64,000 bases of DNA, taken from contig NZ_BBXE01000013.1 in the NCBI RefSeq assembly GCF_001570565.1, positions 328,984 through 392,983 of the forward strand, written 5' to 3'. Below are positions 1 to 64,000 of this stretch, one piece after another (within the stretch, counting starts at the first letter, position 1; every line of letters begins with the position of its first letter). Both the position numbers and the translations under genes were made by a program. The notes beneath the pieces are model-generated. The model had not been told where the DNA came from. It saw only the letters and a list, made by a program, of their open reading frames with translations, and searched no databases. The DNA is from Herbidospora yilanensis (GTDB lineage Bacteria > Actinomycetota > Actinomycetes > Streptosporangiales > Streptosporangiaceae).

Positions 1-456
1 GGCTGGCCGAAGGGCTCCGGCGTCGGCGACGACCGGCGGGAGGGCTGGCGGCGGGCGCTGGCCGAGGTCGGCCTCGGCGTCACCGGGCTGCACCGCGAGA
101 CCGAGGACGACGTCGCCCCCGGCGAGCACGCCGCCCGCGACCTCCTCGACCGCGACCCCGAGATCACCGCACTGGTCTGCGCCAGCGACTCGCTCGCGCT
201 CGGCGCCCTGCACGTGGCACGGGCCCCCGGGCCCGCCTGGCTCGCGGGCGGCCACCCCCACCGTCCCGTCGCCGTCGTCGGGTTCGACGACACCCCGGTC
301 GCCAAGGCGATCGGTCTCACGAGCGTCCGCCAGCCGCTCGCGGAGGTGGCGTCGAGCTGCCTGCGGCTGCTGACCCACCGGCTCGGCGGAGGCGCGGGGG
401 CGTCTCCGCAGAACCTCCTGCTTCCGCCCTCCCTGGTCGTCCGCGCGTCGGGCTGA
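1..456 (+). CDS. LacI/GalR-family transcriptional regulator, C-terminal part
   Basis: The frame is open from the first base, so only the last ~151 residues are present; the N-terminal HTH lies outside the window. The visible part is the C-terminal lobe of the periplasmic-binding-like effector domain: a CASDSLALGAL segment followed by VVGFDDTPVAK and SVRQPL, the order normal for LacI regulators. It lies 39 bases upstream of a sugar-binding lipoprotein gene on the same strand, so it probably controls that ABC operon by sensing the imported sugar. Family assignment is secure; the ligand cannot be read from the fragment. Confidence 0.9.
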   Translation, partial: GWPKGSGVGDDRREGWRRALAEVGLGVTGLHRETEDDVAPGEHAARDLLDRDPEITALVCASDSLALGALHVARAPGPAWLAGGHPHRPVAVVGFDDTPVAKAIGLTSVRQPLAEVASSCLRLLTHRLGGGAGASPQNLLLPPSLVVRASG

Positions 457-495
457 CCGGTCACCACCCCGAAGAAGAGAAACAAAGGAAACGCG

Positions 496-1761
496 ATGAA
501 GCGCAGCAACGTCCGGAAGGCGGCCCTGTCGACGGCCGTCGGCGCCGTCCTGTTGTCCTCCGCCGCATGTGGCGGCGGCAGTGGTTTCGAGGAGACCGAC
601 GACCCGGCCGCGCAGCCGAGCCAGGCCTCGGCCGGCCCGGCCCAGTTGCAGGTCCTCATCGGCTCCTCCGGCGACGCCGAGACCAAGGCCGTGACCGACG
701 CCGCCGCCGCGTGGGGCGCGGCCACCGGCAACACCGCGACCGTGACCCCGGCGCAGGACCTCGGCCAGCAGCTCGGCCAGGCCTTCGCGGGCGACACCCC
801 GCCCGACGTGTTCTATGTGGACGCCGGCCGCTTCGCCGACTACGCCAGCGTCGGCGCGCTGGAGCCGTACGGCGACAAGATCTCCAACCCGACGGACTTC
901 TACGAGAGCCTGCGCACCACCTTCACCTTCGACGGCAAGTTCTACTGCGCGCCCAAGGACTTCTCGACCCTGGCGCTCATCGTGAACACCGACCTGTGGA
1001 GCAAGGCCGGGCTCACCGACGCCGACATCCCCACCACGTGGGACCAGCTCACCGCGGTCGGCGAGAAGCTCAAGGCCAAGGACATCACCCCCCTGGCGCT
1101 GGGCGACACGCGTGACCGGGTGGGCGCGTTCATGGTGCAGGCGGGCGGCTGGGTCACCAGCGCCGACGGCAAGACCGCCACGGCCGACTCCCCCGAGAAC
1201 CTGGAAGCCCTGACGTACGTCCAGAAGCTGGTCAAGGACAAGACCGCCCAGTACCCCAAGCAGCTCAGCGCGGGCTGGGGCGGCGAGGCGTTCGGCAAGG
1301 GCGCCGCGGCCATGACGATCGAGGGCAACTGGGTCAAGGGCGCGCTGACCAACGACTTCCCCGACGTGAAGTACAGCGTCCACGAGCTCCCGGCCGGACC
1401 GGCGGGCAAGGGCACCCTGTCGTTCACCACCTGCTGGGGCATCGCCGCCAAGTCCAAGAACAAGGAGGCGGCCATCAGCTTCGTCGAGGCGATGACCACC
1501 GCCGAGCAGCAGATGACCTACGCCAAGGCGTTCGGCGTCATGCCCTCTCGCCAGTCGGCCAAGGACGCGTACACCGCCGAGTTCCCGAACGACGCCCCGT
1601 TCGTGAACGGCGCCGACTACGCCCAGGGCCCGGTGAACGCGCCCAAGATGGACAGCGTGCTGGCCGACTTCGACACGGGCATCCAGCAGCTCACCTCCAT
1701 CGCGCCCAAGACGCTGCTCGAGCGGGTGCAGAAGAACACCCAGGCCGCGCTCGGCAACTAG
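496..1761 (+). CDS. Sugar ABC transporter substrate-binding lipoprotein (family 1)
   Basis: A 421-residue MalE-like binding protein. Residues 1-24 form a lipoprotein signal ending in the lipobox LSSAAC, with Cys25 as the lipidation site, so the mature protein should be anchored outside the membrane. The body has typical CUT1 features: DVFYVDAGR, a VNTDLW segment and AAMTIEGNW. An AAGGAAA ribosome site precedes the ATG. Two permease genes follow and a LacI gene precedes, so it delivers a mono- or oligosaccharide to that permease pair. No ATPase gene is present, as is common in actinobacteria that use a shared MsiK-type ATPase. The sugar is unknown. Confidence 0.92.
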   Translation: MKRSNVRKAALSTAVGAVLLSSAACGGGSGFEETDDPAAQPSQASAGPAQLQVLIGSSGDAETKAVTDAAAAWGAATGNTATVTPAQDLGQQLGQAFAGDTPPDVFYVDAGRFADYASVGALEPYGDKISNPTDFYESLRTTFTFDGKFYCAPKDFSTLALIVNTDLWSKAGLTDADIPTTWDQLTAVGEKLKAKDITPLALGDTRDRVGAFMVQAGGWVTSADGKTATADSPENLEALTYVQKLVKDKTAQYPKQLSAGWGGEAFGKGAAAMTIEGNWVKGALTNDFPDVKYSVHELPAGPAGKGTLSFTTCWGIAAKSKNKEAAISFVEAMTTAEQQMTYAKAFGVMPSRQSAKDAYTAEFPNDAPFVNGADYAQGPVNAPKMDSVLADFDTGIQQLTSIAPKTLLERVQKNTQAALGN

Positions 1762-1769
1762 GCAAGACT

Positions 1770-1807
1770 CCGCGTCCGGCACTCATCGGGGAGGGTGCCG
1801 GACGCGG
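1770..1807 (+). other. Intra-operon stem-loop after the binding-protein gene
   Basis: CCGCGTCCGGCAC and GTGCCGGACGCGG form a perfect 13-bp stem around a 12-base loop, with no T-run. It lies between the binding-protein stop and the permease ribosome site. Such hairpins commonly protect the upstream message or reduce read-through, giving more binding protein than permease. A similar element follows the binding-protein gene of the other sugar operon at 40722-40758. Confidence 0.75.
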
Positions 1808-1835
1808 TCATCCCGCGCAAGAGGAGGTACCGCCC

Positions 1836-2861
1836 ATGCGGCTCTCGGCGAAGGCCAGGGAGAACATCGCGGGCTGGTTGTTCGTCGCCCCGGTGTTCGT
1901 GATCCTGGGCCTGTTCATGCTGCTGCCGATCCTGATGGCGATGTGGGTCAGCCTCACCGACTGGAACGGCCAGGGCAGCCCGTTCAAGTCGGGCGTCCCG
2001 TTCGTCGGCTTCGACAACTACTCGAAGCTGTTCACCGAAGACGGCCTGACGCGGCAGGACTTCATGACCAGCGTGCGCAACAACGTCTACTACGTCGGCA
2101 TCGTCGTGCCGGTGCAGACGGTGCTCGCGCTGGGCCTGGCGCTGGTGGTCAACTCGCGGATGCTGAAGGGCAAGGGCTTCTTCCGGGCCGCGTTCTTCTT
2201 CCCGTCGGTGACCAGCTCGGTCGCGATCAGCGTGGTCTTCCTGTTCATCTTCGCCAGCTCGGGCGCGGTGAACAACCTGCTGGCGTTCTTCGGCGTCCAG
2301 GGCCCGCAGTGGTTCGCGGACGCACGCGGCATCCTGCACCTGGCCCTCGGCGGCCTCGGCCTGGTCGACGTCGACAACCCGCCGGCTTTGTTGACCGGCG
2401 GCGGCCCGTTCGGGCTGAGCTGGTGGGAGTGGCTGGCCGGTCCGTCGGTGGCGATGTCGACGATCATGCTCCTGGTCATCTGGACGACCTCCGGCACGTT
2501 CATGCTGATGTTCCTGGCCGCCCTCCAGGACATCCCGGTCACCCTCGAAGAGGCCTCGATGCTCGACGGCGCGGGCCGCTGGAAGCGCCTGCGGTACGTC
2601 ACGCTGCCGATGTTGAAGCCGACCCTGTTCCTGGTGCTGACCATGGGCATCATCGCCACCTGGCAGGTCTTCGACCAGGTGTACGTGATGAGCCAGGGCG
2701 CCCCCGGCAAGACGACGCTGACCCCGGCGTACCTGTCGTACACGCAGGCGTTCGACAACTTCGAGTACGGCACCGGAACGGCCATCTCGTTCGTGCTGTT
2801 CGCGATCATCGTGCTGTTCACGATCGTGCAGCGGTGGTTGCTGAGGGAAAGGAACACCTGA
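1836..2861 (+). CDS. Sugar ABC transporter permease, MalF type
   Basis: A 341-residue inner-membrane permease. After a short basic N-terminus (MRLSAKARENIAG) it has about six hydrophobic segments. The EAA loop reads EEASMLDGAGRWKRLRYVTLP at roughly residues 238-258 and is the contact site for the ATPase. A strong GAGGAGG lies 8 bases before the ATG. The stop overlaps the next permease start by one base, so the two subunits are probably translated together. It forms the translocation pore with the following permease; no cognate ATPase is in the window. Confidence 0.92.
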   Translation: MRLSAKARENIAGWLFVAPVFVILGLFMLLPILMAMWVSLTDWNGQGSPFKSGVPFVGFDNYSKLFTEDGLTRQDFMTSVRNNVYYVGIVVPVQTVLALGLALVVNSRMLKGKGFFRAAFFFPSVTSSVAISVVFLFIFASSGAVNNLLAFFGVQGPQWFADARGILHLALGGLGLVDVDNPPALLTGGGPFGLSWWEWLAGPSVAMSTIMLLVIWTTSGTFMLMFLAALQDIPVTLEEASMLDGAGRWKRLRYVTLPMLKPTLFLVLTMGIIATWQVFDQVYVMSQGAPGKTTLTPAYLSYTQAFDNFEYGTGTAISFVLFAIIVLFTIVQRWLLRERNT

Positions 2862-3715
2862 TGGCCACCGTCAGGGCCAACCATGGTGCGCGGACCGTGG
2901 CGTCGACCTTCGTCGGATACTTCATCCTGATCTTCTTCGCGCTGGTCTTCATCTACCCGTTCGTCATCCAGCTCTCGGCGTCGTTCAAGACCGAGCCGAA
3001 CGCCGCGCTCAACCCGCTGAACCCGGTCCCCGACCCGTTCGTCACCGACGCCTACCACAAGGTGTTCCTCAGCACCGACATGCCGCTGTGGCTGGGCAAC
3101 TCGCTGATCGTGACGATCGCGATCACGCTAGGCCGGGTGCTGCTCGACTCGATGGCCGGCTACGCGCTGGCGCGGCTGCGCTTCAGGGGCCGCAGGGCGC
3201 TGTTCTCGGCCGTGATCGCGATCCTGGCGGTGCCGGGCGTCGTGTTGTTCATCCCGAAGTTCCTGGTGCTGAAGCAGTTCGGGATGTACGACACGTACAC
3301 GGCCCTGATCCTGCCGATCATCGCCGACGCGGGCGGCGTGTTCATCATGAAGCAGTTCTTCGAGTCGATCCCCCGCAGCGTGGAGGAGGCGGCCCGGATC
3401 GACGGCGCCGGCACGTGGCGGATCTTCTGGTCGGTCGTGCTGCCGATGGGCCGCCCCGCGCTGATCACGCTGACGATCGTCTCGTTCCAGAGCTCGTGGA
3501 ACGAGTTCGCCCACAGCCTCGTGGCGGTGCAGAGCCCCGATCTCTACACGCTGCCGCGAGGCCTGGCGGTGCTGGTGAGCGGATCGCTCGGATCGGGCAA
3601 CCAGTATCCGCTCAAGCTGGGCGCGGCGGTGCTGGCGACGATCCCGGTGGCGATCATCTTCGTGGTGTTCCAGCGTTACTTCGTGCGCGGCGCCAACGAG
3701 GGGGCCGACAAGTAG
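2861..3715 (+). CDS. Sugar ABC transporter permease, MalG type
   Basis: A 284-residue partner permease whose ATG shares its A with the upstream TGA. It has the MalG pattern: an N-terminal membrane helix, then an extracytoplasmic loop containing SASFKTEPN. The EAA loop is EEAARIDGAGTWRIFWSVVLP, and the protein ends in a QRYFVRG motif typical of the family. Its last 40 bases overlap the 3' end of the convergent MFS gene on the other strand. Identification is firm from motifs and operon context; substrate unknown. Confidence 0.92.
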   Translation: MATVRANHGARTVASTFVGYFILIFFALVFIYPFVIQLSASFKTEPNAALNPLNPVPDPFVTDAYHKVFLSTDMPLWLGNSLIVTIAITLGRVLLDSMAGYALARLRFRGRRALFSAVIAILAVPGVVLFIPKFLVLKQFGMYDTYTALILPIIADAGGVFIMKQFFESIPRSVEEAARIDGAGTWRIFWSVVLPMGRPALITLTIVSFQSSWNEFAHSLVAVQSPDLYTLPRGLAVLVSGSLGSGNQYPLKLGAAVLATIPVAIIFVVFQRYFVRGANEGADK

Positions 3716-4839
3716 TACCAGACGGCGAGCTGGACCAGGGCCAGCGTGAGGGCGAAGGGCATCAGCGCCTGCATGCCCACGCCCTGGCCCAGCGCCCCGG
3801 CCGTCCACGGCAGCAGCGAGCCGCCGATGACCGAGCCGCCGTTCAGCACCCCGATGGCGGTCGGCACCAGGCGGGCCGGCAGCAGCTCGGGCAGGATCGC
3901 CATCGTGGTCGGGAACAGCGGGCCGAGGAAGAACCCGAGCAGCACGAACCCGGCCACCGGCACGACGCCGAGCCAGATCAGGACGGTCGAGGCGGCGACG
4001 CCGACGCAGCACCAGAGCGACGTCCGCGCCGGGGTCAGGCCCAGCCGGCCCGCCACGGGACTGATCACGAACCGCCCCGCGGTCAGCCCGGCCCAGTAGC
4101 CGCTGACCGCGTAACCGGCGATCAGGTGGGTCTCCAGGTTGACCTCACGCAGGTAGGAGTAGGCCCAGTTGCCCACCCCGATCTCCACGCCCAGATAGAC
4201 CGTGAGGAACACCGACGCGAGCAGGACGTACTTGTTGCGCAGCGCGGTCGGCAGCAGACCGCCCTCCTTCTCCTCCTTCTCCGGTACGACCCTCTTCGGG
4301 AACGTCGCGTAGAAGGCGACCCCCAGCAGGGCGGTCGCGACGGCCAGCCCCCACCAGACGGCCGTCCAGGGGGCGTAGCCGAGGGTCAGCGCCGCGATGG
4401 CCGGCCCGGCCAGGGCGCCGACGCCGAAGAAGGCGTGCAGCCGGTTGAGCAGGGTGGCCGCGTCGGGGAGCGCCGCCAGGTGCACGTTCAGCACCGATTC
4501 GAGCACCCCCACGCCGTACCCGCAGAACCCCTGGGCGGCGATCAGCACCCAGAACGACGGCCGCGCCGCCGTGACGACGGCCGCGAGCACGAACACGCCG
4601 CTGCCCGCGACGAGCGCCAGCCGCAGCCCCAGCCGCTCGATGAGCACGCCGTTGGTGAGCCCGGCCAGCAGGAACCCGGCCGAGTTGGTGAAGAAACCGA
4701 GCCCGATCAGGGCTTTGTCGACGCCGTAGTCGTCGATCTGCGCGGGTAACAGCACCCCGCCGACCGCGGCGCCGATCCCGACGAGGACGAACGCCGCGTA
4801 GGAGAGATAAATCGAGGAACGCATCCCGGGGGACCCCAT
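3676..4839 (-). CDS. MFS transporter, FHS (fucose/galactose/glucose symporter)-like
   Basis: A 387-residue protein with about 12 hydrophobic segments. The NVHL...LLNRLHAFFGVGALAGP stretch is typical of FHS sugar symporters, so it probably moves a sugar with protons across the cytoplasmic membrane. The first ATG is used here; an internal ATG at 4824 (MRSSIYLSYAAF) begins closer to the first helix and may be the true start. It lies 34 bases downstream of the helicase gene. A LacI-box-like GAGCGCTC sits just before the start, suggesting sugar control separate from the helicase. Confidence 0.85.
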   Translation of the reverse strand: MGSPGMRSSIYLSYAAFVLVGIGAAVGGVLLPAQIDDYGVDKALIGLGFFTNSAGFLLAGLTNGVLIERLGLRLALVAGSGVFVLAAVVTAARPSFWVLIAAQGFCGYGVGVLESVLNVHLAALPDAATLLNRLHAFFGVGALAGPAIAALTLGYAPWTAVWWGLAVATALLGVAFYATFPKRVVPEKEEKEGGLLPTALRNKYVLLASVFLTVYLGVEIGVGNWAYSYLREVNLETHLIAGYAVSGYWAGLTAGRFVISPVAGRLGLTPARTSLWCCVGVAASTVLIWLGVVPVAGFVLLGFFLGPLFPTTMAILPELLPARLVPTAIGVLNGGSVIGGSLLPWTAGALGQGVGMQALMPFALTLALVQLAVWYYLSAPSLAPRTK

Positions 4840-4858
4840 CTAGGAGGAGTGGCGTTGG

Positions 4859-4866
4859 GAGCGCTC
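4859..4866. promoter_or_regulatory. Possible LacI-type operator before the MFS gene
   Basis: TGGGAGCGCTCAAG contains the palindrome GAGCGCTC, 20 bases before the MFS ATG. It resembles the CebR-type box of Streptomyces (TGGGAGCGCTCCCA) with one arm degraded, and the glucan-locus operators near 34-39 kb. Only 8 bp are symmetric, so chance is possible. Confidence 0.4.
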
Positions 4867-4873
4867 AAGAACA

Positions 4874-6958
4874 TTAACCCAAAAGCCGGCGTTGTTCCTC
4901 CTCGATGATCTGATGCGCGAGCGCCTGCTCGGAGACGTCGACGGCGGCCGGTGTCGACTCGGCCAGATCGCTGCGGCGGGCGTACTCGTCGAACCTCCGC
5001 GTCTTGGCCGCGAGGATCTCCAGCAGCCGCTGGTCGACCGAGTCGACCGCGAGCAGCCGGTGCACCTGGACCTTCCTGATCTGCCCCATGCGGTGGGCAC
5101 GCGCGATGGCCTGGGTCTCGGTCGACGGCTTGAGCTGCGGCTCGCAGATGATCACCACGGAGGCGGCCTGGAGGTTGAGCCCCACCCCGCCGGCCACGAT
5201 CTGGCTCAGCAGGACGGCGTGTCCCCGGGTGGCCGAGAACACGTCGACGAGTTCCTGGCGGCGCTCGGGATCGAGGTCGCCGGTCAGCTTGTGCGGGGTG
5301 CCCAGGGTCCGGCCGACGGCGTCGAGCACGTCGCGGAAATAGGAGAAAACGATCACCTTCAGCCCGTTTGCCTCGGCGTCCTCGACCAGCTCGACGAGCC
5401 GCTTGAGCTTGGCCGACGTCGCCGGGCAGGCGAACGCGGCACGGCGCATCCTCGGGAAGTGCCGGTCGGCGACCGCCTGGCGGTAGGCGTCGAGGTCGTC
5501 ACCGGAGAACTCGACCCACTCGTCGGCCTCGACCCGCTCGGGCAGTTCGTGCAGGACGTCTTCCTGGTTCCGCCGCAGGTAGGCGGCGGCCACCGACTTG
5601 CGGAACGCCTGCGGCCCGCCCCGGCTGATCTCCAGCCCCGGAGCGACGTGGGCGACCAGCGCGCGGAACTCCTCGACGCGGTTCTCCATCGGCGTCCCGG
5701 TCAGGAACAGCACCCGCTCGACCACCTCGCACCAGGCGGCCACCGACCTGGCCCGCTTGGTGGCCGGGTTCTTGACGTAGTGGGCCTCGTCGACGACCAG
5801 CATCGCGACGGCCGGCGTGGGCGTCAGCCGGTGCAGCCCGTCGAGCGTGACGACGGCGACCCCGCCCTCCTTCTCCCACTCGTCGAGGGCGGCCTCGCGG
5901 CGCGACCCGTGGATCTTCTGCGCCTTCAGCGTGCTGCGCGTCTCGATCTCGCGCACCCAGTTGACGACGACACTCGCCGGGCAGACGACCAGGAAGCGGG
6001 TCGCCCCTTCGGCCGCCAGGTGGGCGAGCGCGGCGACGGCCTCGACGGACTTGCCGAGCCCCATCTCGTCACCGATGATCACCCGCTTCTGCGCGAGCGC
6101 GAACCGCGCCCCGAACGACTGGTAGCCGCGCAGCGACACCCGGCGGAAGGTGTCGTCGAGCGGCTGCGCGTTCACCCGGGCCAGCACGTCGTCGGGCAGC
6201 ACCCCCTCGGTGACCCGCTCCCCCGCGAGATCGGCGAGCAGGGCGTAGTAGTCGGCCGACCGGTGTTCGAAGTCGGCCCACGCCTCGTGACCACTCGACG
6301 GCGGACGCAGCAGATCGGTGATGACCTGCGGAAACTCCTTGCCGGCCCGAGCCGCGTCGTCGAGCAGCCCGTCGATCGCCCCGACCGCCTCATACGCTTC
6401 CGCGCGCCGCCGCCTCCCGGTGGTGACGAGCCGCCACCGGGAACGGGCGGGGTGGGCGGCCTTCAGCAGCGGCGTGAGGGAGGAGTCGACGTCGCGGGCG
6501 GCCCTGACGTGGAAGGGCAACTCCGTCCCGGCGTCGAGCAGCCGCTTCAGGGCGACCACGAGCGCCTCCGACATCCAGTCGTCCCGCTCGATCTTCACGC
6601 TCGCCAGTTGCCGCGCGGCCTCCTCGATCTGGTCGGCGGCGGCCCTGATCTGCCGGGCCGTCTGCGGGCCGACCCCCGGCAGCTCCTGGAGACGGTAGGC
6701 CGACATGTCGTGGACCTGGAGGACCGTGGTGATGCCGGAACGTTCGAGCATGCCGGTCCGCAGCCGCCCGCCGGTGACGTCCTTGAGCCGGGCGACGGGC
6801 ATCTGGGCGAGGTCTTCGCGGACGGTGTGCCCGCGCAGGGTGTCGAGGGCGCTCAGGGCTCCGGCCTGGACGGCGGCGTGGTCGGCGAGGAGGGTGCGGG
6901 CATTGCGCACCAGGGCCTCCGCGACGCGGCAGAGGTCGTCGGCTTCGCGTACACCCAT
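4874..6958 (-). CDS. SNF2/DEAD-like helicase with N-terminal helix-hairpin-helix
   Basis: A 694-residue superfamily 2 ATPase. Residues ~75-108 carry a helix-hairpin-helix (LPGVGPQTARQI), a sequence-nonspecific DNA-binding module. The SNF2 core follows: motif I DEMGLGKS (~298-304), motif II DEAH (390-393), motif III LTGTPMENR, and the C-terminal lobe with GGVGLNLQ and RAHRMGQIRKVQVHR (motif VI). It should be an ATP-driven DNA translocase or remodeler. There is no linked methyltransferase or nuclease pointing to restriction or defence. The GGAGG ribosome site before ATG 6958 supports the start. Confidence 0.9.
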   Translation of the reverse strand: MGVREADDLCRVAEALVRNARTLLADHAAVQAGALSALDTLRGHTVREDLAQMPVARLKDVTGGRLRTGMLERSGITTVLQVHDMSAYRLQELPGVGPQTARQIRAAADQIEEAARQLASVKIERDDWMSEALVVALKRLLDAGTELPFHVRAARDVDSSLTPLLKAAHPARSRWRLVTTGRRRRAEAYEAVGAIDGLLDDAARAGKEFPQVITDLLRPPSSGHEAWADFEHRSADYYALLADLAGERVTEGVLPDDVLARVNAQPLDDTFRRVSLRGYQSFGARFALAQKRVIIGDEMGLGKSVEAVAALAHLAAEGATRFLVVCPASVVVNWVREIETRSTLKAQKIHGSRREAALDEWEKEGGVAVVTLDGLHRLTPTPAVAMLVVDEAHYVKNPATKRARSVAAWCEVVERVLFLTGTPMENRVEEFRALVAHVAPGLEISRGGPQAFRKSVAAAYLRRNQEDVLHELPERVEADEWVEFSGDDLDAYRQAVADRHFPRMRRAAFACPATSAKLKRLVELVEDAEANGLKVIVFSYFRDVLDAVGRTLGTPHKLTGDLDPERRQELVDVFSATRGHAVLLSQIVAGGVGLNLQAASVVIICEPQLKPSTETQAIARAHRMGQIRKVQVHRLLAVDSVDQRLLEILAAKTRRFDEYARRSDLAESTPAAVDVSEQALAHQIIEEEQRRLLG

Positions 6959-7037
6959 GATCCCTCCTCTGCCCGGAAAGGTACCGAACAGACCGGCCCG
7001 ACGAAGTGGCCGGTGGCGCGGCCGTATCCCAACTAGG

Positions 7038-8030
7038 TCAGTTGCCGGGGTAGCGCTCGCGTGACGCGCCGCCCCGGGTCATCTCGCCGACGAAGTCGTC
7101 CGCGAGCCGCTCGATCGTGTCGCGGCCCTCCACCCGGTCGATCCACCTGGCCGGGATGCGCACGCCCTCGGCGCCGAGCAGGTTGCCGCAGACGGAGGCG
7201 GTGGAGTCGCTGTCGCCCGAATGGTTGGCGGCCAGGACGACGCCCTCCTCGAACGACCCGCTGACGAGGGCGCAGTAGACGCCGATGGCCAGCGCCTCTT
7301 CGGCCACCCACGCCTCGCCCAGCGACTCGACCTTCTCCGGCGACGGCGGCCCGGCGTGGGCGAGGTCGACGGCGGCCCGCAGGGCGTCGGCCGTGGCGGT
7401 GTCGTCGACGAGCGGGAGCGTGGCCGCGACGGCGTTCTCCAGGGTGGTGTCGTCGACCAGGTGGTGGACGATCGCCGCCAGCGCGCCCGCGGAGGCGGCC
7501 GCCGTCGGGTGGCCGTGGGTGAGCCGCGAGCATTCGGCCGCCCACGCGTAGGCCTGGCCGGCCGCCCACGGGCCGAGCCCGAAGGGGGCCGAGCGCATGA
7601 CCGTGCCGCACCCCTTGGAGTGGGCGTCGACGTCGCCGCGCAGGCCCGACAGGCAGGCGTTGCCGGGGGCGCGGCGGGCGTAGAGCCAGGTCTGCTCGCG
7701 TAACCAGCCGGTGCGGTGGAGGAGGTCGCCCGGGTCGGGCGGGGCCGGATGGTCCTGGGTGTCGAGCCAGCGCAGGTAGGCGTGGCGGACGGCCGAGGGG
7801 ACGTGGCCGTGGCCGCGTTCCCGGTTTCGCACGGAGCCGCGGATGAGCCCCTCGACGGTGAAGAGGGTCATCTGGGTGTCGTCGGTGACCAGGCCGTCGG
7901 TCAGGTCGGTGATGCCTCCGGGGCCGTGGGCGGCGCGGATGCGGTCGAGCGAGTCGAACTCGACGGGGGCGCCGAGCGCGTCACCGATGGCGCCGCCGAT
8001 GAGACAACCTCGGACACGCGCGGGCTTCAT
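7038..8030 (-). CDS. ADP-ribosylglycohydrolase (DraG/ARH family)
   Basis: A 330-residue enzyme expected to hydrolyse ADP-ribose from modified proteins or small molecules. Binuclear Mg-site motifs are visible: GCLIGGAIGDALGAPVEF near the N-terminus, VTDDTQMT (~residues 48-55), and HSGDSDSTA near residue 270. The start is ATG 8030; a longer frame exists upstream, but family homology begins at MKPARVRG. The ATG overlaps the TGA of a decayed alpha/beta hydrolase frame (ATGA), so it probably once was, or still is, translated by coupling. It stands in a minus-strand run with TetR and SRPBCC genes. Confidence 0.92.
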   Translation of the reverse strand: MKPARVRGCLIGGAIGDALGAPVEFDSLDRIRAAHGPGGITDLTDGLVTDDTQMTLFTVEGLIRGSVRNRERGHGHVPSAVRHAYLRWLDTQDHPAPPDPGDLLHRTGWLREQTWLYARRAPGNACLSGLRGDVDAHSKGCGTVMRSAPFGLGPWAAGQAYAWAAECSRLTHGHPTAAASAGALAAIVHHLVDDTTLENAVAATLPLVDDTATADALRAAVDLAHAGPPSPEKVESLGEAWVAEEALAIGVYCALVSGSFEEGVVLAANHSGDSDSTASVCGNLLGAEGVRIPARWIDRVEGRDTIERLADDFVGEMTRGGASRERYPGN

Positions 8031-8281
8031 GTGGTCTCCATCCGTTGTGGGTCGTCGAGGAAGCACGTCCCCAACACCGGCGCGAGCACCTCTCCCCCAG
8101 ATGGCCGGCCGCCAGCGCCGCCATGTCGGCCGGCGGCCCCGCGCTCCCGGTGCCGTCGATCACGAGCGCCGGCGCGTCCACCGCCGCGAGCAGTTCCGGT
8201 GAGGCCGTCTCCAGGAGGAGGCAGTCGTACACCAGCGTGTGCCCCTCCGACCTCCTCCACGCCGTCAGGTGCCGGGACCAT
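8027..8281 (-). pseudogene. Alpha/beta hydrolase remnant (C-terminal, frameshifted)
   Basis: Reading from 8281 down, hydrolase-like sequence jumps frames. GVEEV lies in one frame; HTLVYDCLLLE followed by APALVIDGTGS and MAALAAGHL in a second (about 8241-8098); then GGEVLAPVLGTCFLDDP back in the first, ending at 8027. HTLxYD...PxLVIDGxxS...LAPVL is the usual end of small alpha/beta hydrolases. The nucleophile half is missing, and the stretch carrying the catalytic His is deleted. One shift falls at a run of five G near 8092-8096. The final TGA still overlaps the ADP-ribosylglycohydrolase ATG. Confidence 0.7.
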
Positions 8282-8804
8282 GGGGGAATCCTTCCTCGAA
8301 CATCGAGGCGAGCACGGCCAGGGCGGCGTCGACCCCCGCCCTGTCGCCCGACAGGATCAGGTCGAACAGCAGGCCCCGCGTCGCCGCCAGGCTCAGGCGA
8401 GCATAGGCGGCCGCGTGGTCCTCCGGCACCCCGGCCGCGAGGCACAACTCCACCAGCGGGGGCAACCAACCGTCGACGAGGTCGGCGCGCAGGCCCTCGG
8501 TGTGGGGGCGGCCCTGCATGGCGTGGGCGGACAGTTCGAAGAACAGCGGGCCGTAGACGAGCGCCTGCTCGACCAGCCGGTCCCAGTAGAGGTCCCAGCC
8601 GGCCCCGGACAACGCGTCGCGCTGGCGGGTCTCGACCTCTCGCACCACCTCGGACAGCAGGCCCTCGCGGGAGCCGAAGTGGTAGATCAGCATGCGGTGG
8701 CTGGTGCCGATCCCGGTCGCGATGGTGCGGAGGCTGGCGTCGCCGACGCCGTGGGCGGCGAAGTAGTCGACCGCGGCGGCCAGCAGTTTGTCACGGGCGT
8801 TCAC
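8265..8804 (-). CDS. TetR/AcrR-family regulator
   Basis: A 179-residue TetR regulator starting at GTG. Residues ~1-48 form the HTH (LLAAAVDYFAAHG, LRTIATGIGTSHRMLIYHFGS), with the tyrosine of the YHF recognition-helix end conserved. The rest is the helical ligand domain. It overlaps the upstream SRPBCC gene by 14 bases, so the two are co-expressed. The perfect palindrome at the SRPBCC start is a plausible operator for autorepression. The ligand is unknown; the linked SRPBCC protein suggests a hydrophobic molecule. Confidence 0.9.
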   Translation of the reverse strand: MNARDKLLAAAVDYFAAHGVGDASLRTIATGIGTSHRMLIYHFGSREGLLSEVVREVETRQRDALSGAGWDLYWDRLVEQALVYGPLFFELSAHAMQGRPHTEGLRADLVDGWLPPLVELCLAAGVPEDHAAAYARLSLAATRGLLFDLILSGDRAGVDAALAVLASMFEEGFPHGPGT

Positions 8805-9210
8805 TTCTGGCTTTCAGACCCTGCCCTTCCAGTTCCAGGTAACGGCGGGTCAGCCTACCGGCCAGCAGGTGCACCAGCGGGGCGAGCGGGCCGGTCTGCT
8901 CGATCACCAGGAGGGCGCGGGTGCCGCCGGGCACGGCCTCGACCTCGTGGATCCCGGCGGTACGCAGCCCCGACCCCCCGCTGACCCAGGTGAACCCCCG
9001 GCCGTCGGCGAAGTCGGTCACCCGCCAGACCGCCACCGGCAGGCGGGGTTGCCGGAGCCGGGCCCTGCTGCCCACGCGGAGCGGGCCCGGGTCGAGCAGG
9101 TCGAGCGTGTCGACGGTGGGGGTCCATTCGGGCCAGCGGGCGACGTCGCTGAAGACCTCCCACACGCGGGAGGGCGGCGCGTCGATGACGACAGTGGATT
9201 CGTAACGCAT
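8791..9210 (-). CDS. SRPBCC (START/polyketide-cyclase-like) protein
   Basis: A 139-residue helix-grip protein beginning MRYESTVVIDAPPSRVWEVF and continuing DVARWPEW, the standard SRPBCC opening. These domains form a deep hydrophobic ligand cavity; a precise reaction cannot be assigned. ATG 9210 is chosen because homology starts there and a TACCAT -10 box lies 7 bases upstream, a leaderless arrangement; upstream in-frame ATGs lie inside the neighbouring gene. The TetR gene follows with a 14-base overlap. The operator palindrome covers the start codon and transcription start. Confidence 0.85.
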   Translation of the reverse strand: MRYESTVVIDAPPSRVWEVFSDVARWPEWTPTVDTLDLLDPGPLRVGSRARLRQPRLPVAVWRVTDFADGRGFTWVSGGSGLRTAGIHEVEAVPGGTRALLVIEQTGPLAPLVHLLAGRLTRRYLELEGQGLKARSERP

Positions 9211-9225
9211 GTACCAAATGGTACA
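9210..9225. promoter_or_regulatory. TetR operator over a leaderless start
   Basis: TGTACCAAATGGTACA is an inverted repeat with 7-bp arms (TGTACCA/TGGTACA) and a 2-base centre. On the minus strand the TACCAT within it is a -10 box 7 bases from the ATG at 9210. A bound repressor would cover both the -10 and the start codon. The downstream TetR gene is the obvious candidate. Confidence 0.75.
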
Positions 9226-9226
9226 G

Positions 9227-10183
9227 TCACGGCACGGTGAGCACGACGTTGGCCCGCGCGTGCTCGGTCTCCATGTAGCGGATGGCCTCAGCGGTGTCGG
9301 CCAGTGCATACGTGCGGTCGACCGCCGGGACCACGAGGCCGGCGTCGGCGAGTTCCCGCAGGGCGGCCAGAGCGTCCCGGCCCGGCGCGGCCTCCAGGAT
9401 CACGATCCGGTCCTTGACGAACCGGGCGGCCAGCCGGGCCCGGATGATGAGCCCGAGCGGCCCGAAGAGGCTGCCGCCGCTGAAGACCCCGCCGCCGGAG
9501 ATCACCAGCGTCCCGCCCGGCGCGAGCGCCCTGCGCAGGTCGCGCAGCGACCGGTTGCCGACCAGGTCGAAGACCAGGTCGTGCCGCTCGCCGGTCGTGG
9601 CGAAGTCCTCCTTCCGGTAGTCGACGACGCGATCGGCGCCCAGGCCCGCGACCAGGTCGGCGTTCCTGGTGCTGCACACCGCGGTCACCCGCGCGCCCCG
9701 GGCCTTGGCGATCTGGACGGCGAACGTGCCGACCCCGCCCGAGGCCCCGTTGACCAGCACCGACTGCCCCTTCTCGACGCTCGCGAGCCCCTGCAGGGCG
9801 GTGTTGGCGGCCAGCGGCATCGCGGCGGCCTGCTCGAAGGTGAGGCTCGCCGGCTTGCGGTCGAGGAGGTGAGCCGGGACCGCGACGTATTCGGCGAAGG
9901 CGCCGCCGAACTCGCCGAAGACCTCCTCGCCCGGCTCGAAGCCCTCTCCCGACACGACGACCCCGGCGAAATCGGTGCCCAGGATCGGCGCCTTGGGCGC
10001 GCGCAGCCCGAAGCTCAGCCGGGCCAGGTAGGGGTCGCCGCGCAGCACGTGCCAGTCGCGGGCGTTGAGGGAGGCGGCCATGACCTTGACCAGCACCTCC
10101 CCCGGACCTGGGGTGGGCGCCGGGACGTCTCTGCACTCCAGGATGTCGGGCGGGCCGTAACGGTCCTGCACAATCGCCTTCAC
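9227..10183 (-). CDS. Zinc-independent NAD(P)H:quinone oxidoreductase-like (MDR superfamily)
   Basis: A 318-residue medium-chain dehydrogenase/reductase. It starts VKAIVQDRYGPPDILE at GTG 10183 with GAGGGG about 7 bases upstream. The groES-like domain contains PGEVLVKVMAASLN; the Rossmann domain contains VNGASGGVGTFAVQIAK (NADPH site, ~residues 146-162). The cysteine-rich zinc lobe is absent, as in quinone oxidoreductases. It should reduce quinones or enones with NADPH. It is divergent from a TetR gene, and two palindromic operators lie in the shared intergenic region, so it is probably the repressor's target. Confidence 0.9.
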   Translation of the reverse strand: MKAIVQDRYGPPDILECRDVPAPTPGPGEVLVKVMAASLNARDWHVLRGDPYLARLSFGLRAPKAPILGTDFAGVVVSGEGFEPGEEVFGEFGGAFAEYVAVPAHLLDRKPASLTFEQAAAMPLAANTALQGLASVEKGQSVLVNGASGGVGTFAVQIAKARGARVTAVCSTRNADLVAGLGADRVVDYRKEDFATTGERHDLVFDLVGNRSLRDLRRALAPGGTLVISGGGVFSGGSLFGPLGLIIRARLAARFVKDRIVILEAAPGRDALAALRELADAGLVVPAVDRTYALADTAEAIRYMETEHARANVVLTVP

Positions 10184-10202
10184 GGGGGTTCCCCTCTCAG
10201 TG

Positions 10203-10245
10203 GGTGTACGGCGTACACCTAGACCATAGGTGTACGGTGTACACT
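10203..10245. promoter_or_regulatory. Two tandem TetR operators in a divergent promoter
   Basis: Site 1 (10203-10219) is a perfect 17-bp palindrome, GGTGTACGGCGTACACC. Site 2 (10229-10245), GGTGTACGGTGTACACT, is the same with two arm mismatches. Their centres are 26 bp apart. They lie between the oxidoreductase and TetR genes, ahead of the AAGGAGG and TTG start of the regulator. This suggests dual repression of both genes. Confidence 0.82.
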
Positions 10246-10266
10246 CGTCAAGGAGGCGACGACACA

Positions 10267-10923
10267 TTGGCTCGACTCAGCCGGGAACGGGTTCTGGAGG
10301 CCGCCGTGGCCCTGGCCGACGAGGCCGGGCTCGACGGGCTGAGCATGCGCCGGCTCGCGACCGAACTCGGCGTGGTGCCGATGGCGCTCTACAAGCACGT
10401 CGCCAACAAGGACGAGTTGCTCGACGGCATCATCGACACGGTCGTCTCGGAGATCGACCTCGGCACCACGCCGGGTGCGGGCGAGGGCGACTGGAAACCG
10501 GCCGTCAGGGGCCGCATCCTGGCCGCGCGCCAGACGCTGCTGCGGCACCCGTGGGCGGCCGGGGCCATCGAGTCGCGGCGCGTCCCGACGCCGGCGGTGA
10601 TGGCGTACATGGACTCGGTCATCGGCGTGTTCCGGGCGGGCGGGTTCGGCGTCGACCTCGTCCACCACGTGATCCACGCGCTGGGCAGCCGGATCCTGGG
10701 CTTCAGCCAGGAGTTGTTCTACGACACCCCGACCGACCCCGACGCCCAGGAGAAGGCCGCGCACGCGATGGCGGGCACGTTCCCGTGGCTGGCGGAGATG
10801 GCGTTGCGGGTCGCCCACGACGAGAAGACGGTCGTCGGCTCGGGCTGCGACGACCAGTTCGAGTTCGAGTTCGCCCTCGATCTCCTGCTCGACGGGTTCG
10901 AACGCCTGCGACAGGCCGGATGA
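10267..10923 (+). CDS. TetR-family regulator with TetR_C-type ligand domain
   Basis: A 218-residue regulator. LARLSRERVLEAAVALADEAGL and MRRLATELGVVPMALYKHVANKDELL form the HTH (residues ~5-50); the PMALYKHV recognition helix is typical of the tetracycline-repressor branch. The rest is a helical effector domain. The start is TTG 10267: an AAGGAGG lies 10 bases upstream, and the longer ATG frame would run through the operators. It probably represses itself and the divergent oxidoreductase and responds to a small, perhaps electrophilic, compound. Confidence 0.9.
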   Translation: MARLSRERVLEAAVALADEAGLDGLSMRRLATELGVVPMALYKHVANKDELLDGIIDTVVSEIDLGTTPGAGEGDWKPAVRGRILAARQTLLRHPWAAGAIESRRVPTPAVMAYMDSVIGVFRAGGFGVDLVHHVIHALGSRILGFSQELFYDTPTDPDAQEKAAHAMAGTFPWLAEMALRVAHDEKTVVGSGCDDQFEFEFALDLLLDGFERLRQAG

Positions 10924-10925
10924 AG

Positions 10926-10931
10926 TACGGT
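10926..10931 (+). promoter_or_regulatory. -10 box for leaderless kinase mRNA
   Basis: TACGGT lies 7 bases before the GTG of the kinase gene, and there is no ribosome site. The preceding TetR stop is only three bases upstream of the box. Confidence 0.55.
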
Positions 10932-10938
10932 TTGTGCC

Positions 10939-12387
10939 GTGACGTTGCTGGCCGGCCGTTACCGGCTGCTCTCCCGCATCGGCCAGGGCGGCATGGGCGC
11001 CGTCTGGCATGCCGTCGACGAGCTCCTGCGCCAGGAGGTCGCCGTCAAAGAGGTCCTGCTGCCCCGCGACCTCGACGAACCCCGGCTGGCCGAGATGCGG
11101 GAGCGCACCCTCCGCGAGGCGCGGGCCGCGGCGCGGCTGCGCTCGCACCCCTCGATCGTGACCGTCCACGACGTGGTGCTGGAGGACGGGCGGCCGTGGA
11201 TCATCATGGAGCTGGTCCGGGGGCGGTCGTTGCAGGCGCTCGTGCGGCAGGAGGGGCCGCTGCCGCCGCAGCGGGTCGCCGCCATCGGCGTCACCGTGCT
11301 CGACGCGCTCTCCGCCGCCCACTCGATGGGCATCCTGCACCGCGACGTGAAGCCGGGCAACGTCATGGTCACCGACGAGGGCCGGGTGCTGCTGACCGAC
11401 TTCGGCATCGCCAGCGTCGCCGGCGACGTCAACCTGACCCAGACGGGGCTGGTGTCGGGTTCGCCGGGATACATCGCGCCCGAACGGCTGCGCGGTGAGC
11501 CCGACGGGCCTCCGTCGGACCTGTGGTCGCTCGCGGCGACCCTCTTCGCGGCCGTCGAGGGCGTCGCGCCGTTCCACCGCGACAACCCGGCCGCCGTGAT
11601 GGCGGCCGTGCTCATGCACGAACCGGCGCCGATGCGGCTCGCGGGACCGCTGGGCCCGGTGCTCGCGGCGATGCTCGACAAGGACGCCGCCCGCCGCGTC
11701 CCGGCCGCGCACGCCGCCGCCCGGCTCCAGGCCGTCGCCGGGGGCACCGGGCCGACCCTCGCGTCGCCGCCGAAGCCGAAGAAGAACAGGGCGCCCGCCT
11801 TCGCGGCCGTCGGGCTGGCCGTGCTGGTGGTGGGCGTCGGCGGGGGCGTGCTCTACCTGAACTCGCCCGGCACCGCCACCGGAACGCCGGCCACGCCCAC
11901 GACGTCCCCACCGGCGGCGACGGCCCAGGCGGCCACCGAACGGCAGAAGGCCGTGCTGACGAGCAACCCCGAGGCGTGTGCCCTGGTCACGCAGGCGCAG
12001 ATCCGCAAACTGCTCGGGACGGCGGCCAAGCAGGAGTTCATGACGAACGACGCCTGCCAGTGGATCACCCCCGGCGGGGAGTACCTCCAGATCCAGAAGG
12101 TCCAGCTCGACTCCGAGACCACGGCGAGGCTCACCTTCGACACCAGCCGCGCCACCGAGGAGGACGAACCCAAACGCGACCCGGCGACCAGGCTCCGGGT
12201 CGGCGCGCGGATCGGGGACGCGAGCATCGGCTGGACCCGCGACGCCGGGCCGTACAACCAGACGAGGCTCGTGATCCGCACGGCCAACGTGCAGATGTGG
12301 CTCTACTACTCGGGCCCGAAGACCGGATACGCGACCATCGACGCGTTCGCACGGTTGATCATGACCTCCCTGCACAAGGCGGGGTGA
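10939..12387 (+). CDS. Membrane Ser/Thr protein kinase (PknB-like) with extracellular DUF3558-like domain
   Basis: A 482-residue Hanks-type kinase. Residues 14-20 (IGQGGMG) are the glycine loop, K37 (VAVKEV) the ATP lysine, HRDVKPGN (135-141) the catalytic loop and DFG 154-156. A transmembrane helix spans about 286-307. A Thr/Pro-rich linker leads to an extracellular domain with ACALVT...ACQW resembling DUF3558-type lipoprotein domains; there are no PASTA repeats. It should sense an external or envelope signal and phosphorylate cytoplasmic proteins. GTG 10939 has no ribosome site but a -10 box 7 bases upstream. Confidence 0.9.
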   Translation: MTLLAGRYRLLSRIGQGGMGAVWHAVDELLRQEVAVKEVLLPRDLDEPRLAEMRERTLREARAAARLRSHPSIVTVHDVVLEDGRPWIIMELVRGRSLQALVRQEGPLPPQRVAAIGVTVLDALSAAHSMGILHRDVKPGNVMVTDEGRVLLTDFGIASVAGDVNLTQTGLVSGSPGYIAPERLRGEPDGPPSDLWSLAATLFAAVEGVAPFHRDNPAAVMAAVLMHEPAPMRLAGPLGPVLAAMLDKDAARRVPAAHAAARLQAVAGGTGPTLASPPKPKKNRAPAFAAVGLAVLVVGVGGGVLYLNSPGTATGTPATPTTSPPAATAQAATERQKAVLTSNPEACALVTQAQIRKLLGTAAKQEFMTNDACQWITPGGEYLQIQKVQLDSETTARLTFDTSRATEEDEPKRDPATRLRVGARIGDASIGWTRDAGPYNQTRLVIRTANVQMWLYYSGPKTGYATIDAFARLIMTSLHKAG

Positions 12388-12398
12388 GGTATACCCTG

Positions 12399-12428
12399 TT
12401 GTTCCGGTAGGAATTGTGTAGATATGCT
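12399..12428 (+). promoter_or_regulatory. Candidate promoter of the nucleoside-uptake/mtn operon
   Basis: TTGTTC (12399-12404) and TATGCT (12423-12428) are separated by 18 bases. GTAGGAATTGTGTAGATA (12407-12424) matches 13 of 18 positions with GTAGGATTTACCCAGATA at the mtnD promoter (23400-23417), a possible common operator. Confidence 0.45.
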
Positions 12429-12466
12429 CTCCATGCACCATCTACGCAGCTCGGAACCGGGACACC

Positions 12467-13495
12467 ATGAAATCAACCCCCGCCATCGCGACCGCAGCCC
12501 TCCTCCTTCTCGGCCTCGCGGCGTGCGGCGGAACCGACGCCGCCGAGACCGCCGAGGCCCCGCCGGCCAAGTCGATCATCCTGATCACCCCCAACCCGGT
12601 CGGCACCAACAGCTTCCTCCAGCTCGGCGTCAAGGGCGCCGAAGCCGCCGCCAAGGAGCTCGGCGCCTCCTTCAAGCTGTACGAGAGCAAGGACCCCACA
12701 TCCATCGCGCAGAACGTCGACGCGGCCGTCCGGGCCAAGCCGACCGTGATCGTGGGCATCAGCTTCTCCTTCGACGACGTGTTCGCCACCGTCCCCAAGG
12801 CCAACCCCGGCCAGCAGTTCCTCCAGGTCGACTCGTGCGCCAAGGACCAGGCGCCCAACCTGGCGTGCGTGTCGTTCAAGGAGCACGAGGCGGCCTACCT
12901 GGCCGGCGTCGAGGCGGGCCTGCTCTCCAAGAACGGCCAGATCGGCGTGGTCGCCGCGCTCGACACCCCGTTCATCCACCGCTGGATCGAGCCGTTCTTC
13001 GCCGGGGCCGCCTCGGTCAAGCCCGGCGCCCAGGGCACCCCGCTCTACGTCGGCGGCAGCAATCCCTTCAGCGACCCGGCCAGGGCCAAGTCGCAGGCCC
13101 AGACCCTCACCGGACGCGGCGTCGACGTCATCGCGGCGGCGGCCTCCGGCGGCAACCCGGGCGTGTTCGAGGCGGTCGCGGCGTCCGGCGGCAAGGCGTT
13201 CGGCGTCGACGTCAACCAGTGCGCGCTGAGCCCCGGCAACGTCATCGACAACGTCCTGAAGCACGTGGACGTCGCCGAGAACGCCGCCATCAAGGAGATC
13301 TTCGGCGGCAAGACCGGCGGCGTGAAGGTCTACGGCCTGGCCGAGGGCGGCGTGGGCGTCAACGCCCTGGACTACGACCTGGCCTCCTCCGGCTGCACGG
13401 TCGCGGCCAGCCCCGACGTGGTGGCGAAGGTCAAGCAGGCCCGCGACGACATCGTCGCCGGGAAGGTCACCGTCGCGGACCCGCTCCAGAGCTGA
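12467..13495 (+). CDS. BMP-family nucleoside-binding lipoprotein
   Basis: A 342-residue substrate-binding protein of the BMP/PnrA-like family, which binds purine nucleosides. The signal ends in LGLAAC with Cys20 lipidated. The core shows family features: PVGTNSFLQLGVKGAEAAAKELG, VVAALDTPFIHRW and FGVDVNQC. It is followed, with a stop/start overlap, by a two-domain ATPase and two permeases, then by mtn genes. I infer that it captures 5'-methylthioadenosine or a related nucleoside; the family supports nucleoside, while the specific ligand comes from context only. Confidence 0.88.
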   Translation: MKSTPAIATAALLLLGLAACGGTDAAETAEAPPAKSIILITPNPVGTNSFLQLGVKGAEAAAKELGASFKLYESKDPTSIAQNVDAAVRAKPTVIVGISFSFDDVFATVPKANPGQQFLQVDSCAKDQAPNLACVSFKEHEAAYLAGVEAGLLSKNGQIGVVAALDTPFIHRWIEPFFAGAASVKPGAQGTPLYVGGSNPFSDPARAKSQAQTLTGRGVDVIAAAASGGNPGVFEAVAASGGKAFGVDVNQCALSPGNVIDNVLKHVDVAENAAIKEIFGGKTGGVKVYGLAEGGVGVNALDYDLASSGCTVAASPDVVAKVKQARDDIVAGKVTVADPLQS

Positions 13496-14976
13496 TGTAC
13501 GCCGCCGAACTCGTCGGAGTGACGAAGCGGTTCGGCCCGGTTCTCGCCAACGACGGCATCGACCTGGCGGTCGCCAGGGGCGAGGTGCACGCCGTGGTCG
13601 GGGAGAACGGGGCCGGCAAGTCCACTCTGATGTCGATCCTGTACGGCCTGCACCGCCCCGACGCCGGAGAGGTCCGCCGCGACGGGAACCCGATCGTCCT
13701 GCGCTCCCCCACCGACGCCATCCGCCACGGCCTCGGCATGGTCCACCAGCGCTTCCGCCTGTTCCCCGGCCTGACCGTGGCCGAGAACATCGTGATCGGC
13801 GCCGAGCCGGTCCGGCGGGGCCGCCTCGACCGCGCCGCCGCGAACGAGGCGGTGGCCGCCCTCTCCGAGCGCTACGGCCTGCGCGCCGACCCGTCGGCCC
13901 TGGTCGGCGGCCTGCCGGTGGGGGTGCGCCAGCGGGTGGAGATCCTCCGCGCCCTCTACCGCCACGCCGAGGTGCTCATCCTCGACGAGCCGACGGCGGT
14001 GCTGACCCCCGGCGAGACCGACCGCCTCTTCGAGGTGCTCCGCACGGTCGCCGCGACCGGCGTCTCGATCCTGCTGGTCACCCACAAGCTGTCGGAGGTC
14101 CTGGCCGTCGGCGACCGGGTGACCGTGCTGCGCCAGGGCCGGGTCACCGGCCGGTTCACCACGGCCGAGACCGACGCCGACGAACTGGTCAACGCCATGA
14201 TCGGCCGGTCGCTCACCCCGCCCGCCCGGCGCCGCGCCCGCACGCCGGAGGGCGACCCGCTCCTGGAGGTGCGCGACCTGACGGTCCGCGACGGCGACGG
14301 CGTGGCCCGCCTGTCGGAGGTCTCGTTCGCAGTGCGCCCTGGCGAGATCGTCGGCCTCGCGGGGGTCGCGGGCAGCGGCCAGCGCGAGCTCATCGACTCC
14401 GTGACCGGCCTGCGCGGCCGGGTGGACGGCGTGTTCCTCGACGGCACCCCCGTCCTCGCGGGCCGGGACCCGCGTGTGGCCTACGTGCCCGAGGACCGCC
14501 ACGGCCGGGCCACCGCCCCCGCCATGTCGGTGGCCGAGAACGTCCTCATGGGCGCGCAGCGCGACCTGGCCTCACGATGGGCCCTGCCCCGTGCCAAGGT
14601 CCGGGCCCGCGCCCGGGACCTGGTCGATCGCTTCTCCATCAGCGCCGCCTCGGTCGACGTCCCGGTCGGCGCGTTGTCCGGCGGCAACGCCCAGAAGACG
14701 GTGCTGGCCCGCGAGCTCACCCGGCCGTCGCAGGTGGTGGTGGCCGAGGAGCCGACCCAGGGCGTGGACGTGGGGGTGCGCGAACGCGTCCACGACCTCC
14801 TGCGCGCCGCCCGCGACGAGGGCGCCGCCATCCTCCTCCAGTCGAGCGAGCTCTCGGAGCTCCGCGACCTCGCCGACCGCATCCTGGTCCTGTACGAGGG
14901 CCGCGTCGTCGCCGAGTTCCCCGGCGACGCCTCCGAGAAGGAACTCGGCCGCGCGATGACGGGAGCGACCGGATGA
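13495..14976 (+). CDS. Nucleoside ABC transporter ATPase, two fused ABC domains
   Basis: A 493-residue duplicated ATPase of the sugar/nucleoside CUT2 type. Domain 1 has a full Walker A (GENGAGKST) and Walker B (LILDEPTAV). Domain 2 has the degenerate P-loop GVAGSGQREL, signature LSGGNAQK and VVAEEPTQGVDVG, as in RbsA and NupO-type proteins. Its ATG overlaps the binding-protein TGA (ATGA). It energises the permeases that follow. The ribose-type importer at 21294-23356 has no ATPase of its own, so this protein may drive it too. Confidence 0.9.
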   Translation: MYAAELVGVTKRFGPVLANDGIDLAVARGEVHAVVGENGAGKSTLMSILYGLHRPDAGEVRRDGNPIVLRSPTDAIRHGLGMVHQRFRLFPGLTVAENIVIGAEPVRRGRLDRAAANEAVAALSERYGLRADPSALVGGLPVGVRQRVEILRALYRHAEVLILDEPTAVLTPGETDRLFEVLRTVAATGVSILLVTHKLSEVLAVGDRVTVLRQGRVTGRFTTAETDADELVNAMIGRSLTPPARRRARTPEGDPLLEVRDLTVRDGDGVARLSEVSFAVRPGEIVGLAGVAGSGQRELIDSVTGLRGRVDGVFLDGTPVLAGRDPRVAYVPEDRHGRATAPAMSVAENVLMGAQRDLASRWALPRAKVRARARDLVDRFSISAASVDVPVGALSGGNAQKTVLARELTRPSQVVVAEEPTQGVDVGVRERVHDLLRAARDEGAAILLQSSELSELRDLADRILVLYEGRVVAEFPGDASEKELGRAMTGATG

Positions 14977-15038
14977 CGCCACTCGCGAAGCGGCGAAGCC
15001 GCACGAGGTCCGCGTGCCGGAGCGGAGGGCTCGCGTGA
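14973..15038 (+). other. 21-codon mini-ORF bridging ATPase and permease genes
   Basis: ATG 14973 overlaps the ATPase TGA (ATGA) and its own TGA overlaps the permease GTG at 15035 (GTGA), so it joins two genes otherwise 58 bases apart. The peptide is Arg/Ser-rich (begins MTPLAKRRSR). It may be a translational relay, a displaced permease N-terminus, or chance. No family is recognised. Confidence 0.35.
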
Positions 15039-16065
15039 GCGCGCCCGTCGTCGCCCGCCGCGTGGTGGCCTCCGCACCCGTCGTGGCGGTGGCCGGAGCG
15101 CTCCTCCTGACCACCCTCGTCATGCTGGTGGTCGGCGTCGATCCCACGCTGGCCTATCCGGCGCTGATCAGAGGGGCCGTCCTCGACGGCAACCTCGAAT
15201 ACACGGTCGCGGCGTTCGTGCCCACGCTCGGCATGGCGCTCGCGTTCGCCCTCCCGCTCCGCGCGGGCGAGTTCAATCTCGGCGGCGACGGCCAGCTCGC
15301 CATGGGCGGGGTGACGGCGGCGGCGGTCGCCTGCTGGTGCCGCTGCCCCCGGGAGCGGCCGTCGTGCTGCCGCTGTTCCTGGGGGCGGTCGCGGGCGGGC
15401 TGGTGGCCGTGGTCGCCGCGCCGCTCAGCACGCGCCTCGGCCTCCCCGCCATCGTCAGCACCCTGCTCATCAGCGCCCCGGCCGTCTCCCTGGCCTCCTA
15501 CCTGGTGCGTTTCCCGCTGGCCGAACCCAACACCGGCATCGCGCAGACCCCGCCCCTGCCGGAGGCGGCCCACCTGCCCGCCCTCGGCGGCAGCGGCTAC
15601 CTCACGATCGGCCTGCCGCTGATCGCCGTGCTCACCACCCTGTGGTTGTACGCCGACGGCCGGACCGTCCTCGGCTACGAGATCCGGGCCACCGGCCAGA
15701 ACCGGGAGTTCGCCCGTTACGGCGGCGTCCGGGTGGACCGGGTGGCCGCCCTCGCGCTGGCGGGCGGCGGCGCGTTCGCCGGGCTCTCGGGCGCGTTGAT
15801 CGTGCTGGGCCCGCCGCACCGGTTCGTCGACGGCGCGCTGACCGCACCCGGATACACCTTCACCGCCGTCGCGGCGGTGCTGCTGGCCGGCGCCCGCCCG
15901 ATCGTCGTGCCGCTCACCGTGGCACTGCTGACGTTCCTCCAGGTCGGCGGCCAGGGCATGGAACGGGAGGCCGGGGTGCCGAGCCAGCTCACGCAGATCG
16001 TGCAGGGGCTGATCATCGTGATCGTGGCGGTCCTCGCGACCCTCCGGACGAGGAGGCCGAGGTGA
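15035..16065 (+). pseudogene. Nucleoside ABC permease (NupP-like), broken by one frameshift
   Basis: The N-terminal part (VSAPVVARRVV to LGGDGQLAMGGVTAAAVA) is read from GTG 15035, which has GGAGGG 5 bases upstream. Permease sequence then continues in the next frame from about 15331 (LLVPLPPGAAVVLPLF) to the TGA at 16065. Restoring one base near 15329-15331, beside a GCG-rich run, gives an intact ~343-residue BPD_transp_2 permease with FNLGGDGQLAMGG and IVSTLLI signatures. The rest shows no other damage, so the lesion is either recent or a sequencing error. If real, the importer would lack one of its two membrane subunits. Confidence 0.82.
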
Positions 16066-16955
16066 ACGTCTTCGAGTGGTCGTTCCTGGCCGGCGTTCTC
16101 ACGGCCACCGCGCCGGTGCTGCTGGCCGCGCTCGGCGGCCTGCTCTGCCAGGTCGCGGGCGTGTTCAACATCGCGCTGGAAGGCCAGTTGTTGTGGGGCG
16201 CGTTCGTCGCTGTCGTGGTCAGCGACCTGACCGGCAGCGCGTGGGCGGGCGTCGCGGGCGCGGTCGCCGCGACGGTGTTGTTCTCGGCGCTGCTGTCGGG
16301 GCCGTCGGTGGCGTTGCGGGCCGACCCGATCGTGGTCGCCGTCGGGCTCAACCTGCTGGCGCTCGGGCTGACCGCGTTCCTGATGCGGCAGATCTTCGGC
16401 AGCGGCGGCACCTACAGCTCTCCCGACCTGGCCGGCCTTCCTGACCTGGGCGAACTCGGCCTGGACGTCCCGGTGCTGAGGGATCAGTCGCCGCTCGTGC
16501 CGGTCGCCCTGCTGCTGGTCGTCGTCCTGGCCCTCTGGCTGACCCGCACCCGGTCGGGCCTGCGGCTGCGCGCGGTCGGCCAGCATCTCGACGCCGCCCG
16601 GGCCGTCGGCCTGCGCGTCTCCGGTTACCGGCACGGCGTGACGCTGGTCGCGGGCGCGTTGTGCGGGCTGGCCGGGGCGCAGCTCTCGCTCGGCAACGTG
16701 ACGCTGTTCAGCGAGGGCATGAGCGCCGGCCGCGGCTGGATCGCCGTGGTGGCGGTCATGCTCAGCGGCGTCTACCCCGGGCGGCTGCTGCTGGCCTGCC
16801 TGCTGTTCGGCATGGCCGAGGCGTTCGGGTTCCGGCTCCAGGGCGCGGGCCTGCCGCAGCAGGCCGCCGACGCCGCCCCCTATGTGATCACGCTGGCCGC
16901 GCTGGTGCTCGCCGCCGTGGCGCGGCGGCGGAGGAGGTCGTATGAACACGCCTGA
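16062..16955 (+). CDS. Nucleoside ABC transporter permease (NupQ-like)
   Basis: A 297-residue polytopic permease. FNIALEGQLLWGAF near residue 38 is the hallmark of the nucleoside branch of BPD_transp_2 permeases. About eight hydrophobic segments follow, with LRAVGQHLDAARAVGLRV as the cytoplasmic coupling loop. The GTG overlaps the preceding permease stop (GTGA), and its own last 14 bases overlap mtnA. It forms the pore with the frameshifted partner. Confidence 0.9.
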   Translation: MNVFEWSFLAGVLTATAPVLLAALGGLLCQVAGVFNIALEGQLLWGAFVAVVVSDLTGSAWAGVAGAVAATVLFSALLSGPSVALRADPIVVAVGLNLLALGLTAFLMRQIFGSGGTYSSPDLAGLPDLGELGLDVPVLRDQSPLVPVALLLVVVLALWLTRTRSGLRLRAVGQHLDAARAVGLRVSGYRHGVTLVAGALCGLAGAQLSLGNVTLFSEGMSAGRGWIAVVAVMLSGVYPGRLLLACLLFGMAEAFGFRLQGAGLPQQAADAAPYVITLAALVLAAVARRRRRSYEHA

Positions 16956-17934
16956 ACTGGCGAACTCGGTCCGGCTGACCGGCGACGCGGTGGAGATCCT
17001 CGACCGGCGCGTCTACCCGTTCGAGCGGAGGTGGGTGCGCTGCACGACCAGCGACGAGGTCGCCCAGGCGATCAAGGACATGGTCACGCAGAGTTCGGGC
17101 CCGCTGTTCGCGACCACGGCCGCGATGGTGCTGGCCGCCCGATCGGTCCGGCACCGGCCCCGCGACCTGGCCATGAGGGAACTGCGGGCGGCCGGTGACC
17201 GGCTCGTCGCCACCCGTCCCACCAACAACCACATCCGCGACGCCGTCGCCGCGATCCTCGCGGAGCTCGAAGAGGGAGACCTGGCCGAACAGGTCGAGGC
17301 GGCGGCCGCCGCCCATGACCAGGCCTACCGCGACCGGTCGGCCGCCCTGGGCCGGCACGCCGCCGGCCTGCTGCCCGACGGCTCGACGGTGCTCACCCAC
17401 TGCTGGGCCGACTACTACCTGATCGCGACCGTCCAGGCCGCCCAGGAACAGGGCAAGTACCTGGAGTTCGTCTGCACCGAGACGCGCCCCTACCTCCAGG
17501 GCGCGCGGCTCACCGCGGCGACCTTGGTCGAGATGGGTTACGAACCCACGCTGATCACCGACGGCATGGCCGCCGCCGCCCTGGCCAACGGCGTCGCCGA
17601 TGTCGTCCTGGTCGCGGCCGACCGCGTCACCCTCGACGGCCACGTGGTCAACAAGGTCGGCACGCTCGGCGTCGCCCTGGCCGCGAACCGGTTCGGCCTG
17701 CCCTTCCACGCGCTGGTCCAGCGCCCCGACCCGCAGGCCCCCACCCCGGCCGACGTGGTGATCGAGCACCGCGACCCCGACGAGGTGCTGCACGTCCTCG
17801 GGGTGAGGACCGCCGCCCACGGCGTCACCGGCCACTATCCGGCCTTCGACACGACACCACCTGACCTGGTCACCCGGATCGTCACAGAAAAGGGCGCCTT
17901 CCGCCCGGAGAACGTAAAAGAGGCACTTCAATGA
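16942..17934 (+). CDS. mtnA: S-methyl-5-thioribose-1-phosphate isomerase-like (aIF2B family)
   Basis: A 330-residue member of the MtnA/eIF2B-alpha fold. Family motifs are visible: TNNHIRD (~residues 94-100), VLTHCWADYY with the probable catalytic Cys, TRPYLQGARLTA, and VAADRVTLDGHVVNKVGT with the catalytic Asp. MtnA converts MTR-1-phosphate to MTRu-1-phosphate. Ribose-1,5-bisphosphate isomerases share the fold, but mtnB, mtnC, mtnK and mtnD nearby make MtnA the best reading. It starts inside the permease end and overlaps the next gene by ATGA. Confidence 0.85.
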   Translation: MNTPELANSVRLTGDAVEILDRRVYPFERRWVRCTTSDEVAQAIKDMVTQSSGPLFATTAAMVLAARSVRHRPRDLAMRELRAAGDRLVATRPTNNHIRDAVAAILAELEEGDLAEQVEAAAAAHDQAYRDRSAALGRHAAGLLPDGSTVLTHCWADYYLIATVQAAQEQGKYLEFVCTETRPYLQGARLTAATLVEMGYEPTLITDGMAAAALANGVADVVLVAADRVTLDGHVVNKVGTLGVALAANRFGLPFHALVQRPDPQAPTPADVVIEHRDPDEVLHVLGVRTAAHGVTGHYPAFDTTPPDLVTRIVTEKGAFRPENVKEALQ

Positions 17935-18881
17935 CCAGGCGCATCGTCGTCGACACCGACACGGGCATCGACGACGCCCACACCCTGCTCTATCTGGCCG
18001 GCCGCCCCGACGCCGAGATCGTGGCGGTCACCTCGGTGTTCGGCAACTGCGTCGAACCCGACGCCGCCCGCAACATCGCCTACGTCACCCGCCTGCTCGG
18101 CCTCGACGTGCCGATCGCCCGGGGCGCGGCCGAACCCCTCACCGGCACCGCCCACATCGCCGGGTACGTCCACGGCAAGGACGGCCTGGGCGACGTCGGC
18201 TACGACCGCCCGCTCCCCGAGACCGGCGGGGAGAGCGCCGCCGAACTGCTGGTCCGCCTCGGCCGGGAGCAGCCGGGCGAGCTCGACCTGCTGGCGCTCG
18301 GGCCGCTGACCAACCTCGGCCGGGCGCTGCGCCTCGACCCGGAGCTGTTCACCCGCTACCGGTCGGTCGTGCTGATGGGCGGGTCGGGCCCATACGCCCC
18401 GCCCGGGACCCTGCTCATGGTCGACGCGAACATCAACAACGACCCTGAGGCGGCCCGCGCGGTCTTCTCGGCCCCCCGCAACGAGCTCGTCATGGTCGGC
18501 GTGAACGTCACCGCCACCACGATCCTCGACGAGGTGGCCATCAACGCCCTGCGGGCCGCCGGCACCCCGGTCGCCCGCTTCGCGACCGAGATCCTCGACG
18601 CCTACCTGGACTTCTACCAGAACGAGTGGGGCCGGCGGATCATCCCGCTGCACGACCCCCTCGCCGCCGGGATCCTGCTCGATCCCACGTTCGCGACCGC
18701 GTCGGCCGACGGGCCGGTTAACGTACGGACCGACGGTTTCCTGGCCAGGGCCAGGCTGATGCGGACCCACGACGGCCTGCCGCCGGCCTTCCCCTACCAG
18801 GCCGCCCCGCCCACCAAGGTGGTCACCGAGGTGGACGCGGCCCGCTTCGTCGCCGACTTCGTGGAGGTGCTCACCCGTTGA
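17931..18881 (+). CDS. Inosine/uridine-preferring nucleoside hydrolase family
   Basis: A 316-residue N-ribosylhydrolase. The N-terminal VDTDTGIDDA supplies the Asp cluster binding Ca2+ and the ribose hydroxyls; LALGPLTNL and VLMGGSGPY are further signatures, and HDPLAA near residue 240 carries the ligand-binding His-Asp. The family cleaves nucleosides to base and sugar. Inside an mtn operon that has a kinase (mtnK) but no recognisable MTA nucleosidase or phosphorylase, it is a good candidate for hydrolysing methylthioadenosine to adenine and methylthioribose. That substrate is inferred from context. Confidence 0.9.
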   Translation: MTRRIVVDTDTGIDDAHTLLYLAGRPDAEIVAVTSVFGNCVEPDAARNIAYVTRLLGLDVPIARGAAEPLTGTAHIAGYVHGKDGLGDVGYDRPLPETGGESAAELLVRLGREQPGELDLLALGPLTNLGRALRLDPELFTRYRSVVLMGGSGPYAPPGTLLMVDANINNDPEAARAVFSAPRNELVMVGVNVTATTILDEVAINALRAAGTPVARFATEILDAYLDFYQNEWGRRIIPLHDPLAAGILLDPTFATASADGPVNVRTDGFLARARLMRTHDGLPPAFPYQAAPPTKVVTEVDAARFVADFVEVLTR

Positions 18882-19537
18882 GCTGGATCGTGCTGGACAT
18901 CGAAGGCACCACGAGCTCGACCGAGTCGGTGCACGTGGGCCTCTACTCCTACGCCCGCTCGCGCCTCGGCCCGTGGATCGACGCCCACCGCGACGACCCC
19001 GAGGTCGCCCAGGCCGTCAAGGAGACCGGCGGCGCGACCACCGAGGAGACCGTCGCCATCCTGCACGGCTGGATGGACGGCGACGTCAAGGCGACCCCGC
19101 TGAAGACCCTCCAGGGGCAGATCTGGGCGGCCGGGTTCGCGAGTGGCGCGCTCACCTCCCACTTCTTCCCCGACGTCGCGCCCGCGCTGCGCCGGTGGCA
19201 CGCCCAGGGCAGGCGCCTGGCCGTCTTCTCGTCGGGCGCGGTCTCCAGCCAGCGGCCGTGGTTCCGGCACAGCCCCGACGGCGACCTTTCGGTGCTGATC
19301 GAGCACCACTTCGACACGGTCAACGCGGGCCCCAAACGCGAGAGCGCCTCCTACGAACGCATCGCCGCCACGCTGGAGACCGACGACCTGCTGTTCCTGT
19401 CGGACGTGCCGGCGGAACTCGACGCCGCGGCGGCGGCCGGATGGCAGGCGATCGGCTTGCGGCGGCCCGGCGAGCCGAGCGAGCGGGCCGACTTCGGTGC
19501 CCACCGGGTGGTCACGAGCTTTGAGGAGATCGCATGA
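18878..19537 (+). CDS. mtnC: Acireductone synthase (enolase-phosphatase E1)
   Basis: A 219-residue HAD-fold enzyme. IVLDIEGTTSS has the D-x-E-G-T-T motif specific to MtnC, with Asp as the nucleophile. Motif II is VFSSGA, motif III the Lys in GPKRES, and motif IV LFLSDVPAELDAA. It enolises and dephosphorylates DK-MTP-1-P to acireductone. The start is TTG, overlapping the hydrolase stop (TTGA). mtnB follows with another 4-base overlap. Confidence 0.93.
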   Translation: MSWIVLDIEGTTSSTESVHVGLYSYARSRLGPWIDAHRDDPEVAQAVKETGGATTEETVAILHGWMDGDVKATPLKTLQGQIWAAGFASGALTSHFFPDVAPALRRWHAQGRRLAVFSSGAVSSQRPWFRHSPDGDLSVLIEHHFDTVNAGPKRESASYERIAATLETDDLLFLSDVPAELDAAAAAGWQAIGLRRPGEPSERADFGAHRVVTSFEEIA

Positions 19538-20145
19538 ACAGGGAAGACGTGCTGGCCGCCGGGGGGCGGCTGGCCGTGGAGGCCGCCCGGTACACCGGGA
19601 TCGGCTGGATGCGCGGCACCTCCGGCAACCTGTCGGAGGTGGTCTCCCGCGATCCGCTGCGGCTCGCGGTGACCGCGAGCGGTCTCGACAAGGGCGAGCT
19701 CACCCCGTCTGACGTCGCCGTGGTCGGCGAGCGGGGCGAACCGGTCGCGGTGGCGGGCGTCGAACCGCTGACCCCGTCGGCCGAGGCGGGCCTGCATGCG
19801 CGGGTCGCGGCGGTGACCGGCGCCGACGCGATCGTGCACGTCCACGCGCTGAACGCCGTGGTGGCGGCCCACCACTGGCCGGAGGGCGTGGTCCTGAAGG
19901 ACGTCGAGACCCTCAAGGGCATCGGCCGCCTGGCCCACGACGACGAGGTCGTCATCCCCGTCATCGAGAACAGCCAGGACATGACCGAGCTCGGCGACCG
20001 GTTCGAGGCCGGGTACGACGCGGCGACCCCGGCCGTGATCGTCGCCAACCACGGTCTCTACACGTGGGCGCCCACCCTCCACCGGGCCCGGCACGTCACC
20101 GAGTGCGTGGAGTGGCTGCTGGCCTACCGGATCGCTATCCGCTGA
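19534..20145 (+). CDS. mtnB: Methylthioribulose-1-phosphate dehydratase
   Basis: A 203-residue class II aldolase-fold protein. GWMRGTSGNLSE (~residues 23-34) binds phosphate, VHVHALN carries the Zn-binding His pair, and a third His lies in VANHGLYTW. It dehydrates MTRu-1-P to DK-MTP-1-P, upstream of MtnC. It is the last gene of the plus-strand run; its final 11 bases overlap the 3' end of mtnK on the opposite strand, leaving no terminator. Confidence 0.92.
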   Translation: MNREDVLAAGGRLAVEAARYTGIGWMRGTSGNLSEVVSRDPLRLAVTASGLDKGELTPSDVAVVGERGEPVAVAGVEPLTPSAEAGLHARVAAVTGADAIVHVHALNAVVAAHHWPEGVVLKDVETLKGIGRLAHDDEVVIPVIENSQDMTELGDRFEAGYDAATPAVIVANHGLYTWAPTLHRARHVTECVEWLLAYRIAIR

Positions 20146-21307
20146 CGAGCAGGTCGCCGACCCGGTCGAACAGGTCCCGGCCGGGCTCGGCGGTCAGCAG
20201 GTGCCGCGCCGCGCGCAGCGACCGCCTGATCGCGACGGCCCGCTCGGCCTCGGGCAGCGTCTCGATGTCGCTGACCCGGGCGAACCCGATGATCCGCCGG
20301 GCCGCCTTGGCCGCGCCGAACACCGCGGCGTCCCCGCGCACGGTGGCCAGATAACCCTCCAGCACGCCGTCGCCGTAGATCCGCGGGTCCACCCGCCGCG
20401 GCCACAGGGCCCGGAACTCGGTCTCGAAGGCCGCCCAGGTCTCCTCGGCCAGCCCGAGCACCCAGCGGGCGTGCTCGTCCTGTTCCCGTACGAAGCCACG
20501 CGCCGCCGCGAGCACGTAGTTGCCCCACAGGGCGCCGAGGTCGAAGCCGACCGGCCCGTAGAAGGCGAACTCGACGTCGAACGCCCGGGTCGAACCGGGC
20601 TTCACCAGCACCGAGCCGGTGTGCAGGTCGCCGTGGATCAGGGCCTCGGCGCGCGTCATGAACGCCAGCTTGGCCAGCCCGATCGCGGTCCGCACGTCGG
20701 GGTCGCCCACGTAGGCGGCCACGTCGGCCTCGGTGGCGGGGAGGATCTTGTTGTGCTCGTGCTCGATGTACGGCTCGGTGAAGACCAGGTCCTCGGTGAT
20801 CTCGCACAACTCGGGGTTGACCGCGGCGGCCAGGGCGGCCTTGTGCCGGTGGTTGCCCAGGCCGAACACCGAGGTGCCGAAGGCGACCCTGGCGACGTAC
20901 CGGCCGAGATCGGCGGCGACCCCGTCGGTGCGCACACCCTCGTTGAGCAGGCCGCGCCAGACCCGGTGGTCCGAGAGGTCCTCCAGGGCGACGACGTGCC
21001 GGTCATGGTCGACGTCGAGCAGGGCGGGCACGAGCCCGGGGGCCACCCGGCCGTGTTCGGCCAGGACGGCGGCCTCGATGCGGTTGCGGTCGGGCGTGAC
21101 CGGCCAGGCCGGGTCGACCCGGACGTAGGGCATCGACTGCTTGAGCACCACGCCGGGGCCGCCCTCGGCCGCCACGGCGAACACGATGTTCATGTTGCCG
21201 TCGCCGATCTCCCGCACCGAGACCGGCTTCGCGAACGCCGCCAGCGCCGGGCGGCTCGCGAGGTAGCCGGGCACGTTGTCGACGGTCAGCAGCTCATAGG
21301 CGCTCAA
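20135..21307 (-). CDS. mtnK: 5-methylthioribose kinase
   Basis: A 390-residue APH/choline-kinase-fold enzyme. REIGDGNMNIVFAV is the MtnK glycine-loop signature, VVLKQSMPYVR carries the ATP lysine, ALIHGDLHTGSVLV the catalytic Asp, and DVEFAFYGPVGFDLG the metal-binding Asp. It phosphorylates MTR to MTR-1-P, the MtnA substrate. The start is TTG 21307 with AGGAG upstream, 14 bases inside the permease gene. It is the third gene of a minus-strand operon with a ribose-type importer, implying that imported MTR is phosphorylated directly. Confidence 0.93.
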   Translation of the reverse strand: MSAYELLTVDNVPGYLASRPALAAFAKPVSVREIGDGNMNIVFAVAAEGGPGVVLKQSMPYVRVDPAWPVTPDRNRIEAAVLAEHGRVAPGLVPALLDVDHDRHVVALEDLSDHRVWRGLLNEGVRTDGVAADLGRYVARVAFGTSVFGLGNHRHKAALAAAVNPELCEITEDLVFTEPYIEHEHNKILPATEADVAAYVGDPDVRTAIGLAKLAFMTRAEALIHGDLHTGSVLVKPGSTRAFDVEFAFYGPVGFDLGALWGNYVLAAARGFVREQDEHARWVLGLAEETWAAFETEFRALWPRRVDPRIYGDGVLEGYLATVRGDAAVFGAAKAARRIIGFARVSDIETLPEAERAVAIRRSLRAARHLLTAEPGRDLFDRVGDLLVSG

Positions 21308-22268
21308 CGGAACTCCTGAGGGTGTAGCTCACGACGAGGGCCCCTGCCAGCAGGGCGCCCTGGACGAAGGTCTGGGTGTAGTAGGGGGCGTTCAGCATGG
21401 TCATGCCGTTGATCACCACGCCGATGAAGACGGCGCCGACGACGGTGCCGGCCGTGTTGGGCCGGTTGGCGCCCAGGACGGCGTAACCGATCAGCGCCGC
21501 CGCCACCGACTGGAGCAGGTAGGGGTCGCCCGCGCCCACGTCGCCCCGGCCCAGCCGGGCCGACAACATGATCCCGGCGACGGCCGCGCAGATCCCCGAC
21601 ACGGCGTAGGCGAGGGCCCGGTAGCGGGCCACCCGGATGCCGGCGAGGCGGGCCGCCTCGGCGTTGCCGCCGATGGCGTAGAGGGCGACGCCCCAGCGGG
21701 TGCGTTCGAGGAACAGGTAGACGACCACCGCGACCAGCGCGAACACGATGACCGGGACCGGCACCGAGCCGACCTTGCCGGCCCCGATCCAGGCGAAGCC
21801 CTCGGTGTAGCGGCCAGGCGCGGGCGCGCCGTCGACGGTCATGCCCGGCGCGACCGACCTGCCCGAGGTGAGGATGAGGGCGAGGCCCTGGAACAGGAAC
21901 ATCGTGCCCAGCGTGGCCACCAGGTCGGGGATCCGCGCCACCACGGTGAGCAGCGCGTTCACCCCCGCGACCAGCAGCCCGGTGAGCAGGCCGGCGACGA
22001 TCGCGGTGCCGCCGGTGAGGTTGAACCGGACCATGGCCAGCGCGGTCACCATGACGACCGCGCCGACCGCCGCGCCCGCGGACAGGTCGAAGCCGCCCGT
22101 GGTCATCGACACGGTCACCCCGAGCGCCACCACCCCGACGATCGCCACCGACTGCAGGATGATCAGCGCGTTGGCGTAGGAGGCGAAGGCGGGCCGGAGC
22201 ACCGCGAAGACGACCAGCAGGGCGGCCAGGATGACCAGCAGGCCGTACCGGTAGAGCAGACGGGTCAC
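21294..22268 (-). CDS. Ribose-type (CUT2) ABC permease, probable methylthioribose uptake
   Basis: A 324-residue RbsC-like permease. GGFDLSAGAAVGAVVM is the CUT2 GGxDLSxG signature, IPDLVATLGTMFLFQGLALILTSG the conserved central helix region, and YAIGGNAEAARLAGI the ATPase-contact loop. It starts at GTG 22268, overlapping the binding-protein stop (GTGA), and its end overlaps mtnK. No ATPase lies in this operon. The nearest compatible one is the nucleoside ATPase at 13495-14976, same family, opposite strand. Confidence 0.9.
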   Translation of the reverse strand: MTRLLYRYGLLVILAALLVVFAVLRPAFASYANALIILQSVAIVGVVALGVTVSMTTGGFDLSAGAAVGAVVMVTALAMVRFNLTGGTAIVAGLLTGLLVAGVNALLTVVARIPDLVATLGTMFLFQGLALILTSGRSVAPGMTVDGAPAPGRYTEGFAWIGAGKVGSVPVPVIVFALVAVVVYLFLERTRWGVALYAIGGNAEAARLAGIRVARYRALAYAVSGICAAVAGIMLSARLGRGDVGAGDPYLLQSVAAALIGYAVLGANRPNTAGTVVGAVFIGVVINGMTMLNAPYYTQTFVQGALLAGALVVSYTLRSSVERL

Positions 22269-23356
22269 GAAGCGGCCCAGGGCACCCGGGCGACGTCGGG
22301 CGTGGTCAGTTCGGGCACGGCGCTCGTGAGCTGCTCGATGTTGGCGATTCCGCCGTCGCGGAGCTGCTTCTGGGTGACCAGCGCGGGCGGGATCTTCAGC
22401 TCGGCGCCGACCTGCTCCCCGGCGACCAGCAGCGCGGCGGCCCGGACCGCGATCCGGCCGACGTTCGAGGGGTCGGTCGTGGCGGTCGCCACCCACGGGC
22501 TGTTCGGCTCGGTGATGACGCCGATGTCGGCGGTGGAGATGTCCGCGCCGTAGATCTTGATCTGATCCTGGAGTCCGAGCTCCTTGACCGCGATGGCCGC
22601 GCCCTTGGCGAACTCGTCGTACGGCGCGAAGATCGCCTTCACGTCCGGGTTGGCCTGGAGGGCGGCCTTGGCCTGGTCGGCGACGGCCGACGCGGTCGAG
22701 TTGTTGACCACGCCGATCTGGGCGACCTCCTTGATGCCCGGGTTGTCCTTCTTGAACTGCGTCCACACCTCGTTGCGCCGGTCGAGGGGGGCGAAGCCCG
22801 AGACGTACACATAGAGGACCTCGCCGGTACCCCCGGTGTCGGTCTTGAGCGCGCCCAGGGCCAGCTCGGCGATCTTGTGGTCGTCCTGGGTCAGCGCGAC
22901 GGCCTTGGGCGTGCCCGGGTCGACGTCGAAGGCGACCAGCGGGACGCCGGCGTCGGCGGCCTTCTTGATGGCGGGCTGGACGGTGTCGGCGAACCCGTGG
23001 TCGACGATGATCGCGTCGGCCTTCTGCTGGACGGCCTGCTCCAGGTTGAGCGCCTGCTTGTCGTTGTTGCCGTCGCCACTGGAGACCTCCAGCGTGATCT
23101 TGAGTGCCTGCGCCTCGGCCTGCGCCCCCGCTAGCCACTGCTCGAAGTAGTCACCGGACGAGAGCTGGCGGACGAGAGCGACCCGCACTCCCCCGGCGGC
23201 GAACTTCGCCGGGACGGAGGCGGCCGGAGACGCGACCGGCGCCGCCGGAGCGGACGAGGGCGCGGAGGTGGTCGTGGTGGAGGTTCCCTGGGAACATCCC
23301 GCGAGCGCCAGGACGCCCAGGAGAAGGGATGCGCCGAGAAGTCGTGCGTGAATCAC
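22265..23356 (-). CDS. Ribose-type periplasmic-binding lipoprotein
   Basis: A 363-residue RbsB-like (peripla_BP_4) protein. Residues 1-20 are a lipoprotein signal ending LALAGC, with Cys21 lipidated, followed by a long Ser/Thr/Ala/Pro linker. The domain has the usual QAVQQKADAIIVDHG, VAFDVDPGTPKA and AIFAPYDEFAKG hinge motifs. Leading an operon with a CUT2 permease and mtnK, it probably binds methylthioribose. GTG 23356 has a TAGCAT box 6 bases upstream and no ribosome site, so the message is probably leaderless. Confidence 0.9.
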   Translation of the reverse strand: MIHARLLGASLLLGVLALAGCSQGTSTTTTSAPSSAPAAPVASPAASVPAKFAAGGVRVALVRQLSSGDYFEQWLAGAQAEAQALKITLEVSSGDGNNDKQALNLEQAVQQKADAIIVDHGFADTVQPAIKKAADAGVPLVAFDVDPGTPKAVALTQDDHKIAELALGALKTDTGGTGEVLYVYVSGFAPLDRRNEVWTQFKKDNPGIKEVAQIGVVNNSTASAVADQAKAALQANPDVKAIFAPYDEFAKGAAIAVKELGLQDQIKIYGADISTADIGVITEPNSPWVATATTDPSNVGRIAVRAAALLVAGEQVGAELKIPPALVTQKQLRDGGIANIEQLTSAVPELTTPDVARVPWAAS

Positions 23357-23362
23357 ACTCGG

Positions 23363-23413
23363 ATGCTAGGCAGGCCCGGGAGTATTGTCCACTTTTCAAG
23401 TAGGATTTACCCA
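23363..23413. promoter_or_regulatory. Back-to-back promoters sharing one -35 region
   Basis: Minus strand: TGGACA (complement of 23386-23391), 17 bases, TAGCAT (complement of 23363-23368), feeding the leaderless binding-protein gene. Plus strand: TTGTCC (23385-23390), 17 bases, TACCCA (23408-23413), feeding mtnD. The two -35 hexamers overlap almost completely, so RNA polymerase probably cannot occupy both at once. Confidence 0.65.
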
Positions 23414-23440
23414 GATAGCCGCTGATTAGGGACGAAGCCC

Positions 23441-24004
23441 ATGACCTACCTCACCGTGTACACCGACGGCCCGGCCCCCGAGACCCTCCTGCGGACCGAA
23501 GACCAGGCCGAGATCGCGACGAGCCTGAAGGAGATCGGCGTCCGCCTGCGCCACTGGGAGATCGTCGACGGCCTCGACGGCGCGACCCCCGACGACGTCC
23601 TCGCCGCCTACCGCGACCAGGTCGCCGCCGTCGTCGCCGAAGAGGGCTACACCTTCGTCGACGTGGCCCGGCTCGGCCCCGACGCCCCCGCCGACGTCGC
23701 CGCCGCGGCCCGCGCCAAGTTCCTCAACGAGCACACCCACGACGACGACGAGGTCCGCTTCTTCGTGGCCGGCTCGGGCATCTTCTACCTGCGCGTCGAC
23801 GGCAAGGTGCACGCCGTCTTCTGCGAGCCCGGCGACCTGCTGAGCGTGCCCAGGCAGACCACCCACTGGTTCGACATGGGCACGAAGCCGCACTTCACCG
23901 CGATCCGCTTCTTCCACGACGACGACGGCTGGATCGGCGACTTCACCGGCGACGACATCGCGTCGCGCATCCCCGACTACGACACGATCGCGGCCGGCCG
24001 CTAG
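23441..24004 (+). CDS. mtnD: Acireductone dioxygenase
   Basis: A 187-residue cupin. The metal-site motif [17 protein letters not shown] contains the His-x-His-(3)-Glu set, and the fourth ligand is the His in [10 protein letters not shown]. The Fe form oxidises acireductone to 4-methylthio-2-oxobutyrate, the methionine precursor; the Ni form makes an off-pathway product. It is a single-gene unit with its own promoter. Its stop shares bases with the convergent M24 fusion gene (4-base overlap). The last step, a transaminase, is not in the window. Confidence 0.94.
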
Positions 24005-25023
24005 AGGTCGAGCAACTGCTCGTAGAAGCCGCCGAAGCCGCGTTCGGCGTCGACCAGGTGGACCTCCAGGATCCAGTGGGCGACCCGCCCGGCCCTGTCG
24101 ACCCGGCGCATCGGGGTCGTGTTGCCCTCGGCGATGTAGGACTCGATGTCGTCGGCGTCGATCGTCTCGTGCGGGAACTCCCCGACGAGGTGACCGGCGT
24201 GGACGTGCCCGAGGACCCAGCCGCGCTCGCGGGCGAGCCGGTCGACCTCGGCGAACAACCGCGCGCCGGTCATCTCGGAGTCGGCCGCGAAGAACCGCCG
24301 GCCGGCCTCGAAGACGACCGGCAGGTCGGCGGCGAGCCGGTGCTTCACGGGGTCGTCGCCCAGGACGTAGGTGCGCCCGAGGTCGGCCTCGAACTCCTCG
24401 AAGATCGGCCCGAAGTCGCAGAACACGATGTCGTCGGCCTCGACGGCCCGGTCAGGCGGGTTCTCGCGGTAGGGCAGCAGGGTGTTCGGCCCCGACCTGA
24501 CGATCCGCTTGTGCCAGTGGCGGGTGGTCCCGAACATCTCGTTGGCCAGGTCGCGGATGTCGTCGCTGACGTCCTTCTCGGTCCGGCCGGGGGCGATGAG
24601 CCCGCGCCTGACGATCTCGTCGAACAGGGTGACCGCGTTGGCCTGGGCCGTCAGCAGCCGGTCGGCCCGGAACCGCTCGGCGGTGGCGGCGTCGACGTAC
24701 ACCCACGCCTTCTCCCCCGACCGCAGGCCGGCCTTGACCCGGAGGTAGTCGTCGACCTCGTAGGCGTCGGCGGCGGCCAGGTCGTCGGGGGTGAGCGTGA
24801 AGACCATGCCCTCGACGGCGTCTCGCGGGTCGTCCGACGGGACCGCCACGGGGTGCTCGTCACTGCCGCTGTCGGCCACGACCGAGGCGTCGGTGATCTT
24901 CACCGTCTCCAGGCGGAACCCGAGCAGGGCGTCGGGACGGCCGTCCAGCTCGCGGCCGAACCTGGCCGACTGGACCTGCGGGAGCCGCAGCGTCCCGTAG
25001 GAGAAGAGCAGGTGATCGGACAT
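24001..25023 (-). CDS. Fusion of GGCT-like domain with M24 metallopeptidase-like domain
   Basis: A 340-residue two-domain protein. Residues ~1-110 look like a gamma-glutamylcyclotransferase/AIG2 fold: LLFSYGTLR (substrate loop), [20 protein letters not shown] with a Glu at ~89 in the usual catalytic place, then DYLR. Residues ~125-340 are M24 (creatinase/Xaa-Pro peptidase): D203 and D214 in [19 protein letters not shown], His at 275-278, E320 and E335 complete the five metal ligands. Both active sites look intact. It may cleave a gamma-glutamyl- or proline-containing peptide; function is inferred from domains only. It faces mtnD tail to tail. Confidence 0.78.
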
Positions 25024-25070
25024 GGCGAACCCCCATCACAACACCGGGCCGGAGACCGCAGGATATGACC

Positions 25071-25101
25071 GAAGGGCCCCGGAAGCGTCCCGGGGCCCTT
25101 C
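25071..25101. terminator. Hairpin terminator after the polyamine operon
   Basis: GAAGGGCCCCGG, a 7-base spacer, then CCGGGGCCCTTC make a perfect 12-bp GC stem without a T-run. It lies 5 bases past the end of the mini-ORF that follows spermidine synthase and 48 bases before the M24 fusion start, separating the two minus-strand units. Confidence 0.75.
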
Positions 25102-25106
25102 TCCGC

Positions 25107-25160
25107 TCAGTTCTCCGGTAGCCAGAGGACCTCACGGACGCCGTTCAGCGTGCAGGTCAT
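25107..25160 (-). other. 17-codon mini-ORF coupled to spermidine synthase
   Basis: MTCTLNGVREVLWLPEN begins at an ATG overlapping the speE TGA (ATGA), exactly the coupling used at the two earlier junctions of this operon, and ends just before the terminator. It may be a small translated peptide or the relic of a longer speE tail after a frameshift, since the same frame stays open upstream. No family recognised. Confidence 0.35.
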
Positions 25161-26080
25161 GATCTGGGCGACGGGCCCCCGAAAGGACGGCGGCGCCAGG
25201 CCTTCGGGTATTTTCCCCGGATCTCCAGCGGGGGCACGAGGGCGGCGTCCAGGGTCCGCACGTCGATGCTGACCGGCCGGTAGGGCAGGGTGCGGAGCCG
25301 TTTGCCCATGACGGCGTGGGGGCGGTCGACGGTGTCGCGGCGGCCGCTGATGAAGGCCCACTCGTGGGCCGCCGAGCCGAAGTAGACGACCGTCGGGAAC
25401 GCCGCGATGAAGTTGTGCCACGAGCGGCGCAGGGTGGTCTGCCGCCACATGGTCGGGCAGCCGGCCTGGGTGGAGATGACGCCGCCCGGGGCCAGGGCCT
25501 GGGCGCAGAGGTTGAGGAACGTGGCGCTGTAGAGGCGGTCGTGCTGGGCCTGGCCGTCGTCGGTCTCGTCGGGGAGGTCGACGATGATGACGTCCCAGGT
25601 GCGGCCGGCCTCGACGGCGGCCTCGACGAAGGCGTAGCCGTCCTCGTAGTGGACGTGGATCGGACCCTCGTCGCCCTCGGCGGCGGCCAGTTCCCGCTCC
25701 GTGTAGCCGTAGGGCAGGCGGCTCGCGCACAACTTCACGGCCTGTTCGTCGATGTCGACGTGGTCGACGCGGGTCGCGCCGCAGGCGACGAGCATCTGGC
25801 AGGCGACGCCCTCGCTCGACCCGATGACGAGGCAGCGGTCCACCCGGTCGGCCAGAAGCACCGGCGGGATGGTCAGCGCCTCGTGGTAGACCTCCTGGGT
25901 CTGCTCGCTGCTCTGCCGCTCGCCGTTGGCGAAGAGCGTGATGCCGTGGGCGGTCTTGGCGAAGTCGAGGGTCTGGAACGGGGTGATCTCGCTGTGGATG
26001 ACCTCGTCGACGCGCCAGAGGCGTTCCATTCCGTCGGCGATGGGCTCGGCGACCCAGGTGGTGCCGTTGATGGTGATCAT
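25157..26080 (-). CDS. speE: Spermidine synthase-like aminopropyltransferase
   Basis: A 307-residue Rossmann-fold enzyme. GERQSSEQTQEVYHEALTIPP matches the Y-H-E segment of aminopropyltransferases, VLIGSSEGV-type sequence (LVIGSSEGVACQML) is the nucleotide loop, HVDIDEQAV carries the acidic residue, and EDGYAFVE and VIIVDLPDETDDG complete the site. It transfers aminopropyl from decarboxylated AdoMet to a diamine and releases methylthioadenosine. The usual DSTDP motif is replaced by DLPDETDD, so the amine acceptor may differ. It is ATGA-coupled to speH. Confidence 0.85.
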   Translation of the reverse strand: MITINGTTWVAEPIADGMERLWRVDEVIHSEITPFQTLDFAKTAHGITLFANGERQSSEQTQEVYHEALTIPPVLLADRVDRCLVIGSSEGVACQMLVACGATRVDHVDIDEQAVKLCASRLPYGYTERELAAAEGDEGPIHVHYEDGYAFVEAAVEAGRTWDVIIVDLPDETDDGQAQHDRLYSATFLNLCAQALAPGGVISTQAGCPTMWRQTTLRRSWHNFIAAFPTVVYFGSAAHEWAFISGRRDTVDRPHAVMGKRLRTLPYRPVSIDVRTLDAALVPPLEIRGKYPKAWRRRPFGGPSPRS

Positions 26081-26457
26081 GCGGATACCTCCGACGAGGG
26101 CGTGTCGCCCCGGCGGATCACCTGCACGGTGACCTGGCCGGGCTGGAGCTCGTGGGTGAGCAGGTCGACCGCGGTACGCGGGTCGGCCGCCCCACAGGTG
26201 AACACGTCGACGAACACGGCGGCGTGCTCCGGGTAGGTGTGCAGCGACGCGTGGGACTCGGCCAGGAGCGCCAGGATGGTGACCCCCTGGGGGACGAACC
26301 GGTGCGAGCTCATCTCCAGGATGGTCGCCCCCGACGCGGCCAGCGCCCGCTTGAGCGAGACCTCCAGGTGGGCGAGGTCGTCGAGGAGGCCGGCGTCGAC
26401 CCCCCGGAGCTCGGCGAGCACGTGACATCCGGCGAACTCGCCGATCGCGACGGTCAT
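26077..26457 (-). CDS. speH: S-adenosylmethionine decarboxylase proenzyme (SpeH type)
   Basis: A 126-residue small bacterial AdoMet decarboxylase. LAESHASLHTYPEH holds the self-cleavage site: Ser68 becomes the pyruvoyl group and the following His-Thr-Tyr-Pro-Glu is conserved. It supplies decarboxylated AdoMet for speE. Both ends overlap neighbours by 4 bases (ATGA), so the three polyamine enzymes are translationally coupled. Length and motif fit class 1b. Confidence 0.92.
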   Translation of the reverse strand: MTVAIGEFAGCHVLAELRGVDAGLLDDLAHLEVSLKRALAASGATILEMSSHRFVPQGVTILALLAESHASLHTYPEHAAVFVDVFTCGAADPRTAVDLLTHELQPGQVTVQVIRRGDTPSSEVSA

Positions 26458-27638
26458 CGCTCCTCCACGCAGAACGTCGGGAGGGCGGGCAGCCCGTTGA
26501 CGGCGGCGCACGAGTAGCTGGAGGTGTAGGCCCCGGCGTCGAGGATCTCCACCACGTCGCCGGGCGCCAGCGCGAGGGGGAGTTCGTACTGGACCCGCTG
26601 GTAGATCACGTCGTCGCCGTCGCTGGTCGGCCCGGCCAGCACGACGGGGCCGGTGGGCCCGGTCACGCCGGGGGTGCGCAGCCGGTAGGCGATGGCCTCG
26701 CGTTCGGTCTCGACCAGGCCGTTGTAGCGGCCGACGTCCAGGAACACCCAGCGCCGGTGGTCGGCGGCCCGCCCTTCCCTGACGGTCACCACCTCCGAGC
26801 GGATGATCCCGGCCGCCCCGACCATCGCCCGGCCTGGCTCCAGGAGGAGGCGCGGCCGGTTGCGGCTGCCGAAATGACGGTTCACCGAGGAGTTGACCGC
26901 CTCGCCGAACACCTCGATCAGCGGCCGGTTCCCGAACGCGGGGTTCGGGTTGTACGAGATCGGCAGCCCCCCGCCGAGATTGATCATCGGCAGCCTGACG
27001 CCCGCCGGCTCCAGTTGCAGCGCGATCTTCGCCGCCGCCGCGATGCCGACGTCCCACGCGTCGGGGTTGCACTGCTGCGACCCGACGTGCCAGGTGAGGC
27101 CGAGCGGCCGGAGCCCGTTCGCCGCCGCGTCGGCGAGCAGTTGCGCGGCGGCGTCGGGGTCGCAGCCGAACTTGCCGCCGAACGGCATCACCGCGTCGGG
27201 CGGGTCGACCGCGATGCGGCAGAAGACGTTCGACCGGGGCGCCCATCTCGCGATGTGGGCCAGGTCGCGAGGGTTGTCGAAGGCGAAGGTGCGCACACCG
27301 AGCCGGTAGGCGGCGGCGATGTCGGCGGCCTTCTTCACCGGATTGCTGTAGCTGAGGAAACGGCCGGGCACGCCGCGGGACAGGCATCGCTCGACCTCGC
27401 CGATGCTGGCGACGTCGAACCCCGAACCGAGGTCGAACAGGGTGGAGATCACTTCGGGCGCGGCGTTGGCCTTGACCGCGTAGAGGATGCCGGCGCCGGG
27501 GAACGCGGTGGACAACGCGCGGTAGGCCGCGGAGACCGTTGGCAGGTCGACGAGCAGAGAAGGACTGGGCAGGTGATGGGTTCTGGCGTACGCGCGTGCG
27601 CGGAGAATGGCCGGCTCCGACTGGGGTGACGCGCTCAT
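26454..27638 (-). CDS. Fold-III PLP-dependent amino-acid decarboxylase (ornithine/lysine decarboxylase-like)
   Basis: A 394-residue alanine-racemase-fold decarboxylase. Lys56 in YAVKANAAPEV is the PLP Schiff-base residue; HVGSQQ (184-188), LGGGLPI and LEPGRAMVG bind phosphate and PLP. It should make the diamine used by the speE product downstream. The second-subunit motif reads GPTSDGDD (336-343): Ser339 stands where ornithine decarboxylases have the catalytic Cys (GPTCD). Either the specificity differs or Ser suffices. First gene of the operon; a TTGACT promoter element lies ~95 bases upstream. Confidence 0.85.
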   Translation of the reverse strand: MSASPQSEPAILRARAYARTHHLPSPSLLVDLPTVSAAYRALSTAFPGAGILYAVKANAAPEVISTLFDLGSGFDVASIGEVERCLSRGVPGRFLSYSNPVKKAADIAAAYRLGVRTFAFDNPRDLAHIARWAPRSNVFCRIAVDPPDAVMPFGGKFGCDPDAAAQLLADAAANGLRPLGLTWHVGSQQCNPDAWDVGIAAAAKIALQLEPAGVRLPMINLGGGLPISYNPNPAFGNRPLIEVFGEAVNSSVNRHFGSRNRPRLLLEPGRAMVGAAGIIRSEVVTVREGRAADHRRWVFLDVGRYNGLVETEREAIAYRLRTPGVTGPTGPVVLAGPTSDGDDVIYQRVQYELPLALAPGDVVEILDAGAYTSSYSCAAVNGLPALPTFCVEER

Positions 27639-27730
27639 TGGACCGACTCTGGGCGGAAGTACGGGTGCAGGGGTTCCATCGGGACTTTCTCCGATTCCGA
27701 ACTACTACCAATTCAGGCAGGCCCGAGAGT

Positions 27731-27770
27731 AGTCAAGTACCTTGACACGTTTAGTTGATATCTCTACAAA
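27731..27770. promoter_or_regulatory. Divergent promoter pair around a GTCAAG-N3-CTTGAC palindrome
   Basis: Plus strand: TTGACA (27742-27747), exactly 17 bases, TACAAA (27765-27770), one of the best sigma-70-like matches in the window, with no plus-strand gene for 2.7 kb. Minus strand: TTGACT (complement of 27731-27736), with a weaker ATTGGT 18 bases on, pointing to the decarboxylase. The two -35 elements form an inverted repeat at 27732-27746. The rest of the 259-base gap holds only a short TTTCG/CGAAA hairpin near 27787-27803. Confidence 0.55.
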
Positions 27771-27897
27771 GCATCGTCGTTACCGTTTCGTTATCGGCGA
27801 AAGCCGGCCGGGCCAGGTGACGAAACCCCTGCTCAGAGCGCCAGACACGACACCGACCGGCTGACACCGGAACGACTTCTCTATACAGATCGCGGTT

Positions 27898-28737
27898 TTA
27901 TCCCCGCGCCGCCGAAGCGCCCACCGACTCGGCGAGTTGGCGTAGCGCCCATTCGGAGTGGCTGCCCGGCTCCGCGGCCAGGGTGACGAACTTCTGGCCG
28001 GTGCCGCTGACCGACAGCACCTCCCACGAGAGGCTGAGGTCGCCCAGCCGGGGATGGCGCAGCTCCTTGATCTCGTTGCCGCGCGCCTGCACCTCGTGCA
28101 GGGCCCAGATGCGGCGGAACTCGGCGCTCTCGGCGGTGAGTTCGGCCACCAGGCCGCACAGGTAGGGGTCGTCGGGATCGGCGGCCACGGCGGTGCGGAG
28201 CTGGGCCGTCTTGGCGCGGGCGGCCTTCTCCCAGTCGGGATAGAAGTCGACCGCGACCGGGCTGAGGTAGATCATCCGCACGCAGTGGTCGATGTTGGTC
28301 ATGCCCTCGTACAGGGCCTCAAGGAGGGGGTTGTGGGCCAGCACCTCGAAGCGGCGGCCCAGCACCAGCGCGGGCGCGTGCCGCGACAGGTCGACCAGGC
28401 GCAGCAGACTCGGGCTGACCTGGTCCATGACGCCGGTCTCCGGCTGGGGCCTGGCCCACGGGTGGGCGAGCGAGTAGAGGTATTCGGTGGCGTCGGGATC
28501 CAGCCGCAGCACCCGGGCCAGGGCGCTGAGCACCTGGGCCGAGGGGTTGCGCTCGCGGCCCTGTTCCAGCCGGATGTAGTAGGAGTTGCTCACTCCGGCG
28601 AGCATCGCCACCTCCTCGCGCCGCAGCCCCGGTGTGCGGCGCGAGGGGGCGTGCAGGAAACCCGCCTGGGCTGGACTGGTGGACTCACGCCGGGCGCGCA
28701 GGAAGTCGCCGAGGAGATTGTGGCTACCATTGTCCAT
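27898..28737 (-). CDS. XRE-family regulator with MmyB-like ligand domain
   Basis: A 279-residue regulator. Residues ~8-75 form the HTH: LGDFLRARRES, RRTPGLRREEVAMLAGVSNSYYIRLEQGR. Residues ~105-265 match the MmyB-type PAS-like domain, with LNPxxxxFYPDWE-type sequence (LSPVAVDFYPDWEKAAR) and LRHPRLGDLSLSWEVL. Such proteins are common orphan regulators in actinobacteria, probably sensing a lipid or other small molecule. ATG 28737 has TATGGT 6 bases upstream, so an internal leaderless promoter exists although it follows the kinase gene by 20 bases. Confidence 0.9.
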   Translation of the reverse strand: MDNGSHNLLGDFLRARRESTSPAQAGFLHAPSRRTPGLRREEVAMLAGVSNSYYIRLEQGRERNPSAQVLSALARVLRLDPDATEYLYSLAHPWARPQPETGVMDQVSPSLLRLVDLSRHAPALVLGRRFEVLAHNPLLEALYEGMTNIDHCVRMIYLSPVAVDFYPDWEKAARAKTAQLRTAVAADPDDPYLCGLVAELTAESAEFRRIWALHEVQARGNEIKELRHPRLGDLSLSWEVLSVSGTGQKFVTLAAEPGSHSEWALRQLAESVGASAARG

Positions 28738-28743
28738 TTCATC

Positions 28744-28749
28744 ACCATA
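28744..28749 (-). promoter_or_regulatory. -10 box of the XRE gene
   Basis: TATGGT on the minus strand lies 6 bases from ATG 28737, inside the 20-base gap after the kinase stop. It implies independent transcription of the regulator from a leaderless start. Confidence 0.5.
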
Positions 28750-28757
28750 TGTACGAA

Positions 28758-29831
28758 TTAGTGGGCTATTGCAGAGCCGTCCGCGCAGGTCTCGGCGACC
28801 GTGCCGAACAGCGGGAGCCACATGACGAACCGGGCTCCGGCCACGGAGTCCTCCAAGGTCAGCTTGCCGCCGTGGCGGTGGGCGATGTCGCGGGTGATGG
28901 CCAGGCCGAGGCCGGTGCCGCCCGCGTCCAGGCGGCGGGCGTCGTCCAGGCGGATGAAGCGTTCGAAGACACGCTGACGGTCGGCGGGCGGGATGCCCGG
29001 ACCGTCGTCGGTGACGGCGACGGCCGCCTGGTCGCCGACCGTGGTGAGGCTGAGCCGGACCGAGGAGACGGCGTGCCGCCGGGCGTTGCCCAGCAGGTTG
29101 GTCAGCGCGCGGATGAGCTGGATGCGCGACCCGCAGATCCACATGTGGCCCTCGACGTAGAGCCTGACCGGGACGCCGTGGCCGCTCCGGTTCACCCGGG
29201 CGGTCTCCTCGACGAGGAGTCCGGCGAGGTCGACGAGCTCGTGCGGGACGGCGGTCTCCGCGGCGTCCACGCGCGACTGGGCGAGCAGGTCGGTGAGGAT
29301 GGTCTCCAGCCGGTCGACCGAGGCCAGGGCCGCGTGCAGGCTGCGCCGCGGATCGGTGTCCTCGGGGTGGTCGATGGCGTCTTCGAGCTCGGCGCGCAGG
29401 CCCGCGAGCGGGTTGCGCAGCTCGTGGGAGGCCAGGGTGGCGAACCCGCGCTGCCGGGCGACCGCCTCCTCCAGGCGGGCGAAGGTGAGGTTGGCGGCCC
29501 TGACCAGGTCGGCGAACTCGTCGCCCCCCGGCGGGACGGGCAACCCCCGGCCCAGGTCGTCAGCGGTGATCTTGTCGATGTCGCCGCGGATGGCATGGAT
29601 GGGCCGCAGCACCCGGCCGACGGCCCACCAGGTCCCGAACCCGGCGCCGGCGGCGAGCACCAGGCCGGAGCCGATCAGGAGCAGCCCGGAGGCCTCGGCG
29701 TCCAGAGTGGGGCGGAGGGGCATGACGATCGCGTCCAGCGTGATCAGGACGGCCAGGACGGTCAGGACCAGCAGCAGGGTCGCCGTGGTGCAACGCGTAC
29801 GGATGGATCGGGACGGATGGACGATGGTCAC
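28758..29831 (-). CDS. Orphan sensor histidine kinase
   Basis: A 357-residue membrane kinase. Two hydrophobic helices (~18-36 and ~48-70) have only a short outside loop between them; a HAMP segment (~72-125) follows. The phospho-acceptor is His136 in ASHELRNPLAG; the ATPase has LLGNARRHA (N box), DDGPGIP (G1) and GGTGLGLAI (G2). GTG 29831 has AGGAGGT upstream. No response regulator is adjacent; it is flanked in its operon by an HTH-less MmyB-like protein and an XRE regulator. Confidence 0.9.
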   Translation of the reverse strand: MTIVHPSRSIRTRCTTATLLLVLTVLAVLITLDAIVMPLRPTLDAEASGLLLIGSGLVLAAGAGFGTWWAVGRVLRPIHAIRGDIDKITADDLGRGLPVPPGGDEFADLVRAANLTFARLEEAVARQRGFATLASHELRNPLAGLRAELEDAIDHPEDTDPRRSLHAALASVDRLETILTDLLAQSRVDAAETAVPHELVDLAGLLVEETARVNRSGHGVPVRLYVEGHMWICGSRIQLIRALTNLLGNARRHAVSSVRLSLTTVGDQAAVAVTDDGPGIPPADRQRVFERFIRLDDARRLDAGGTGLGLAITRDIAHRHGGKLTLEDSVAGARFVMWLPLFGTVAETCADGSAIAH

Positions 29832-29852
29832 GTTTGACCTCCGGTCGTTCGT

Positions 29853-30380
29853 TCAACTGGCCGTCACGGCCAGGCTTCCGAGGAGACCGAGCGCGTGCTC
29901 GGAAGGGCTTCCGGGCTCGGCCTGAAGGGCGAGGACGTGGTGGCCGGGCAGGCGCACGACGTCGAGGACGTCACAGAACAGCGTGAGTTCGCCGACCACG
30001 GGGTGGCGCAGGCGCTTGACCCTGCGGGCGTCCGACGACAGGTCGTGCCCGGCCCAGATGCGCCGGAAGTCCCCGCTCCGCCCGAGTTCGCCGAGCAGGT
30101 CGTCGAGGCCCGGCGGCCGCCCCTCGGCCACGATGGCGTGCAGGACGTCGATCGCGGCGGCGGCGATGTGCGTCCACTCGGTGAAGAAGTCGGTCGCCGC
30201 CGGGTCGAGGAAGACCAGCCGGAACAGGTTGTCGGCATGGCGCAGCCCGCCCAGCAGCGCGGTGCCGAGATCGTTGGCCGCGCGCACGTTCATCAACGGG
30301 TCGCAGAGCAGGACGGCCACGCCCTGCCAGTCGTCCATGAGCCGCCGCAGACCCGGATCAGCCGGGAAACCGCTGTTCAT
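29853..30380 (-). CDS. HTH-less MmyB-like ligand-binding protein
   Basis: A 175-residue protein matching only the C-terminal half of XRE/MmyB regulators: NVRAAND, RLVFLDPAATDFFTEWTHIA, RIWAGHD, VKRLRHPVVGELTLFCDVL. No helix-turn-helix precedes it: ATG 30380 (MNSGFPADPGLRRLMDDW) leaves room for only ~20 residues before the domain. TACGTT lies 7 bases upstream, a leaderless start. It may act as a sensor without DNA binding, for example by pairing with the divergent or downstream XRE regulator. Alternatively it is a truncated regulator still under a working promoter. Confidence 0.75.
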   Translation of the reverse strand: MNSGFPADPGLRRLMDDWQGVAVLLCDPLMNVRAANDLGTALLGGLRHADNLFRLVFLDPAATDFFTEWTHIAAAAIDVLHAIVAEGRPPGLDDLLGELGRSGDFRRIWAGHDLSSDARRVKRLRHPVVGELTLFCDVLDVVRLPGHHVLALQAEPGSPSEHALGLLGSLAVTAS

Positions 30381-30387
30381 GCCACCG

Positions 30388-30393
30388 AACGTA
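30388..30393 (-). promoter_or_regulatory. -10 box of the HTH-less MmyB-like gene
   Basis: TACGTT on the minus strand is 7 bases before ATG 30380; no ribosome site is visible. It lies in the divergent region shared with the XRE gene at 30467. Confidence 0.5.
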
Positions 30394-30447
30394 GGCCCGA
30401 TCCGGAGAGCCAGGGTGGCCGTGCCACACCCAGTCAAACCAGACATA

Positions 30448-30464
30448 AGGCACATAAGGTGCCT
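30448..30464. promoter_or_regulatory. Probable operator at the XRE gene start
   Basis: AGGCACATAAGGTGCCT has perfect 6-bp arms around ATAAG. The -10-like TAAGGT (30455-30460), 6 bases before ATG 30467, lies inside it. CATAAGG is also repeated directly 9 bases apart (30444 and 30453). The XRE regulator itself is the likely binder. Confidence 0.6.
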
Positions 30465-30466
30465 GT

Positions 30467-31303
30467 ATGGAAACCGACAGAAAGCTCGGCGAGTTCCTCC
30501 GGGCCCGGCGCGAGATCACCCCTCCCGCCCGAGTCGACCTGCCGGACGCCGGATCCCGCCGCACCCCCGGCCTGCGGCGGGAGGAGGTCGCGATGCTGAT
30601 CGGAGTCAGCACCGACTACTACATCCGCCTCGAACAGGGACGCGAACGCAACCCCTCCGACCAGGTGATCGCCGCCCTGACGGAGGTCTTCACCCTGGGC
30701 GCCGACGCCGCCGCCCACATGTACGCCCTGGCCCGGGGCCCCTCACCGGCCGACCCGGCGCCCGGAAGCGCCCCCGACGAGGTCAGCCCGCACCTGATCC
30801 GGCTGATCGACGGCTGGCCCCGCACCCCCGCCTTCGTGATCAACCAGTACATGGAGGTGGTGGCCCTGAACCGCGCGGCCACCGCCTTCTACGAGCGGGC
30901 CCTCGGCCGGAAGCCGGAGATCGGCGGCAACTCGCTCCGCGCGATGTTCCTCGACCCCGCCATACGCGACTTCAACTGCGACTGGGAGTCGGCCGCACGG
31001 GCGAAGGTGGCCCATTTCCGCGCCAGCGTCGGCCGCAACCTCCACGACCCCCGGGTGTCGGAGCTGATCGACGAACTGAGCGACCAGAGCCCCGAGTTCC
31101 GCGACGCGTGGGCCCGCTACGACGTCCAGATCGAACACTGCGGCACCCGGCACTTCCGCCACCCGCTGGTCGGGGAACTGACGGTCAACTGCGAGGTGTT
31201 GTCGCTCACCGGCTCACCCGGGCAGCACCTGATCACCTTCCAGGCCGGCCACGACCGGCAGTCGGCCGAGGCGCTCGACGCGTTGTGCCGGGACGTGACC
31301 TGA
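30467..31303 (+). CDS. XRE-family regulator with MmyB-like ligand domain
   Basis: A 278-residue paralogue of the regulator at 27898-28737, with the same architecture: GEFLRARREIT and RRTPGLRREEVAMLIGVSTDYYIRLEQGR in the HTH (residues ~7-70), then an MmyB-like domain with AMFLDPAIRDFNCDWE and FRHPLVGELTVNCEVL. It is divergent from the HTH-less MmyB-like gene, so the two may share control. ATG 30467 has a TAAGGT box 6 bases upstream within a palindrome, suggesting autorepression of a leaderless message. Ligand unknown. Confidence 0.9.
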   Translation: METDRKLGEFLRARREITPPARVDLPDAGSRRTPGLRREEVAMLIGVSTDYYIRLEQGRERNPSDQVIAALTEVFTLGADAAAHMYALARGPSPADPAPGSAPDEVSPHLIRLIDGWPRTPAFVINQYMEVVALNRAATAFYERALGRKPEIGGNSLRAMFLDPAIRDFNCDWESAARAKVAHFRASVGRNLHDPRVSELIDELSDQSPEFRDAWARYDVQIEHCGTRHFRHPLVGELTVNCEVLSLTGSPGQHLITFQAGHDRQSAEALDALCRDVT

Positions 31304-31312
31304 GGAACGAGA

Positions 31313-31343
31313 AAACCCCCACGACCGTGGGGTCGCGGGGGTT
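31313..31343. terminator. Bidirectional terminator between XRE gene and tRNA-Arg
   Basis: AACCCCC (31314-31320) pairs with GGGGGTT (31337-31343). An inner stem ACGACC/GGTCGC-like lies in the loop. On the minus strand the hairpin is followed by a T-rich run (TTTTCTCGTT), making it a good rho-independent end for the tRNA; it can also end the plus-strand XRE message. Confidence 0.75.
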
Positions 31344-31362
31344 CGTGGAAACGGTGTTTCGG

Positions 31363-31434
31363 TGCCCCCTGCAAGATTCGAACTTGCGCTCCCGGCTCCG
31401 GAGGCCGGTGCTCTATCCCCTGAGCTAAGGGGGC
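31363..31434 (-). tRNA. tRNA-Arg (anticodon CCG)
   Basis: A 72-base cloverleaf on the minus strand: acceptor stem GCCCCCT/AGGGGGC, D arm AGCTCAGGGGATAGAGC, anticodon stem CCGGC/GCCGG around loop CTCCGGA (anticodon CCG, reading CGG), and T arm with TTCGAATC. CCA is not encoded; only CC follows the discriminator A. TAGGCT/TAACCT -10-like boxes lie 10-20 bases upstream. Confidence 0.95.
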
Positions 31435-31543
31435 TCAGGAACAAGCCTAGGTTACCAGCACTCCACACCCTCTTCGCACACCGTTATGCGACGCGCCCGG
31501 GCACACATCCCCCGAAAACCCCGCGCCGACCGCCCCTCACGGG

Positions 31544-31549
31544 TAGCCT
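31544..31549 (+). promoter_or_regulatory. -10 box of the receiver-domain gene
   Basis: TAGCCT is 7 bases before GTG 31557 with no ribosome site between, the leaderless geometry. Confidence 0.5.
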
Positions 31550-31556
31550 CGCGGCC

Positions 31557-31964
31557 GTGGGTGAGGTTTTGGGGCGCGTACTGGTCGTCGACGACGACGA
31601 GGTCATCCGGCAGCTCATCGCGGTCAATCTGACCTTGGAGGGCTTCGATGTCTATACAGCCTTCGACGGGCAGGACTGCCTCGACCGGGTCAGGGAGGTC
31701 GATCCCGACGTGATCACCCTCGACGTCATGATGCCGCGGCTCGACGGCTGGGAGACGGCCACCAAGCTGCGCACCGACCCGCGCACCACCCACGTCAAGG
31801 TCGTGCTGATCACCGCGCGGGCCCAGGAGGACGACAAGCGCAGGGGGCTCGGCATCGGGGTCGACTCCTACCTGACCAAGCCCTTCGATCCGGCCGAGCT
31901 GATCCAGGTCGTCAGAGACCTGGCCCTGGCGGCGAAGAGCGGCACCAGGTCACCCGAGATCTAG
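31557..31964 (+). CDS. Stand-alone response regulator receiver protein
   Basis: A 135-residue single receiver domain without an output domain. VLVVDDDEVIRQL carries the acidic pair, VITLDVMMPRLDGW the phospho-acceptor Asp, VLITARA the conserved Thr, and SYLTKPFDPAEL the Lys. It probably relays phosphate or binds a partner protein. No kinase is adjacent; the orphan kinase at 28758-29831 is the nearest candidate. GTG 31557 is preferred to the longer frame, which runs through the tRNA. Confidence 0.88.
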   Translation: MGEVLGRVLVVDDDEVIRQLIAVNLTLEGFDVYTAFDGQDCLDRVREVDPDVITLDVMMPRLDGWETATKLRTDPRTTHVKVVLITARAQEDDKRRGLGIGVDSYLTKPFDPAELIQVVRDLALAAKSGTRSPEI

Positions 31965-31967
31965 CCC

Positions 31968-31973
31968 TATCGT
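31968..31973 (+). promoter_or_regulatory. -10 box of the 188-residue unknown gene
   Basis: TATCGT is 7 bases before ATG 31981, right after the receiver-gene stop. It suggests a separate leaderless transcript. Confidence 0.5.
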
Positions 31974-31980
31974 CGGTGCC

Positions 31981-32547
31981 ATGACCTTCGAAGTGGCCCT
32001 CTGGTACGAACCCGAACCGATCTCCAAGGAGGAGGCCCGGGACCGCTACCGCAAGGCCGAGTTGTCCCCGGAGATCAGTGCGGCCCTGGCCGCCGCCCTG
32101 CCCGGCGCCACCGTCGACGGCGCTCTCGTGTCGGCCCCCGACGAGGCGGTCGACGAGGTGGGGAACGCCGCCTTCGCGTTCGCCCGCGAGCACGGGCTCG
32201 TCTGTTACGACGCCCGGCGCCACCTGATCCACAACCGGGAGCCCCTGGGCGCGTACCGGGAAGTGCAGTTGCACACCGGTGACGGCGTCGTCGTCCACGA
32301 TCCCGATCTGAACCTGGTCAACGACGTGCTGGAGACCCTGTCGGCCGAGAACCCGTTCATGGCGCTGGTCGTCTACGGCGCCCATTTCATCCAGGTCTCC
32401 CCCGGCTACGAGGTCGACTTCAAGGAGGACGGCGTCATCCGGTCGACGGTCACGCCCGACAAGGAGCAGGTCCGGCGGATGGTGCTGCTCTATCTGGTGG
32501 GCGACCGGTCGTTCCTCGACGCTCATGAGTGGACGGTCCGGGGGTAG
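31981..32547 (+). CDS. Hypothetical protein, 188 residues
   Basis: I do not recognise the family. The protein is acidic and soluble, without a signal peptide or membrane segment. It begins MTFEVALWYEPEPISKEEAR, has an AFAREHGLVCYDARR segment in the middle and a hydrophobic strand (FMALVVYGAHFIQVSPGYE) near residues 125-145. The Glu-rich opening and strand/helix alternation suggest a compact alpha/beta fold. It has good actinobacterial codon use and its own -10 box, so it is probably real. The start of the DinB frame lies 10 bases past its stop. Confidence 0.75.
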   Translation: MTFEVALWYEPEPISKEEARDRYRKAELSPEISAALAAALPGATVDGALVSAPDEAVDEVGNAAFAFAREHGLVCYDARRHLIHNREPLGAYREVQLHTGDGVVVHDPDLNLVNDVLETLSAENPFMALVVYGAHFIQVSPGYEVDFKEDGVIRSTVTPDKEQVRRMVLLYLVGDRSFLDAHEWTVRG

Positions 32548-32557
32548 TGCCCCGGGC

Positions 32558-33124
32558 ATGGAACTGCGCACCGACCGGGTCGGCCTGCTGCTCGACCAGT
32601 TGGAGACCTCTGTCACCTTCACCCGGGACCGCCTTCAGGGCCTGACCGACGACGAGTACTTCTGGGAGCCCGCGCCGGGTGATTCCTGGACGGTCCGGCG
32701 GCGGCTCGACGGCGACGTGGACGTCTACGGCAAGGGCGACTGGATCGCCGACTTCAGCCCCGACGAGCCCATTCCGCCGCCGGTCACCACCATCGCCTGG
32801 CGGATGACGCATCTGCTGGCCTGCTTCGAGATGCGGTGGGACTGGACGTTCGGCAACCGGCGCATGCTCTTCGACGACCTGGAGATCCCCCACACGGCCG
32901 ACGACGCACAGAAGCGGCTGTTCGAGAGCGTCGGGCGGTGGGCGGAGGACGTCGACGGGCTGACCGAGGGGCAACTCGACACCGTGGGGTTCAGCCAGTT
33001 CCCTGCCGGGCTGGACCCCACGGTGCCGTTCATCGGGATCGTGTGGTGGCTGAACCGGGAGTTCGTCCACCACGCGGCCGAGATCGCGCTGCTGCGCGAC
33101 CTCTACCGCGAGAAGCTGAAGTAG
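32558..33124 (+). CDS. DinB-superfamily protein
   Basis: A 188-residue helical-bundle protein. MELRTDRVGLLLDQLETSVTFTRDRLQGLTDDEYFWEP at the N-terminus, WRMTHLLACFE in the middle and NREFVHHAAEIALLRDLY at the end fit the DinB/YfiT fold, where three His residues bind a metal (His in THLLA and the VHHAAE pair are visible). Many members act as thiol-dependent transferases. An in-frame ATG at 32525 inside the previous gene would add 11 residues; 32558 fits the fold better. The last 22 bases overlap the convergent GH16 gene. Confidence 0.8.
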   Translation: MELRTDRVGLLLDQLETSVTFTRDRLQGLTDDEYFWEPAPGDSWTVRRRLDGDVDVYGKGDWIADFSPDEPIPPPVTTIAWRMTHLLACFEMRWDWTFGNRRMLFDDLEIPHTADDAQKRLFESVGRWAEDVDGLTEGQLDTVGFSQFPAGLDPTVPFIGIVWWLNREFVHHAAEIALLRDLYREKLK

Positions 33125-34461
33125 TTGAGGTTGACGAAGTCGGCCGGTTGACCGCTGCTGAAGGTGATGTAGACGGTCTGGGTGCCGGTGACGGGCGAGA
33201 TGTTGGCGGGGACGGTCCGCCACGACTGCCAGCCCCCGGTGTTGGCGACCGACATCTGGCCGATCAGGGTGCCGGTGGGGCTGCCGAGCCTGACCTGGAC
33301 GAGGCCGCTGACCCCGCCGGCCGCGCCGGAGGCGACGCGCGCGTTGAACTGGGTCTCGCCGGTGAAGTTGACCGAGTAGCGCAGCCAGTCGCCGTTGGAG
33401 ATGTAGGCGACGTTCTGGCCGCCGCCCGCGTCGGTCGTGGTCTCCAGTTGGGTGCCCTGCTGGGCGGTGTACGACTCGGCCTGGATCACGCCGCCGGTCG
33501 GGGGCGGCGATGACGGGGGCGGGGTCGTGCCGGTGCCGCTCTGCCAGACGGCGACGTAGTCGACGACCATGGGCCGGCCGCTGACGGTGGCGGCGGTCGG
33601 GGTGCCGAAGCCGGCCACGCCGTTGGGGAAGCCGCCGCCCATGGCCACGTTGAGCAGCAGGAAGTAGCCCGCGTGGCTGGTCATGTTGTTCCAGGTCGTG
33701 GCGTCGAACTGGTTCTGGCTGAGGGTGTGGTAGTTGACGCCGTCGACGTACCAGCGGAACTGGTTCGGGGTGATCGAGCGGTCCCACTCGAAGCGGTAGG
33801 TGTGGAAGGCCGACTGGCAGGACGATCCGGGACAGGCTCTGGCGGCGCCGAGGCCGTTGGTCTCGTTGCAGTTGCCGCCGGGGGTGACGCCGCAGTGCAG
33901 CACGCCCCAGACCTGGTTGATGCCGTTGACGTTCTCCATGATGTCGAACTCGCCGATGCCGGGCCAGTTCCAGTAGTTGCCCCGGTAGGGGGAGCCGAGG
34001 GCCCAGAACGCGGGCCAGTAGCCGAGGGCCGCGTCGCCGGTCACGTTGGGCATCTGGATGCGGCCCTCGATGCGCAGGATCCGCCCGGCGGCGGGCTTGA
34101 AGTCGGCCCGGCGGCTCTCGATGCGGGCCGAGGTCCAGTTCTGGCCGCTGCCGATCGGGGTGATGCGCAGGTTGCCGCTGCCGTCGAGGCTGAGGTTGCT
34201 CGTGCTGGAGGTGTAGTTCTGGATCTCTCCGGTGCCCCAGTTGGCGGGGCCGCCCGGGTAGCCATGGCCGGTGTCGATGATCCAGTTGGTCGACGAGGGC
34301 AGGGTGCCCGCCGAGCCGTTGAAGTCGTCGGACCAGACGAGGGTCCAGCCCGAGGGGGTCGCGGGGACGGCGGCGTTGGCGACGCCGATGCACAGGACCG
34401 GGGTCATCAGCGCGGCGATCCACCCGATCAGAGAGCGTTTACCGACTCGTAAGGTTGCCAT
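33103..34461 (-). CDS. Secreted GH16 endo-beta-glucanase with CBM6
   Basis: A 452-residue secreted enzyme. Residues 1-30 are a Sec signal ending GVANA. The GH16 domain (~35-310) has the catalytic motif GEFDIMEN, with Glu171 nucleophile, Asp173 and Glu176 acid/base, as in laminarinase-type beta-1,3-glucanases. A Thr/Pro/Ser linker (~315-325) joins a C-terminal CBM6 (GGVIQAESYT, DAGGGQNVAYISNGDWLRY). It should cut external beta-1,3- (or mixed-linkage) glucan to oligosaccharides for the ABC importer and GH1 enzyme nearby. A GAGAGCGCTCTC operator lies ~90 bases upstream. Confidence 0.93.
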   Translation of the reverse strand: MATLRVGKRSLIGWIAALMTPVLCIGVANAAVPATPSGWTLVWSDDFNGSAGTLPSSTNWIIDTGHGYPGGPANWGTGEIQNYTSSTSNLSLDGSGNLRITPIGSGQNWTSARIESRRADFKPAAGRILRIEGRIQMPNVTGDAALGYWPAFWALGSPYRGNYWNWPGIGEFDIMENVNGINQVWGVLHCGVTPGGNCNETNGLGAARACPGSSCQSAFHTYRFEWDRSITPNQFRWYVDGVNYHTLSQNQFDATTWNNMTSHAGYFLLLNVAMGGGFPNGVAGFGTPTAATVSGRPMVVDYVAVWQSGTGTTPPPSSPPPTGGVIQAESYTAQQGTQLETTTDAGGGQNVAYISNGDWLRYSVNFTGETQFNARVASGAAGGVSGLVQVRLGSPTGTLIGQMSVANTGGWQSWRTVPANISPVTGTQTVYITFSSGQPADFVNLNYFSFSR

Positions 34462-34546
34462 CGGAACCTTTCGGGACGTGGGAAGTCGCAGATGGCCGTT
34501 ACTGTGCCTCCGGCTTCACGCGTCGTCAAGGCCCAAGGTGAAGATT

Positions 34547-35689
34547 CTAGAGAGCGCTCTCCACGTTCGGACTCTGAACACGCGCGAGTGCTCCGAGTAC
34601 TCCCGCGCGCTCTCCCAGTTCACCCTTCACCACGCTGACCGCGCGCGCCGCGCTCGGGATGGCCAGGCGGCCGACCACGGTCATGATCGGCTCGATCAGC
34701 AGTGGACCGGCCTCGGCCAGCGCCCCGCCGATCACCACCAGGCCCGGGTTGAGGATGTTGCACAGGCTCGCCACCGCGATCCCCAGATGCCGCCCCGCGT
34801 CGGCGATCACGCGGCGGCAGCCGATGTCGCCGCCGTGCGCCAGCTCGACCAGCCGCGACACCGTGACCTGCCCGTGGGTGGGCCGGACCAGGTCGATGAG
34901 CTGCTGGCCGCCGGCCAGCGTCTCCAGGCAGCCGCGGTTGCCGCACCGGCACAGACGGCCGTTCTCGTCGATGGTGATGTGGCCGAGCTCCCCGGCCGTC
35001 CCGGTCGCGCCCCGGTAGAGCAGCCCGTTGATCAGGATGCTCGCCCCGACCCCCGTGCCGATCTTCATGTACGCCACCTCGCGCCGCCCCTTGGCCGCCC
35101 CCCACGTGGCCTCGGCCAGGGCCCCGAGGTTGGCGTCGTTGTCGACCACGACGGGAACGCCGAGCCGTCGTGTCAGCTCGGCGGCCGGATCGACGCCGGC
35201 CCAGCCCGGCAGTATGGTGCTCGACCCCATGATCCCCGTCTGCGGGTCGATCGGGCCGGGTAAACCGAGCCCGACGGCCTTGATCTCGGCACGGCTCACG
35301 CCCGCCCGCCCCAGCAGCCCGACGATCAGGCGTTCGGCCGCCGACAACCCCTCGGGCGCCCTGGCCCCCACGTCGAAGGGGATCGCCTCCTCGGCCAGCA
35401 CGCGGTGGGACCGCTCGGCCAGCGCCACCCGCAGGTGGGAGTGGCCGAAGTCGACGCCGACCACGAGCCCGGTCTCCCGGGCCGGGGAGATGAGGTGGCG
35501 ACGCCCGCCGGCCTGGGAGATCTCCACCAGCCCGGCGTCGCGCAGCTCCCTGACGATGGTCGAGACGGTCGCCGGGGACAGGCCCGTCTGGCGGGCGAGT
35601 TGTGCCTGGGTGAGGGCGCCGGACTTACGCACCGTTTCCGTGATCAGGCGGCGGTTGGTCTCCCGCAGAGCCGTCAAGGAGTTGGCCAT
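34547..35689 (-). CDS. ROK-family transcriptional regulator
   Basis: A 380-residue repressor of the NagC/XylR type. The winged HTH is at ~10-65 (ALTQAQLARQTGLSPATVSTIVRELRDAGLVE). The ROK sugar-kinase-like domain follows: VVGVDFGHSHLRVAL, VVVDNDANLGALAEATWG, GTAGELGHITI, and the Zn motif CRCGNRGCLETLAG. It probably senses glucose or a glucan-derived sugar. ATG 35689 has a GGGAG site and the longer frame would run through the operator. Its stop codon touches the operator at 34550, and another copy (35763) lies in its own promoter region. Confidence 0.92.
   Translation of the reverse strand: MANSLTALRETNRRLITETVRKSGALTQAQLARQTGLSPATVSTIVRELRDAGLVEISQAGGRRHLISPARETGLVVGVDFGHSHLRVALAERSHRVLAEEAIPFDVGARAPEGLSAAERLIVGLLGRAGVSRAEIKAVGLGLPGPIDPQTGIMGSSTILPGWAGVDPAAELTRRLGVPVVVDNDANLGALAEATWGAAKGRREVAYMKIGTGVGASILINGLLYRGATGTAGELGHITIDENGRLCRCGNRGCLETLAGGQQLIDLVRPTHGQVTVSRLVELAHGGDIGCRRVIADAGRHLGIAVASLCNILNPGLVVIGGALAEAGPLLIEPIMTVVGRLAIPSAARAVSVVKGELGERAGVLGALARVQSPNVESAL
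34550..34561. promoter_or_regulatory. LacI-type operator upstream of GH16
   Basis: GAGAGCGCTCTC, a perfect 12-bp palindrome, at the very end of the ROK gene and 89 bases before the GH16 start. Identical copies at 35763, 38789, 38919 and 39191 mark one regulon. Confidence 0.8.
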
Positions 35690-35762
35690 CGAACGATCTC
35701 CCTTGTTCAGGGATTGAACGTACACCTCTTGACGTTCTACCGGAACGGGTGTTCTCTGAACA

Positions 35763-35774
35763 GAGAGCGCTCTC
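35763..35774. promoter_or_regulatory. LacI-type operator between ROK and MbtH-like genes
   Basis: A perfect GAGAGCGCTCTC, 22 bases before the MbtH-like ATG and 74 bases before the divergent ROK start. It can control either gene or both. Confidence 0.8.
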
Positions 35775-35795
35775 AGTCGGTTGAAAGGGGCAGAT

Positions 35796-35966
35796 ATGGC
35801 CCCCCGCACGTTCAAGGTCATCATGGATGGAGAGGGGAACTACTCCCTCTGCCCCGCCGATCGCGAACCCCCTGACGGATGGGTCGTGACCGGTGTCGAC
35901 GGCGTGTTCCAGGAACACCTCGACCGGGTGGCCGCGCTCTGGGGCGTCGACGGCAAGATCGTCTGA
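35796..35966 (+). CDS. MbtH-like protein
   Basis: A 56-residue protein of the MbtH family, which binds and activates NRPS adenylation domains. FKVIMDGEGNYSLCPADREPPDGWVV follows the family pattern NxExQxSLWP...PxGW, except that Cys replaces the usual first Trp; GVFQEHLDRVAALW matches the C-terminal helix. No NRPS gene is in the window, so it is an orphan copy. A GAAAGGGG site precedes the ATG. It stands right behind a glucan-regulon operator, an unexpected setting for this family. Confidence 0.8.
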   Translation: MAPRTFKVIMDGEGNYSLCPADREPPDGWVVTGVDGVFQEHLDRVAALWGVDGKIV

Positions 35967-35999
35967 GCTCGCGCCGGGAATCTGCCGTGAAGAACACGG

Positions 36000-36005
36000 T
36001 AGGGT
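36000..36005 (+). promoter_or_regulatory. -10 box of the second SRPBCC gene
   Basis: TAGGGT is 6 bases before GTG 36012; no ribosome site is visible. Confidence 0.5.
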
Positions 36006-36011
36006 CCGGCG

Positions 36012-36419
36012 GTGGCCTCCGTCCGAGTCGAGCTCCCGATCTCCGCTTCGCCCGATCACGTCTGGGACGTCATCCGTGACGTCGGCGCCGTCCACGAGCG
36101 CCTGCTGCCCGGCCGGGTCGTCGGCACGAGAATCGACAACGGCCGCCGCTTCCTGACCTTCCCCGACGGCAACGTGGTCGAGGAGCTGATCGTGGCCGTC
36201 GACGACGAGGCCCGCCGCTTCGCCTACGCGGTCGTCGCGGGCGCCCGCCCGCCCCTGGAGCACCACCACGCCTCGTTCGAGGTGAACCCCGACGGCACCC
36301 TGGTCTGGACGGCCGACTTCCTGCCCGACACCGCCGCCGGGGAGGTCCGCATCCGGATGGAACGCGGCCTGGCCGAGATGGCGGCCGCGATCGAGGAGGC
36401 GGCTAGGCCGACTCCCTGA
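36012..36419 (+). CDS. SRPBCC-family protein
   Basis: A 135-residue helix-grip protein. VRVELPISASPDHVWDVIRDVGAVHERLLPGRVV is the typical N-terminus; strands follow (RRFLTFPDGNVVEELI, TLVWTADFLPD) and a long C-terminal helix ([23 protein letters not shown]). These proteins bind hydrophobic ligands; the exact role is unknown. GTG 36012 fits the domain start and a leaderless -10. The last 17 bases overlap the convergent lacI gene. Confidence 0.82.
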   Translation: MASVRVELPISASPDHVWDVIRDVGAVHERLLPGRVVGTRIDNGRRFLTFPDGNVVEELIVAVDDEARRFAYAVVAGARPPLEHHHASFEVNPDGTLVWTADFLPDTAAGEVRIRMERGLAEMAAAIEEAARPTP

Positions 36420-37386
36420 CCACCAGTTCGGTCGGCAGGATCACCGACGGCTCCCCCGGGTTCAGCAGCAGCCGGGCGAGCTCGCGTCCCATCCGCGTCG
36501 TCGGCTGCCGGACGGTCGTCAGGGGCGGGTCGGCGTAGGGCGCGGCCGGCACGTCGTCGTAGCCGATCACGGCCACGTCGCCGGGCACCCGGCGGCCCGC
36601 CTTCCGCAACGCCTGGAGCGCGCCGAGCGCCATCATGTCGGAGGCCGCGAACACCGCGTCCAGGCCCGGATCGTCTTCGAGGAGCTGGGTCATGCCCTCG
36701 AAGCCGCTGTCGCGGGTGAAGTCGCCGATCGCGATGATCGAGCGCCGGCCGGAGTCGCGCAGCGCGTTCCGGTAACCGGTCAGGCGGTCGATCCCGGCGA
36801 CCATGTCGGGCGGCCCGGCGATGGTGGCGATCCGGCGGCGGCCCGACTCCAGCAGGTGCCGCACCGCCGACTCCGCGCCGCCGACGTTGTCGATGTCGAC
36901 GTACGGGAGAGAGGACCCCGTCAGGGGCCGCCCGCTGCACACCACCGGGATGCCCCGGCGGGCCAGTGCGGCGGGCAGCGGGTCGGCGCCGTGCATCGAG
37001 GCGACGATCACCCCGTCGACGTGGCCCGACGTCGTGTAGCGCTCGACCCGCTCGTGGCCGCGCGAGGATCCGGCGAGCATCAGCACGACCTGCTTGTCGG
37101 CCGCGTCGGCCTCCGCCGAGACGCCGCGGATGATCCCGGCGAAGGTCGGGTCGTCGGAGAAGACGCGCACCGGCGGCTCGGAGAAGACGAGCGCGATCGA
37201 GTCGGCCCGCTGCGTCACCAGCGACCGGGCCGCCTGGTTGGGGACGTAGCCGAGCTCCTCGACGGCCCGCTGCACGGCCACGCGGATGTGCTCGGCCACC
37301 GTCGTCGAGCCGTTGACGACGCGGGAGACCGTCGCCCGCGACACACCGGCACGGGCGGCGACCTTCTCCAGGGTGGGTCTGCTCAC
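36403..37386 (-). CDS. LacI-family regulator of the beta-glucan locus (copy 1)
   Basis: A 327-residue LacI regulator. [23 protein letters not shown] is the HTH, followed by the minor-groove hinge region [21 protein letters not shown]. The effector domain ends in [23 protein letters not shown]. It is a clear paralogue of the LacI at 42775-43776, sharing long stretches such as the HTH and [12 protein letters not shown] 37386 overlaps the GH1 stop (GTGA), so it is expressed with the beta-glucosidase. It probably binds the GAGAGCGCTCTC boxes and responds to a beta-glucoside. Confidence 0.92.
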
Positions 37387-38756
37387 GCCAGGCCGTTCCG
37401 GCGGATCACCTCGGCGTACCACTTGGCGCTGTCCTTCGGGACCCGCTCCTGGGTGGCGTAGTCGACGTAGACCAGGCCGAAGCGCTTGTCGTATCCGTAG
37501 GCCCACTCGAAGTTGTCGAGGAACGACCAGACCAGATAGCCGCGCAGGTCGACGCCCGCCTCGATGGCCGCGTGGGCGGCGCGGAAGTGGGCGTCGAGGA
37601 ATTCGACGCGCCGCCTGTCGTCGACTCGGCCCCCGATGAGCGTGTCGTCGAAGGCGGCGCCGTTCTCGGTGATCATGAGCGGCACGTCGGGGTAGTCGCG
37701 GGACAGGCTCACCAGCAGTTCGGTGAGGCCCGCGGCCTCGATGGGCCAGCCCATGGCGGTCTTCGGACCGTCGGGGACGGGGAAGCCGATGCCCTCGCTG
37801 CCCGGGAAGACCGGATTGGCGGGCTCGCCGGGGCGGGGCTCCGTGAAGGTCGGGTTGTAGTAGTTGACCCCGAGCAGGTCGATCGGCCGGCTGATCACTT
37901 CGAGGTCGCCGTCGCGCACGAACGACCAGTCGGTGAACCGGGAGGCGCGGGCCACCACGTCGGCCGGGTAGACGCCGCGCAGGACCGGGTCGAGGAAGAT
38001 CCGGTTCATGATGCCGTCGGGCACCGCCGCGGCGTCGGGGTCGCTGCCCCGGACCGGCGAGAGCGCGTGGGTGATGCTGATCTGCTTCGCGCCGAGGGCA
38101 CGCAGCTCCCCCGTCGCGAGCCCGTGCCCGAGCAGCAGGTGGTGGGCGGCCGCGAAGGAGGCGCCGATGTCGGTGCGGCCGGGGGCGTGGACGCCGGCCG
38201 CGTAGCCGAGGAAGGCCGAGCACCACGGCTCGTTCAGGGTCGTCCAGGTCTCGACGCGGTCGCCGAGGCGGCGGAAGACGGCGGCGGAGTATTCGGCGAA
38301 CCGCTCGGCGGTGTCGCGGTCGGTCCAGCCTCCCCGGTCTTCGAGGGCCTGCGGCAGGTCCCAGTGGTAGAGGGTGACGATCGGGGTGATGCCCGCCTCG
38401 CGGAGGTCGTCGACGAGGCGGTCGTAGAAGTCGAGGCCGTGGGGGTTGGCCGGGCCGCTGCCGCTGGGCTGGACACGCGGCCAGGCGACCGAGAAGCGGT
38501 AGGCCGACATGCCGAGCGAGGCCATCAGCGCCACGTCGTCGCGGTGGCGGTGGTAGTGGTCGCACGCGACCTCGCCGGTGTGCCCCTGGAAGACCTTGCC
38601 CGGGGTGGCGCTGAACGTGTCCCAGATGCTCGGGCCGCGTCCCCCCTCACGGGTGGCCCCCTCGATCTGGTAGGCGGCGGTCGCGGTGCCCCACACGAAC
38701 CCCTGCGGGAATTGCAGGACCTCCGCCCCCCTGGCCAGATCCGCCGACACGGTCAT
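37383..38756 (-). CDS. GH1 family beta-glucosidase
   Basis: A 457-residue GH1 enzyme. WTTLNEPW holds the acid/base (Glu ~176) and LMITENGA the nucleophile (Glu ~364). [15 protein letters not shown] at the N-terminus and [14 protein letters not shown] near the C-terminus line the glucose subsite. There is no signal peptide, so it splits imported cellobiose- or laminaribiose-type sugars in the cytoplasm. ATG 38756 is chosen over an in-frame TTG six codons upstream. An operator copy lies 33 bases upstream; the lacI copy 1 follows by GTGA overlap. Confidence 0.93.
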
Positions 38757-38788
38757 GCTGCTGCCCCCACCCAACCGGCCCCCCTTGT

Positions 38789-38800
38789 GAGAGCGCTCTC
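38789..38800. promoter_or_regulatory. LacI-type operator of the GH1-lacI operon
   Basis: A perfect GAGAGCGCTCTC 33 bases before the GH1 ATG, well placed to block transcription start. Confidence 0.82.
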
Positions 38801-39338
38801 AGCCAGCATCCCGGCAAGTCGGCCCCCATGTCAACGCGGGGCGTCGATCACCGGGTTTTCCGGTGACGGGTGAGGCCCTGTTGACAAACGCTTCACTCTC
38901 CGTCAGCGTTCCGCATCTGAGAGCGCTCTCTATCGCGGCTTCCGTGACGAGGCCCGCGAGTCGGCCGCCAGCGAAACCCGGCCGCTCGCGGGGAGGGCGG
39001 CACGACTGCAATCCCTATTTGTTGATACATGCGGAAAAACCCTTACAGGGCGGCGGTGACCGAATCGGAACACAACCGTGGTCGCGCTCCCACCGCCGTC
39101 CTCATAACGTGTCCTGAGTTAGCGCTTGAAGCGCTCAATGCCGGGAATGTGACGGTCGGCCCTCTCCCGCGATCGGCCGCGACGTTGCCAGAGAGCGCTC
39201 TCCATCATTACGGAACTGTCCAATTCACAATGCGGTAACCGTAATCTCACATGGATTGACATGCCGTCGTAACCGGGGTGAAGCTTCCGGAACCGCTCTC
39301 TGATGAGAGTTCATGGAAGAACTTTGGAGGAAGGGTCC
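38801..39338. promoter_or_regulatory. 538-base regulatory region between GH1 and the sugar ABC operon
   Basis: No gene is seen here. It holds two more perfect GAGAGCGCTCTC copies (38919-38930 and 39191-39202) and a different inverted repeat AGCGCTTGAAGCGCT (39121-39135). There are two TTGACA elements, at 38881-38886 (CAGCGT follows after 17 bases) and 39256-39261, and a small CTCTC-TGAT-GAGAG hairpin (39296-39309) just before the ribosome site GGAGGAAGGG. This suggests looping or multi-site repression of the transporter. Confidence 0.7.
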
Positions 39339-40709
39339 ATGTCGCTCCTCTCACGACCCGCCCGTTTGTCCGCCATCGCGGCAAGTTTGGGCTTGGCACT
39401 CGTGGCCACCGGCTGCGGCAATTCCGGCGGCGACTCCGCGGCACCGGCGGCCAGCGCCGGCGGCGGCGACGCGGCGTCCGCCGAATGTGCGCCGTTCACG
39501 GAGTACGGCAAGTTCGACGGCACGACGGTGAGCATCTACTCCCCGATCCGCGACGCGGAGGCCGACCTGTTCGAGCAGGCCTGGAAGCCCTTCGCCGACT
39601 GCACCGGCATCAAGATCACCTATGAGGGCACCGGCGAGTTCGAGGCCCAGATCCAGGTGCGCGCCGACGCCGGCAACCCGCCGGACATCGCGTTCTTCCC
39701 GCAGCCCGGCCTCCTTGAGCGCTTCGCCAAGGCCGGCAAGCTGAAGCCCGCGTCCGACAAGGTCAAGACCCTCGCCGGCGAGAACTGGTCGCCCGACTGG
39801 GTCAAGTACGGCACCGTCGACAACACCTTCTACGGCGCGCCGCTGGGCGCCAGCGTGAAGTCGTTCGTGTGGTACTCCCCCTCGATGTTCGCCGAGAAGG
39901 GCTGGACCGTCCCCACCACGTGGGCCGACCTGATGACCCTGACCGAGACCATCGCCGCCTCCGGCATCAAGCCGTGGTGCGCCGGCATCGAGTCGGGCGA
40001 CGCCACCGGCTGGCCCGCCACCGACTGGATCGAGGACGTCGTCCTCCGCGACCTCGGCCCCGACGGCTACGACCAGTGGGTCGCCCACGACCTGCCCTTC
40101 AACGACCCCAAGATGGTCGCCGCCGTCGACAAGGTCGGCGCGATCCTGAAGAACGACAAGTACGTCAACGGCGGCTACGGCCCCGTGAAGTCGATCGCCT
40201 CGACCGCCTTCCAGGAGGGCGGCGTGCCGATCACGGAGGGCAAGTGCGCCCTGCACCGGCAGGCCTCCTTCTACGCCAACTTCTGGCCCGAGGGCACCAA
40301 GGTGGCCGAGGACGGCGACGTCTTCGCCTTCTACCTGCCCGGCAACGACGCCTCCAGCAAGCCGGTGCTCGGCGCCGGTGAGTTCGTGGCCGCCTTCGCC
40401 GACCGTCCCGAGGTCCAGGCCGTGCAGGCCTACCTCGCCGGCGGCGACTTCCCGAACCGCCGCATGGCGCTCGGCACCTACGTCTCGGCCAACAAGAAGG
40501 TCGACGTCAGCAAGGCCCAGAACCCGATCGACAAGCTCTCCATGGAGATGCTGCAGGACCCGAGCACGGTCTTCCGCTTCGACGGTTCCGACCTGATGCC
40601 GGCCGCCGTGGGCGCGGGCACCTTCTGGAAGGGCATGACCGACTGGATCAACGGCAAGGACACGAAGTCGACCCTCGACTTCATCGAGGCCTCCTGGCCG
40701 AAGAACTGA
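39339..40709 (+). CDS. Oligosaccharide ABC transporter binding lipoprotein
   Basis: A 456-residue family 1 binding protein. The signal ends LALVATGC, with Cys26 lipidated. Typical segments are FEAQIQVRADAGNPPDIAFFPQPGLL, VWYSPSMFAEKGW and PTTWADLMTLTETI. GGAGGAAGGG precedes ATG 39339; an in-frame ATG 12 codons earlier is disfavoured because it spoils the signal peptide. Between a beta-glucosidase and two operator-linked LacI genes, it most likely binds beta-glucan oligosaccharides such as laminaribiose or cellobiose. The ligand is inferred. Confidence 0.9.
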   Translation: MSLLSRPARLSAIAASLGLALVATGCGNSGGDSAAPAASAGGGDAASAECAPFTEYGKFDGTTVSIYSPIRDAEADLFEQAWKPFADCTGIKITYEGTGEFEAQIQVRADAGNPPDIAFFPQPGLLERFAKAGKLKPASDKVKTLAGENWSPDWVKYGTVDNTFYGAPLGASVKSFVWYSPSMFAEKGWTVPTTWADLMTLTETIAASGIKPWCAGIESGDATGWPATDWIEDVVLRDLGPDGYDQWVAHDLPFNDPKMVAAVDKVGAILKNDKYVNGGYGPVKSIASTAFQEGGVPITEGKCALHRQASFYANFWPEGTKVAEDGDVFAFYLPGNDASSKPVLGAGEFVAAFADRPEVQAVQAYLAGGDFPNRRMALGTYVSANKKVDVSKAQNPIDKLSMEMLQDPSTVFRFDGSDLMPAAVGAGTFWKGMTDWINGKDTKSTLDFIEASWPKN

Positions 40710-40721
40710 TCTAGGGACCGC

Positions 40722-40758
40722 TGCCCGGCCCCGGAGCCACGAGCTCCGGGGCCGGGCA
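40722..40758 (+). other. Perfect 16-bp stem-loop after the binding-protein gene
   Basis: TGCCCGGCCCCGGAGC and GCTCCGGGGCCGGGCA pair perfectly around a 5-base loop, with no T-run. It sits between binding-protein and permease genes, as at 1770-1807, and probably reduces read-through or stabilises the upstream message. Confidence 0.8.
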
Positions 40759-40782
40759 CATCCGCACCCGGGAGCCTTCCCC

Positions 40783-41766
40783 ATGGACTTCTTCTTCGAT
40801 TTCGCCGCCGAGGCGCCGAAACTCGTCCAGCTTCTGATCGGCGTCGTCGCGTTCCTGGCCTTCGTCGGCCTCATGCTCCTGCTGCTCGACCGCGCCCCCA
40901 TGAAGGAACGGTCGTGGGGGCACTCGCTGCTGCTCCTCGGCCCCGCGCTGGTGCTGCTCGCGATCGGCCTGGTGGTGCCGGGCATCCGGACCACCCTGTT
41001 GTCGTTCATGAGCGGCGACAGCAGCCAGTTCGTCGGCCTGGACAACTACGTCTGGATGTTCACCCAGCCGGAGGCGATCACGGTCCTGCGCAACACCCTG
41101 ATCTGGGTGCTGCTGGTGCCGTCTCTGGTGACCGCCATCGGTCTGGTGTACGCGGTCGTGGTGGACAAGTCCCGCTTCGAGTCGGTCGCCAAGTCGCTGG
41201 TGTTCCTGCCGATGGCGATCTCGTTCGTCGGCGCGGGCATCATCTGGCGGTTCGTCTACGCCTACCGTCCCGAGGAGGCCGACCAGATCGGCCTGCTCAA
41301 CCAGTTCGTGGTCTGGCTCGGCGGCGAACCGCAGCAGTGGTTGCAGAGCGCCCCGACCAACACCCTGTTCCTGATCGTCGTCATGGTCTGGATCCAGGCC
41401 GGTTTCGCCACCGTGGTCCTGTCGGCCGCGATCAAGGGCATCCCGGCCGAGATCGTCGAGGCCGCCCGGCTCGACGGCGCGACCCCGATCCAGATGTTCT
41501 TCCGGGTCACGCTGCCCTCGATCCGCCCCGCCCTCGTGGTGGTGCTGGTGACCCAGTCGATCGGCACGCTGAAGCTGTTCGACATCGTCCGCACGATGAC
41601 GGGCGGCCAGTTCGACACCAGCGTCATCGCCAACGAGATGTACAACCAGGCGTTCCGCTACGGCGAGGCGGGCAAGGGCGCGGCGCTGGCCGTGTTCCTC
41701 TTCGTGCTCGTCACGCCCATCGTCGTCTACCAGATCCGCTCGCTGCGGCAGCGCCGGGAGGCATGA
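40783..41766 (+). CDS. Oligosaccharide ABC permease, MalF type
   Basis: A 327-residue permease with an extra N-terminal hydrophobic segment (LLIGVVAFLAFVGLMLLLL) before the standard six-helix core. The EAA loop is VEAARLDGATPIQMFFRVTLP (~residues 227-247). It ends QIRSLRQRREA, and its TGA overlaps the next ATG (ATGA). It pairs with the MalG-type subunit; an MsiK-like shared ATPase is expected elsewhere. Confidence 0.92.
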   Translation: MDFFFDFAAEAPKLVQLLIGVVAFLAFVGLMLLLLDRAPMKERSWGHSLLLLGPALVLLAIGLVVPGIRTTLLSFMSGDSSQFVGLDNYVWMFTQPEAITVLRNTLIWVLLVPSLVTAIGLVYAVVVDKSRFESVAKSLVFLPMAISFVGAGIIWRFVYAYRPEEADQIGLLNQFVVWLGGEPQQWLQSAPTNTLFLIVVMVWIQAGFATVVLSAAIKGIPAEIVEAARLDGATPIQMFFRVTLPSIRPALVVVLVTQSIGTLKLFDIVRTMTGGQFDTSVIANEMYNQAFRYGEAGKGAALAVFLFVLVTPIVVYQIRSLRQRREA

Positions 41767-42722
41767 GCATGACCACCATCGCCCCCGGCGTCGTCAAGAC
41801 GGCCCAGCCGAAGACGGCCGCCGGCCGGGTCCGCAAGCGGCTCTCCGGCCGCGTCGCGAGCCTGATCGCGGTCGTCATCGCCCTGCTCTGGACGACCCCC
41901 ACGTTCGGCCTGTTCCTCTCGTCGTTCCGTCCCGAGGACGACATCAAGCAGACCGGCTGGTGGACGTTCTTCGCCAACCCGCAGCTCACCCTGGAGAACT
42001 ACCGGGAGGTGCTGTTCGGCAGCTCGTCGTCGTCGGGCCGGCTGGCGTCGTTCCTGATCAACTCGGTCGTGATCACGATCCCGTCGGTGCTGTTCCCGCT
42101 GGCGCTGGCCACCTTCGCGGCCTACGCGCTGTCGTGGACGCGGTTCCGCGGCCGCGACTGGGTCTACATCGGGATCTTCGCCCTCCAGGTCGTGCCGCTC
42201 CAGATGGCCCTGGTGCCGCTGTTGTCGTTCTTCTCGCAGGGTGTGGAGGTCTTCGGCGTCACCCTGATGCCGGCGTGGAACCTCGAAGGCTCGGCCCAGT
42301 TCGTCCAGGTCTGGTTCGCCCACACCTGTTTCGCGCTGCCGCTGGGCGTCTTCCTGATCCACAACTTCATGTCGGAACTGCCCGGCGAACTGATGGAGGC
42401 GGCCCGCGTCGACGGCGCCACCCACGGCACGATCCTGCGCAAGGTCGTGCTGCCGCTGGTGGCTCCGGCGCTGGCGGCGTTCGGCATCTTCCAGTTCCTG
42501 TGGGTGTGGAACGACCTGCTGGTCGCGCTGATCTTCTCGGGCGGCACCGCGGAGACCGCCCCGATGACGGTACGGCTGGCGCAGATGGCGGGGACCAGAG
42601 GAAACGAGTGGCAGCGCCTCACCTCGGGCGCGTTCGTCTCCATGATCATCCCGTTGATCGTGTTCCTGTCCATGCAGCGTTACTTCGTGCGCGGCCTGCT
42701 GGCCGGAAGTGTGAAGGGCTAG
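41763..42722 (+). CDS. Oligosaccharide ABC permease, MalG type
   Basis: A 319-residue partner permease. SSFRPEDDIKQTGWW after helix 1 is typical of MalG homologues; the EAA loop is MEAARVDGATHGTILRKVVLP and the protein ends QRYFVRGLLAGSVKG. It begins with an ATGA overlap on the MalF-type gene. The second lacI gene follows after 52 bases with its own GGGAGGAAA site. Confidence 0.92.
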   Translation: MSMTTIAPGVVKTAQPKTAAGRVRKRLSGRVASLIAVVIALLWTTPTFGLFLSSFRPEDDIKQTGWWTFFANPQLTLENYREVLFGSSSSSGRLASFLINSVVITIPSVLFPLALATFAAYALSWTRFRGRDWVYIGIFALQVVPLQMALVPLLSFFSQGVEVFGVTLMPAWNLEGSAQFVQVWFAHTCFALPLGVFLIHNFMSELPGELMEAARVDGATHGTILRKVVLPLVAPALAAFGIFQFLWVWNDLLVALIFSGGTAETAPMTVRLAQMAGTRGNEWQRLTSGAFVSMIIPLIVFLSMQRYFVRGLLAGSVKG

Positions 42723-42774
42723 GGGCCGATATCGTTATCGTCCGCAACCCGAGCCCCGTGGGAGGAAACCGTCG

Positions 42775-43776
42775 ATGAAGCGCCCCACCTTGGAGGCCGT
42801 CGCCGCTCGTGCCGGGGTTTCCCGGGCGACCGTCTCCAGGGTCGTCAACGGCCAGTCCACCGTCGGTCCCGAGATCCGCGACGTGGTGCTGCGCGCCGTC
42901 CGTGAGCTGGGCTACGTGCCCAACTCGGCGGCGCGCAGCCTCGTCACGCAGCGGACCGACTCGATCGCCCTGGTGGTGTCGGAGCCGACGACGCGGGTCT
43001 TCTCCGACGACCCCATGTTCTCCACCGTCATCCGCTCGGCCAGTGTCGAGCTGGAGGCGGCCGACAAGCAGGTCGTGCTGATGCTGAGCGGCTCGGCCCA
43101 GTCCCACGCCCGTGTGGAGCGATACATCGCCAGCGGCCACGTCGACGGCGTCATGCTGATCTCGATGCACGGCGCCGACCCGCTGCCCGCCGCGATCACC
43201 CGCATGGGCGTCCCGGCGGTCTCCTACGGCCGCCCGGCCGTGCCGGTGGCGCTGCCCTACGTCGACAACGACAACGTCGGCGGCGCCGAGAAGGCCGTCA
43301 AGCACCTGCTCGAACGCGGCCGCCGCCGGATCGCCACGATCGCCGGCCCGCAGGACATGATCGGCGGGCAGGACCGGCTGACCGGCTACCGCACCGCGCT
43401 GCGCGACAGCGACCGCCGCTCGATCGTCGCGGTCGGCGACTTCACCCGCGAGTCGGGCGCGATCGCGATGCGCCAGCTCCTCGAAGACGACCCCCAGCTC
43501 GACGCCGTCTTCATCGCCAACGACCTGATGGCCATCGGCGCGATGCAGGCCCTGCGCCAAGCGGGCCGCAGCGTGCCCGACGACGTGGCGATCGTGGGGT
43601 TCGACGACATCGAGGCGGCCCGCTACACCGATCCGCCGCTGACGACCGTCCGCCACCCGATCATCGAACAGGCCGCGGCGATGGTGAAGCTGCTGCTCAG
43701 CCTGCTGGAGCGCGGCGAGACGGCGGCCGACCCGGTGATCCTCGAAACGGAACTGGTGGTCCGCGAGTCAGCCTGA
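42775..43776 (+). CDS. LacI-family regulator of the beta-glucan locus (copy 2)
   Basis: A 333-residue paralogue of the regulator at 36403-37386. The HTH ([23 protein letters not shown]) is nearly identical, so both should recognise the same operator. The effector lobe ends in [23 protein letters not shown]. Differences in the ligand domain (PYVDNDNVGG against [10 protein letters not shown]) could give different inducers. It lies directly downstream of the transporter genes. Its last 9 bases overlap the convergent gene. Confidence 0.92.
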   Translation: MKRPTLEAVAARAGVSRATVSRVVNGQSTVGPEIRDVVLRAVRELGYVPNSAARSLVTQRTDSIALVVSEPTTRVFSDDPMFSTVIRSASVELEAADKQVVLMLSGSAQSHARVERYIASGHVDGVMLISMHGADPLPAAITRMGVPAVSYGRPAVPVALPYVDNDNVGGAEKAVKHLLERGRRRIATIAGPQDMIGGQDRLTGYRTALRDSDRRSIVAVGDFTRESGAIAMRQLLEDDPQLDAVFIANDLMAIGAMQALRQAGRSVPDDVAIVGFDDIEAARYTDPPLTTVRHPIIEQAAAMVKLLLSLLERGETAADPVILETELVVRESA

Positions 43777-44991
43777 GAGGGCTCCGTCGATCCGGCTGAG
43801 GACCTTCCGGCTGACCAGCCCGTAGGCGAAGAAGTCGACCCCGGCGGCCCCGGCCGCCTTCGCCGCCCTGACCTTGGCGGCCAGGCGTTCGGTCGAGTCG
43901 ACGTCGCGGCGGCGTTCGCCCCACCCTTCGATGTCGGGCATGCCCGGCCGCAGGACCGCGCGCAGTTCGCGGTCCTTGCCGACCGAGCGCGAATAGGCGG
44001 CCAGGTCGTCGGCGATCCGGGTCGCGTCGCGGGCGTAGGCGAGCACGGCGAACGACGGGACCAGGTCGCCGAGCGCCACCAGGTCGACGCCGATCTGCCA
44101 GGCGTCGTGGGCGGCCAGGCCCGCCGTGGGCAGGCCGTCGGCGGCTCCCTTCAGCGCGCCGGTGGCGTCCATGAAGGTGAGCTGCGAGCCCTCTTCGGTG
44201 ACCGCCGCCGAGACCTCCGCGACCAGGGAGGTCACCGTCTCGGAGCGGGCCCGCGCGTAGGCGACCACCTCGGGGCCGGCGTAGGCGGTCAGCGCCGCCC
44301 GGGTGACCTGGCCCTGGGCGGGCGGGTCGCCGTCGAGGACGCCGCCGACGATCCGGGCGCACTCCTCGCGGGCCACCTCGGCGTTCACCCCGAGCTGGGT
44401 CGCCCGCAGCAGGCAGTGGTGGCAGAAGCACAGGCCCAGGAGGAAGGCGTCCATGGGGCCGAGGGGGATGTAGGAGCGGCCCGCCTCGAACGCGGCGAAG
44501 TGGAGGGAGTCGGCCACGACGCTGTCGACGCCCTGGCGGGCCACCGCGCGGGCCAGCCCGACGGCGTAGGCGCGCACGTCGGGGTTGGCCGGGCACAGGT
44601 CGGCGGGGGCGCCGCGGTCGCCGAAGCAGTTGCGGACCGTCACCTCGGGGTGGCCCGCCCCGAGGGTCGGGTTGCGCAGGAAGACCGCCCACCCGTGGAA
44701 GGCCAGGCCCCGCGACCGGCAGGCGGCCCGCAGGTCGTCGAGGATCTTGTCGTCCGCGCCGGGCTGGAGAGGCGGCCAGAGCCGCCCGAACAGGTCGGGC
44801 GGCGGCGGGAAGTGCACCCCGTCGTGCCGGAGGGTGATCCGGCTGGTGCCGTGGGGGGTGACGTCCGTGATCTGGTGGACGGCGGCGGCCACGGTCACCC
44901 CGGCCACGCCGAGGTCCGTTATCCGGTCGAGCACCGCGTCGACGCCCTCGTCGCGCAGGTCCTCGACGAAGACGTACACCGAAGAATCCAC
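43768..44991 (-). CDS. Hypothetical TIM-barrel-like protein in the D-amino-acid operon
   Basis: A 407-residue soluble protein I cannot place firmly. It has repeated strand-helix units (VDAVLDRITDLGVAGVTVAAAVHQ at the start, VRAAKAAGAAGVDFFAYGLVS at the end) suggesting a TIM barrel. A CFCHHC cluster near residue 190 resembles the CxCxxC segment of several uncharacterised glycoside-hydrolase-like barrels. GTG 44991 shares a base with the ridA TAG, and AAGGGG lies upstream. As last gene of the deacylase-deaminase-RidA operon it may act on the same substrate; that is inference. Confidence 0.7.
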   Translation of the reverse strand: MDSSVYVFVEDLRDEGVDAVLDRITDLGVAGVTVAAAVHQITDVTPHGTSRITLRHDGVHFPPPPDLFGRLWPPLQPGADDKILDDLRAACRSRGLAFHGWAVFLRNPTLGAGHPEVTVRNCFGDRGAPADLCPANPDVRAYAVGLARAVARQGVDSVVADSLHFAAFEAGRSYIPLGPMDAFLLGLCFCHHCLLRATQLGVNAEVAREECARIVGGVLDGDPPAQGQVTRAALTAYAGPEVVAYARARSETVTSLVAEVSAAVTEEGSQLTFMDATGALKGAADGLPTAGLAAHDAWQIGVDLVALGDLVPSFAVLAYARDATRIADDLAAYSRSVGKDRELRAVLRPGMPDIEGWGERRRDVDSTERLAAKVRAAKAAGAAGVDFFAYGLVSRKVLSRIDGALSG

Positions 44992-45371
44992 TAACGCCCC
45001 TTGTAGGCCACGAAGTCGATTTCCACCAGGATGTTCATGAGCTGCGATCCTACGGTGGTCCTGACCGGATAGGGCTGGGTGAAGTAGGACTTGTACACCT
45101 CGTTGTAGGCGGCGAAGTCCTCCTTCAGGTTCTGCAGGTGCACCGTCGACTTGATCACGTCGTCGAAGGTCAGGCCGTGGACGGCCAGCACCGCGCCCAG
45201 GTTCCGCATCGTCTGGTGGGTCTGCTCGGCCACGTCCGCGCCGACGATCTCGCCGGTCTCCGGGTCGAGCGGGCCCATGCCGGAGGTGTAGACGAAGTCG
45301 CCGACCACGAGCCCCTGCGAGTAGGCGCCGACCGGGGCGGCGCCGTCGGCGGTGCGGATCTCTTCCTTCAA
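44991..45371 (-). CDS. ridA: RidA/YjgF-family enamine/imine deaminase
   Basis: A 126-residue RidA protein. APVGAYSQGLVVGDFVYTSGMGPLDPETGEIVG is the family core, and PYPVRTTVG carries the conserved Arg that binds the carboxylate. It hydrolyses reactive 2-aminoacrylate-type intermediates released by PLP amino-acid dehydratases, which fits the PLP deaminase just upstream. The start is TTG 45371 with AGGAG 6 bases before it. Eight bases separate it from the deaminase gene. Confidence 0.92.
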   Translation of the reverse strand: MKEEIRTADGAAPVGAYSQGLVVGDFVYTSGMGPLDPETGEIVGADVAEQTHQTMRNLGAVLAVHGLTFDDVIKSTVHLQNLKEDFAAYNEVYKSYFTQPYPVRTTVGSQLMNILVEIDFVAYKGR

Positions 45372-45379
45372 TGTCGCTC

Positions 45380-46489
45380 CTAGAAGTACGTGGTGAGCAG
45401 GTCGACCACGATGTAGTCGTCGTCGACGACGGGGATGACCCGCCACTTGTCGAAGGCGGTGCACGGGTGGGAGATGCCGAACCTCAGCACGTCGCCCGGC
45501 CTGACCAGGCCGCCGGGGTCGCTGAGGTAGGTGTGCTGGTCCTGGAGCCCCGTCACCGTGAGCCCGTCGGGCGCCGACGGGAGATCCAGGTCGTAGGGGA
45601 TGTCACGCTTGCCGAGCCCGACGATCGCCAGGCCGGGTTCGGGGGTGGACAGGACCTGGGCGTACACCTCCAGCGCGGGTCTCAGCCGGTCGGCGAAGGG
45701 GCTCATCCGGGCGTAGAAGCCCTCGTCGTGGCCGATGTAGGCGCCGGGACGCACGATGACCTGGGCGTCCATGCCCGCCAGTTCCCCGGTGACCAGGTCG
45801 AAGTGGGAACTGCCGCCGGCGGAGACGATCGGGGCGGCCAGGTCTTCGGCGAGCCGGCGCAGGTCCTTCAGGTAGGCGGTGACGCCGGCCCGGTCGGGCT
45901 GGGTGCCCTCGTAGCCGGACACCCCGGCGAACTCGACGCCGTCGGTCGCGTCGACGAGGGCCTTGAGCGCCTTCGCCTCGTCCGGGGTGCGGCAGCCGGT
46001 CCGGCCGCCGGGATGCCCCAGTTCGACCAGGATCCGGAAGCCCTTCCCGGCCAGCAGTTCGACGCCCCGGGGCGAGTCGGCGTAGACGAGGAGCTCCATG
46101 TCCTGCCGGGCCAGCCAGTCGACGGCCCTCTCGTCGTAGATCTCGTTGGCCAGCAGGACCCGCTCGACCCCGAGGTGCCGGTAGACCATGACCTGGCTCG
46201 CGGTCGCGGCCGTCAGCCCCCACGCGCCCGCCGCGAGCTGCTTGGCGAAGAGTTGCGGCGACATGGTCGTCTTGCCGTGGGGGGCGTGGAAAAGGCCGTG
46301 GTCGTGTACGTGTTCCGCCAGCACCCGCACGTTGTGGTCGAGGGCGCTCTCCCGGGCGACCATGAGCGGCCACGTGAACGGGCCGTCGAACAGGTGGTGG
46401 CGTGCCGCCAGGAACTCCTCCGCCGTGACCGGCTCCGGCTGCACGAATCCCCGTGTGCGCCAGTCGATGGTCATGCCGGAAATGAGCAC
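45380..46489 (-). CDS. PLP-dependent D-amino-acid deaminase / D-threonine aldolase-like (DSD1 family)
   Basis: A 369-residue alanine-racemase-N fold enzyme. HGLFHAPHGKTTMSPQL contains the PLP lysine; VSAGGSSHFD, VRPGAYIGHDEG and the C-terminal HPCTAFDKW, whose His and Cys bind Zn in D-serine dehydratases, are present. It should deaminate a free D-amino acid, releasing enamine for RidA. GTG 46489 is chosen because TACGAT lies 6 bases upstream and the internal ATG 46474 has no ribosome site. It follows the D-aminoacylase gene by 19 bases. Confidence 0.85.
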   Translation of the reverse strand: MLISGMTIDWRTRGFVQPEPVTAEEFLAARHHLFDGPFTWPLMVARESALDHNVRVLAEHVHDHGLFHAPHGKTTMSPQLFAKQLAAGAWGLTAATASQVMVYRHLGVERVLLANEIYDERAVDWLARQDMELLVYADSPRGVELLAGKGFRILVELGHPGGRTGCRTPDEAKALKALVDATDGVEFAGVSGYEGTQPDRAGVTAYLKDLRRLAEDLAAPIVSAGGSSHFDLVTGELAGMDAQVIVRPGAYIGHDEGFYARMSPFADRLRPALEVYAQVLSTPEPGLAIVGLGKRDIPYDLDLPSAPDGLTVTGLQDQHTYLSDPGGLVRPGDVLRFGISHPCTAFDKWRVIPVVDDDYIVVDLLTTYF

Positions 46490-46495
46490 TCGTGG

Positions 46496-46501
46496 ATCGT
46501 A
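46496..46501 (-). promoter_or_regulatory. -10 box of the D-amino-acid deaminase gene
   Basis: TACGAT on the minus strand is 6 bases before GTG 46489, between the deacylase stop and the deaminase start. It gives the last three genes a possible promoter of their own. Confidence 0.5.
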
Positions 46502-46508
46502 TAGGAGA

Positions 46509-47993
46509 CTACGCGGGTCGCAGGGCCCGGCCGGGGCGTGTTGTGGTCATTCGTCCGCCTTCGAGAACCCGCTCCCCGTTGATCCACACGTCGTCGACGC
46601 CCTGGGCGAGTTCGCGGGGGTCGGCGTAGGTGGCCCGGTCGGCGACCTTCGCCGGGTCGACGAGGATGAGGTCGGCGGCGTGGCCGGGGCGCACCAGCCC
46701 CCGGTCGAACAGCCGGAACCGGCGGGCCGGGTGGGCGGCCAGGTGCGACGCGGCCTCCGCCCAGGTCAGATCGGCCTTCTCCCGCACGTGGTGGCCGAGG
46801 AAGCGGGCGAACGCGCCGTAGGCGCGGGGGTGCGGATGGCCGCCGACGTGCAGGCCGTCGGAGCCGCCGGTGTGGGCCGGGTGGCGCAGGACGCGGCGCA
46901 CCGACTCCTCGCCCTCGGGGCCCTCGTCGGGGCGGGCGCTGACGCAGCCGGCTTCGAGGTCGGTCTCGATGAGCAGCCGGCGGGCGAACGACGCCGGGCT
47001 CTCGTCCCGCCGCGCGGCGGCCTCGGGGATGGTGAGGCCCTCGGACCATTCGAGGCCCGGGGCGTGCGCGATGGTGAGGCGCTCCCAGGCGTGGTTGAGG
47101 TCGAGGCGCTCGATCATCGGCAGGGCGGTCGCCGGATCGGCCGCCGGCACGGACTGCGGCAACACGATCATCGCCAGGATCGTGCTGCCCCGCAGGTAGG
47201 GATAGGTGTCGAAGGTCGTGTCGCCCTCCAGCAGCGGCAGCAGCACGTCGGCCGGGCCGTGGAAGTGGGAGACGTGCAGCGGGACGCCGGCCTTCCGGGT
47301 CACGTCCAGCGCCTCCTTCATCCCGACCGGCGCCGACTGGCCGTAGCCGCGCATGTGGGTGACGTACGGGAGACCCTGGAGCGGCGCGCACAGGGCGGCG
47401 AGCTCGGTGGCGTCGGCGTAGCGGCCGGGCACGTATTCGAGGCCGGTGGACAGGCCCGCCGCGCCCTCTTCGAGCCCTTTCTCCACGATCGAGCGCATCG
47501 TGTGGAGTTCGTCCGCGGATGCGGTGGTCTGAGCGGGCCCGAGCACGTCGTAGCGGATCGTTCCGTGTGGGAGCAGGAAGACGCTGTTAAGGGCGGCTCT
47601 GTCATGGCTCGCCCTGATCTCGGCCACCGACAGCGGGCCGTCGCCGGGGAAGCCGCCGTTGATCGCGGCGAAGTAGCGGCTGGCGTAGTCGAAGGCGGCC
47701 CTGGTGGTGGTCGGGGCGAACGAGAGCCCGTCTTGGCCGAGCACGACCGTGGTGACGCCCTGGCGCAGGTTGGCGAGCTGGAAGCCGGGGTCGTGGACCA
47801 GCGCGTCGCCGTGGGAGTGGCAGTCGATCATCCCCGGGAGGACGAGGCGGCCGGTGGCGTCGACGGCGTCGTGGTGCGGCAGCCGCCCGACCGCCGCGAC
47901 CTTCCCGGCCGAGATCCCGACGTCGGCGCGGAACGGCGGGGCGCCGGTTCCGTCGACGACCCAGCCGTTCGCGATCACCACGTCGAAGGTCAC
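46509..47993 (-). CDS. N-acyl-D-amino-acid deacylase (amidohydrolase)
   Basis: A 494-residue amidohydrolase of the D-aminoacylase family. VLPGMIDCHSHGD holds the His-x-His metal pair, THMRGYG and VSHFHG give further ligands, and TGGSDGLHVGGHPHPRAYG the catalytic Asp region. The usual N-terminal (DVVIANGWVVDGTG) and C-terminal (PGHAADLILVDP) beta-sandwich strands are present. It removes the acyl group from N-acyl-D-amino acids and feeds the deaminase. GTG 47993 lies 4 bases after the kinase-fusion stop, so the operon may extend from the two-component genes. Confidence 0.9.
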   Translation of the reverse strand: MTFDVVIANGWVVDGTGAPPFRADVGISAGKVAAVGRLPHHDAVDATGRLVLPGMIDCHSHGDALVHDPGFQLANLRQGVTTVVLGQDGLSFAPTTTRAAFDYASRYFAAINGGFPGDGPLSVAEIRASHDRAALNSVFLLPHGTIRYDVLGPAQTTASADELHTMRSIVEKGLEEGAAGLSTGLEYVPGRYADATELAALCAPLQGLPYVTHMRGYGQSAPVGMKEALDVTRKAGVPLHVSHFHGPADVLLPLLEGDTTFDTYPYLRGSTILAMIVLPQSVPAADPATALPMIERLDLNHAWERLTIAHAPGLEWSEGLTIPEAAARRDESPASFARRLLIETDLEAGCVSARPDEGPEGEESVRRVLRHPAHTGGSDGLHVGGHPHPRAYGAFARFLGHHVREKADLTWAEAASHLAAHPARRFRLFDRGLVRPGHAADLILVDPAKVADRATYADPRELAQGVDDVWINGERVLEGGRMTTTRPGRALRPA

Positions 47994-47997
47994 GTGA

Positions 47998-50900
47998 TCA
48001 GTATGCGGACCGGTACTTCTCCTCGCACGTCACCGACGTGTCGACCGGGTGCGCCGCGAGGATCTCCGCCGCCTGGCGGCGGGACAGGTTCCAGCCGTTC
48101 CACGGGTCGGGGAAGCGCAGGTCCTGGACCTCGATCACCTCTCGCAGCACACAACTCCTGATCGGCTCGGGCAGCCGGTCGAGTCCCGGTACGGCGTCCG
48201 CGCTCAGCCGCCCCAGATAGTGGGCGTCGAGGCGGTCGACGCCCCGTACCGACACCTGGGTCTCGGCCACCTGCGCGTCCGGGTTCCAGACCGCGAAGAC
48301 CATCAGCGACACGGCGGTGAGCAGCACCAGCGCCCTCGGCAACCACGCCCGCCTCCTGACCAGCCCGCCGACCAGCACCAGGACGAACACCGCCGCGATC
48401 CACCAGATCGTCGCACCCACCGAGGCGCGCAGCCGGGTGAAGCCGTAGGCGGCCGTGTAGAGGCCGAGGCGGTGCAGCGCCGAGGCCAGGATGACGAGGG
48501 TCAGCGCGCACAGCAGCCCCAGCAGGGTCGCCATGATCCACCGGTCGCCCTTGATCATCAAGCCGCAGAAGGCCACGATGAACAACACGAACACACTGAC
48601 GGTGATCAGCTCGAAGAAGCCCGACCGGGCGTATTCGGCGAACGTCAGCCCGGCCGTCTCCAGCACCCTCCGGCTGCCGCCGAACAACACCGAGATCTGC
48701 ACCCCGACGAAGGCGGCGAACAGCAGGTTCACGCCGACCAGCGGGATGACCCAGAGGGTCCGGGCCAGGTCGAGCGGGGCGTGGTCGACGCGGGGTTCGG
48801 CCACCGGCCGCAGCGCCACCAGGATCGCGGCGGCGGCGAGCACCCCGAAGACGACGAACAGGAAGATCCTGACCGGCAGCGTCTCGGCCCACGCGGGCGC
48901 CGAGAGCAACTCGCGGGCGAACGAGGAGAACACCGCGTCGGCCGAGACGAACAGCACCCCGAAGACGGCGAGCAGGACCGCGGTGATCCCCAGCGAGACC
49001 AGAACGGGCAGCAGGCTGCGCCGCTTGAGGACCCGGCGCAGCGGCCCGCCCAGGAACCACGGCACCGGGAACACCGCCAGCCCGACCGACAGCAGCCCCC
49101 TCGTCACCCCCGCCCAGCCCCGGCCGCCCGACACCGCCAGCGAGGCGACCGCGAACGCGGCCAGCAGCGTCAGCCCGACCAGCCAGTCGGCGTCCCGGAA
49201 CAGCGCCACCGACACCAGCCCGTAGGCGGCCACGGCGTAGGCGACGCTCCATGCGTTGACCCGGTGCCGGACGGCCGGCGCCACCGCGAGCGTGAGCGCG
49301 ACCGCGGTCAGCACCACCCCGAGGCCGGTCGGCGCGTAGGGGAAGCAGACGGCCGCGACGAGCCCGGCCCCCATGGCCGCCGGGAGCACCCAGCGGGGCG
49401 TGTCGGGCAGGGCCGGGCGCGGGAGGAGCGGCGGCGGCGTGTACGCGTCGAACTGCCCGCCCGCCCCGCCGGGCGACGTCCCGATCCGGCCGCCCAGCGA
49501 CGCCCCGATCGCGATGCCGGCACAGACGAACAGCAGGAACGCGCCGGCGGCTTGGACCTCGGTGTTCGGACCGATGCCGAAGAACGCGGCCGCGACCGTG
49601 CCCCCGAGCAGCCCGGCCAGCACCCCGATGATCCCGCCGACGACGGCCCCGCCGATGGACCGGCCGGGAGGCGGCTCGTCGTCGGGCGTCCGCTGACGGG
49701 AGGAACCGGGCGGGTCGGCGGGGCCGTCCGGGACCGCCTGTCCTCGCGGCACGGGCTTGGTGTCGGGAGCGGCCACGACGGGGTGCGGCGAGGTGACGGC
49801 GGCGCGGATGGAACCGTCGGACGTGACCCGCGCGGGGGCGGCCTCGGCCGGCGTCCCTTCGGGCGCGGTGGTTCCCGGTGCGGGCGTGGCCGCACCGGAT
49901 GCCTGCGGCTCGGCCGGGGCCTCGGAGCCGCTGGCCGAAACCGTCGTTCGCGGAGCGGCGGCCGCGACGGCCGAGGCGTCCCGTCCGGCCGGTGCGGGCA
50001 CCGGGGAAGTCCGCCGCGACAGTTGCCCGGGAGACACCGTGGCGCCTCGGGTCTCCGGCGATGCCTGCTCGTAAGCCGATGCCGCCGACAGCTCGCGCGC
50101 CGCCTGCGGGACCGGCGCCTCCGCGCCGTCGGCTTCCGGCGGGTCGGTCCGGGTCGGGTCGGGGTTCTGCACGGAACCGGCCTCCGTATCGACTCGTGAG
50201 CGACCGTGGACCGCCCCCAGAGGGGTGCGCTCCTTGACCGCCTTCGGCAGGGTGACGACCATGTGGCAGCCGATGCCGCCGGCGACCGCGATCGTCCCCC
50301 CGTGGAGTTCGGCGATCTCCTTGGCGATGGCCAGGCCGAGGCCCGCTCCCCCGGCATCGGCGGCGCGGGCGGCGTCCAGGCGGGAGAAGCGTTCGAAGAC
50401 ACGCTGGCGGTCGGCGGCCGGGATGCCGGGGCCCTCGTCGGCGACCTCGATCTCAAGGGTTCCGTCGGCCGAGGCGCGGGAGGTCAGGGTGACCGTCCCG
50501 CCGGGCGGGCTGTGCCGGACGGCGTTGTCGAGCAGGTTGGCCAGCACCTGGGCCAGGAGCGCCGGATCGGCGGTCGTCAGGTGACGGCCGGGGTCGATCG
50601 CGGCGACGACCTTCACGTCGTCGCGGCCCAGCGACGCCTCCCTGACGGCCTGCCCGCCGAGGGCGGCCAGGTCGAACTCCTCGGCCACGATCGGCCGGGC
50701 CCCCGAGTCGAGCCGGGACAGGTCGAGGAGCTGCGCCACGAGGCGGCCGAGGCGCTGGGTCTGGGCGAGGGCGGTGCCGAGGATCTCGGGTTCGGGCGGG
50801 GAGACGCCGTCGACCACGTTCTCCAGCACGGCCTGCACCCCCGTGATCGGGGTGCGCAGCTCGTGGCTCACGTTGGCGACCAGCTCCCGGCGCTGCCGGT

Positions 50901-51228
50901 CGACCTCGGCCAGGTCGGCGGCCATCGCGTTGAAGGCCCTGGCCAGCTCGCCGACCTCGTCGCGGCTGGTGGCGGTGACGCGGAGGCCGTACGATCCCTT
51001 GGCGATGGTCTGCGCGGCGGCGGCCATCTCCCGCAGGGGCTTGGTCATCCCCCGGGCCAGCACCTGCATCATGAGCAGCGCCAGGAAGACCGCGAACGCG
51101 ATCCGGAAGTCGCGGGGAACACCCCCGTTGATGCCCACCTCGTTCACCACGAACGCGGTCACCACGGCCCCGACCATGACGATCCCGAGTTTGACCTTGA
51201 TGCGGCCGAGGAAGTCGAGCGGCCTCAC
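47998..51228 (-). CDS. Histidine kinase fused to a DUF4173/DUF4153-like polytopic membrane domain
   Basis: A 1076-residue continuous frame. Residues 1-60 hold two membrane helices, ~58-110 a HAMP domain, His122 (VANVSHELRTP) the phospho-acceptor, LLDNAVRHS ~232-240 the N box, DEGPGIP 264-270 and GGAGLGLAI 293-301 the ATP lid. A ~190-residue Pro/Ala/Ser-rich linker (335-525) then leads to a membrane module (~525-960) with about 12 helices like DUF4173 proteins, and a C-terminal soluble tail with WNLSRRQAAEIL. GTG overlaps the response-regulator stop (GTGA). The membrane module may be the sensor or an effector; unknown. Confidence 0.85.
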   Translation of the reverse strand: MRPLDFLGRIKVKLGIVMVGAVVTAFVVNEVGINGGVPRDFRIAFAVFLALLMMQVLARGMTKPLREMAAAAQTIAKGSYGLRVTATSRDEVGELARAFNAMAADLAEVDRQRRELVANVSHELRTPITGVQAVLENVVDGVSPPEPEILGTALAQTQRLGRLVAQLLDLSRLDSGARPIVAEEFDLAALGGQAVREASLGRDDVKVVAAIDPGRHLTTADPALLAQVLANLLDNAVRHSPPGGTVTLTSRASADGTLEIEVADEGPGIPAADRQRVFERFSRLDAARAADAGGAGLGLAIAKEIAELHGGTIAVAGGIGCHMVVTLPKAVKERTPLGAVHGRSRVDTEAGSVQNPDPTRTDPPEADGAEAPVPQAARELSAASAYEQASPETRGATVSPGQLSRRTSPVPAPAGRDASAVAAAAPRTTVSASGSEAPAEPQASGAATPAPGTTAPEGTPAEAAPARVTSDGSIRAAVTSPHPVVAAPDTKPVPRGQAVPDGPADPPGSSRQRTPDDEPPPGRSIGGAVVGGIIGVLAGLLGGTVAAAFFGIGPNTEVQAAGAFLLFVCAGIAIGASLGGRIGTSPGGAGGQFDAYTPPPLLPRPALPDTPRWVLPAAMGAGLVAAVCFPYAPTGLGVVLTAVALTLAVAPAVRHRVNAWSVAYAVAAYGLVSVALFRDADWLVGLTLLAAFAVASLAVSGGRGWAGVTRGLLSVGLAVFPVPWFLGGPLRRVLKRRSLLPVLVSLGITAVLLAVFGVLFVSADAVFSSFARELLSAPAWAETLPVRIFLFVVFGVLAAAAILVALRPVAEPRVDHAPLDLARTLWVIPLVGVNLLFAAFVGVQISVLFGGSRRVLETAGLTFAEYARSGFFELITVSVFVLFIVAFCGLMIKGDRWIMATLLGLLCALTLVILASALHRLGLYTAAYGFTRLRASVGATIWWIAAVFVLVLVGGLVRRRAWLPRALVLLTAVSLMVFAVWNPDAQVAETQVSVRGVDRLDAHYLGRLSADAVPGLDRLPEPIRSCVLREVIEVQDLRFPDPWNGWNLSRRQAAEILAAHPVDTSVTCEEKYRSAY

Positions 51229-51914
51229 GGGCGCACCAGGGCGTACCCGACCCCGTGAACGGTCCGCACCACCTCGGACCCGAGCTTGCGCCGCAGCGCC
51301 CGCACGTGACTGTCCACGGTCCGGGTCGCCGCCGCCTCGGAGAACCCCCAGATGTCGGCGAGCAGCCGCTCCCGCTCGTAGACCTGCCCCGGCCGCTCGG
51401 CGAGCCGCCTGAGCAGGTCGAACTCGGTCCGGGTGAGCTGCGCCTCGGCCCCGCGCACGAACACCCGCCGCTCGGCCAGGTTGATCTCGATCTCCCCGAC
51501 CCGCAGCACCGTCTCCTCCGACGCGAGCTGCGCCGCCCGATCGACCCGCCGCAGCAGCGCGTGGATGCGCGCGACCAGCTCCCGCATGCTGAACGGCTTG
51601 GTGATGTAGTCGTCGGCCCCCACCCCGAGCCCGACCAGCACGTCGGTCTCCTCGCCGAGCGCGGTCAGCATGAGCACAGGCACCGGCCGGGCCGCCTGGA
51701 TGCGGCGGCACACCTCCAGTCCGTCGAGACCGGGAAGAAGCCGGTCGAGCACCACCAGATCGGGCTCGAAGCGCGCGTACACGACCAGCGCCCCTTCACC
51801 GTCAGCGGCGACGCGAACGTCGAACCCTTCGGCCGTCAGCCGGGTCGCGACCGCCGTCGCGATGGTGTCGTCGTCCTCGACGACCAGCACCCGGCGCTGC
51901 TGGGGATAAACCAT
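51225..51914 (-). CDS. OmpR-family response regulator
   Basis: A 229-residue regulator. The receiver has VLVVEDDDTIA, the phospho-acceptor Asp in LVVLDRLLPGLDGLEV, MLTAL and DYITKPFSMREL. The winged-helix output domain (~135-229) has LTRTEFDLLRRLAERPGQVYERERLL and TVDSHVRALRRKLG. It is encoded just before, and overlaps by GTGA, the kinase fusion that should phosphorylate it. ATG 51914 has TACGCT 6 bases upstream (leaderless), and three GAAAGC-like repeats lie in the -35 region, suggesting autoregulation. Confidence 0.93.
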   Translation of the reverse strand: MVYPQQRRVLVVEDDDTIATAVATRLTAEGFDVRVAADGEGALVVYARFEPDLVVLDRLLPGLDGLEVCRRIQAARPVPVLMLTALGEETDVLVGLGVGADDYITKPFSMRELVARIHALLRRVDRAAQLASEETVLRVGEIEINLAERRVFVRGAEAQLTRTEFDLLRRLAERPGQVYERERLLADIWGFSEAAATRTVDSHVRALRRKLGSEVVRTVHGVGYALVRP

Positions 51915-51974
51915 GCAGGCAGCGTAGAGGCCCGACGTGCAGAGCTTTCATGGCTTTTTGTGGAGCTTTCGTGC
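51915..51974 (-). promoter_or_regulatory. Promoter with direct repeats for the OmpR regulator
   Basis: On the minus strand TACGCT (complement of 51921-51926) is the -10. Upstream, ACGAAAGCTCC, ACAAAAAGCC and ATGAAAGCTC follow head to tail at 10-11-base spacing, the usual layout of an OmpR-type binding site. The outer two are GAGCTTTCRTG on the plus strand at 51942 and 51963, 21 bases apart. Confidence 0.65.
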
Positions 51975-51978
51975 AGGC

Positions 51979-51984
51979 TAACGT
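51979..51984 (+). promoter_or_regulatory. -10 box of the arylamine N-acetyltransferase gene
   Basis: TAACGT is 6 bases before GTG 51991. The same intergenic segment contains the OmpR repeats, so the divergent genes may be co-regulated. Confidence 0.5.
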
Positions 51985-51990
51985 GAGGGC

Positions 51991-52836
51991 GTGATCAACG
52001 TTGACGCATATCTCCGCCGCCTGGGCCTCCCCCGGGAGCCCCCGAGCGTCGCCGGCCTCTTCGCCCTCCAGCGGGCCCATGTCGAGCGGGTGCCCTACGA
52101 GACGACGGAGATCTGGCTGGGCCGCGCCACGACCGTCGACCCCCGCGAGTCGGCGTCCCGGATCGTCTCCGGCCGCGGCGGATACTGCTTCCACCTGAAC
52201 GGCGCCCTCTCCGCGTTGTTGTCGGGCCTGGGCTACGCGGTCACCCGGCACTACGGCGGCGTCCAGGGCTCGGCCGCCGACGCGGCCGGGGCGCGCGGCA
52301 ACCACCTGGTGCTGACCGTCGACGGCCTCCCGACCGAGGAGAACCCGTCGGGCGAGTGGCTGGTCGACGCCGGCCTCGGCGACGCGATCCACGCACCGCT
52401 CCCCCTTCTTGAGGGTGTGTACGAGCAGGGGCCCTTCACCTACCGGCTGCGGCCCTCGGAGGCGGAGCCCGGCGGGTGGCGGCTCGACCACGACCCGCGC
52501 GGCAGCTTCGTCGGAATGGACTTCCGCAAGGTCCCGGCGGAGATGACGGCGTTCGAGTCGGAGCACGTACGGCTGTCGACGTCGCCGGAGTCGGGATTCG
52601 TGCGCGTGCTGGCCATCCAGCGGCGCGACGCGACGGGGGTGGACACGGTGCGGGGGCTGGTGCTGACGCGGGTGGGGGCCGACTCGACGTCGACGACGCT
52701 CGACCGGGAGGAGGACTATTTCGCGGCGCTGGCCGACGTCTTCGACCTCCACCTGACGGGCGAGGAACGGTCGATCCTGTGGCCCAAGCTGGTGGAAAGC
52801 CACGAGAAGTGGCTCGCCACCAGCGACAATGGCTAG
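51991..52836 (+). CDS. nat: Arylamine N-acetyltransferase
   Basis: A 281-residue NAT enzyme. The catalytic triad is visible: Cys66 in GRGGYCFHLN, His105 in GNHLVLTV and Asp126 in WLVDAGLGD. It transfers acetyl from acetyl-CoA to arylamines or hydrazines in the cytoplasm. Length matches the family. It is divergent from the OmpR regulator and overlaps the following ATPase gene by 8 bases. GTG 51991 is supported by a leaderless -10. Confidence 0.93.
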   Translation: MINVDAYLRRLGLPREPPSVAGLFALQRAHVERVPYETTEIWLGRATTVDPRESASRIVSGRGGYCFHLNGALSALLSGLGYAVTRHYGGVQGSAADAAGARGNHLVLTVDGLPTEENPSGEWLVDAGLGDAIHAPLPLLEGVYEQGPFTYRLRPSEAEPGGWRLDHDPRGSFVGMDFRKVPAEMTAFESEHVRLSTSPESGFVRVLAIQRRDATGVDTVRGLVLTRVGADSTSTTLDREEDYFAALADVFDLHLTGEERSILWPKLVESHEKWLATSDNG

Positions 52837-54307
52837 TCCTATGGGGCAGCCGACGATCGACATACCTTCTGACATGTTCGACCGCGATTGGGAATGGGCC
52901 CAGTTATCGCGGTTCGTGACCAGCACGGTCGAGCGGGCGACGCTGGGCGTGGTGTCCGGCAGACGACGCCAGGGCAAGACCTTCCTTCTCCAGGCCATGT
53001 GCGAGGCGACCGGCGGTTTCTACTACGGGGCCCTGGAAGCAGTGCCGAAACACGAAACCCTCCAGGAGCTCGGACAAGCGCTCAGAGACTTCACCGACGC
53101 CCCGATCTCGTGTGACTTCCAGAACTGGGGAGAGGCGATCGACAGCCTGCTCGCCCTCTCGACCGAGCGGCCGATCCCCGTCGTCCTCGACGAGTTCCCC
53201 TCTCTGGTGCGCGAGTCGAAGGAACTGCCCTCGGTCATCCAGCACGCCCTGGCCCCGCGCAGATCCCAGCGACTCGCCTCACGCGCCCGGCTGCTGCTGT
53301 GCGGATCATCGGTGTCCTTCATGAGCGGACTACTATCCGGCCAGGCCCCCTTGCATGGCCGGGCCGCGCTGGAGCTCATCGTTCCGACCTTCGACTTCCG
53401 GGTCGCCGCGGACCATTGGGGTTTCCGGGACCGTCGGCTGGCGGCACTCGTCTACTTCGTGCTGGGCGGCACCCCGGCCTACCGTGCCGAACATCTCTAC
53501 GAGTACACGCCGCAACGCGCCGAAGAGTTCGACGGCTGGGTCATGGACTACGTGCTCAACCCGGCGAATCCACTCTTCCGCGAGGTCCGCATGCTGCTCG
53601 CCGAAGATCCGACGATTTACGAGAGCGGTCTCTACAGCGCGGTCCTGACCGCCGTCGCCGAGGGCAACAACACCAGGGGCGGGATCGCGAGCCGACTCGA
53701 ACGCAAGTCCACCGACATCTCCCACCAGCTCACCGTTCTCGAAGACGCGGGTCTGCTGGTCACCGACGAAGACGCGTTCCGGCCCGGCCGTTCCTACTAC
53801 CGGATCACCGAGCCCCTGGTCCGCTTCTACTACGCGATCATGCGACCGAACTGGGCGTCACTCGAAACCGTGCGCCCGGGCCGGACGGAGGCCATCTGGC
53901 GGGCCGCGTCGAAGAACACCTTCCCCAGCCAGGTCGCCGGACCCGTCTTCGAACGCATGTGCCGGGTCTGGACGGCCGACATGGCCTCCGACGAGACCCT
54001 CGCCGGCATGCCGTCCAGGGTCCTCTCCGGCGTCGTCTACGACTCCTCGACCCGCCAGAGTCACGAGGTCGACCTGGCGGCCTTCGACTCCGCCGGCGAA
54101 CTCCTCGCGCTGGGCGAGGTGAAGTGGGGAGACGTGATCGGCATGGGTCATCTGGCCCGCCTGGAGAAGGTCGCGGCCGTCCGGCCGGCGCGGCGGTTGC
54201 TGCTGTTCAGCGGCGCCGGGTTCATGCCGCAACTGGAGGAGGCCGCCCGCGGGAGCGGCGGCCGGATCCAGCTCGTCGGTCTCGACCGGCTCTACGAAGG
54301 CGACTGA
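52829..54307 (+). CDS. Archaeal-type AAA ATPase with DUF234-like C-terminal domain
   Basis: A 492-residue P-loop ATPase. SGRRRQGKTFLL (~43-54) is Walker A and IPVVLDEFPSL (~115-125) Walker B, followed by LLLCGSSVSFM, the sensor strand typical of the archaeal ATPase/DUF4143-DUF234 group. A winged-helix segment (SRLERKSTDISHQLTVLEDAGLL) lies near residue 290. The C-terminal part has HEVDLAAF...LLALGEVKW, a PD-(D/E)xK nuclease-like motif. These proteins occur widely and their role is unclear; defence or mobile-element links have been suggested. It overlaps nat by 8 bases and the convergent gene by 16. Confidence 0.83.
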   Translation: MASPMGQPTIDIPSDMFDRDWEWAQLSRFVTSTVERATLGVVSGRRRQGKTFLLQAMCEATGGFYYGALEAVPKHETLQELGQALRDFTDAPISCDFQNWGEAIDSLLALSTERPIPVVLDEFPSLVRESKELPSVIQHALAPRRSQRLASRARLLLCGSSVSFMSGLLSGQAPLHGRAALELIVPTFDFRVAADHWGFRDRRLAALVYFVLGGTPAYRAEHLYEYTPQRAEEFDGWVMDYVLNPANPLFREVRMLLAEDPTIYESGLYSAVLTAVAEGNNTRGGIASRLERKSTDISHQLTVLEDAGLLVTDEDAFRPGRSYYRITEPLVRFYYAIMRPNWASLETVRPGRTEAIWRAASKNTFPSQVAGPVFERMCRVWTADMASDETLAGMPSRVLSGVVYDSSTRQSHEVDLAAFDSAGELLALGEVKWGDVIGMGHLARLEKVAAVRPARRLLLFSGAGFMPQLEEAARGSGGRIQLVGLDRLYEGD

Positions 54308-55311
54308 ACCCCCCGCAGGGCGGCGGCCACCAACGGGCCGAGGGTCTCCAGGTGGTAACCGCCCTCCTGCACCGCCACCGTCGGCAACCCCAGTTCCCCG
54401 AGCAGCCGCCCGGTCGCGGTGTACCCGTCCCGGCTGACCCGCAGCGGGCTCTCCGGGTCGTCCGCGGCCGCGTCCACCCCCAGCGAGACCACCAGTGCCT
54501 CCGCGCCGAAGCGGGCCGCCGCCTCGCACAACCGGGCCACCCCGGCGAGCCACACCGCGTCTCCCGACTCCGGCGCGACGGGGACGTTCAGGGTGGTGCC
54601 GCCGCCGGTCTCGTCGGCGAAGCCCACGTAGTGGGGGAACCAGCCCGCGCCCGGGTCGACGTGCACACTGCCGTAGAAGACGTCGTCGCGGTCCCAGAAG
54701 ATGGCCTGGGTCCCGTTGCCGTGGTGGGCGTCCACGTCGATGACGGCGACCTTCGCGAAGCCCATGCCGCGCAGCGTCGACGCGGCGACCGCCGCGTTGT
54801 TGAGGTAGCACGACCCGCCGTAGCCGTCCCGCGTCGCGTGGTGTCCCGGGGGGCGGCACAACGCGTAGGCGGGGCCGTCGAGGACCCTGAGCGCCGCGGT
54901 CCACGCGGCGCCCGCCGCCATCAGCGCCGCCTCCCACGTTCCGGGGCCGACCAGGGTCATCGTGTCGTACGCCCACAACCCCGCCCGGCCGTGGACCGCC
55001 GGCGGCACCCGGCCCGGCTGCCCGCCGAGCATCGCCGCCGTGGGGAACACGTAGGGCACCACCCGGTCCTGCGGATACCCGGCCGCGACCCACTCCTCGT
55101 ACACGTCCCGCAGGTGGAGCAGCAGGCCCTCCGAATGCACCGAGGTCAGCACACCCCAGGGCACCTCGTCGGCCTCGATCCAGGTCAGCGGCACGGCCTC
55201 GCGGATGCGGTGCACACGTTCGGCCACCTCGGTGCCCGGGGTGCGCAGGCCGATCCAGATCTCCGCCGCCGGGTCGTGCCGCAGGGTCGACGGCGACCAG
55301 ACGCCGATCAC
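54292..55311 (-). CDS. Histone-deacetylase-family amidohydrolase (acetylpolyamine amidohydrolase-like)
   Basis: A 339-residue class II HDAC-fold enzyme. CRPPGHHAT carries the His pair, VIDVDAHHGNGTQ the Zn-binding Asp and His, and VVSLGVDAAADDPESPL the second Asp region; GGYHLETLG closes the site. Bacterial relatives deacetylate acetylpolyamines or other small N-acetyl amides. It is the last gene of the peptide-import operon, joined to the M20 gene by GTGA overlap. With polyamine genes elsewhere in the window, acetylspermidine is a reasonable guess, not a shown substrate. Confidence 0.87.
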   Translation of the reverse strand: MIGVWSPSTLRHDPAAEIWIGLRTPGTEVAERVHRIREAVPLTWIEADEVPWGVLTSVHSEGLLLHLRDVYEEWVAAGYPQDRVVPYVFPTAAMLGGQPGRVPPAVHGRAGLWAYDTMTLVGPGTWEAALMAAGAAWTAALRVLDGPAYALCRPPGHHATRDGYGGSCYLNNAAVAASTLRGMGFAKVAVIDVDAHHGNGTQAIFWDRDDVFYGSVHVDPGAGWFPHYVGFADETGGGTTLNVPVAPESGDAVWLAGVARLCEAAARFGAEALVVSLGVDAAADDPESPLRVSRDGYTATGRLLGELGLPTVAVQEGGYHLETLGPLVAAALRGVQSPS

Positions 55312-56588
55312 GGGCGGAAGAAGCGGTCGAGGACCCGTACGCCGAACTCCAGCGCGCTGACCGGCACCCGCTCGTCGACCCCGTGGAACATGGCGTTGTA
55401 GTCGAAGCCCTCGGGCAGCGCCAGCGGCGCGAAGCCGTAGGTCACGACGCCGAGTTCGTGGAACGCCTTGGCGTCGGTGCCGCCGCTCATCACGTACGGG
55501 ACGGGCAGGGCGTCCGGATCCTCGGCCACCAGGGAGGCGCAGAGCGCGTCGAAGGTGGGACCGCCGGGGTCGGCCTCCGGCGCGTCCTCGAAGCAGATGA
55601 ACTCGCGGCTGACCTTGGGGCCGAGCAGGGCGTCGACGGTGGCCAGGAACTCGTCCCGGGAGCCGGGCAGGAACCGGCCGTCGACCTGCGCGGAGGCCGA
55701 TCCGGGGATGACGTTGACCTTGTATCCGGCGTCCAGCATCGTCACGTTCGCCGAGTTCCGCAGCACGTGGGCGAACAACTCGCCGACCTGGCCGAGCCGC
55801 CGGGCCTCCCCGTCGAGGTCGGACATGTCCAGCGGGCGGCCGAGCGCGCGGGAGATCCCGTCGAGCATGCTCACGACGCCGGGCGTGAGCTGGAGCGGCC
55901 ACTCGTACGACGCCAGCCGCGACATCGCGTGGCACATCTCGGCGACCGGGTTGTCGACCGCCCGGAGCGACCCGTGCTGGGCGACCCCGTTCGCGGTCAG
56001 CCGCATCCACGCCATGCCCTGTTCGCCGACGGCCACGGGATAGACGCGTCTCCCCTCGTGGACGACGCAGTAGCCGCCGTCCTCGCTGATCGCCTCCCGC
56101 ACCCCGTCGAACAGGGCGCCGTGCTCCCTGGCCAGGTAGTACGAGCCGTACTCCCCGGTCGCCTCCTCGTCGGCGGTGAAGGCCAGCACCACGTCGCGCG
56201 ACGGCCGCACCCCGCGCGCCGCCCAGTCGCGCACGAGGGCGAGGGTCATCGCGCAGGTGCCCTTCATGTCGACCGCGCCGCGCCCCCACACGACCCCGTC
56301 GACGATCTCGCCCGAGAACGGGTGGACCGCCCAGTCGCCGGCCATGGCGGGCACCACGTCGAGGTGCCCGTGGATCAGGAACGGGTCGGCGTCGGAGGAG
56401 CCACGCACGCGGGCGACCACGTTGGACCGCCCGCGTGACGACTCCAAAATCGTCGCGTCGACCCCGGCGTCGGAGAGGAGGGTGGCGACGTACTCGGCCG
56501 CGCCGCGTTCGCCCCGGCCGCGGTTGTCCCCCTCGTTGGTGGTGTCGATCCTGATCAGATCGGAGCAGATCGTCCCGACGTCGCTCAT
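55308..56588 (-). CDS. M20-family metallopeptidase
   Basis: A 426-residue di-zinc peptidase. IHGHLDVVPA holds the first His and the catalytic Asp, GRGAVDMKG the bridging Asp, and FTADEEATGEYG the general-base Glu with the metal Glu. MSGGTDAKAFHELG and NAMFHGVDERV supply the last ligands. The dimerisation lid is at ~185-310. It probably cleaves dipeptides or N-acyl amino acids brought in by the transporter. ATG 56588 overlaps the stop of the upstream ATPase gene. Confidence 0.92.
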   Translation of the reverse strand: MSDVGTICSDLIRIDTTNEGDNRGRGERGAAEYVATLLSDAGVDATILESSRGRSNVVARVRGSSDADPFLIHGHLDVVPAMAGDWAVHPFSGEIVDGVVWGRGAVDMKGTCAMTLALVRDWAARGVRPSRDVVLAFTADEEATGEYGSYYLAREHGALFDGVREAISEDGGYCVVHEGRRVYPVAVGEQGMAWMRLTANGVAQHGSLRAVDNPVAEMCHAMSRLASYEWPLQLTPGVVSMLDGISRALGRPLDMSDLDGEARRLGQVGELFAHVLRNSANVTMLDAGYKVNVIPGSASAQVDGRFLPGSRDEFLATVDALLGPKVSREFICFEDAPEADPGGPTFDALCASLVAEDPDALPVPYVMSGGTDAKAFHELGVVTYGFAPLALPEGFDYNAMFHGVDERVPVSALEFGVRVLDRFFRP

Positions 56589-57517
56589 GGCAGGACGCAG
56601 GCGGCATGGTGGCCGCGGTCGGCGGGCAGCACGGGCAGGCTCTCCTTCTCGCAACGTTCCGCCAGTCCGGCGGGGAGCCCGGCGGCGTAGGCCGGGCATC
56701 GGGGCCGGAAGCGGCAGCCGGCCGGGATCCGCGACGGGTCCGGGGCCTCGCCCGTCAGCACGATCGGCTCCTGCCGGGCGATCTCCGGCACGACCGACAG
56801 CAGGGCCTTGGTGTACGGATGCCGCGGCGCGGTCAGCACCTCGGCCGTGTCGCCGGTCTCGACGATGCGGCCCAGATACATGACCGCCACCCGGTCGGCG
56901 ATGTTCCACGCCAGCCCCAGGTCATGGGTCACCACCAGCAACGACAACCCGAGTTCGGTGCGCAGCCGGAGCAGCAGGGCCAGGATCTCGCCGCGCACCG
57001 AGGCGTCCAGCGACGACACCGGCTCGTCGGCGACCAGCACGTCGGGTTCGAGCACGAGCGCCCCGGCGATCACCACGCGCTGCCGCTGCCCGCCGGACAG
57101 TTCGTGCGGGTAGCGGAGGAAGAACCGCTCCGGCGGGCGCAGCCCGGCCTTGGCCAGCGCGGCGGCGACGCGTTCGCGCTCGTCGCCCGGCACCTTGTGG
57201 ATCCTGAGCCCTTCGGCCACGGCCTCGTAGACGGTGTGGCGGGGGTTCAGCGAGCCGCTCGGGTCCTGGAGGACGAGCTGGACGTGCCGCCGGAACGCCT
57301 TCAGCCGGCGGTGGTCGAGCGGGCGGCCGGCGTGTTCGACGGTGCCGCCGGAGGGGCGTACCAGCCCGAGGAGGGCCCGGGCCAGCGACGACTTGCCGCA
57401 CCCGGACTCCCCGACCAGCGCGACGATCTCGCCGGAACCGATCTCCAGGTCGACCCCGTCGACCGCGCGGGCCGCTCCGAAGCGGACCCGCACGCCGCGT
57501 GCGGCCAGCGCGCTCAT
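56585..57517 (-). CDS. Oligopeptide/dipeptide ABC ATPase (DppF/OppF-like)
   Basis: A 310-residue ATPase. GESGCGKSSLARALLG is Walker A, LSGGQRQRVVIAGAL the signature and VLVADEPVSSLD Walker B. The C-terminal PAGCRFRPRCPAY...C cluster is the Cys-rich tail seen in peptide-importer ATPases, which can bind an Fe-S centre. Starts at ATG 57517 with ATGA overlap on the partner ATPase gene. Confidence 0.93.
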   Translation of the reverse strand: MSALAARGVRVRFGAARAVDGVDLEIGSGEIVALVGESGCGKSSLARALLGLVRPSGGTVEHAGRPLDHRRLKAFRRHVQLVLQDPSGSLNPRHTVYEAVAEGLRIHKVPGDERERVAAALAKAGLRPPERFFLRYPHELSGGQRQRVVIAGALVLEPDVLVADEPVSSLDASVRGEILALLLRLRTELGLSLLVVTHDLGLAWNIADRVAVMYLGRIVETGDTAEVLTAPRHPYTKALLSVVPEIARQEPIVLTGEAPDPSRIPAGCRFRPRCPAYAAGLPAGLAERCEKESLPVLPADRGHHAACVLP

Positions 57518-58473
57518 GACGTCTCCTCCGCGAGCAGGCAGGCGGCCCGCCGCCCGGCCGCCACCTGGACCAGCTCGACCTCGGCTTCGGCGCACCGGTC
57601 GACGGCGACCGCGCACCGGGGGTGGAACGGGCATCCCGTGGGGAGATCGCCCGGGTAGGGAGGATCGCCGGCGAGCCCGGCGGGCGCGTAGCGGAACCGG
57701 GGATCGCCGACGCGGGGGAACGCCCCGGCGAGGGCGCCGCTGTAGGGGTGCCGCGAGTCGTCGAACACCACCGAGGCGGGGCCCTCCTCGACGACCTTCC
57801 CGGCGTACATGACCGCGACCCGGTCGCAGGTGGTGCCGAGCACGGACAGGTCGTGGGAGATCAGCACCAGCGCCAGCCCGAGGTCCCTGACCAGCCCCGA
57901 CAGCAGTTCCAGCACCTGCGCCTGGACCATCACGTCGAGCGCCGTGGTGGGCTCGTCGGCGATGACGAGCCGGGGGCGGCAGGCCAGCGCCAGCGCGATC
58001 ATGACCCGCTGCCGCTGGCCGCCGGAGAGCTGGTGGGGGTAGTCGCGGGCACGCCGGGCCGGCAGGCCGACCTGCTCCAGCAGTTCGCCGACCCGCAGGT
58101 CGGCGGCCTTCCGGGAGGTCTTGGGCTCGTGCAGGAGGATGGGCTCGGCGATCTGGCGGCCGATGGTCCGCACCGCGTTCAGCGAGTGCAGCGCGCCCTG
58201 GAACACGATCGACGCGGTGGCCCACCTGATGGCGCGCAGCCGGCCGAACGACATCCCGTAGACGTCTTCGCCGTCGAGCAGCACCGACCCGCCGACCGTC
58301 GCCGACTTCGGCAGCAGCCGCAGCACCGCGTTGGTGATGGTCGACTTGCCGCACCCCGACTCGCCCGCGACGCCGAGCACCTCGCCCGGCGCGACGCTCA
58401 GCGAGACCCCGCGCACGGCGGGCACGTCTCCGGCGTAGGTGACCGACAGGTCCCGCAACTCCAGCAGGCTCAT
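57514..58473 (-). CDS. Oligopeptide/dipeptide ABC ATPase (DppD/OppD-like)
   Basis: A 319-residue ATPase with GESGCGKSTITNAVLR (Walker A), LSGGQRQRVMIALAL (signature), LVIADEPTTALDV (Walker B) and the Cys-containing tail GCPFHPRCAVAVDRC. It works as a heterodimer with the following ATPase. VFQGALHSLNAVRTIGRQ replaces the more common Q-loop sequence VFQDPMTSLNP. ATGA overlaps join it to both neighbours. Confidence 0.93.
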   Translation of the reverse strand: MSLLELRDLSVTYAGDVPAVRGVSLSVAPGEVLGVAGESGCGKSTITNAVLRLLPKSATVGGSVLLDGEDVYGMSFGRLRAIRWATASIVFQGALHSLNAVRTIGRQIAEPILLHEPKTSRKAADLRVGELLEQVGLPARRARDYPHQLSGGQRQRVMIALALACRPRLVIADEPTTALDVMVQAQVLELLSGLVRDLGLALVLISHDLSVLGTTCDRVAVMYAGKVVEEGPASVVFDDSRHPYSGALAGAFPRVGDPRFRYAPAGLAGDPPYPGDLPTGCPFHPRCAVAVDRCAEAEVELVQVAAGRRAACLLAEETS

Positions 58474-59354
58474 GACCCCTCCCGCAGCCGTGGGTTGAGC
58501 ACGACCTCCAACGCCCGTCCGACCAGCGTGAACGCCAGAACCACCAGCACCACGCACAGGCCCGGCGGCAGCACGAACCACCATTCGCCGTTCGACATCG
58601 CCCCGGTCCCGTAGGCGTTGTCCAGGATGTAGCCCCACGACGGCCGCGTCGGATCGCCCAGCCCGAGGAACGAGAGCGTCGTCTCCGACAGGATCGCCAC
58701 CGACACGGTCAGCACCACGTGGGCCAGCACGAGCGGCATCACGTTGGGCAGGATGTGCCGGGTCATCTGGTGCCAGTCGCCGCCGCCGAGCGCCCGCGCC
58801 CGCTCCATGTAGGGCCGCTCCCGCACGCTGAGCGTCTGCGCGCAGACCAGCCGGGCGGTGCCGGGCCACGACGTCACCCCGATGACGATGACGATGTTCA
58901 GCAGCGAGGCCCCGAGCACGGTGGCCATCACGATGGCCAGCGGCAGGAACGGGATCACCAGGAACCAGTCGGTGAACCCCATCAGCGTCGAGCGGGCCCA
59001 GCCGCCGTAGAACCCGGCCATGACGCCGACGACCGTCCCGATGACGATGGCGATGGCGGTGGCCGCGAGCCCGACGATCAGCGACACCCGGGTGCCGTGG
59101 ACGAGCAGCGTGAGCACCGACCGGCCGTTCTGGTCGGTGCCGAGCCAGTGGTCGGCCGACGGCGCGGCGTGCGCCGGGGCGGTCGCCTTGGTGACGTCGA
59201 GCCCGGCGGGATCGGCCAGCACCGAGGCGAACACGGCGACGAGCCCGAAGAAGACCAGGATGCCCAGGCCGATCAGGGCCGACCGGTGGGAGCGGAAGTC
59301 GGCCCAGAACCGGGCGGCGGTGGCCCGCCGCCGCTGCCAGGCGATGGCCGTCAC
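58470..59354 (-). CDS. Peptide ABC permease (DppC/OppC-like)
   Basis: A 294-residue permease. After the N-terminal helix it has HWLGTDQNGRSVLTLLVHGTRVSL, the OppC signature, and the ERARALGGGDWHQMTRHILPN coupling loop. About six membrane helices. GTG 59354 overlaps the partner permease stop (GTGA). Confidence 0.93.
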   Translation of the reverse strand: MTAIAWQRRRATAARFWADFRSHRSALIGLGILVFFGLVAVFASVLADPAGLDVTKATAPAHAAPSADHWLGTDQNGRSVLTLLVHGTRVSLIVGLAATAIAIVIGTVVGVMAGFYGGWARSTLMGFTDWFLVIPFLPLAIVMATVLGASLLNIVIVIGVTSWPGTARLVCAQTLSVRERPYMERARALGGGDWHQMTRHILPNVMPLVLAHVVLTVSVAILSETTLSFLGLGDPTRPSWGYILDNAYGTGAMSNGEWWFVLPPGLCVVLVVLAFTLVGRALEVVLNPRLREGS

Positions 59355-60292
59355 CGGCTGCTCACCCGTGGGTCCAGTACGGCGTACAGCAGGTCCGCCA
59401 GCAGTGTGAACACGATCACCCCGAGGGAGAAGAGCAGGAACACCGCCTGCAGCAGGGGGATGTCGGGCCCGCGCAGCGCCTCGGCGGTGAGCAGCCCCAG
59501 ACCGGGCCAGGAGAAGACGTACTCGACGGTGATGGCCCCGCCGATCACGAAGCCGAGGTTGAGGAAGATGAGCGTCATCGTGGGCAGCAGCGCGTTGGGC
59601 ACCGCGTGCCGCCGCCTGACCAGGTCTTCCCGCAGGCCCTTGGCGCGGGCCAGCGTCAGGTAGTCCTGCCGCAGTTCGTCGACCAGGGACGCCCGCATGA
59701 TCGAGGTGTATTCGGCGAGGTAGACGATGGCGAGCGCGGTCACCGGCAGGACCATGTGCCAGAGCGTGTCGACCGAGGTCGCGAAGAAGCCCGACACGCC
59801 GACCGAGTTGATGCCGCCGCTCGGGAAGAACGGCAACCACATGATCAGCATCATGCCGACCCAGAACTCCGGCATCGCGTAGAGCGTGTTGGTCGTCCCG
59901 GTGGTGATCCGGTCGAACCGCGACCCGCGCCGCCACCCGCTGCGGATGCCCAGCCAGACCCCGGCCAGCGCGGCCACCAGCACGGCGGTGCCGACGAGCA
60001 GCACGGTCGGCCAGACCCGTTCGCCGATGATCTCCCAGACCGGCCGGTTGAACCGGGTCGAGTTGATCGCCGAGGCGAACGGGTTGGCGAGGTATTCGAC
60101 GAACTGCTCGCCGACGGGCCGGTTGAGCTGCTGCCGCAGCCGGATGAGCTGCTCGGGCGACATGTTCCGGCCCCGCGTGTAGAGGCCGATCGGGTCGCCC
60201 GGCAGCAGCCGGAACAGGAAGAAGTTGAAGACCACGACGAACAGCAGCGTGCCGATCGACCAGCCGACCTTCTTCAGGACGTAGCCGCGCAC
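59351..60292 (-). CDS. Peptide ABC permease (DppB/OppB-like)
   Basis: A 313-residue permease starting VRGYVLKKVGWSIGTLLFVVVFNFFLFRLLPGDP, the standard DppB opening. ARAKGLREDLVRRRHAVPNAL is the ATPase-contact loop; the end is AVLDPRVSS. GTG 60292 is 4 bases after the binding-protein stop. Confidence 0.93.
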   Translation of the reverse strand: MRGYVLKKVGWSIGTLLFVVVFNFFLFRLLPGDPIGLYTRGRNMSPEQLIRLRQQLNRPVGEQFVEYLANPFASAINSTRFNRPVWEIIGERVWPTVLLVGTAVLVAALAGVWLGIRSGWRRGSRFDRITTGTTNTLYAMPEFWVGMMLIMWLPFFPSGGINSVGVSGFFATSVDTLWHMVLPVTALAIVYLAEYTSIMRASLVDELRQDYLTLARAKGLREDLVRRRHAVPNALLPTMTLIFLNLGFVIGGAITVEYVFSWPGLGLLTAEALRGPDIPLLQAVFLLFSLGVIVFTLLADLLYAVLDPRVSSR

Positions 60293-60296
60293 CGGC

Positions 60297-62096
60297 TCAC
60301 TCCCGGTCGTCGGCGGAGGTCGACGAGCGCCGCCGCGTGACCAGGAACGCCGCGCCGGCCAGCACGACCACACCGGCCACGATCCCGCCGATCAGCCCAC
60401 CGTTGACGCCGCTCGAAGAAGCGGCCTGCGGCTTTTCCGCAGCCGTGACGGGCGCCATCGTCAGATACGAGTGCACGCCGTACTGGAACAGCAGCGACCC
60501 GTCGGGGTCGGGCTGCGGGGTGAATCCGGTCCAGCGGTCGCTCCGGTAGGCGACCAGGTCGTTGTAGTAGTAGGTGATCGCGTACGCCGCGTCGTCGTGG
60601 ACCAGTCGCTGCATGCGCTTGGCGAGTTCGGCCCGCTTCGCCTGGTCGGTCTCCCCGGCCTGCTGCTCGTAGAGCTCGTCGTAGGCGGGGTTGCAGTAGA
60701 AGGAGTCCGACAGGTCGGCGTAGATCGCGTCGCCGTCCTGGTAGCTGCGCTTGCCGCAGGTGAAGACCGACATCTGGTAGTCGGGGTCGGGTTCGACCAC
60801 CCAGCCCCACTCGAACATGTCGTAGTCGCCCTGGCCGATCACCTCGGTGAGGGTGTCCTCCGACATCACCTTGACGGTGACGTCGATGCCGATCTCCTTG
60901 AGCCAGCTCTTCACGAACTCCGCGGTGCTCTGCGAGTCCTGCGACTCCTGCCGCGCGAACAGCCGCAGCGCGAACCGGGTGCCGTCGGCCTTCTTCGGAT
61001 ATCCGGCCGCGTCGAGGAGCTGGTTCGCCTTGGCCAGGTCGAAGTTCTGCGGCGCGGCGGGCGTGTAGTGCAGCAGCGGATAGACCGGCGGAATGAAGGT
61101 GTCACCGGGCGACCCGTGACCGTTGAGCACCCGGTCGACGAGGGTCCGCCGGTCGATGGCGTGCGAGATGGCGAGCCGGACCTGCTTGTTCTTCAGCGCC
61201 TCGTGCCCGTCGCCGATCGGGGTGCCGTCGGCCAGGGCCGCGCCGGTGTTGAAGGCGATCTCGTTGAACCCGGAGTACTCCGAGCTCCGCGTCGTCACGC
61301 CGGGCTTGTCCTTGAGCGAGTTGAAGACGTTGCTCTGCAGGTCGTAGGCGAAGTCGATCTCACCGCGGACCAGCGCCTGCGCCTCGGCGTCGGCGTTGGT
61401 GAACACCCGGAAGACCAGTTCGTCGAACTTCGGCGCGCCCCGCCAGTAGTTCTTGTTCGCGGCGAACCGGAGGTACTGCCCCTTCCGCCGCTCGACGAGC
61501 TGGAAGGGCCCGGAGCCGACGACCGGCAGGCCGTTCTGGGGTTCGTTCGCGTACGACTTGACCGCGTCCCCGTCGACGTCCTTCCAGACGTGCTCGGGCA
61601 GGATCGGCACGGCCAGCCGTTCCATGATGGGGGTCGGCCGCTTGACGTGCAGGACGAGCGTGTTGTCGTCGGTCGCCTCGGCCTTGTCGATGTTGGCGAC
61701 GTAGTTGCCGTAGTTGGTCTGCTCGAAGTCGCCGTCGATGATCCGGTTGAAGGTGTACGCGGCGTCGCGCGCGGTCAGCGGCTGCCCGTCCGACCACTTC
61801 ACCCCGGCTCTGATCTTGTACGTCCACGACTTCTTGTCCGGGGCCTCGCTGTAGGACTCGGCGAGGGACGGCTGGGGTGAGACGTCCTTGGCGCTGGAGG
61901 TGGTGAGGTAGTCGTACATGAGCGCGTAGGTCTCGTAGGCCTCCACGACGATGCCCGTGAACGGGTTCGTGGAGTCGACGTCCGACTGGATGCCGATCGT
62001 GAAGGTCACTTTCGGGGCGGGCGCCGGGCTGAGGGGGGTGGACAGGAGCCCTCCGGCGAGTGCGAAGGTCAGTGCTTTGATGACGAAATGGTGCAT
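60297..62096 (-). CDS. Peptide-binding protein with C-terminal membrane anchor
   Basis: A 599-residue family 5 (DppA/OppA-like) binding protein. Residues 1-~27 are a Sec signal with no lipobox Cys. The SBP_bac_5 domain follows (YKIRAGVKWSDGQPLTARDAAYTFNR; GSGPFQLV; RLAISHAIDRRTLVDRVLNG). The end has a single helix, GGLIGGIVAGVVVLAGAAFLV, then RRR, so the protein is held by a C-terminal transmembrane anchor instead of lipid. ATG 62096 has GGAGGACGAT before it. First gene of a seven-gene, mostly 4-base-overlapping operon. Confidence 0.92.
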   Translation of the reverse strand: MHHFVIKALTFALAGGLLSTPLSPAPAPKVTFTIGIQSDVDSTNPFTGIVVEAYETYALMYDYLTTSSAKDVSPQPSLAESYSEAPDKKSWTYKIRAGVKWSDGQPLTARDAAYTFNRIIDGDFEQTNYGNYVANIDKAEATDDNTLVLHVKRPTPIMERLAVPILPEHVWKDVDGDAVKSYANEPQNGLPVVGSGPFQLVERRKGQYLRFAANKNYWRGAPKFDELVFRVFTNADAEAQALVRGEIDFAYDLQSNVFNSLKDKPGVTTRSSEYSGFNEIAFNTGAALADGTPIGDGHEALKNKQVRLAISHAIDRRTLVDRVLNGHGSPGDTFIPPVYPLLHYTPAAPQNFDLAKANQLLDAAGYPKKADGTRFALRLFARQESQDSQSTAEFVKSWLKEIGIDVTVKVMSEDTLTEVIGQGDYDMFEWGWVVEPDPDYQMSVFTCGKRSYQDGDAIYADLSDSFYCNPAYDELYEQQAGETDQAKRAELAKRMQRLVHDDAAYAITYYYNDLVAYRSDRWTGFTPQPDPDGSLLFQYGVHSYLTMAPVTAAEKPQAASSSGVNGGLIGGIVAGVVVLAGAAFLVTRRRSSTSADDRE

Positions 62097-62131
62097 ATCG
62101 TCCTCCGGGGGCGGGAGTCGCTCCAAATCGG

Positions 62132-62137
62132 TACTGT
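62132..62137 (+). promoter_or_regulatory. -10 box of the oligopeptidase gene
   Basis: TACTGT is 6 bases before ATG 62144, in the 47-base gap between the divergent binding-protein and peptidase genes. No ribosome site is visible on this strand. Confidence 0.5.
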
Positions 62138-62143
62138 CCTGCC

Positions 62144-64000
62144 ATGACACACCCGGTAGTGCACAAACTGCACGGCATCGAGCGGATCGACGACCACGCC
62201 TGGATGAGAGACCCCGTGGCGGTACGAGACGTGCTCATCTCCGAGCGGCGGCGCTACGAGTCCCGGATCGCCCACACCGCCCCCTTTCGGCAGCATCTCG
62301 CAGCCATAATGGCTGGACGGACGCCTGAGACTGAGTCTTCAGTCAGTTGGCGCCATGGGGCCTTTGTCTACTACACGCAGATTGACGCCGGAAGAGAGTT
62401 CGGCGAATTCAGACGAAAGCGTGATGCTTCCGACCAGGTCCTCCTTGACCTCGACGCGTTCGGCGACTACGTCGAACTGGGTGTGCGCGAGGTGTCGCCG
62501 GACGGCCGCTGGCTGGCCTACTCGATCGACGTGACCGGTGACGAGGTCTACGACCTGCGCTTCCGTGACCTGTCGACGATGACCGACCTGCCGGTGAGCA
62601 TCGGCGGCACCTATTACACGGGCGGCTGGGCCGAGGGATGGTTCTACTACACGGTGGTCGACGAGGTGTACCGCCCGTGCGAGGTGCGCCGATACGACAT
62701 CTCCACGGGCGCCGACGAGGTCGTGCTCCGCGAGGGCGACCGCCGGTTCGAGCTGACCGTGCGGGCGACCCGGTCGGGCACCCACCTGCTCATCACGGCG
62801 GCCAGCCGTGACACGACCGAGGTGTGGTCGGTGGCCGACGGGGTGCCCGAGTCGGTCGGCGGGCGGCGTCCGGGCGTCGAATACCGCTGCGACGCGACCC
62901 TCGACGGCCTGGTGACCTGGACCGACGAGGGACATTCCGAGTTCCGCGTGGTCGGCGTGCCGCCGCTGCCCGGGGAGCGCGTCCACTCGGTCGACTGCTT
63001 CGACGGCTACCGCGTGCTGACGCTGCGCCGGGGCGGCGATCCGCTGCTGCGGGTGCTCGGCGACGACGGGACGTCCTACGAGGTGCATCCCCCGGTGGCG
63101 TGCGGGCGGATCGTGCTGGTGCACAACGAGGAGTACCTGACGGATTCGGTGATCTTCGAGACGGGGTCGTACAGCGAACCGACGCAGTGGTGGCGGCTGA
63201 CCCTGGCGTCCGGCGTCCGGAAACTGCTGAAGGAGAACCCCCGCCACGACGGCTACGTGAGCGAACGCCTCTGGGCCCCCGCCCCGGACGGCGTGGAGAT
63301 CCCCGTCACGGTCGTCCGCCGCGCCGACGTGCCGCTCGACGGGACCGCGCCCTGCCTCCTCTACGGGTACGGCGCCTACGAGGCCGTCTTCGACCCGGTC
63401 TGGGACCCGGCGTTGTCGGCCTTCCTCGACCAGGGCGCGGTCTTCGCCCACGCCCACGTCAGGGGCGGCGGCGAGATGGGCCGCGCCTGGTGGCAGGCCG
63501 GCCGGTTGTCCCGCAAGCCGACGACGTTCACCGACCACATCGCCGCCGCCGAGTTCCTGCTCGACGGTCACGTCTCGAAGATCGCCACCCGCGGCCTGTC
63601 GGCCGGCGGCCTCCTCCAGGCCGCCGTCTACGGGATGCGCCCCGACCTCTGGGCGGCGGTCGTCGCCGAGGTCCCCTTCGTGGACGTCGTCACCACGATG
63701 CTCGACGACAGCATCCCGCTGACGGTCAACGAGTGGGACGAGTGGGGCGACCCCCGGCGGCTCGACGACTTCACCTGGATGCTCGCCTACTCCCCCTACG
63801 ACAACGTCCCGAGCGGCGACCTGCCGCCGCTGCTGGTGACGGGCGCCGTGAACGACCCGCGTGTGCTGGTCCACGAGCCGGCCAAGTGGGTGGCCAGGCT
63901 CCGCGCGAACGGCGCCGACCCGCTGTTCCGGGTCGAGGTCGAGGACGGCGGCCACTCCGGCCCGACCGGCCGCTACGCCCGCCTCCACTACGAGGCGGAG
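62144..64000 (+). CDS. ptrB: Oligopeptidase B (S9A prolyl oligopeptidase family), 3' end cut off
   Basis: The frame stays open from ATG 62144 to the window end (619 residues, no stop), so it is nearly complete. The N-terminal beta-propeller region (DHAWMRDP, VSPDGRWLAYSIDVTGDE) precedes the alpha/beta hydrolase part: LLYGYGAY, HVRGGGEMGRAWW, the nucleophile Ser in ATRGLSAGGLL, VAEVPFVDVVTTMLD, the acidic residue in GAVNDPRV and the His in DGGHSGPTGRY. It should cut short peptides after basic residues in the cytoplasm. It is divergent from the peptide importer, a logical partner. Confidence 0.92.
   Translation, partial: MTHPVVHKLHGIERIDDHAWMRDPVAVRDVLISERRRYESRIAHTAPFRQHLAAIMAGRTPETESSVSWRHGAFVYYTQIDAGREFGEFRRKRDASDQVLLDLDAFGDYVELGVREVSPDGRWLAYSIDVTGDEVYDLRFRDLSTMTDLPVSIGGTYYTGGWAEGWFYYTVVDEVYRPCEVRRYDISTGADEVVLREGDRRFELTVRATRSGTHLLITAASRDTTEVWSVADGVPESVGGRRPGVEYRCDATLDGLVTWTDEGHSEFRVVGVPPLPGERVHSVDCFDGYRVLTLRRGGDPLLRVLGDDGTSYEVHPPVACGRIVLVHNEEYLTDSVIFETGSYSEPTQWWRLTLASGVRKLLKENPRHDGYVSERLWAPAPDGVEIPVTVVRRADVPLDGTAPCLLYGYGAYEAVFDPVWDPALSAFLDQGAVFAHAHVRGGGEMGRAWWQAGRLSRKPTTFTDHIAAAEFLLDGHVSKIATRGLSAGGLLQAAVYGMRPDLWAAVVAEVPFVDVVTTMLDDSIPLTVNEWDEWGDPRRLDDFTWMLAYSPYDNVPSGDLPPLLVTGAVNDPRVLVHEPAKWVARLRANGADPLFRVEVEDGGHSGPTGRYARLHYEAE

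Follow-up and report, generated by a model that had tools for sequence, protein, structure and literature searches.

A predicted two-gate scavenging module for methylthioadenosine and methylthioribose in Herbidospora yilanensis and related actinobacteria

The region between 12.4 and 27.6 kb of a 64-kb stretch of Herbidospora yilanensis DNA (the window; GCF_001570565.1, contig NZ_BBXE01000013.1, positions 328,984-392,983, forward strand) carries two importers along with salvage and scavenging genes that form one conserved module, present in several Streptosporangiales genera, which supports part of an earlier note's view of this DNA. Judged from its sequence, this block is very probably a module for scavenging methylthioadenosine (MTA) and methylthioribose (MTR) from outside the cell, a reading that we adopt because MtnP, encoded elsewhere, can handle internal MTA. 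A two-gate scheme is a likely explanation of the block as a whole: at gate 1, a BMP-type importer would take in the nucleoside, which the hydrolase would split into adenine and MTR, while at gate 2 an MtrB/MtrC-type importer would take in MTR directly. Both gates would converge on MtnK, followed by MtnA, MtnB, MtnC and MtnD towards the methionine precursor, and internal MTA would join below MtnK through MtnP, skipping kinase and hydrolase. In Herbidospora and Acrocarpospora, gate 2 has lost its own ATPase gene and would most likely be driven by the ATPase of gate 1, whose operon shares its promoter element with the gate-2 region; the spe operon is a Herbidospora-only neighbour of the module. 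The sequences themselves show the gene content and its conservation, the loss of the ATPase, an MtnP but no MtnN above cut-off, the common promoter element, the changed active site and the correlated replacements, whereas substrates, direction of flow, ATPase sharing and regulation are what we infer here. According to PMC12632272, MTA and 5'-deoxyadenosine or their products generally leave cells as exported waste. A two-gate scavenger would explain the recovery of that sulfur by some soil actinomycetes.

All genes named by the earlier note were found in this region and in the same order; its list had passed over one gene (24001-25023), encoding a GGACT-M24 fusion, that separates mtnD from the spe operon. 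The arrangement is not due to chance, since several genera share its mtn part and all seven Herbidospora genomes, this one included, have the block in full. MtnA to MtnD have general roles in methionine salvage, and the aerobic set MtnK-A-B-C-D is encoded here with all five members above a curated cut-off. Equivalog models of NCBIfam are passed by MtnK (5-methylthioribose kinase, 20135..21307, minus strand; TIGR01767, 358.7 bits, cut-off 275), MtnB (MTRu-1-phosphate dehydratase, 19534..20145, plus strand; TIGR03328, 159.1 bits, cut-off 137.05) and MtnC (enolase-phosphatase, 18878..19537, plus strand; TIGR01691, 195.6 bits, cut-off 128.1). MtnA (MTR-1-phosphate isomerase, 16942..17934, plus strand) passes only the subfamily model NF004326 (278.8 bits, cut-off 271), its 213.2 bits against the equivalog TIGR00512 lying below the cut-off of 279, and MtnD (acireductone dioxygenase, 23441..24004, plus strand) passes Pfam PF03079 (94.8 bits, cut-off 27) and has no NCBIfam match at 0.001. 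The MtnP gene lies on a different contig from the block. Because MtnP is present in 11/11 sampled genomes with a clear mtnK, we rejected the idea that MtnK stands in for a missing MtnP. An MtnN encoded elsewhere in the genome was likewise rejected, as TIGR01704 found nothing above its cut-off in any of 16 genomes; matches below it (45-62 bits versus 73.8) occur in five of these, none of them G000, whose two PNP-family genes are MtnP and a PNP.

Gate 1 begins with bmpA (12467..13495, plus strand), which encodes a PnrA/BMP-type nucleoside-binding protein (PF02608, 141.6 bits, cut-off 24.1), and continues on the same strand with the double ATPase gene bmpATP (13495..14976; best NCBIfam match NF047930, below cut-off) and the permease genes bmpP1 (14973..16065; NF047929 matched in two pieces) and bmpP2 (16065..16955; NF047928 matched below cut-off). 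The nucleoside importer announced earlier is present, with its first permease split across two frames in this H. yilanensis assembly by a break near 15325-15337; the two parts share one frame in 6/6 other Herbidospora. Upstream of operon 1 lies the promoter element GTAGGAATTGTGTAGATA (12407..12424, plus strand). The 64-kb window contains two matches to GTAGGAWTTNNNNAGATA, this one and a second copy (23400..23417, plus strand) between the mtrB-like gene and mtnD. The element upstream of bmpA is conserved in other genera and, across 26 loci, 29 of 32 matches to its core fall into promoter regions of bmpA, mtrB or mtnD, against an expectation of 0.49; five of the loci lack the core. At gathering scores Rfam gave no riboswitch, the sole match being a tRNA.

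The gene between mtnA and mtnC (17931..18881, plus strand) encodes an IUNH-fold nucleoside hydrolase, whose predicted substrate is MTA or 5'-deoxyadenosine, and its family membership is indicated by the PF01156 profile (236 bits, cut-off 34.2), the Asp motif and the active-site His and Asn. It resembles RihA, Crithidia IU-NH and plant NRh in fold (top match 4kpo), in the Ca-binding Asp motif, in the active-site His and Asn and in both Tyr residues linked to purine cleavage (Tyr225 and Tyr229), but differs from them in that both residues that hydrogen-bond O5' are changed while the catalytic residues are kept. In RihA, this Asn/Glu pair binds the ribose O5' (PMC2898832), and PMC8910321 describes a 5'-OH as a requirement of characterised IUNH-fold members. 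Among 24 distinct full-length mtn-linked hydrolases, every copy has Asp in place of the Glu and a loop lacking the Asn, such that neither residue is retained in any of them; both are kept in 9/9 other hydrolases of the order. With both 5'-OH-holding residues missing, the enzyme may accept 5'-methylthio or 5'-deoxy nucleosides, and we lean towards MTA or 5'-deoxyadenosine as its substrate; it may replace MtnN for such nucleosides. If so, the IUNH fold, in which the characterised enzymes depend on the 5'-OH, would include a hydrolase for 5'-modified nucleosides. Two points count against this scheme: the exchange of Glu for Asp is a mild change, and the AlphaFold model is poor at the altered site (residues 151-163, pLDDT <50). 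On one Lachnoclostridium contig, mtnK and mtnA occur together with genes for a BMP importer, a class II aldolase and a pair of IUNH hydrolases; the member of this pair included in the alignment likewise has neither O5' residue. An Aquibacillus locus (L067) with an mtnK homologue, a CUT1 importer and an IUNH hydrolase was considered as a third case and set aside because its mtnK similarity is weak and its hydrolase keeps the Glu.

Gate 2 consists in the window of an mtrB-like gene for a 5-methylthioribose-binding protein (22265..23356, minus strand) and an mtrC-like (RbsC-type) permease gene (21294..22268, minus strand; CUT2 permease profiles, all below cut-off), the start codon of the latter directly overlapping the stop of the former, and has no ATPase gene. 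By sequence, the best solved match of the binding protein is 4ry8 (E 5.7e-75, the next only E 9.8e-40), and by fold the top three Foldseek matches are chains of the same entry, whose title reads 5-methylthioribose transporter solute binding protein. Although the source of 4ry8 (TLET_1677, Thermotoga lettingae) is an organism distant from Herbidospora, the two proteins share 42% identity over 307 alignment columns and a TM-score of 0.91 by target length, and gate 2 very probably carries MTR. What had been called a ribose-type importer is indeed encoded, but with a binding protein closest to that of an MTR transporter and with no ATPase gene of its own. This gene is missing from 11/11 Herbidospora and Acrocarpospora loci and present in 17/17 other actinobacterial loci with both partner genes; no orthologue of the lost ATPase appeared among the scored matches of three genomes. 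The block is akin to the enterobacterial mtrACB and mtnKADCB genes (PMC3228920), where mtrACB is a probable methylthioribose importer co-regulated with the mtn genes, in that a CUT2-type MTR importer accompanies mtnK, A, B, C and D, but here mtrA is absent, there is a second gate, for nucleosides, together with a hydrolase, MtnN does not rise above its cut-off, and the promoter element is different from the MetJ boxes.

The permease, the neighbouring ATPase and one neighbouring permease changed together on the ATPase-less branch, which suggests a shared ATPase. Fixed replacements on this branch occupy 9/320 columns of rbsC, 21/473 of bmpATP and 9/277 of bmpP2, compared to 16/2195 for the other eight block genes (excess in the trio, p 6e-9); bmpP2 was joined to the trio post hoc, after inspection of the data, and rbsC with bmpATP gave p 1.1e-6 without it. 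Six control splits revealed no such excess (p 0.11-0.67), bmpATP also being above average in the Acrocarpospora split (11/473). The ratio of stem branch to tree length was highest for the same genes (rbsC 0.082, bmpATP 0.056, bmpP2 0.049), with 0.009-0.040 in five other trees recovering the clade; three of 11 gene trees (bmpA, mtnB and mtnD) did not recover it, and the rbsB tree did so with a support of only 0.47. Recombination is an unlikely source of the extra differences, since bmpP1, situated between bmpATP and bmpP2, shows almost none (1/236 columns, C-terminal part). The bmpATP replacements are scattered and outline no single visible docking face. The coupling helix of CUT2 permeases is the GGN segment. 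On this pattern, we slightly favour gate 2 running on bmpATP. That loss of the ATPase in the Herbidospora/Acrocarpospora ancestor, takeover by the nucleoside-importer ATPase with co-evolution, and an IUNH enzyme substituting for MtnN together make one machine that scavenges sulfur sugars is a reading that we advance tentatively, at somewhat under even chances. If true, a natural ATPase replacement in an ABC importer would be placed on one tree branch with loss, takeover and correlated change, open to residue-by-residue testing, and a shared ATPase within the CUT2 class would be joined by an enzyme of IUNH fold that hydrolyses MTA instead of MtnN. MsmX and MsmK similarly serve importers without an ATPase of their own, but these are CUT1 systems, and the CUT2 systems of C. 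bescii are each served by an ATPase of their own (PMC8579813). The literature matches listed, with most subscription journals outside their scope, included no precedent for a shared CUT2 ATPase and no account of this block or of an IUNH-type MTA hydrolase; the earlier caution about novelty was fair.

Gate 2 could instead draw on a different CUT2 ATPase encoded in the genome, or be a decaying remnant, a lesser possibility to be taken seriously given the retrieval of eleven other RbsA-like ATPases, among which the nearest shares 46% identity with the lost one. Yet none of the H. solisilvae ATPases listed exceeds 40% identity to it, the promoter core occurs in 0/11 RbsA-like ATPase regions, and all 11 of those retrieved from the window's genome are adjoined by a permease. 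Moreover, dN/dS of about 0.16-0.22 for permease (about 0.2) and binding protein indicates purifying selection, like that on the pathway enzymes, and among the block genes, to which the test of correlated change was applied, it is bmpATP that is picked out. BMP importers usually carry nucleosides, and the nearest NCBIfam models of gate 1, all matched below cut-off, are 'putative B6' importer subunits, so gate 1 and the hydrolase might perform ordinary purine or B6-like nucleoside salvage and merely adjoin mtn. This we consider unlikely in view of the retention of gate-1 genes in a common operon with mtnA or mtnC, the promoter element common to gate 1 and the mtn units and the loss of the O5' ligands from all 24 mtn-linked hydrolase copies. 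We give the same low odds to a module for 5'-deoxyadenosine and 5-deoxyribose rather than MTA and MTR: MtnC and MtnD serve the methylthio branch, and the gate-2 binding protein resembles that of an MTR transporter, even though the altered 5' pocket would admit 5'-deoxynucleosides too. E. coli MtnK and MtnA use both substrate sets (PMC12632272), and dual use of methylthio and deoxy substrates is possible. DHAP shunt clusters (mtnK, mtnA, ald2) share the entry by kinase and isomerase and the scavenging of MTA or 5'-deoxyadenosine, and the Lachnoclostridium cluster, of this type by its class II aldolase, also pairs such genes with a BMP importer and hydrolases, but the pathway encoded here runs through MtnB, MtnC and MtnD towards methionine and not through an aldolase to DHAP.

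Compared to scavenging from outside, the idea that the block is an integrated island in which spermidine synthesis yields MTA for recycling and the importers are secondary, as the earlier note had it, now appears quite improbable. The odc-speH-speE operon (25157..27638, minus strand), which we keep out of the module, comprises an odc-like gene (26454-27638), speH for AdoMet decarboxylase (26077-26457; TIGR03330, 111.6 bits, cut-off 75.65) and a speE homologue (25157-26080; Pfam, 64.4 bits, cut-off 22.9) that scores far below the NCBIfam speE equivalog (72.7 versus 249.55 bits). The gene once labelled speC-like is there, but belongs to PF02784 (alanine-racemase-type fold) with lysA as its best, sub-cut-off NCBIfam match (151 versus 297.9 bits). 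Since both this PLP decarboxylase and the SpeE homologue are present, a neofunctionalised SpeH acting as ornithine/arginine decarboxylase (PMC10407285) was set aside. Adjacency of spe and mtn in 7/7 Herbidospora genomes at high identity, the encoded AdoMet decarboxylase and SpeE homologue, and an MtnP able to channel MTA into mtnA-B-C-D speak for the island, and recycling of spermidine-derived MTA by this route is possible in Herbidospora. However, the adjacency is confined to this one genus, and the promoter element of the mtn units is absent from the spe promoters in all seven genomes. The earlier note had taken separation of polyamine and mtn genes in related genomes as evidence against its view, and this is largely what gene order revealed: fetched mtnK loci outside Herbidospora have no speE or speH match in flanks of up to 10 kb, one odc-like match (28%) being seen in the A. 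phusangensis flank. Furthermore, this speE type occurs in 8/150 sampled genomes of the order, seven of them Herbidospora, three of the 11 sampled genomes whose mtnK orthologue is clear have no AdoMet decarboxylase, and a second odc-speH-speE operon elsewhere in the genome has no mtn-block gene within the 14 kb fetched. Recycling of a polyamine by-product as the organising idea is weakened by both distribution and promoters.

Incomplete versions of the scavenging module were also encountered and speak against it. G078 has mtnA-C-B-K-D, but its flanks contain no importer, and a search at E 1e-60 gave no hydrolase. In G063, gate 1 and a hydrolase with an altered Asp motif are kept alongside an mtnK fragment and no mtnA; G064 has a broken hydrolase, and in G074, which lacks mtnK, a 61% hydrolase adjoins mtnA. 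Of five Acrocarpospora examined, four have a cluster without mtnA, and in two of these no mtnA was found genome-wide at E 1e-40. Thermocatellispora has gate 1 and no gate 2 in the flanks. The distant mtnK homologues of G043 and G015 (40-43%; 150-genome sample) have no other block mtn gene in the 20 kb fetched. In favour of the module, gate 1 and the hydrolase travel together: in A. phusangensis a separate contig carries both, and all three Naasia keep gate 2, with gate 1 and the hydrolase both absent from the mtnK flanks.

The recycling genes of the window, whose genome measures 7.85 Mb and has Herbidospora species as its closest named relatives, lie at 12.4-24.0 kb in what gene order and strand suggest to be three transcription units. 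The first, on the plus strand, reads bmpA-ATPase-permease-permease-mtnA-hydrolase-mtnC-mtnB; the second, on the minus strand, reads binding protein-permease-mtnK; the third is mtnD, again a plus-strand gene, which diverges from the binding-protein gene. The first unit encodes a BMP-type importer (bmpA, bmpATP, bmpP1, bmpP2) proposed to carry 5'-methylthioadenosine (MTA), and the second the mtrB-like binding protein and mtrC-like permease (rbsB, rbsC) of a putative 5-methylthioribose (MTR) importer. After mtnD, the minus strand carries a GGACT-M24 fusion gene and then a decarboxylase-speH-speE operon. The fusion gene (24001-25023), which joins a gamma-glutamyl cyclotransferase-like domain (PF06094) to an M24 peptidase domain (PF00557) and adjoins the spe operon, occurs among the fetched loci in Herbidospora ones only. 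The first BMP permease gene (14963-16065) is broken across two frames in the present assembly; both parts share one frame in all six other Herbidospora.

A scan of named genomes for MtnK gave 39 loci with flanks of up to 10 kb, and a 150-genome sample of the order gave 13 further regions, eight of which duplicate named loci. In tblastn comparisons, the mtn genes were again accompanied by both importers in Nonomuraea, Microbispora, Planotetraspora, Streptosporangium and A. catenulata, and the module is partial or rearranged in other Acrocarpospora, Sphaerisporangium, Actinoallomurus and Thermocatellispora. All three Naasia loci (Microbacteriaceae) hold the MTR importer, mtnK and mtnA-D, with neither the BMP importer nor the hydrolase found in their flanks; in the 11 loci from outside the actinobacteria (L058-L068), mtnK mostly stands alone. 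This comparison of gene order across genera of the order bears out part of the earlier note's reading, in that the salvage genes and two importers form a conserved module. We read the block as a real, conserved and probably co-regulated scavenging module, which varies the known mtr/mtn system by a probable ATPase takeover and a probable MTA hydrolase of a different fold. Four Acrocarpospora clusters (L035, L036, L037 and L029, genome G063 among them) lack mtnA yet keep mtnB, mtnC and mtnD, and in two of the four mtnA was not found genome-wide at E 1e-40. In Nonomuraea sp. G32, an insert of ~1.7 kb (L052:11180-12900) separates mtnK from mtnB. A Lachnoclostridium cluster (L063:8030-20105) holds two nucleoside hydrolases, mtnK, a DeoR regulator, a class II aldolase, mtnA, two PNP-family genes and a BMP importer.

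Among solved structures, the mtrB-like protein best matches 4ry8 (E 5.7e-75; next, 9.8e-40), an entry whose title names a 5-methylthioribose transporter binding protein; with its AlphaFold model (mean pLDDT 84.8) as query, the best matches are three 4ry8 chains (42% identity). This likeness agrees with the enterobacterial mtrACB, which, according to PMC3228920, likewise adjoins mtn genes and is a probable, functionally uncharacterised MTR importer. In 11/11 Herbidospora and Acrocarpospora loci, the genes for the binding protein and the permease overlap or adjoin each other directly; 1.5-1.8 kb including an ATPase gene lies between them in all 17 other actinobacterial loci that have both. With the Nonomuraea ATPase as query, no orthologue was found among the 150 candidates scored (of 247-262) in each of the window's genome, H. 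solisilvae and A. phusangensis (best matches 46, 38 and 41%, respectively). By BLASTP, orthologues of this ATPase reach 64-77% identity in a further 12 genomes of the group; the two Naasia compared give 48-49%. Beside each of 11 other such ATPases retrieved from the window's genome lies a permease-like gene. Within Herbidospora the MTR permease has a dN/dS of 0.22, and between the genera one of 0.19, with the pathway enzymes in the same range.

We then counted alignment columns with no residue common to ten ATPase-less versus ten ATPase-bearing genomes (nine in one group for bmpA), excluding loci that miss some genes (A. phusangensis, L045, L048, L049) and four distant loci (three Naasia, one Actinomycetaceae). 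Such columns number 9/320 in the MTR permease, 21/473 in bmpATP and 9/277 in bmpP2, versus 16/2195 in the other eight genes (Fisher p = 6e-9, the trio having been picked after the data were seen); for permease plus bmpATP versus the nine other genes, p = 1.1e-6. As columns are not independent of the tree, these p values serve as guides; six other splits of the 20 genomes gave no excess (p 0.11-0.67). Four of the nine permease changes fall at residues 189-198, directly before the GGN motif (such clustering occurs in 0.7% of random draws), and one is Arg to Ile, Leu or Val. Arg occupies that position in 7/9 other CUT2 permease segments of the genome, picked by pattern, and the BMP permeases have Tyr and Leu. 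The bmpATP changes are scattered. In gene trees, the stem leading to the ATPase-less clade is proportionally longest for rbsC, bmpATP and bmpP2. Together, the fixed differences and stem-branch shares support, but do not prove, that bmpATP, the neighbouring importer's ATPase, took over driving the MTR importer.

According to PMC2898832, Asn158 and Glu164 of RihA hold the ribose O5'. In two further papers, nucleosides without a 5'-OH are described as very poor substrates, strict ribose specificity being called common to the characterised isozymes (PMC8910321), and the side chain is hydrogen-bonded in 19/19 surveyed hydrolase complexes, the corresponding bonds occurring in 4/45 MTA nucleosidases and 1/21 MTA phosphorylases (PMC12648331). 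Unlike RihA, all 24 distinct full-length mtn-linked hydrolases have Asp for Glu and no Asn in the loop, but retain His241, Asn167 and Tyr225/Tyr229; the DTD-GIDD motif is kept in 23 (allowing small changes of variable residues), the exception being G063. The 24 do not include L045, an edge fragment, G064, which is broken, or two copies of ~60% identity beside mtnA (G074) or an mtnA fragment (G119), which also have Asp and lack Asn. Three Firmicutes copies were likewise excluded, of which two have Thr and Ser and one keeps Glu (for Lachnoclostridium, the alignment covered one of the two hydrolases on each contig). Both O5' residues are kept in 9/9 other hydrolases of the order and in all five solved relatives listed, out of 24 matched. 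Judged from these residues, the substrates would most likely be MTA and 5'-deoxyadenosine.

Across the 150 genomes, mtnK occurs in 14: 11 have a clear orthologue of at least 71% identity, two a match of 40-43%, and one a fragment. mtnA occurs in 19, including 10 of the 11 clear-mtnK genomes, and the hydrolase, at E 1e-60, in 23, with 11 full-length copies of at least 83% identity, two copies of 62%, a partial copy of 78% and nine copies of 42-44%. Since mtnP is present in 87/150, all 11 clear-mtnK genomes included, and MtnN was above cut-off in none of 16 genomes checked (weaker matches in five, none in the window's genome), MtnP can deal with internal MTA, and the most likely source of the MTR that MtnK uses is the outside or the hydrolase.

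The pattern GTAGGAWTTNNNNAGATA occurs twice in the window, once upstream of bmpA and once in the gap that separates the binding-protein gene from mtnD; as the pattern was derived from these sites, the chance value of 0.01 is no independent measure. Its core, GTAGGAWWT, has 32 matches across 26 loci, 29 of them no more than 150 bases ahead of bmpA, the binding-protein gene or mtnD, where 0.49 would be expected. Two further matches precede an mtnC or mtnA that heads a relocated operon, and one lies elsewhere; 21/26 loci have at least one such promoter match. The relocated BMP operon of A. phusangensis carries the core with one mismatch. The exact core was not found in 11 regions of other ATPases, mtnP and PNP loci and the second spe operon.

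The earlier note had also joined polyamine synthesis to the mtn genes as one block. The adjacency stands in 7/7 Herbidospora genomes; it was found in no other genus fetched, and the core is at 0/7 spe promoters. The polyamine neighbour is a genus-level feature and probably not what the block is for. A speE of this type occurs in 8/150 genomes and AdoMet decarboxylase in 19/150, including 8 of the 11 clear-mtnK genomes; in G141, of the same sample, the decarboxylase and mtnK lie on separate contigs. All seven Herbidospora carry a second speE and a second AdoMet decarboxylase, and in the window's genome a second odc-speH-speE operon (L129:5202-7608), 59-67% identical, lies among unrelated genes. 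A polyamine-MTA cluster of another kind (L131, G140:C231) holds, within 9 kb, an AdoMet decarboxylase, an MtnP homologue and a fused MtnA-like/phosphoribosyltransferase protein, and adjoins glutamine synthetase-like and kynureninase-like genes.
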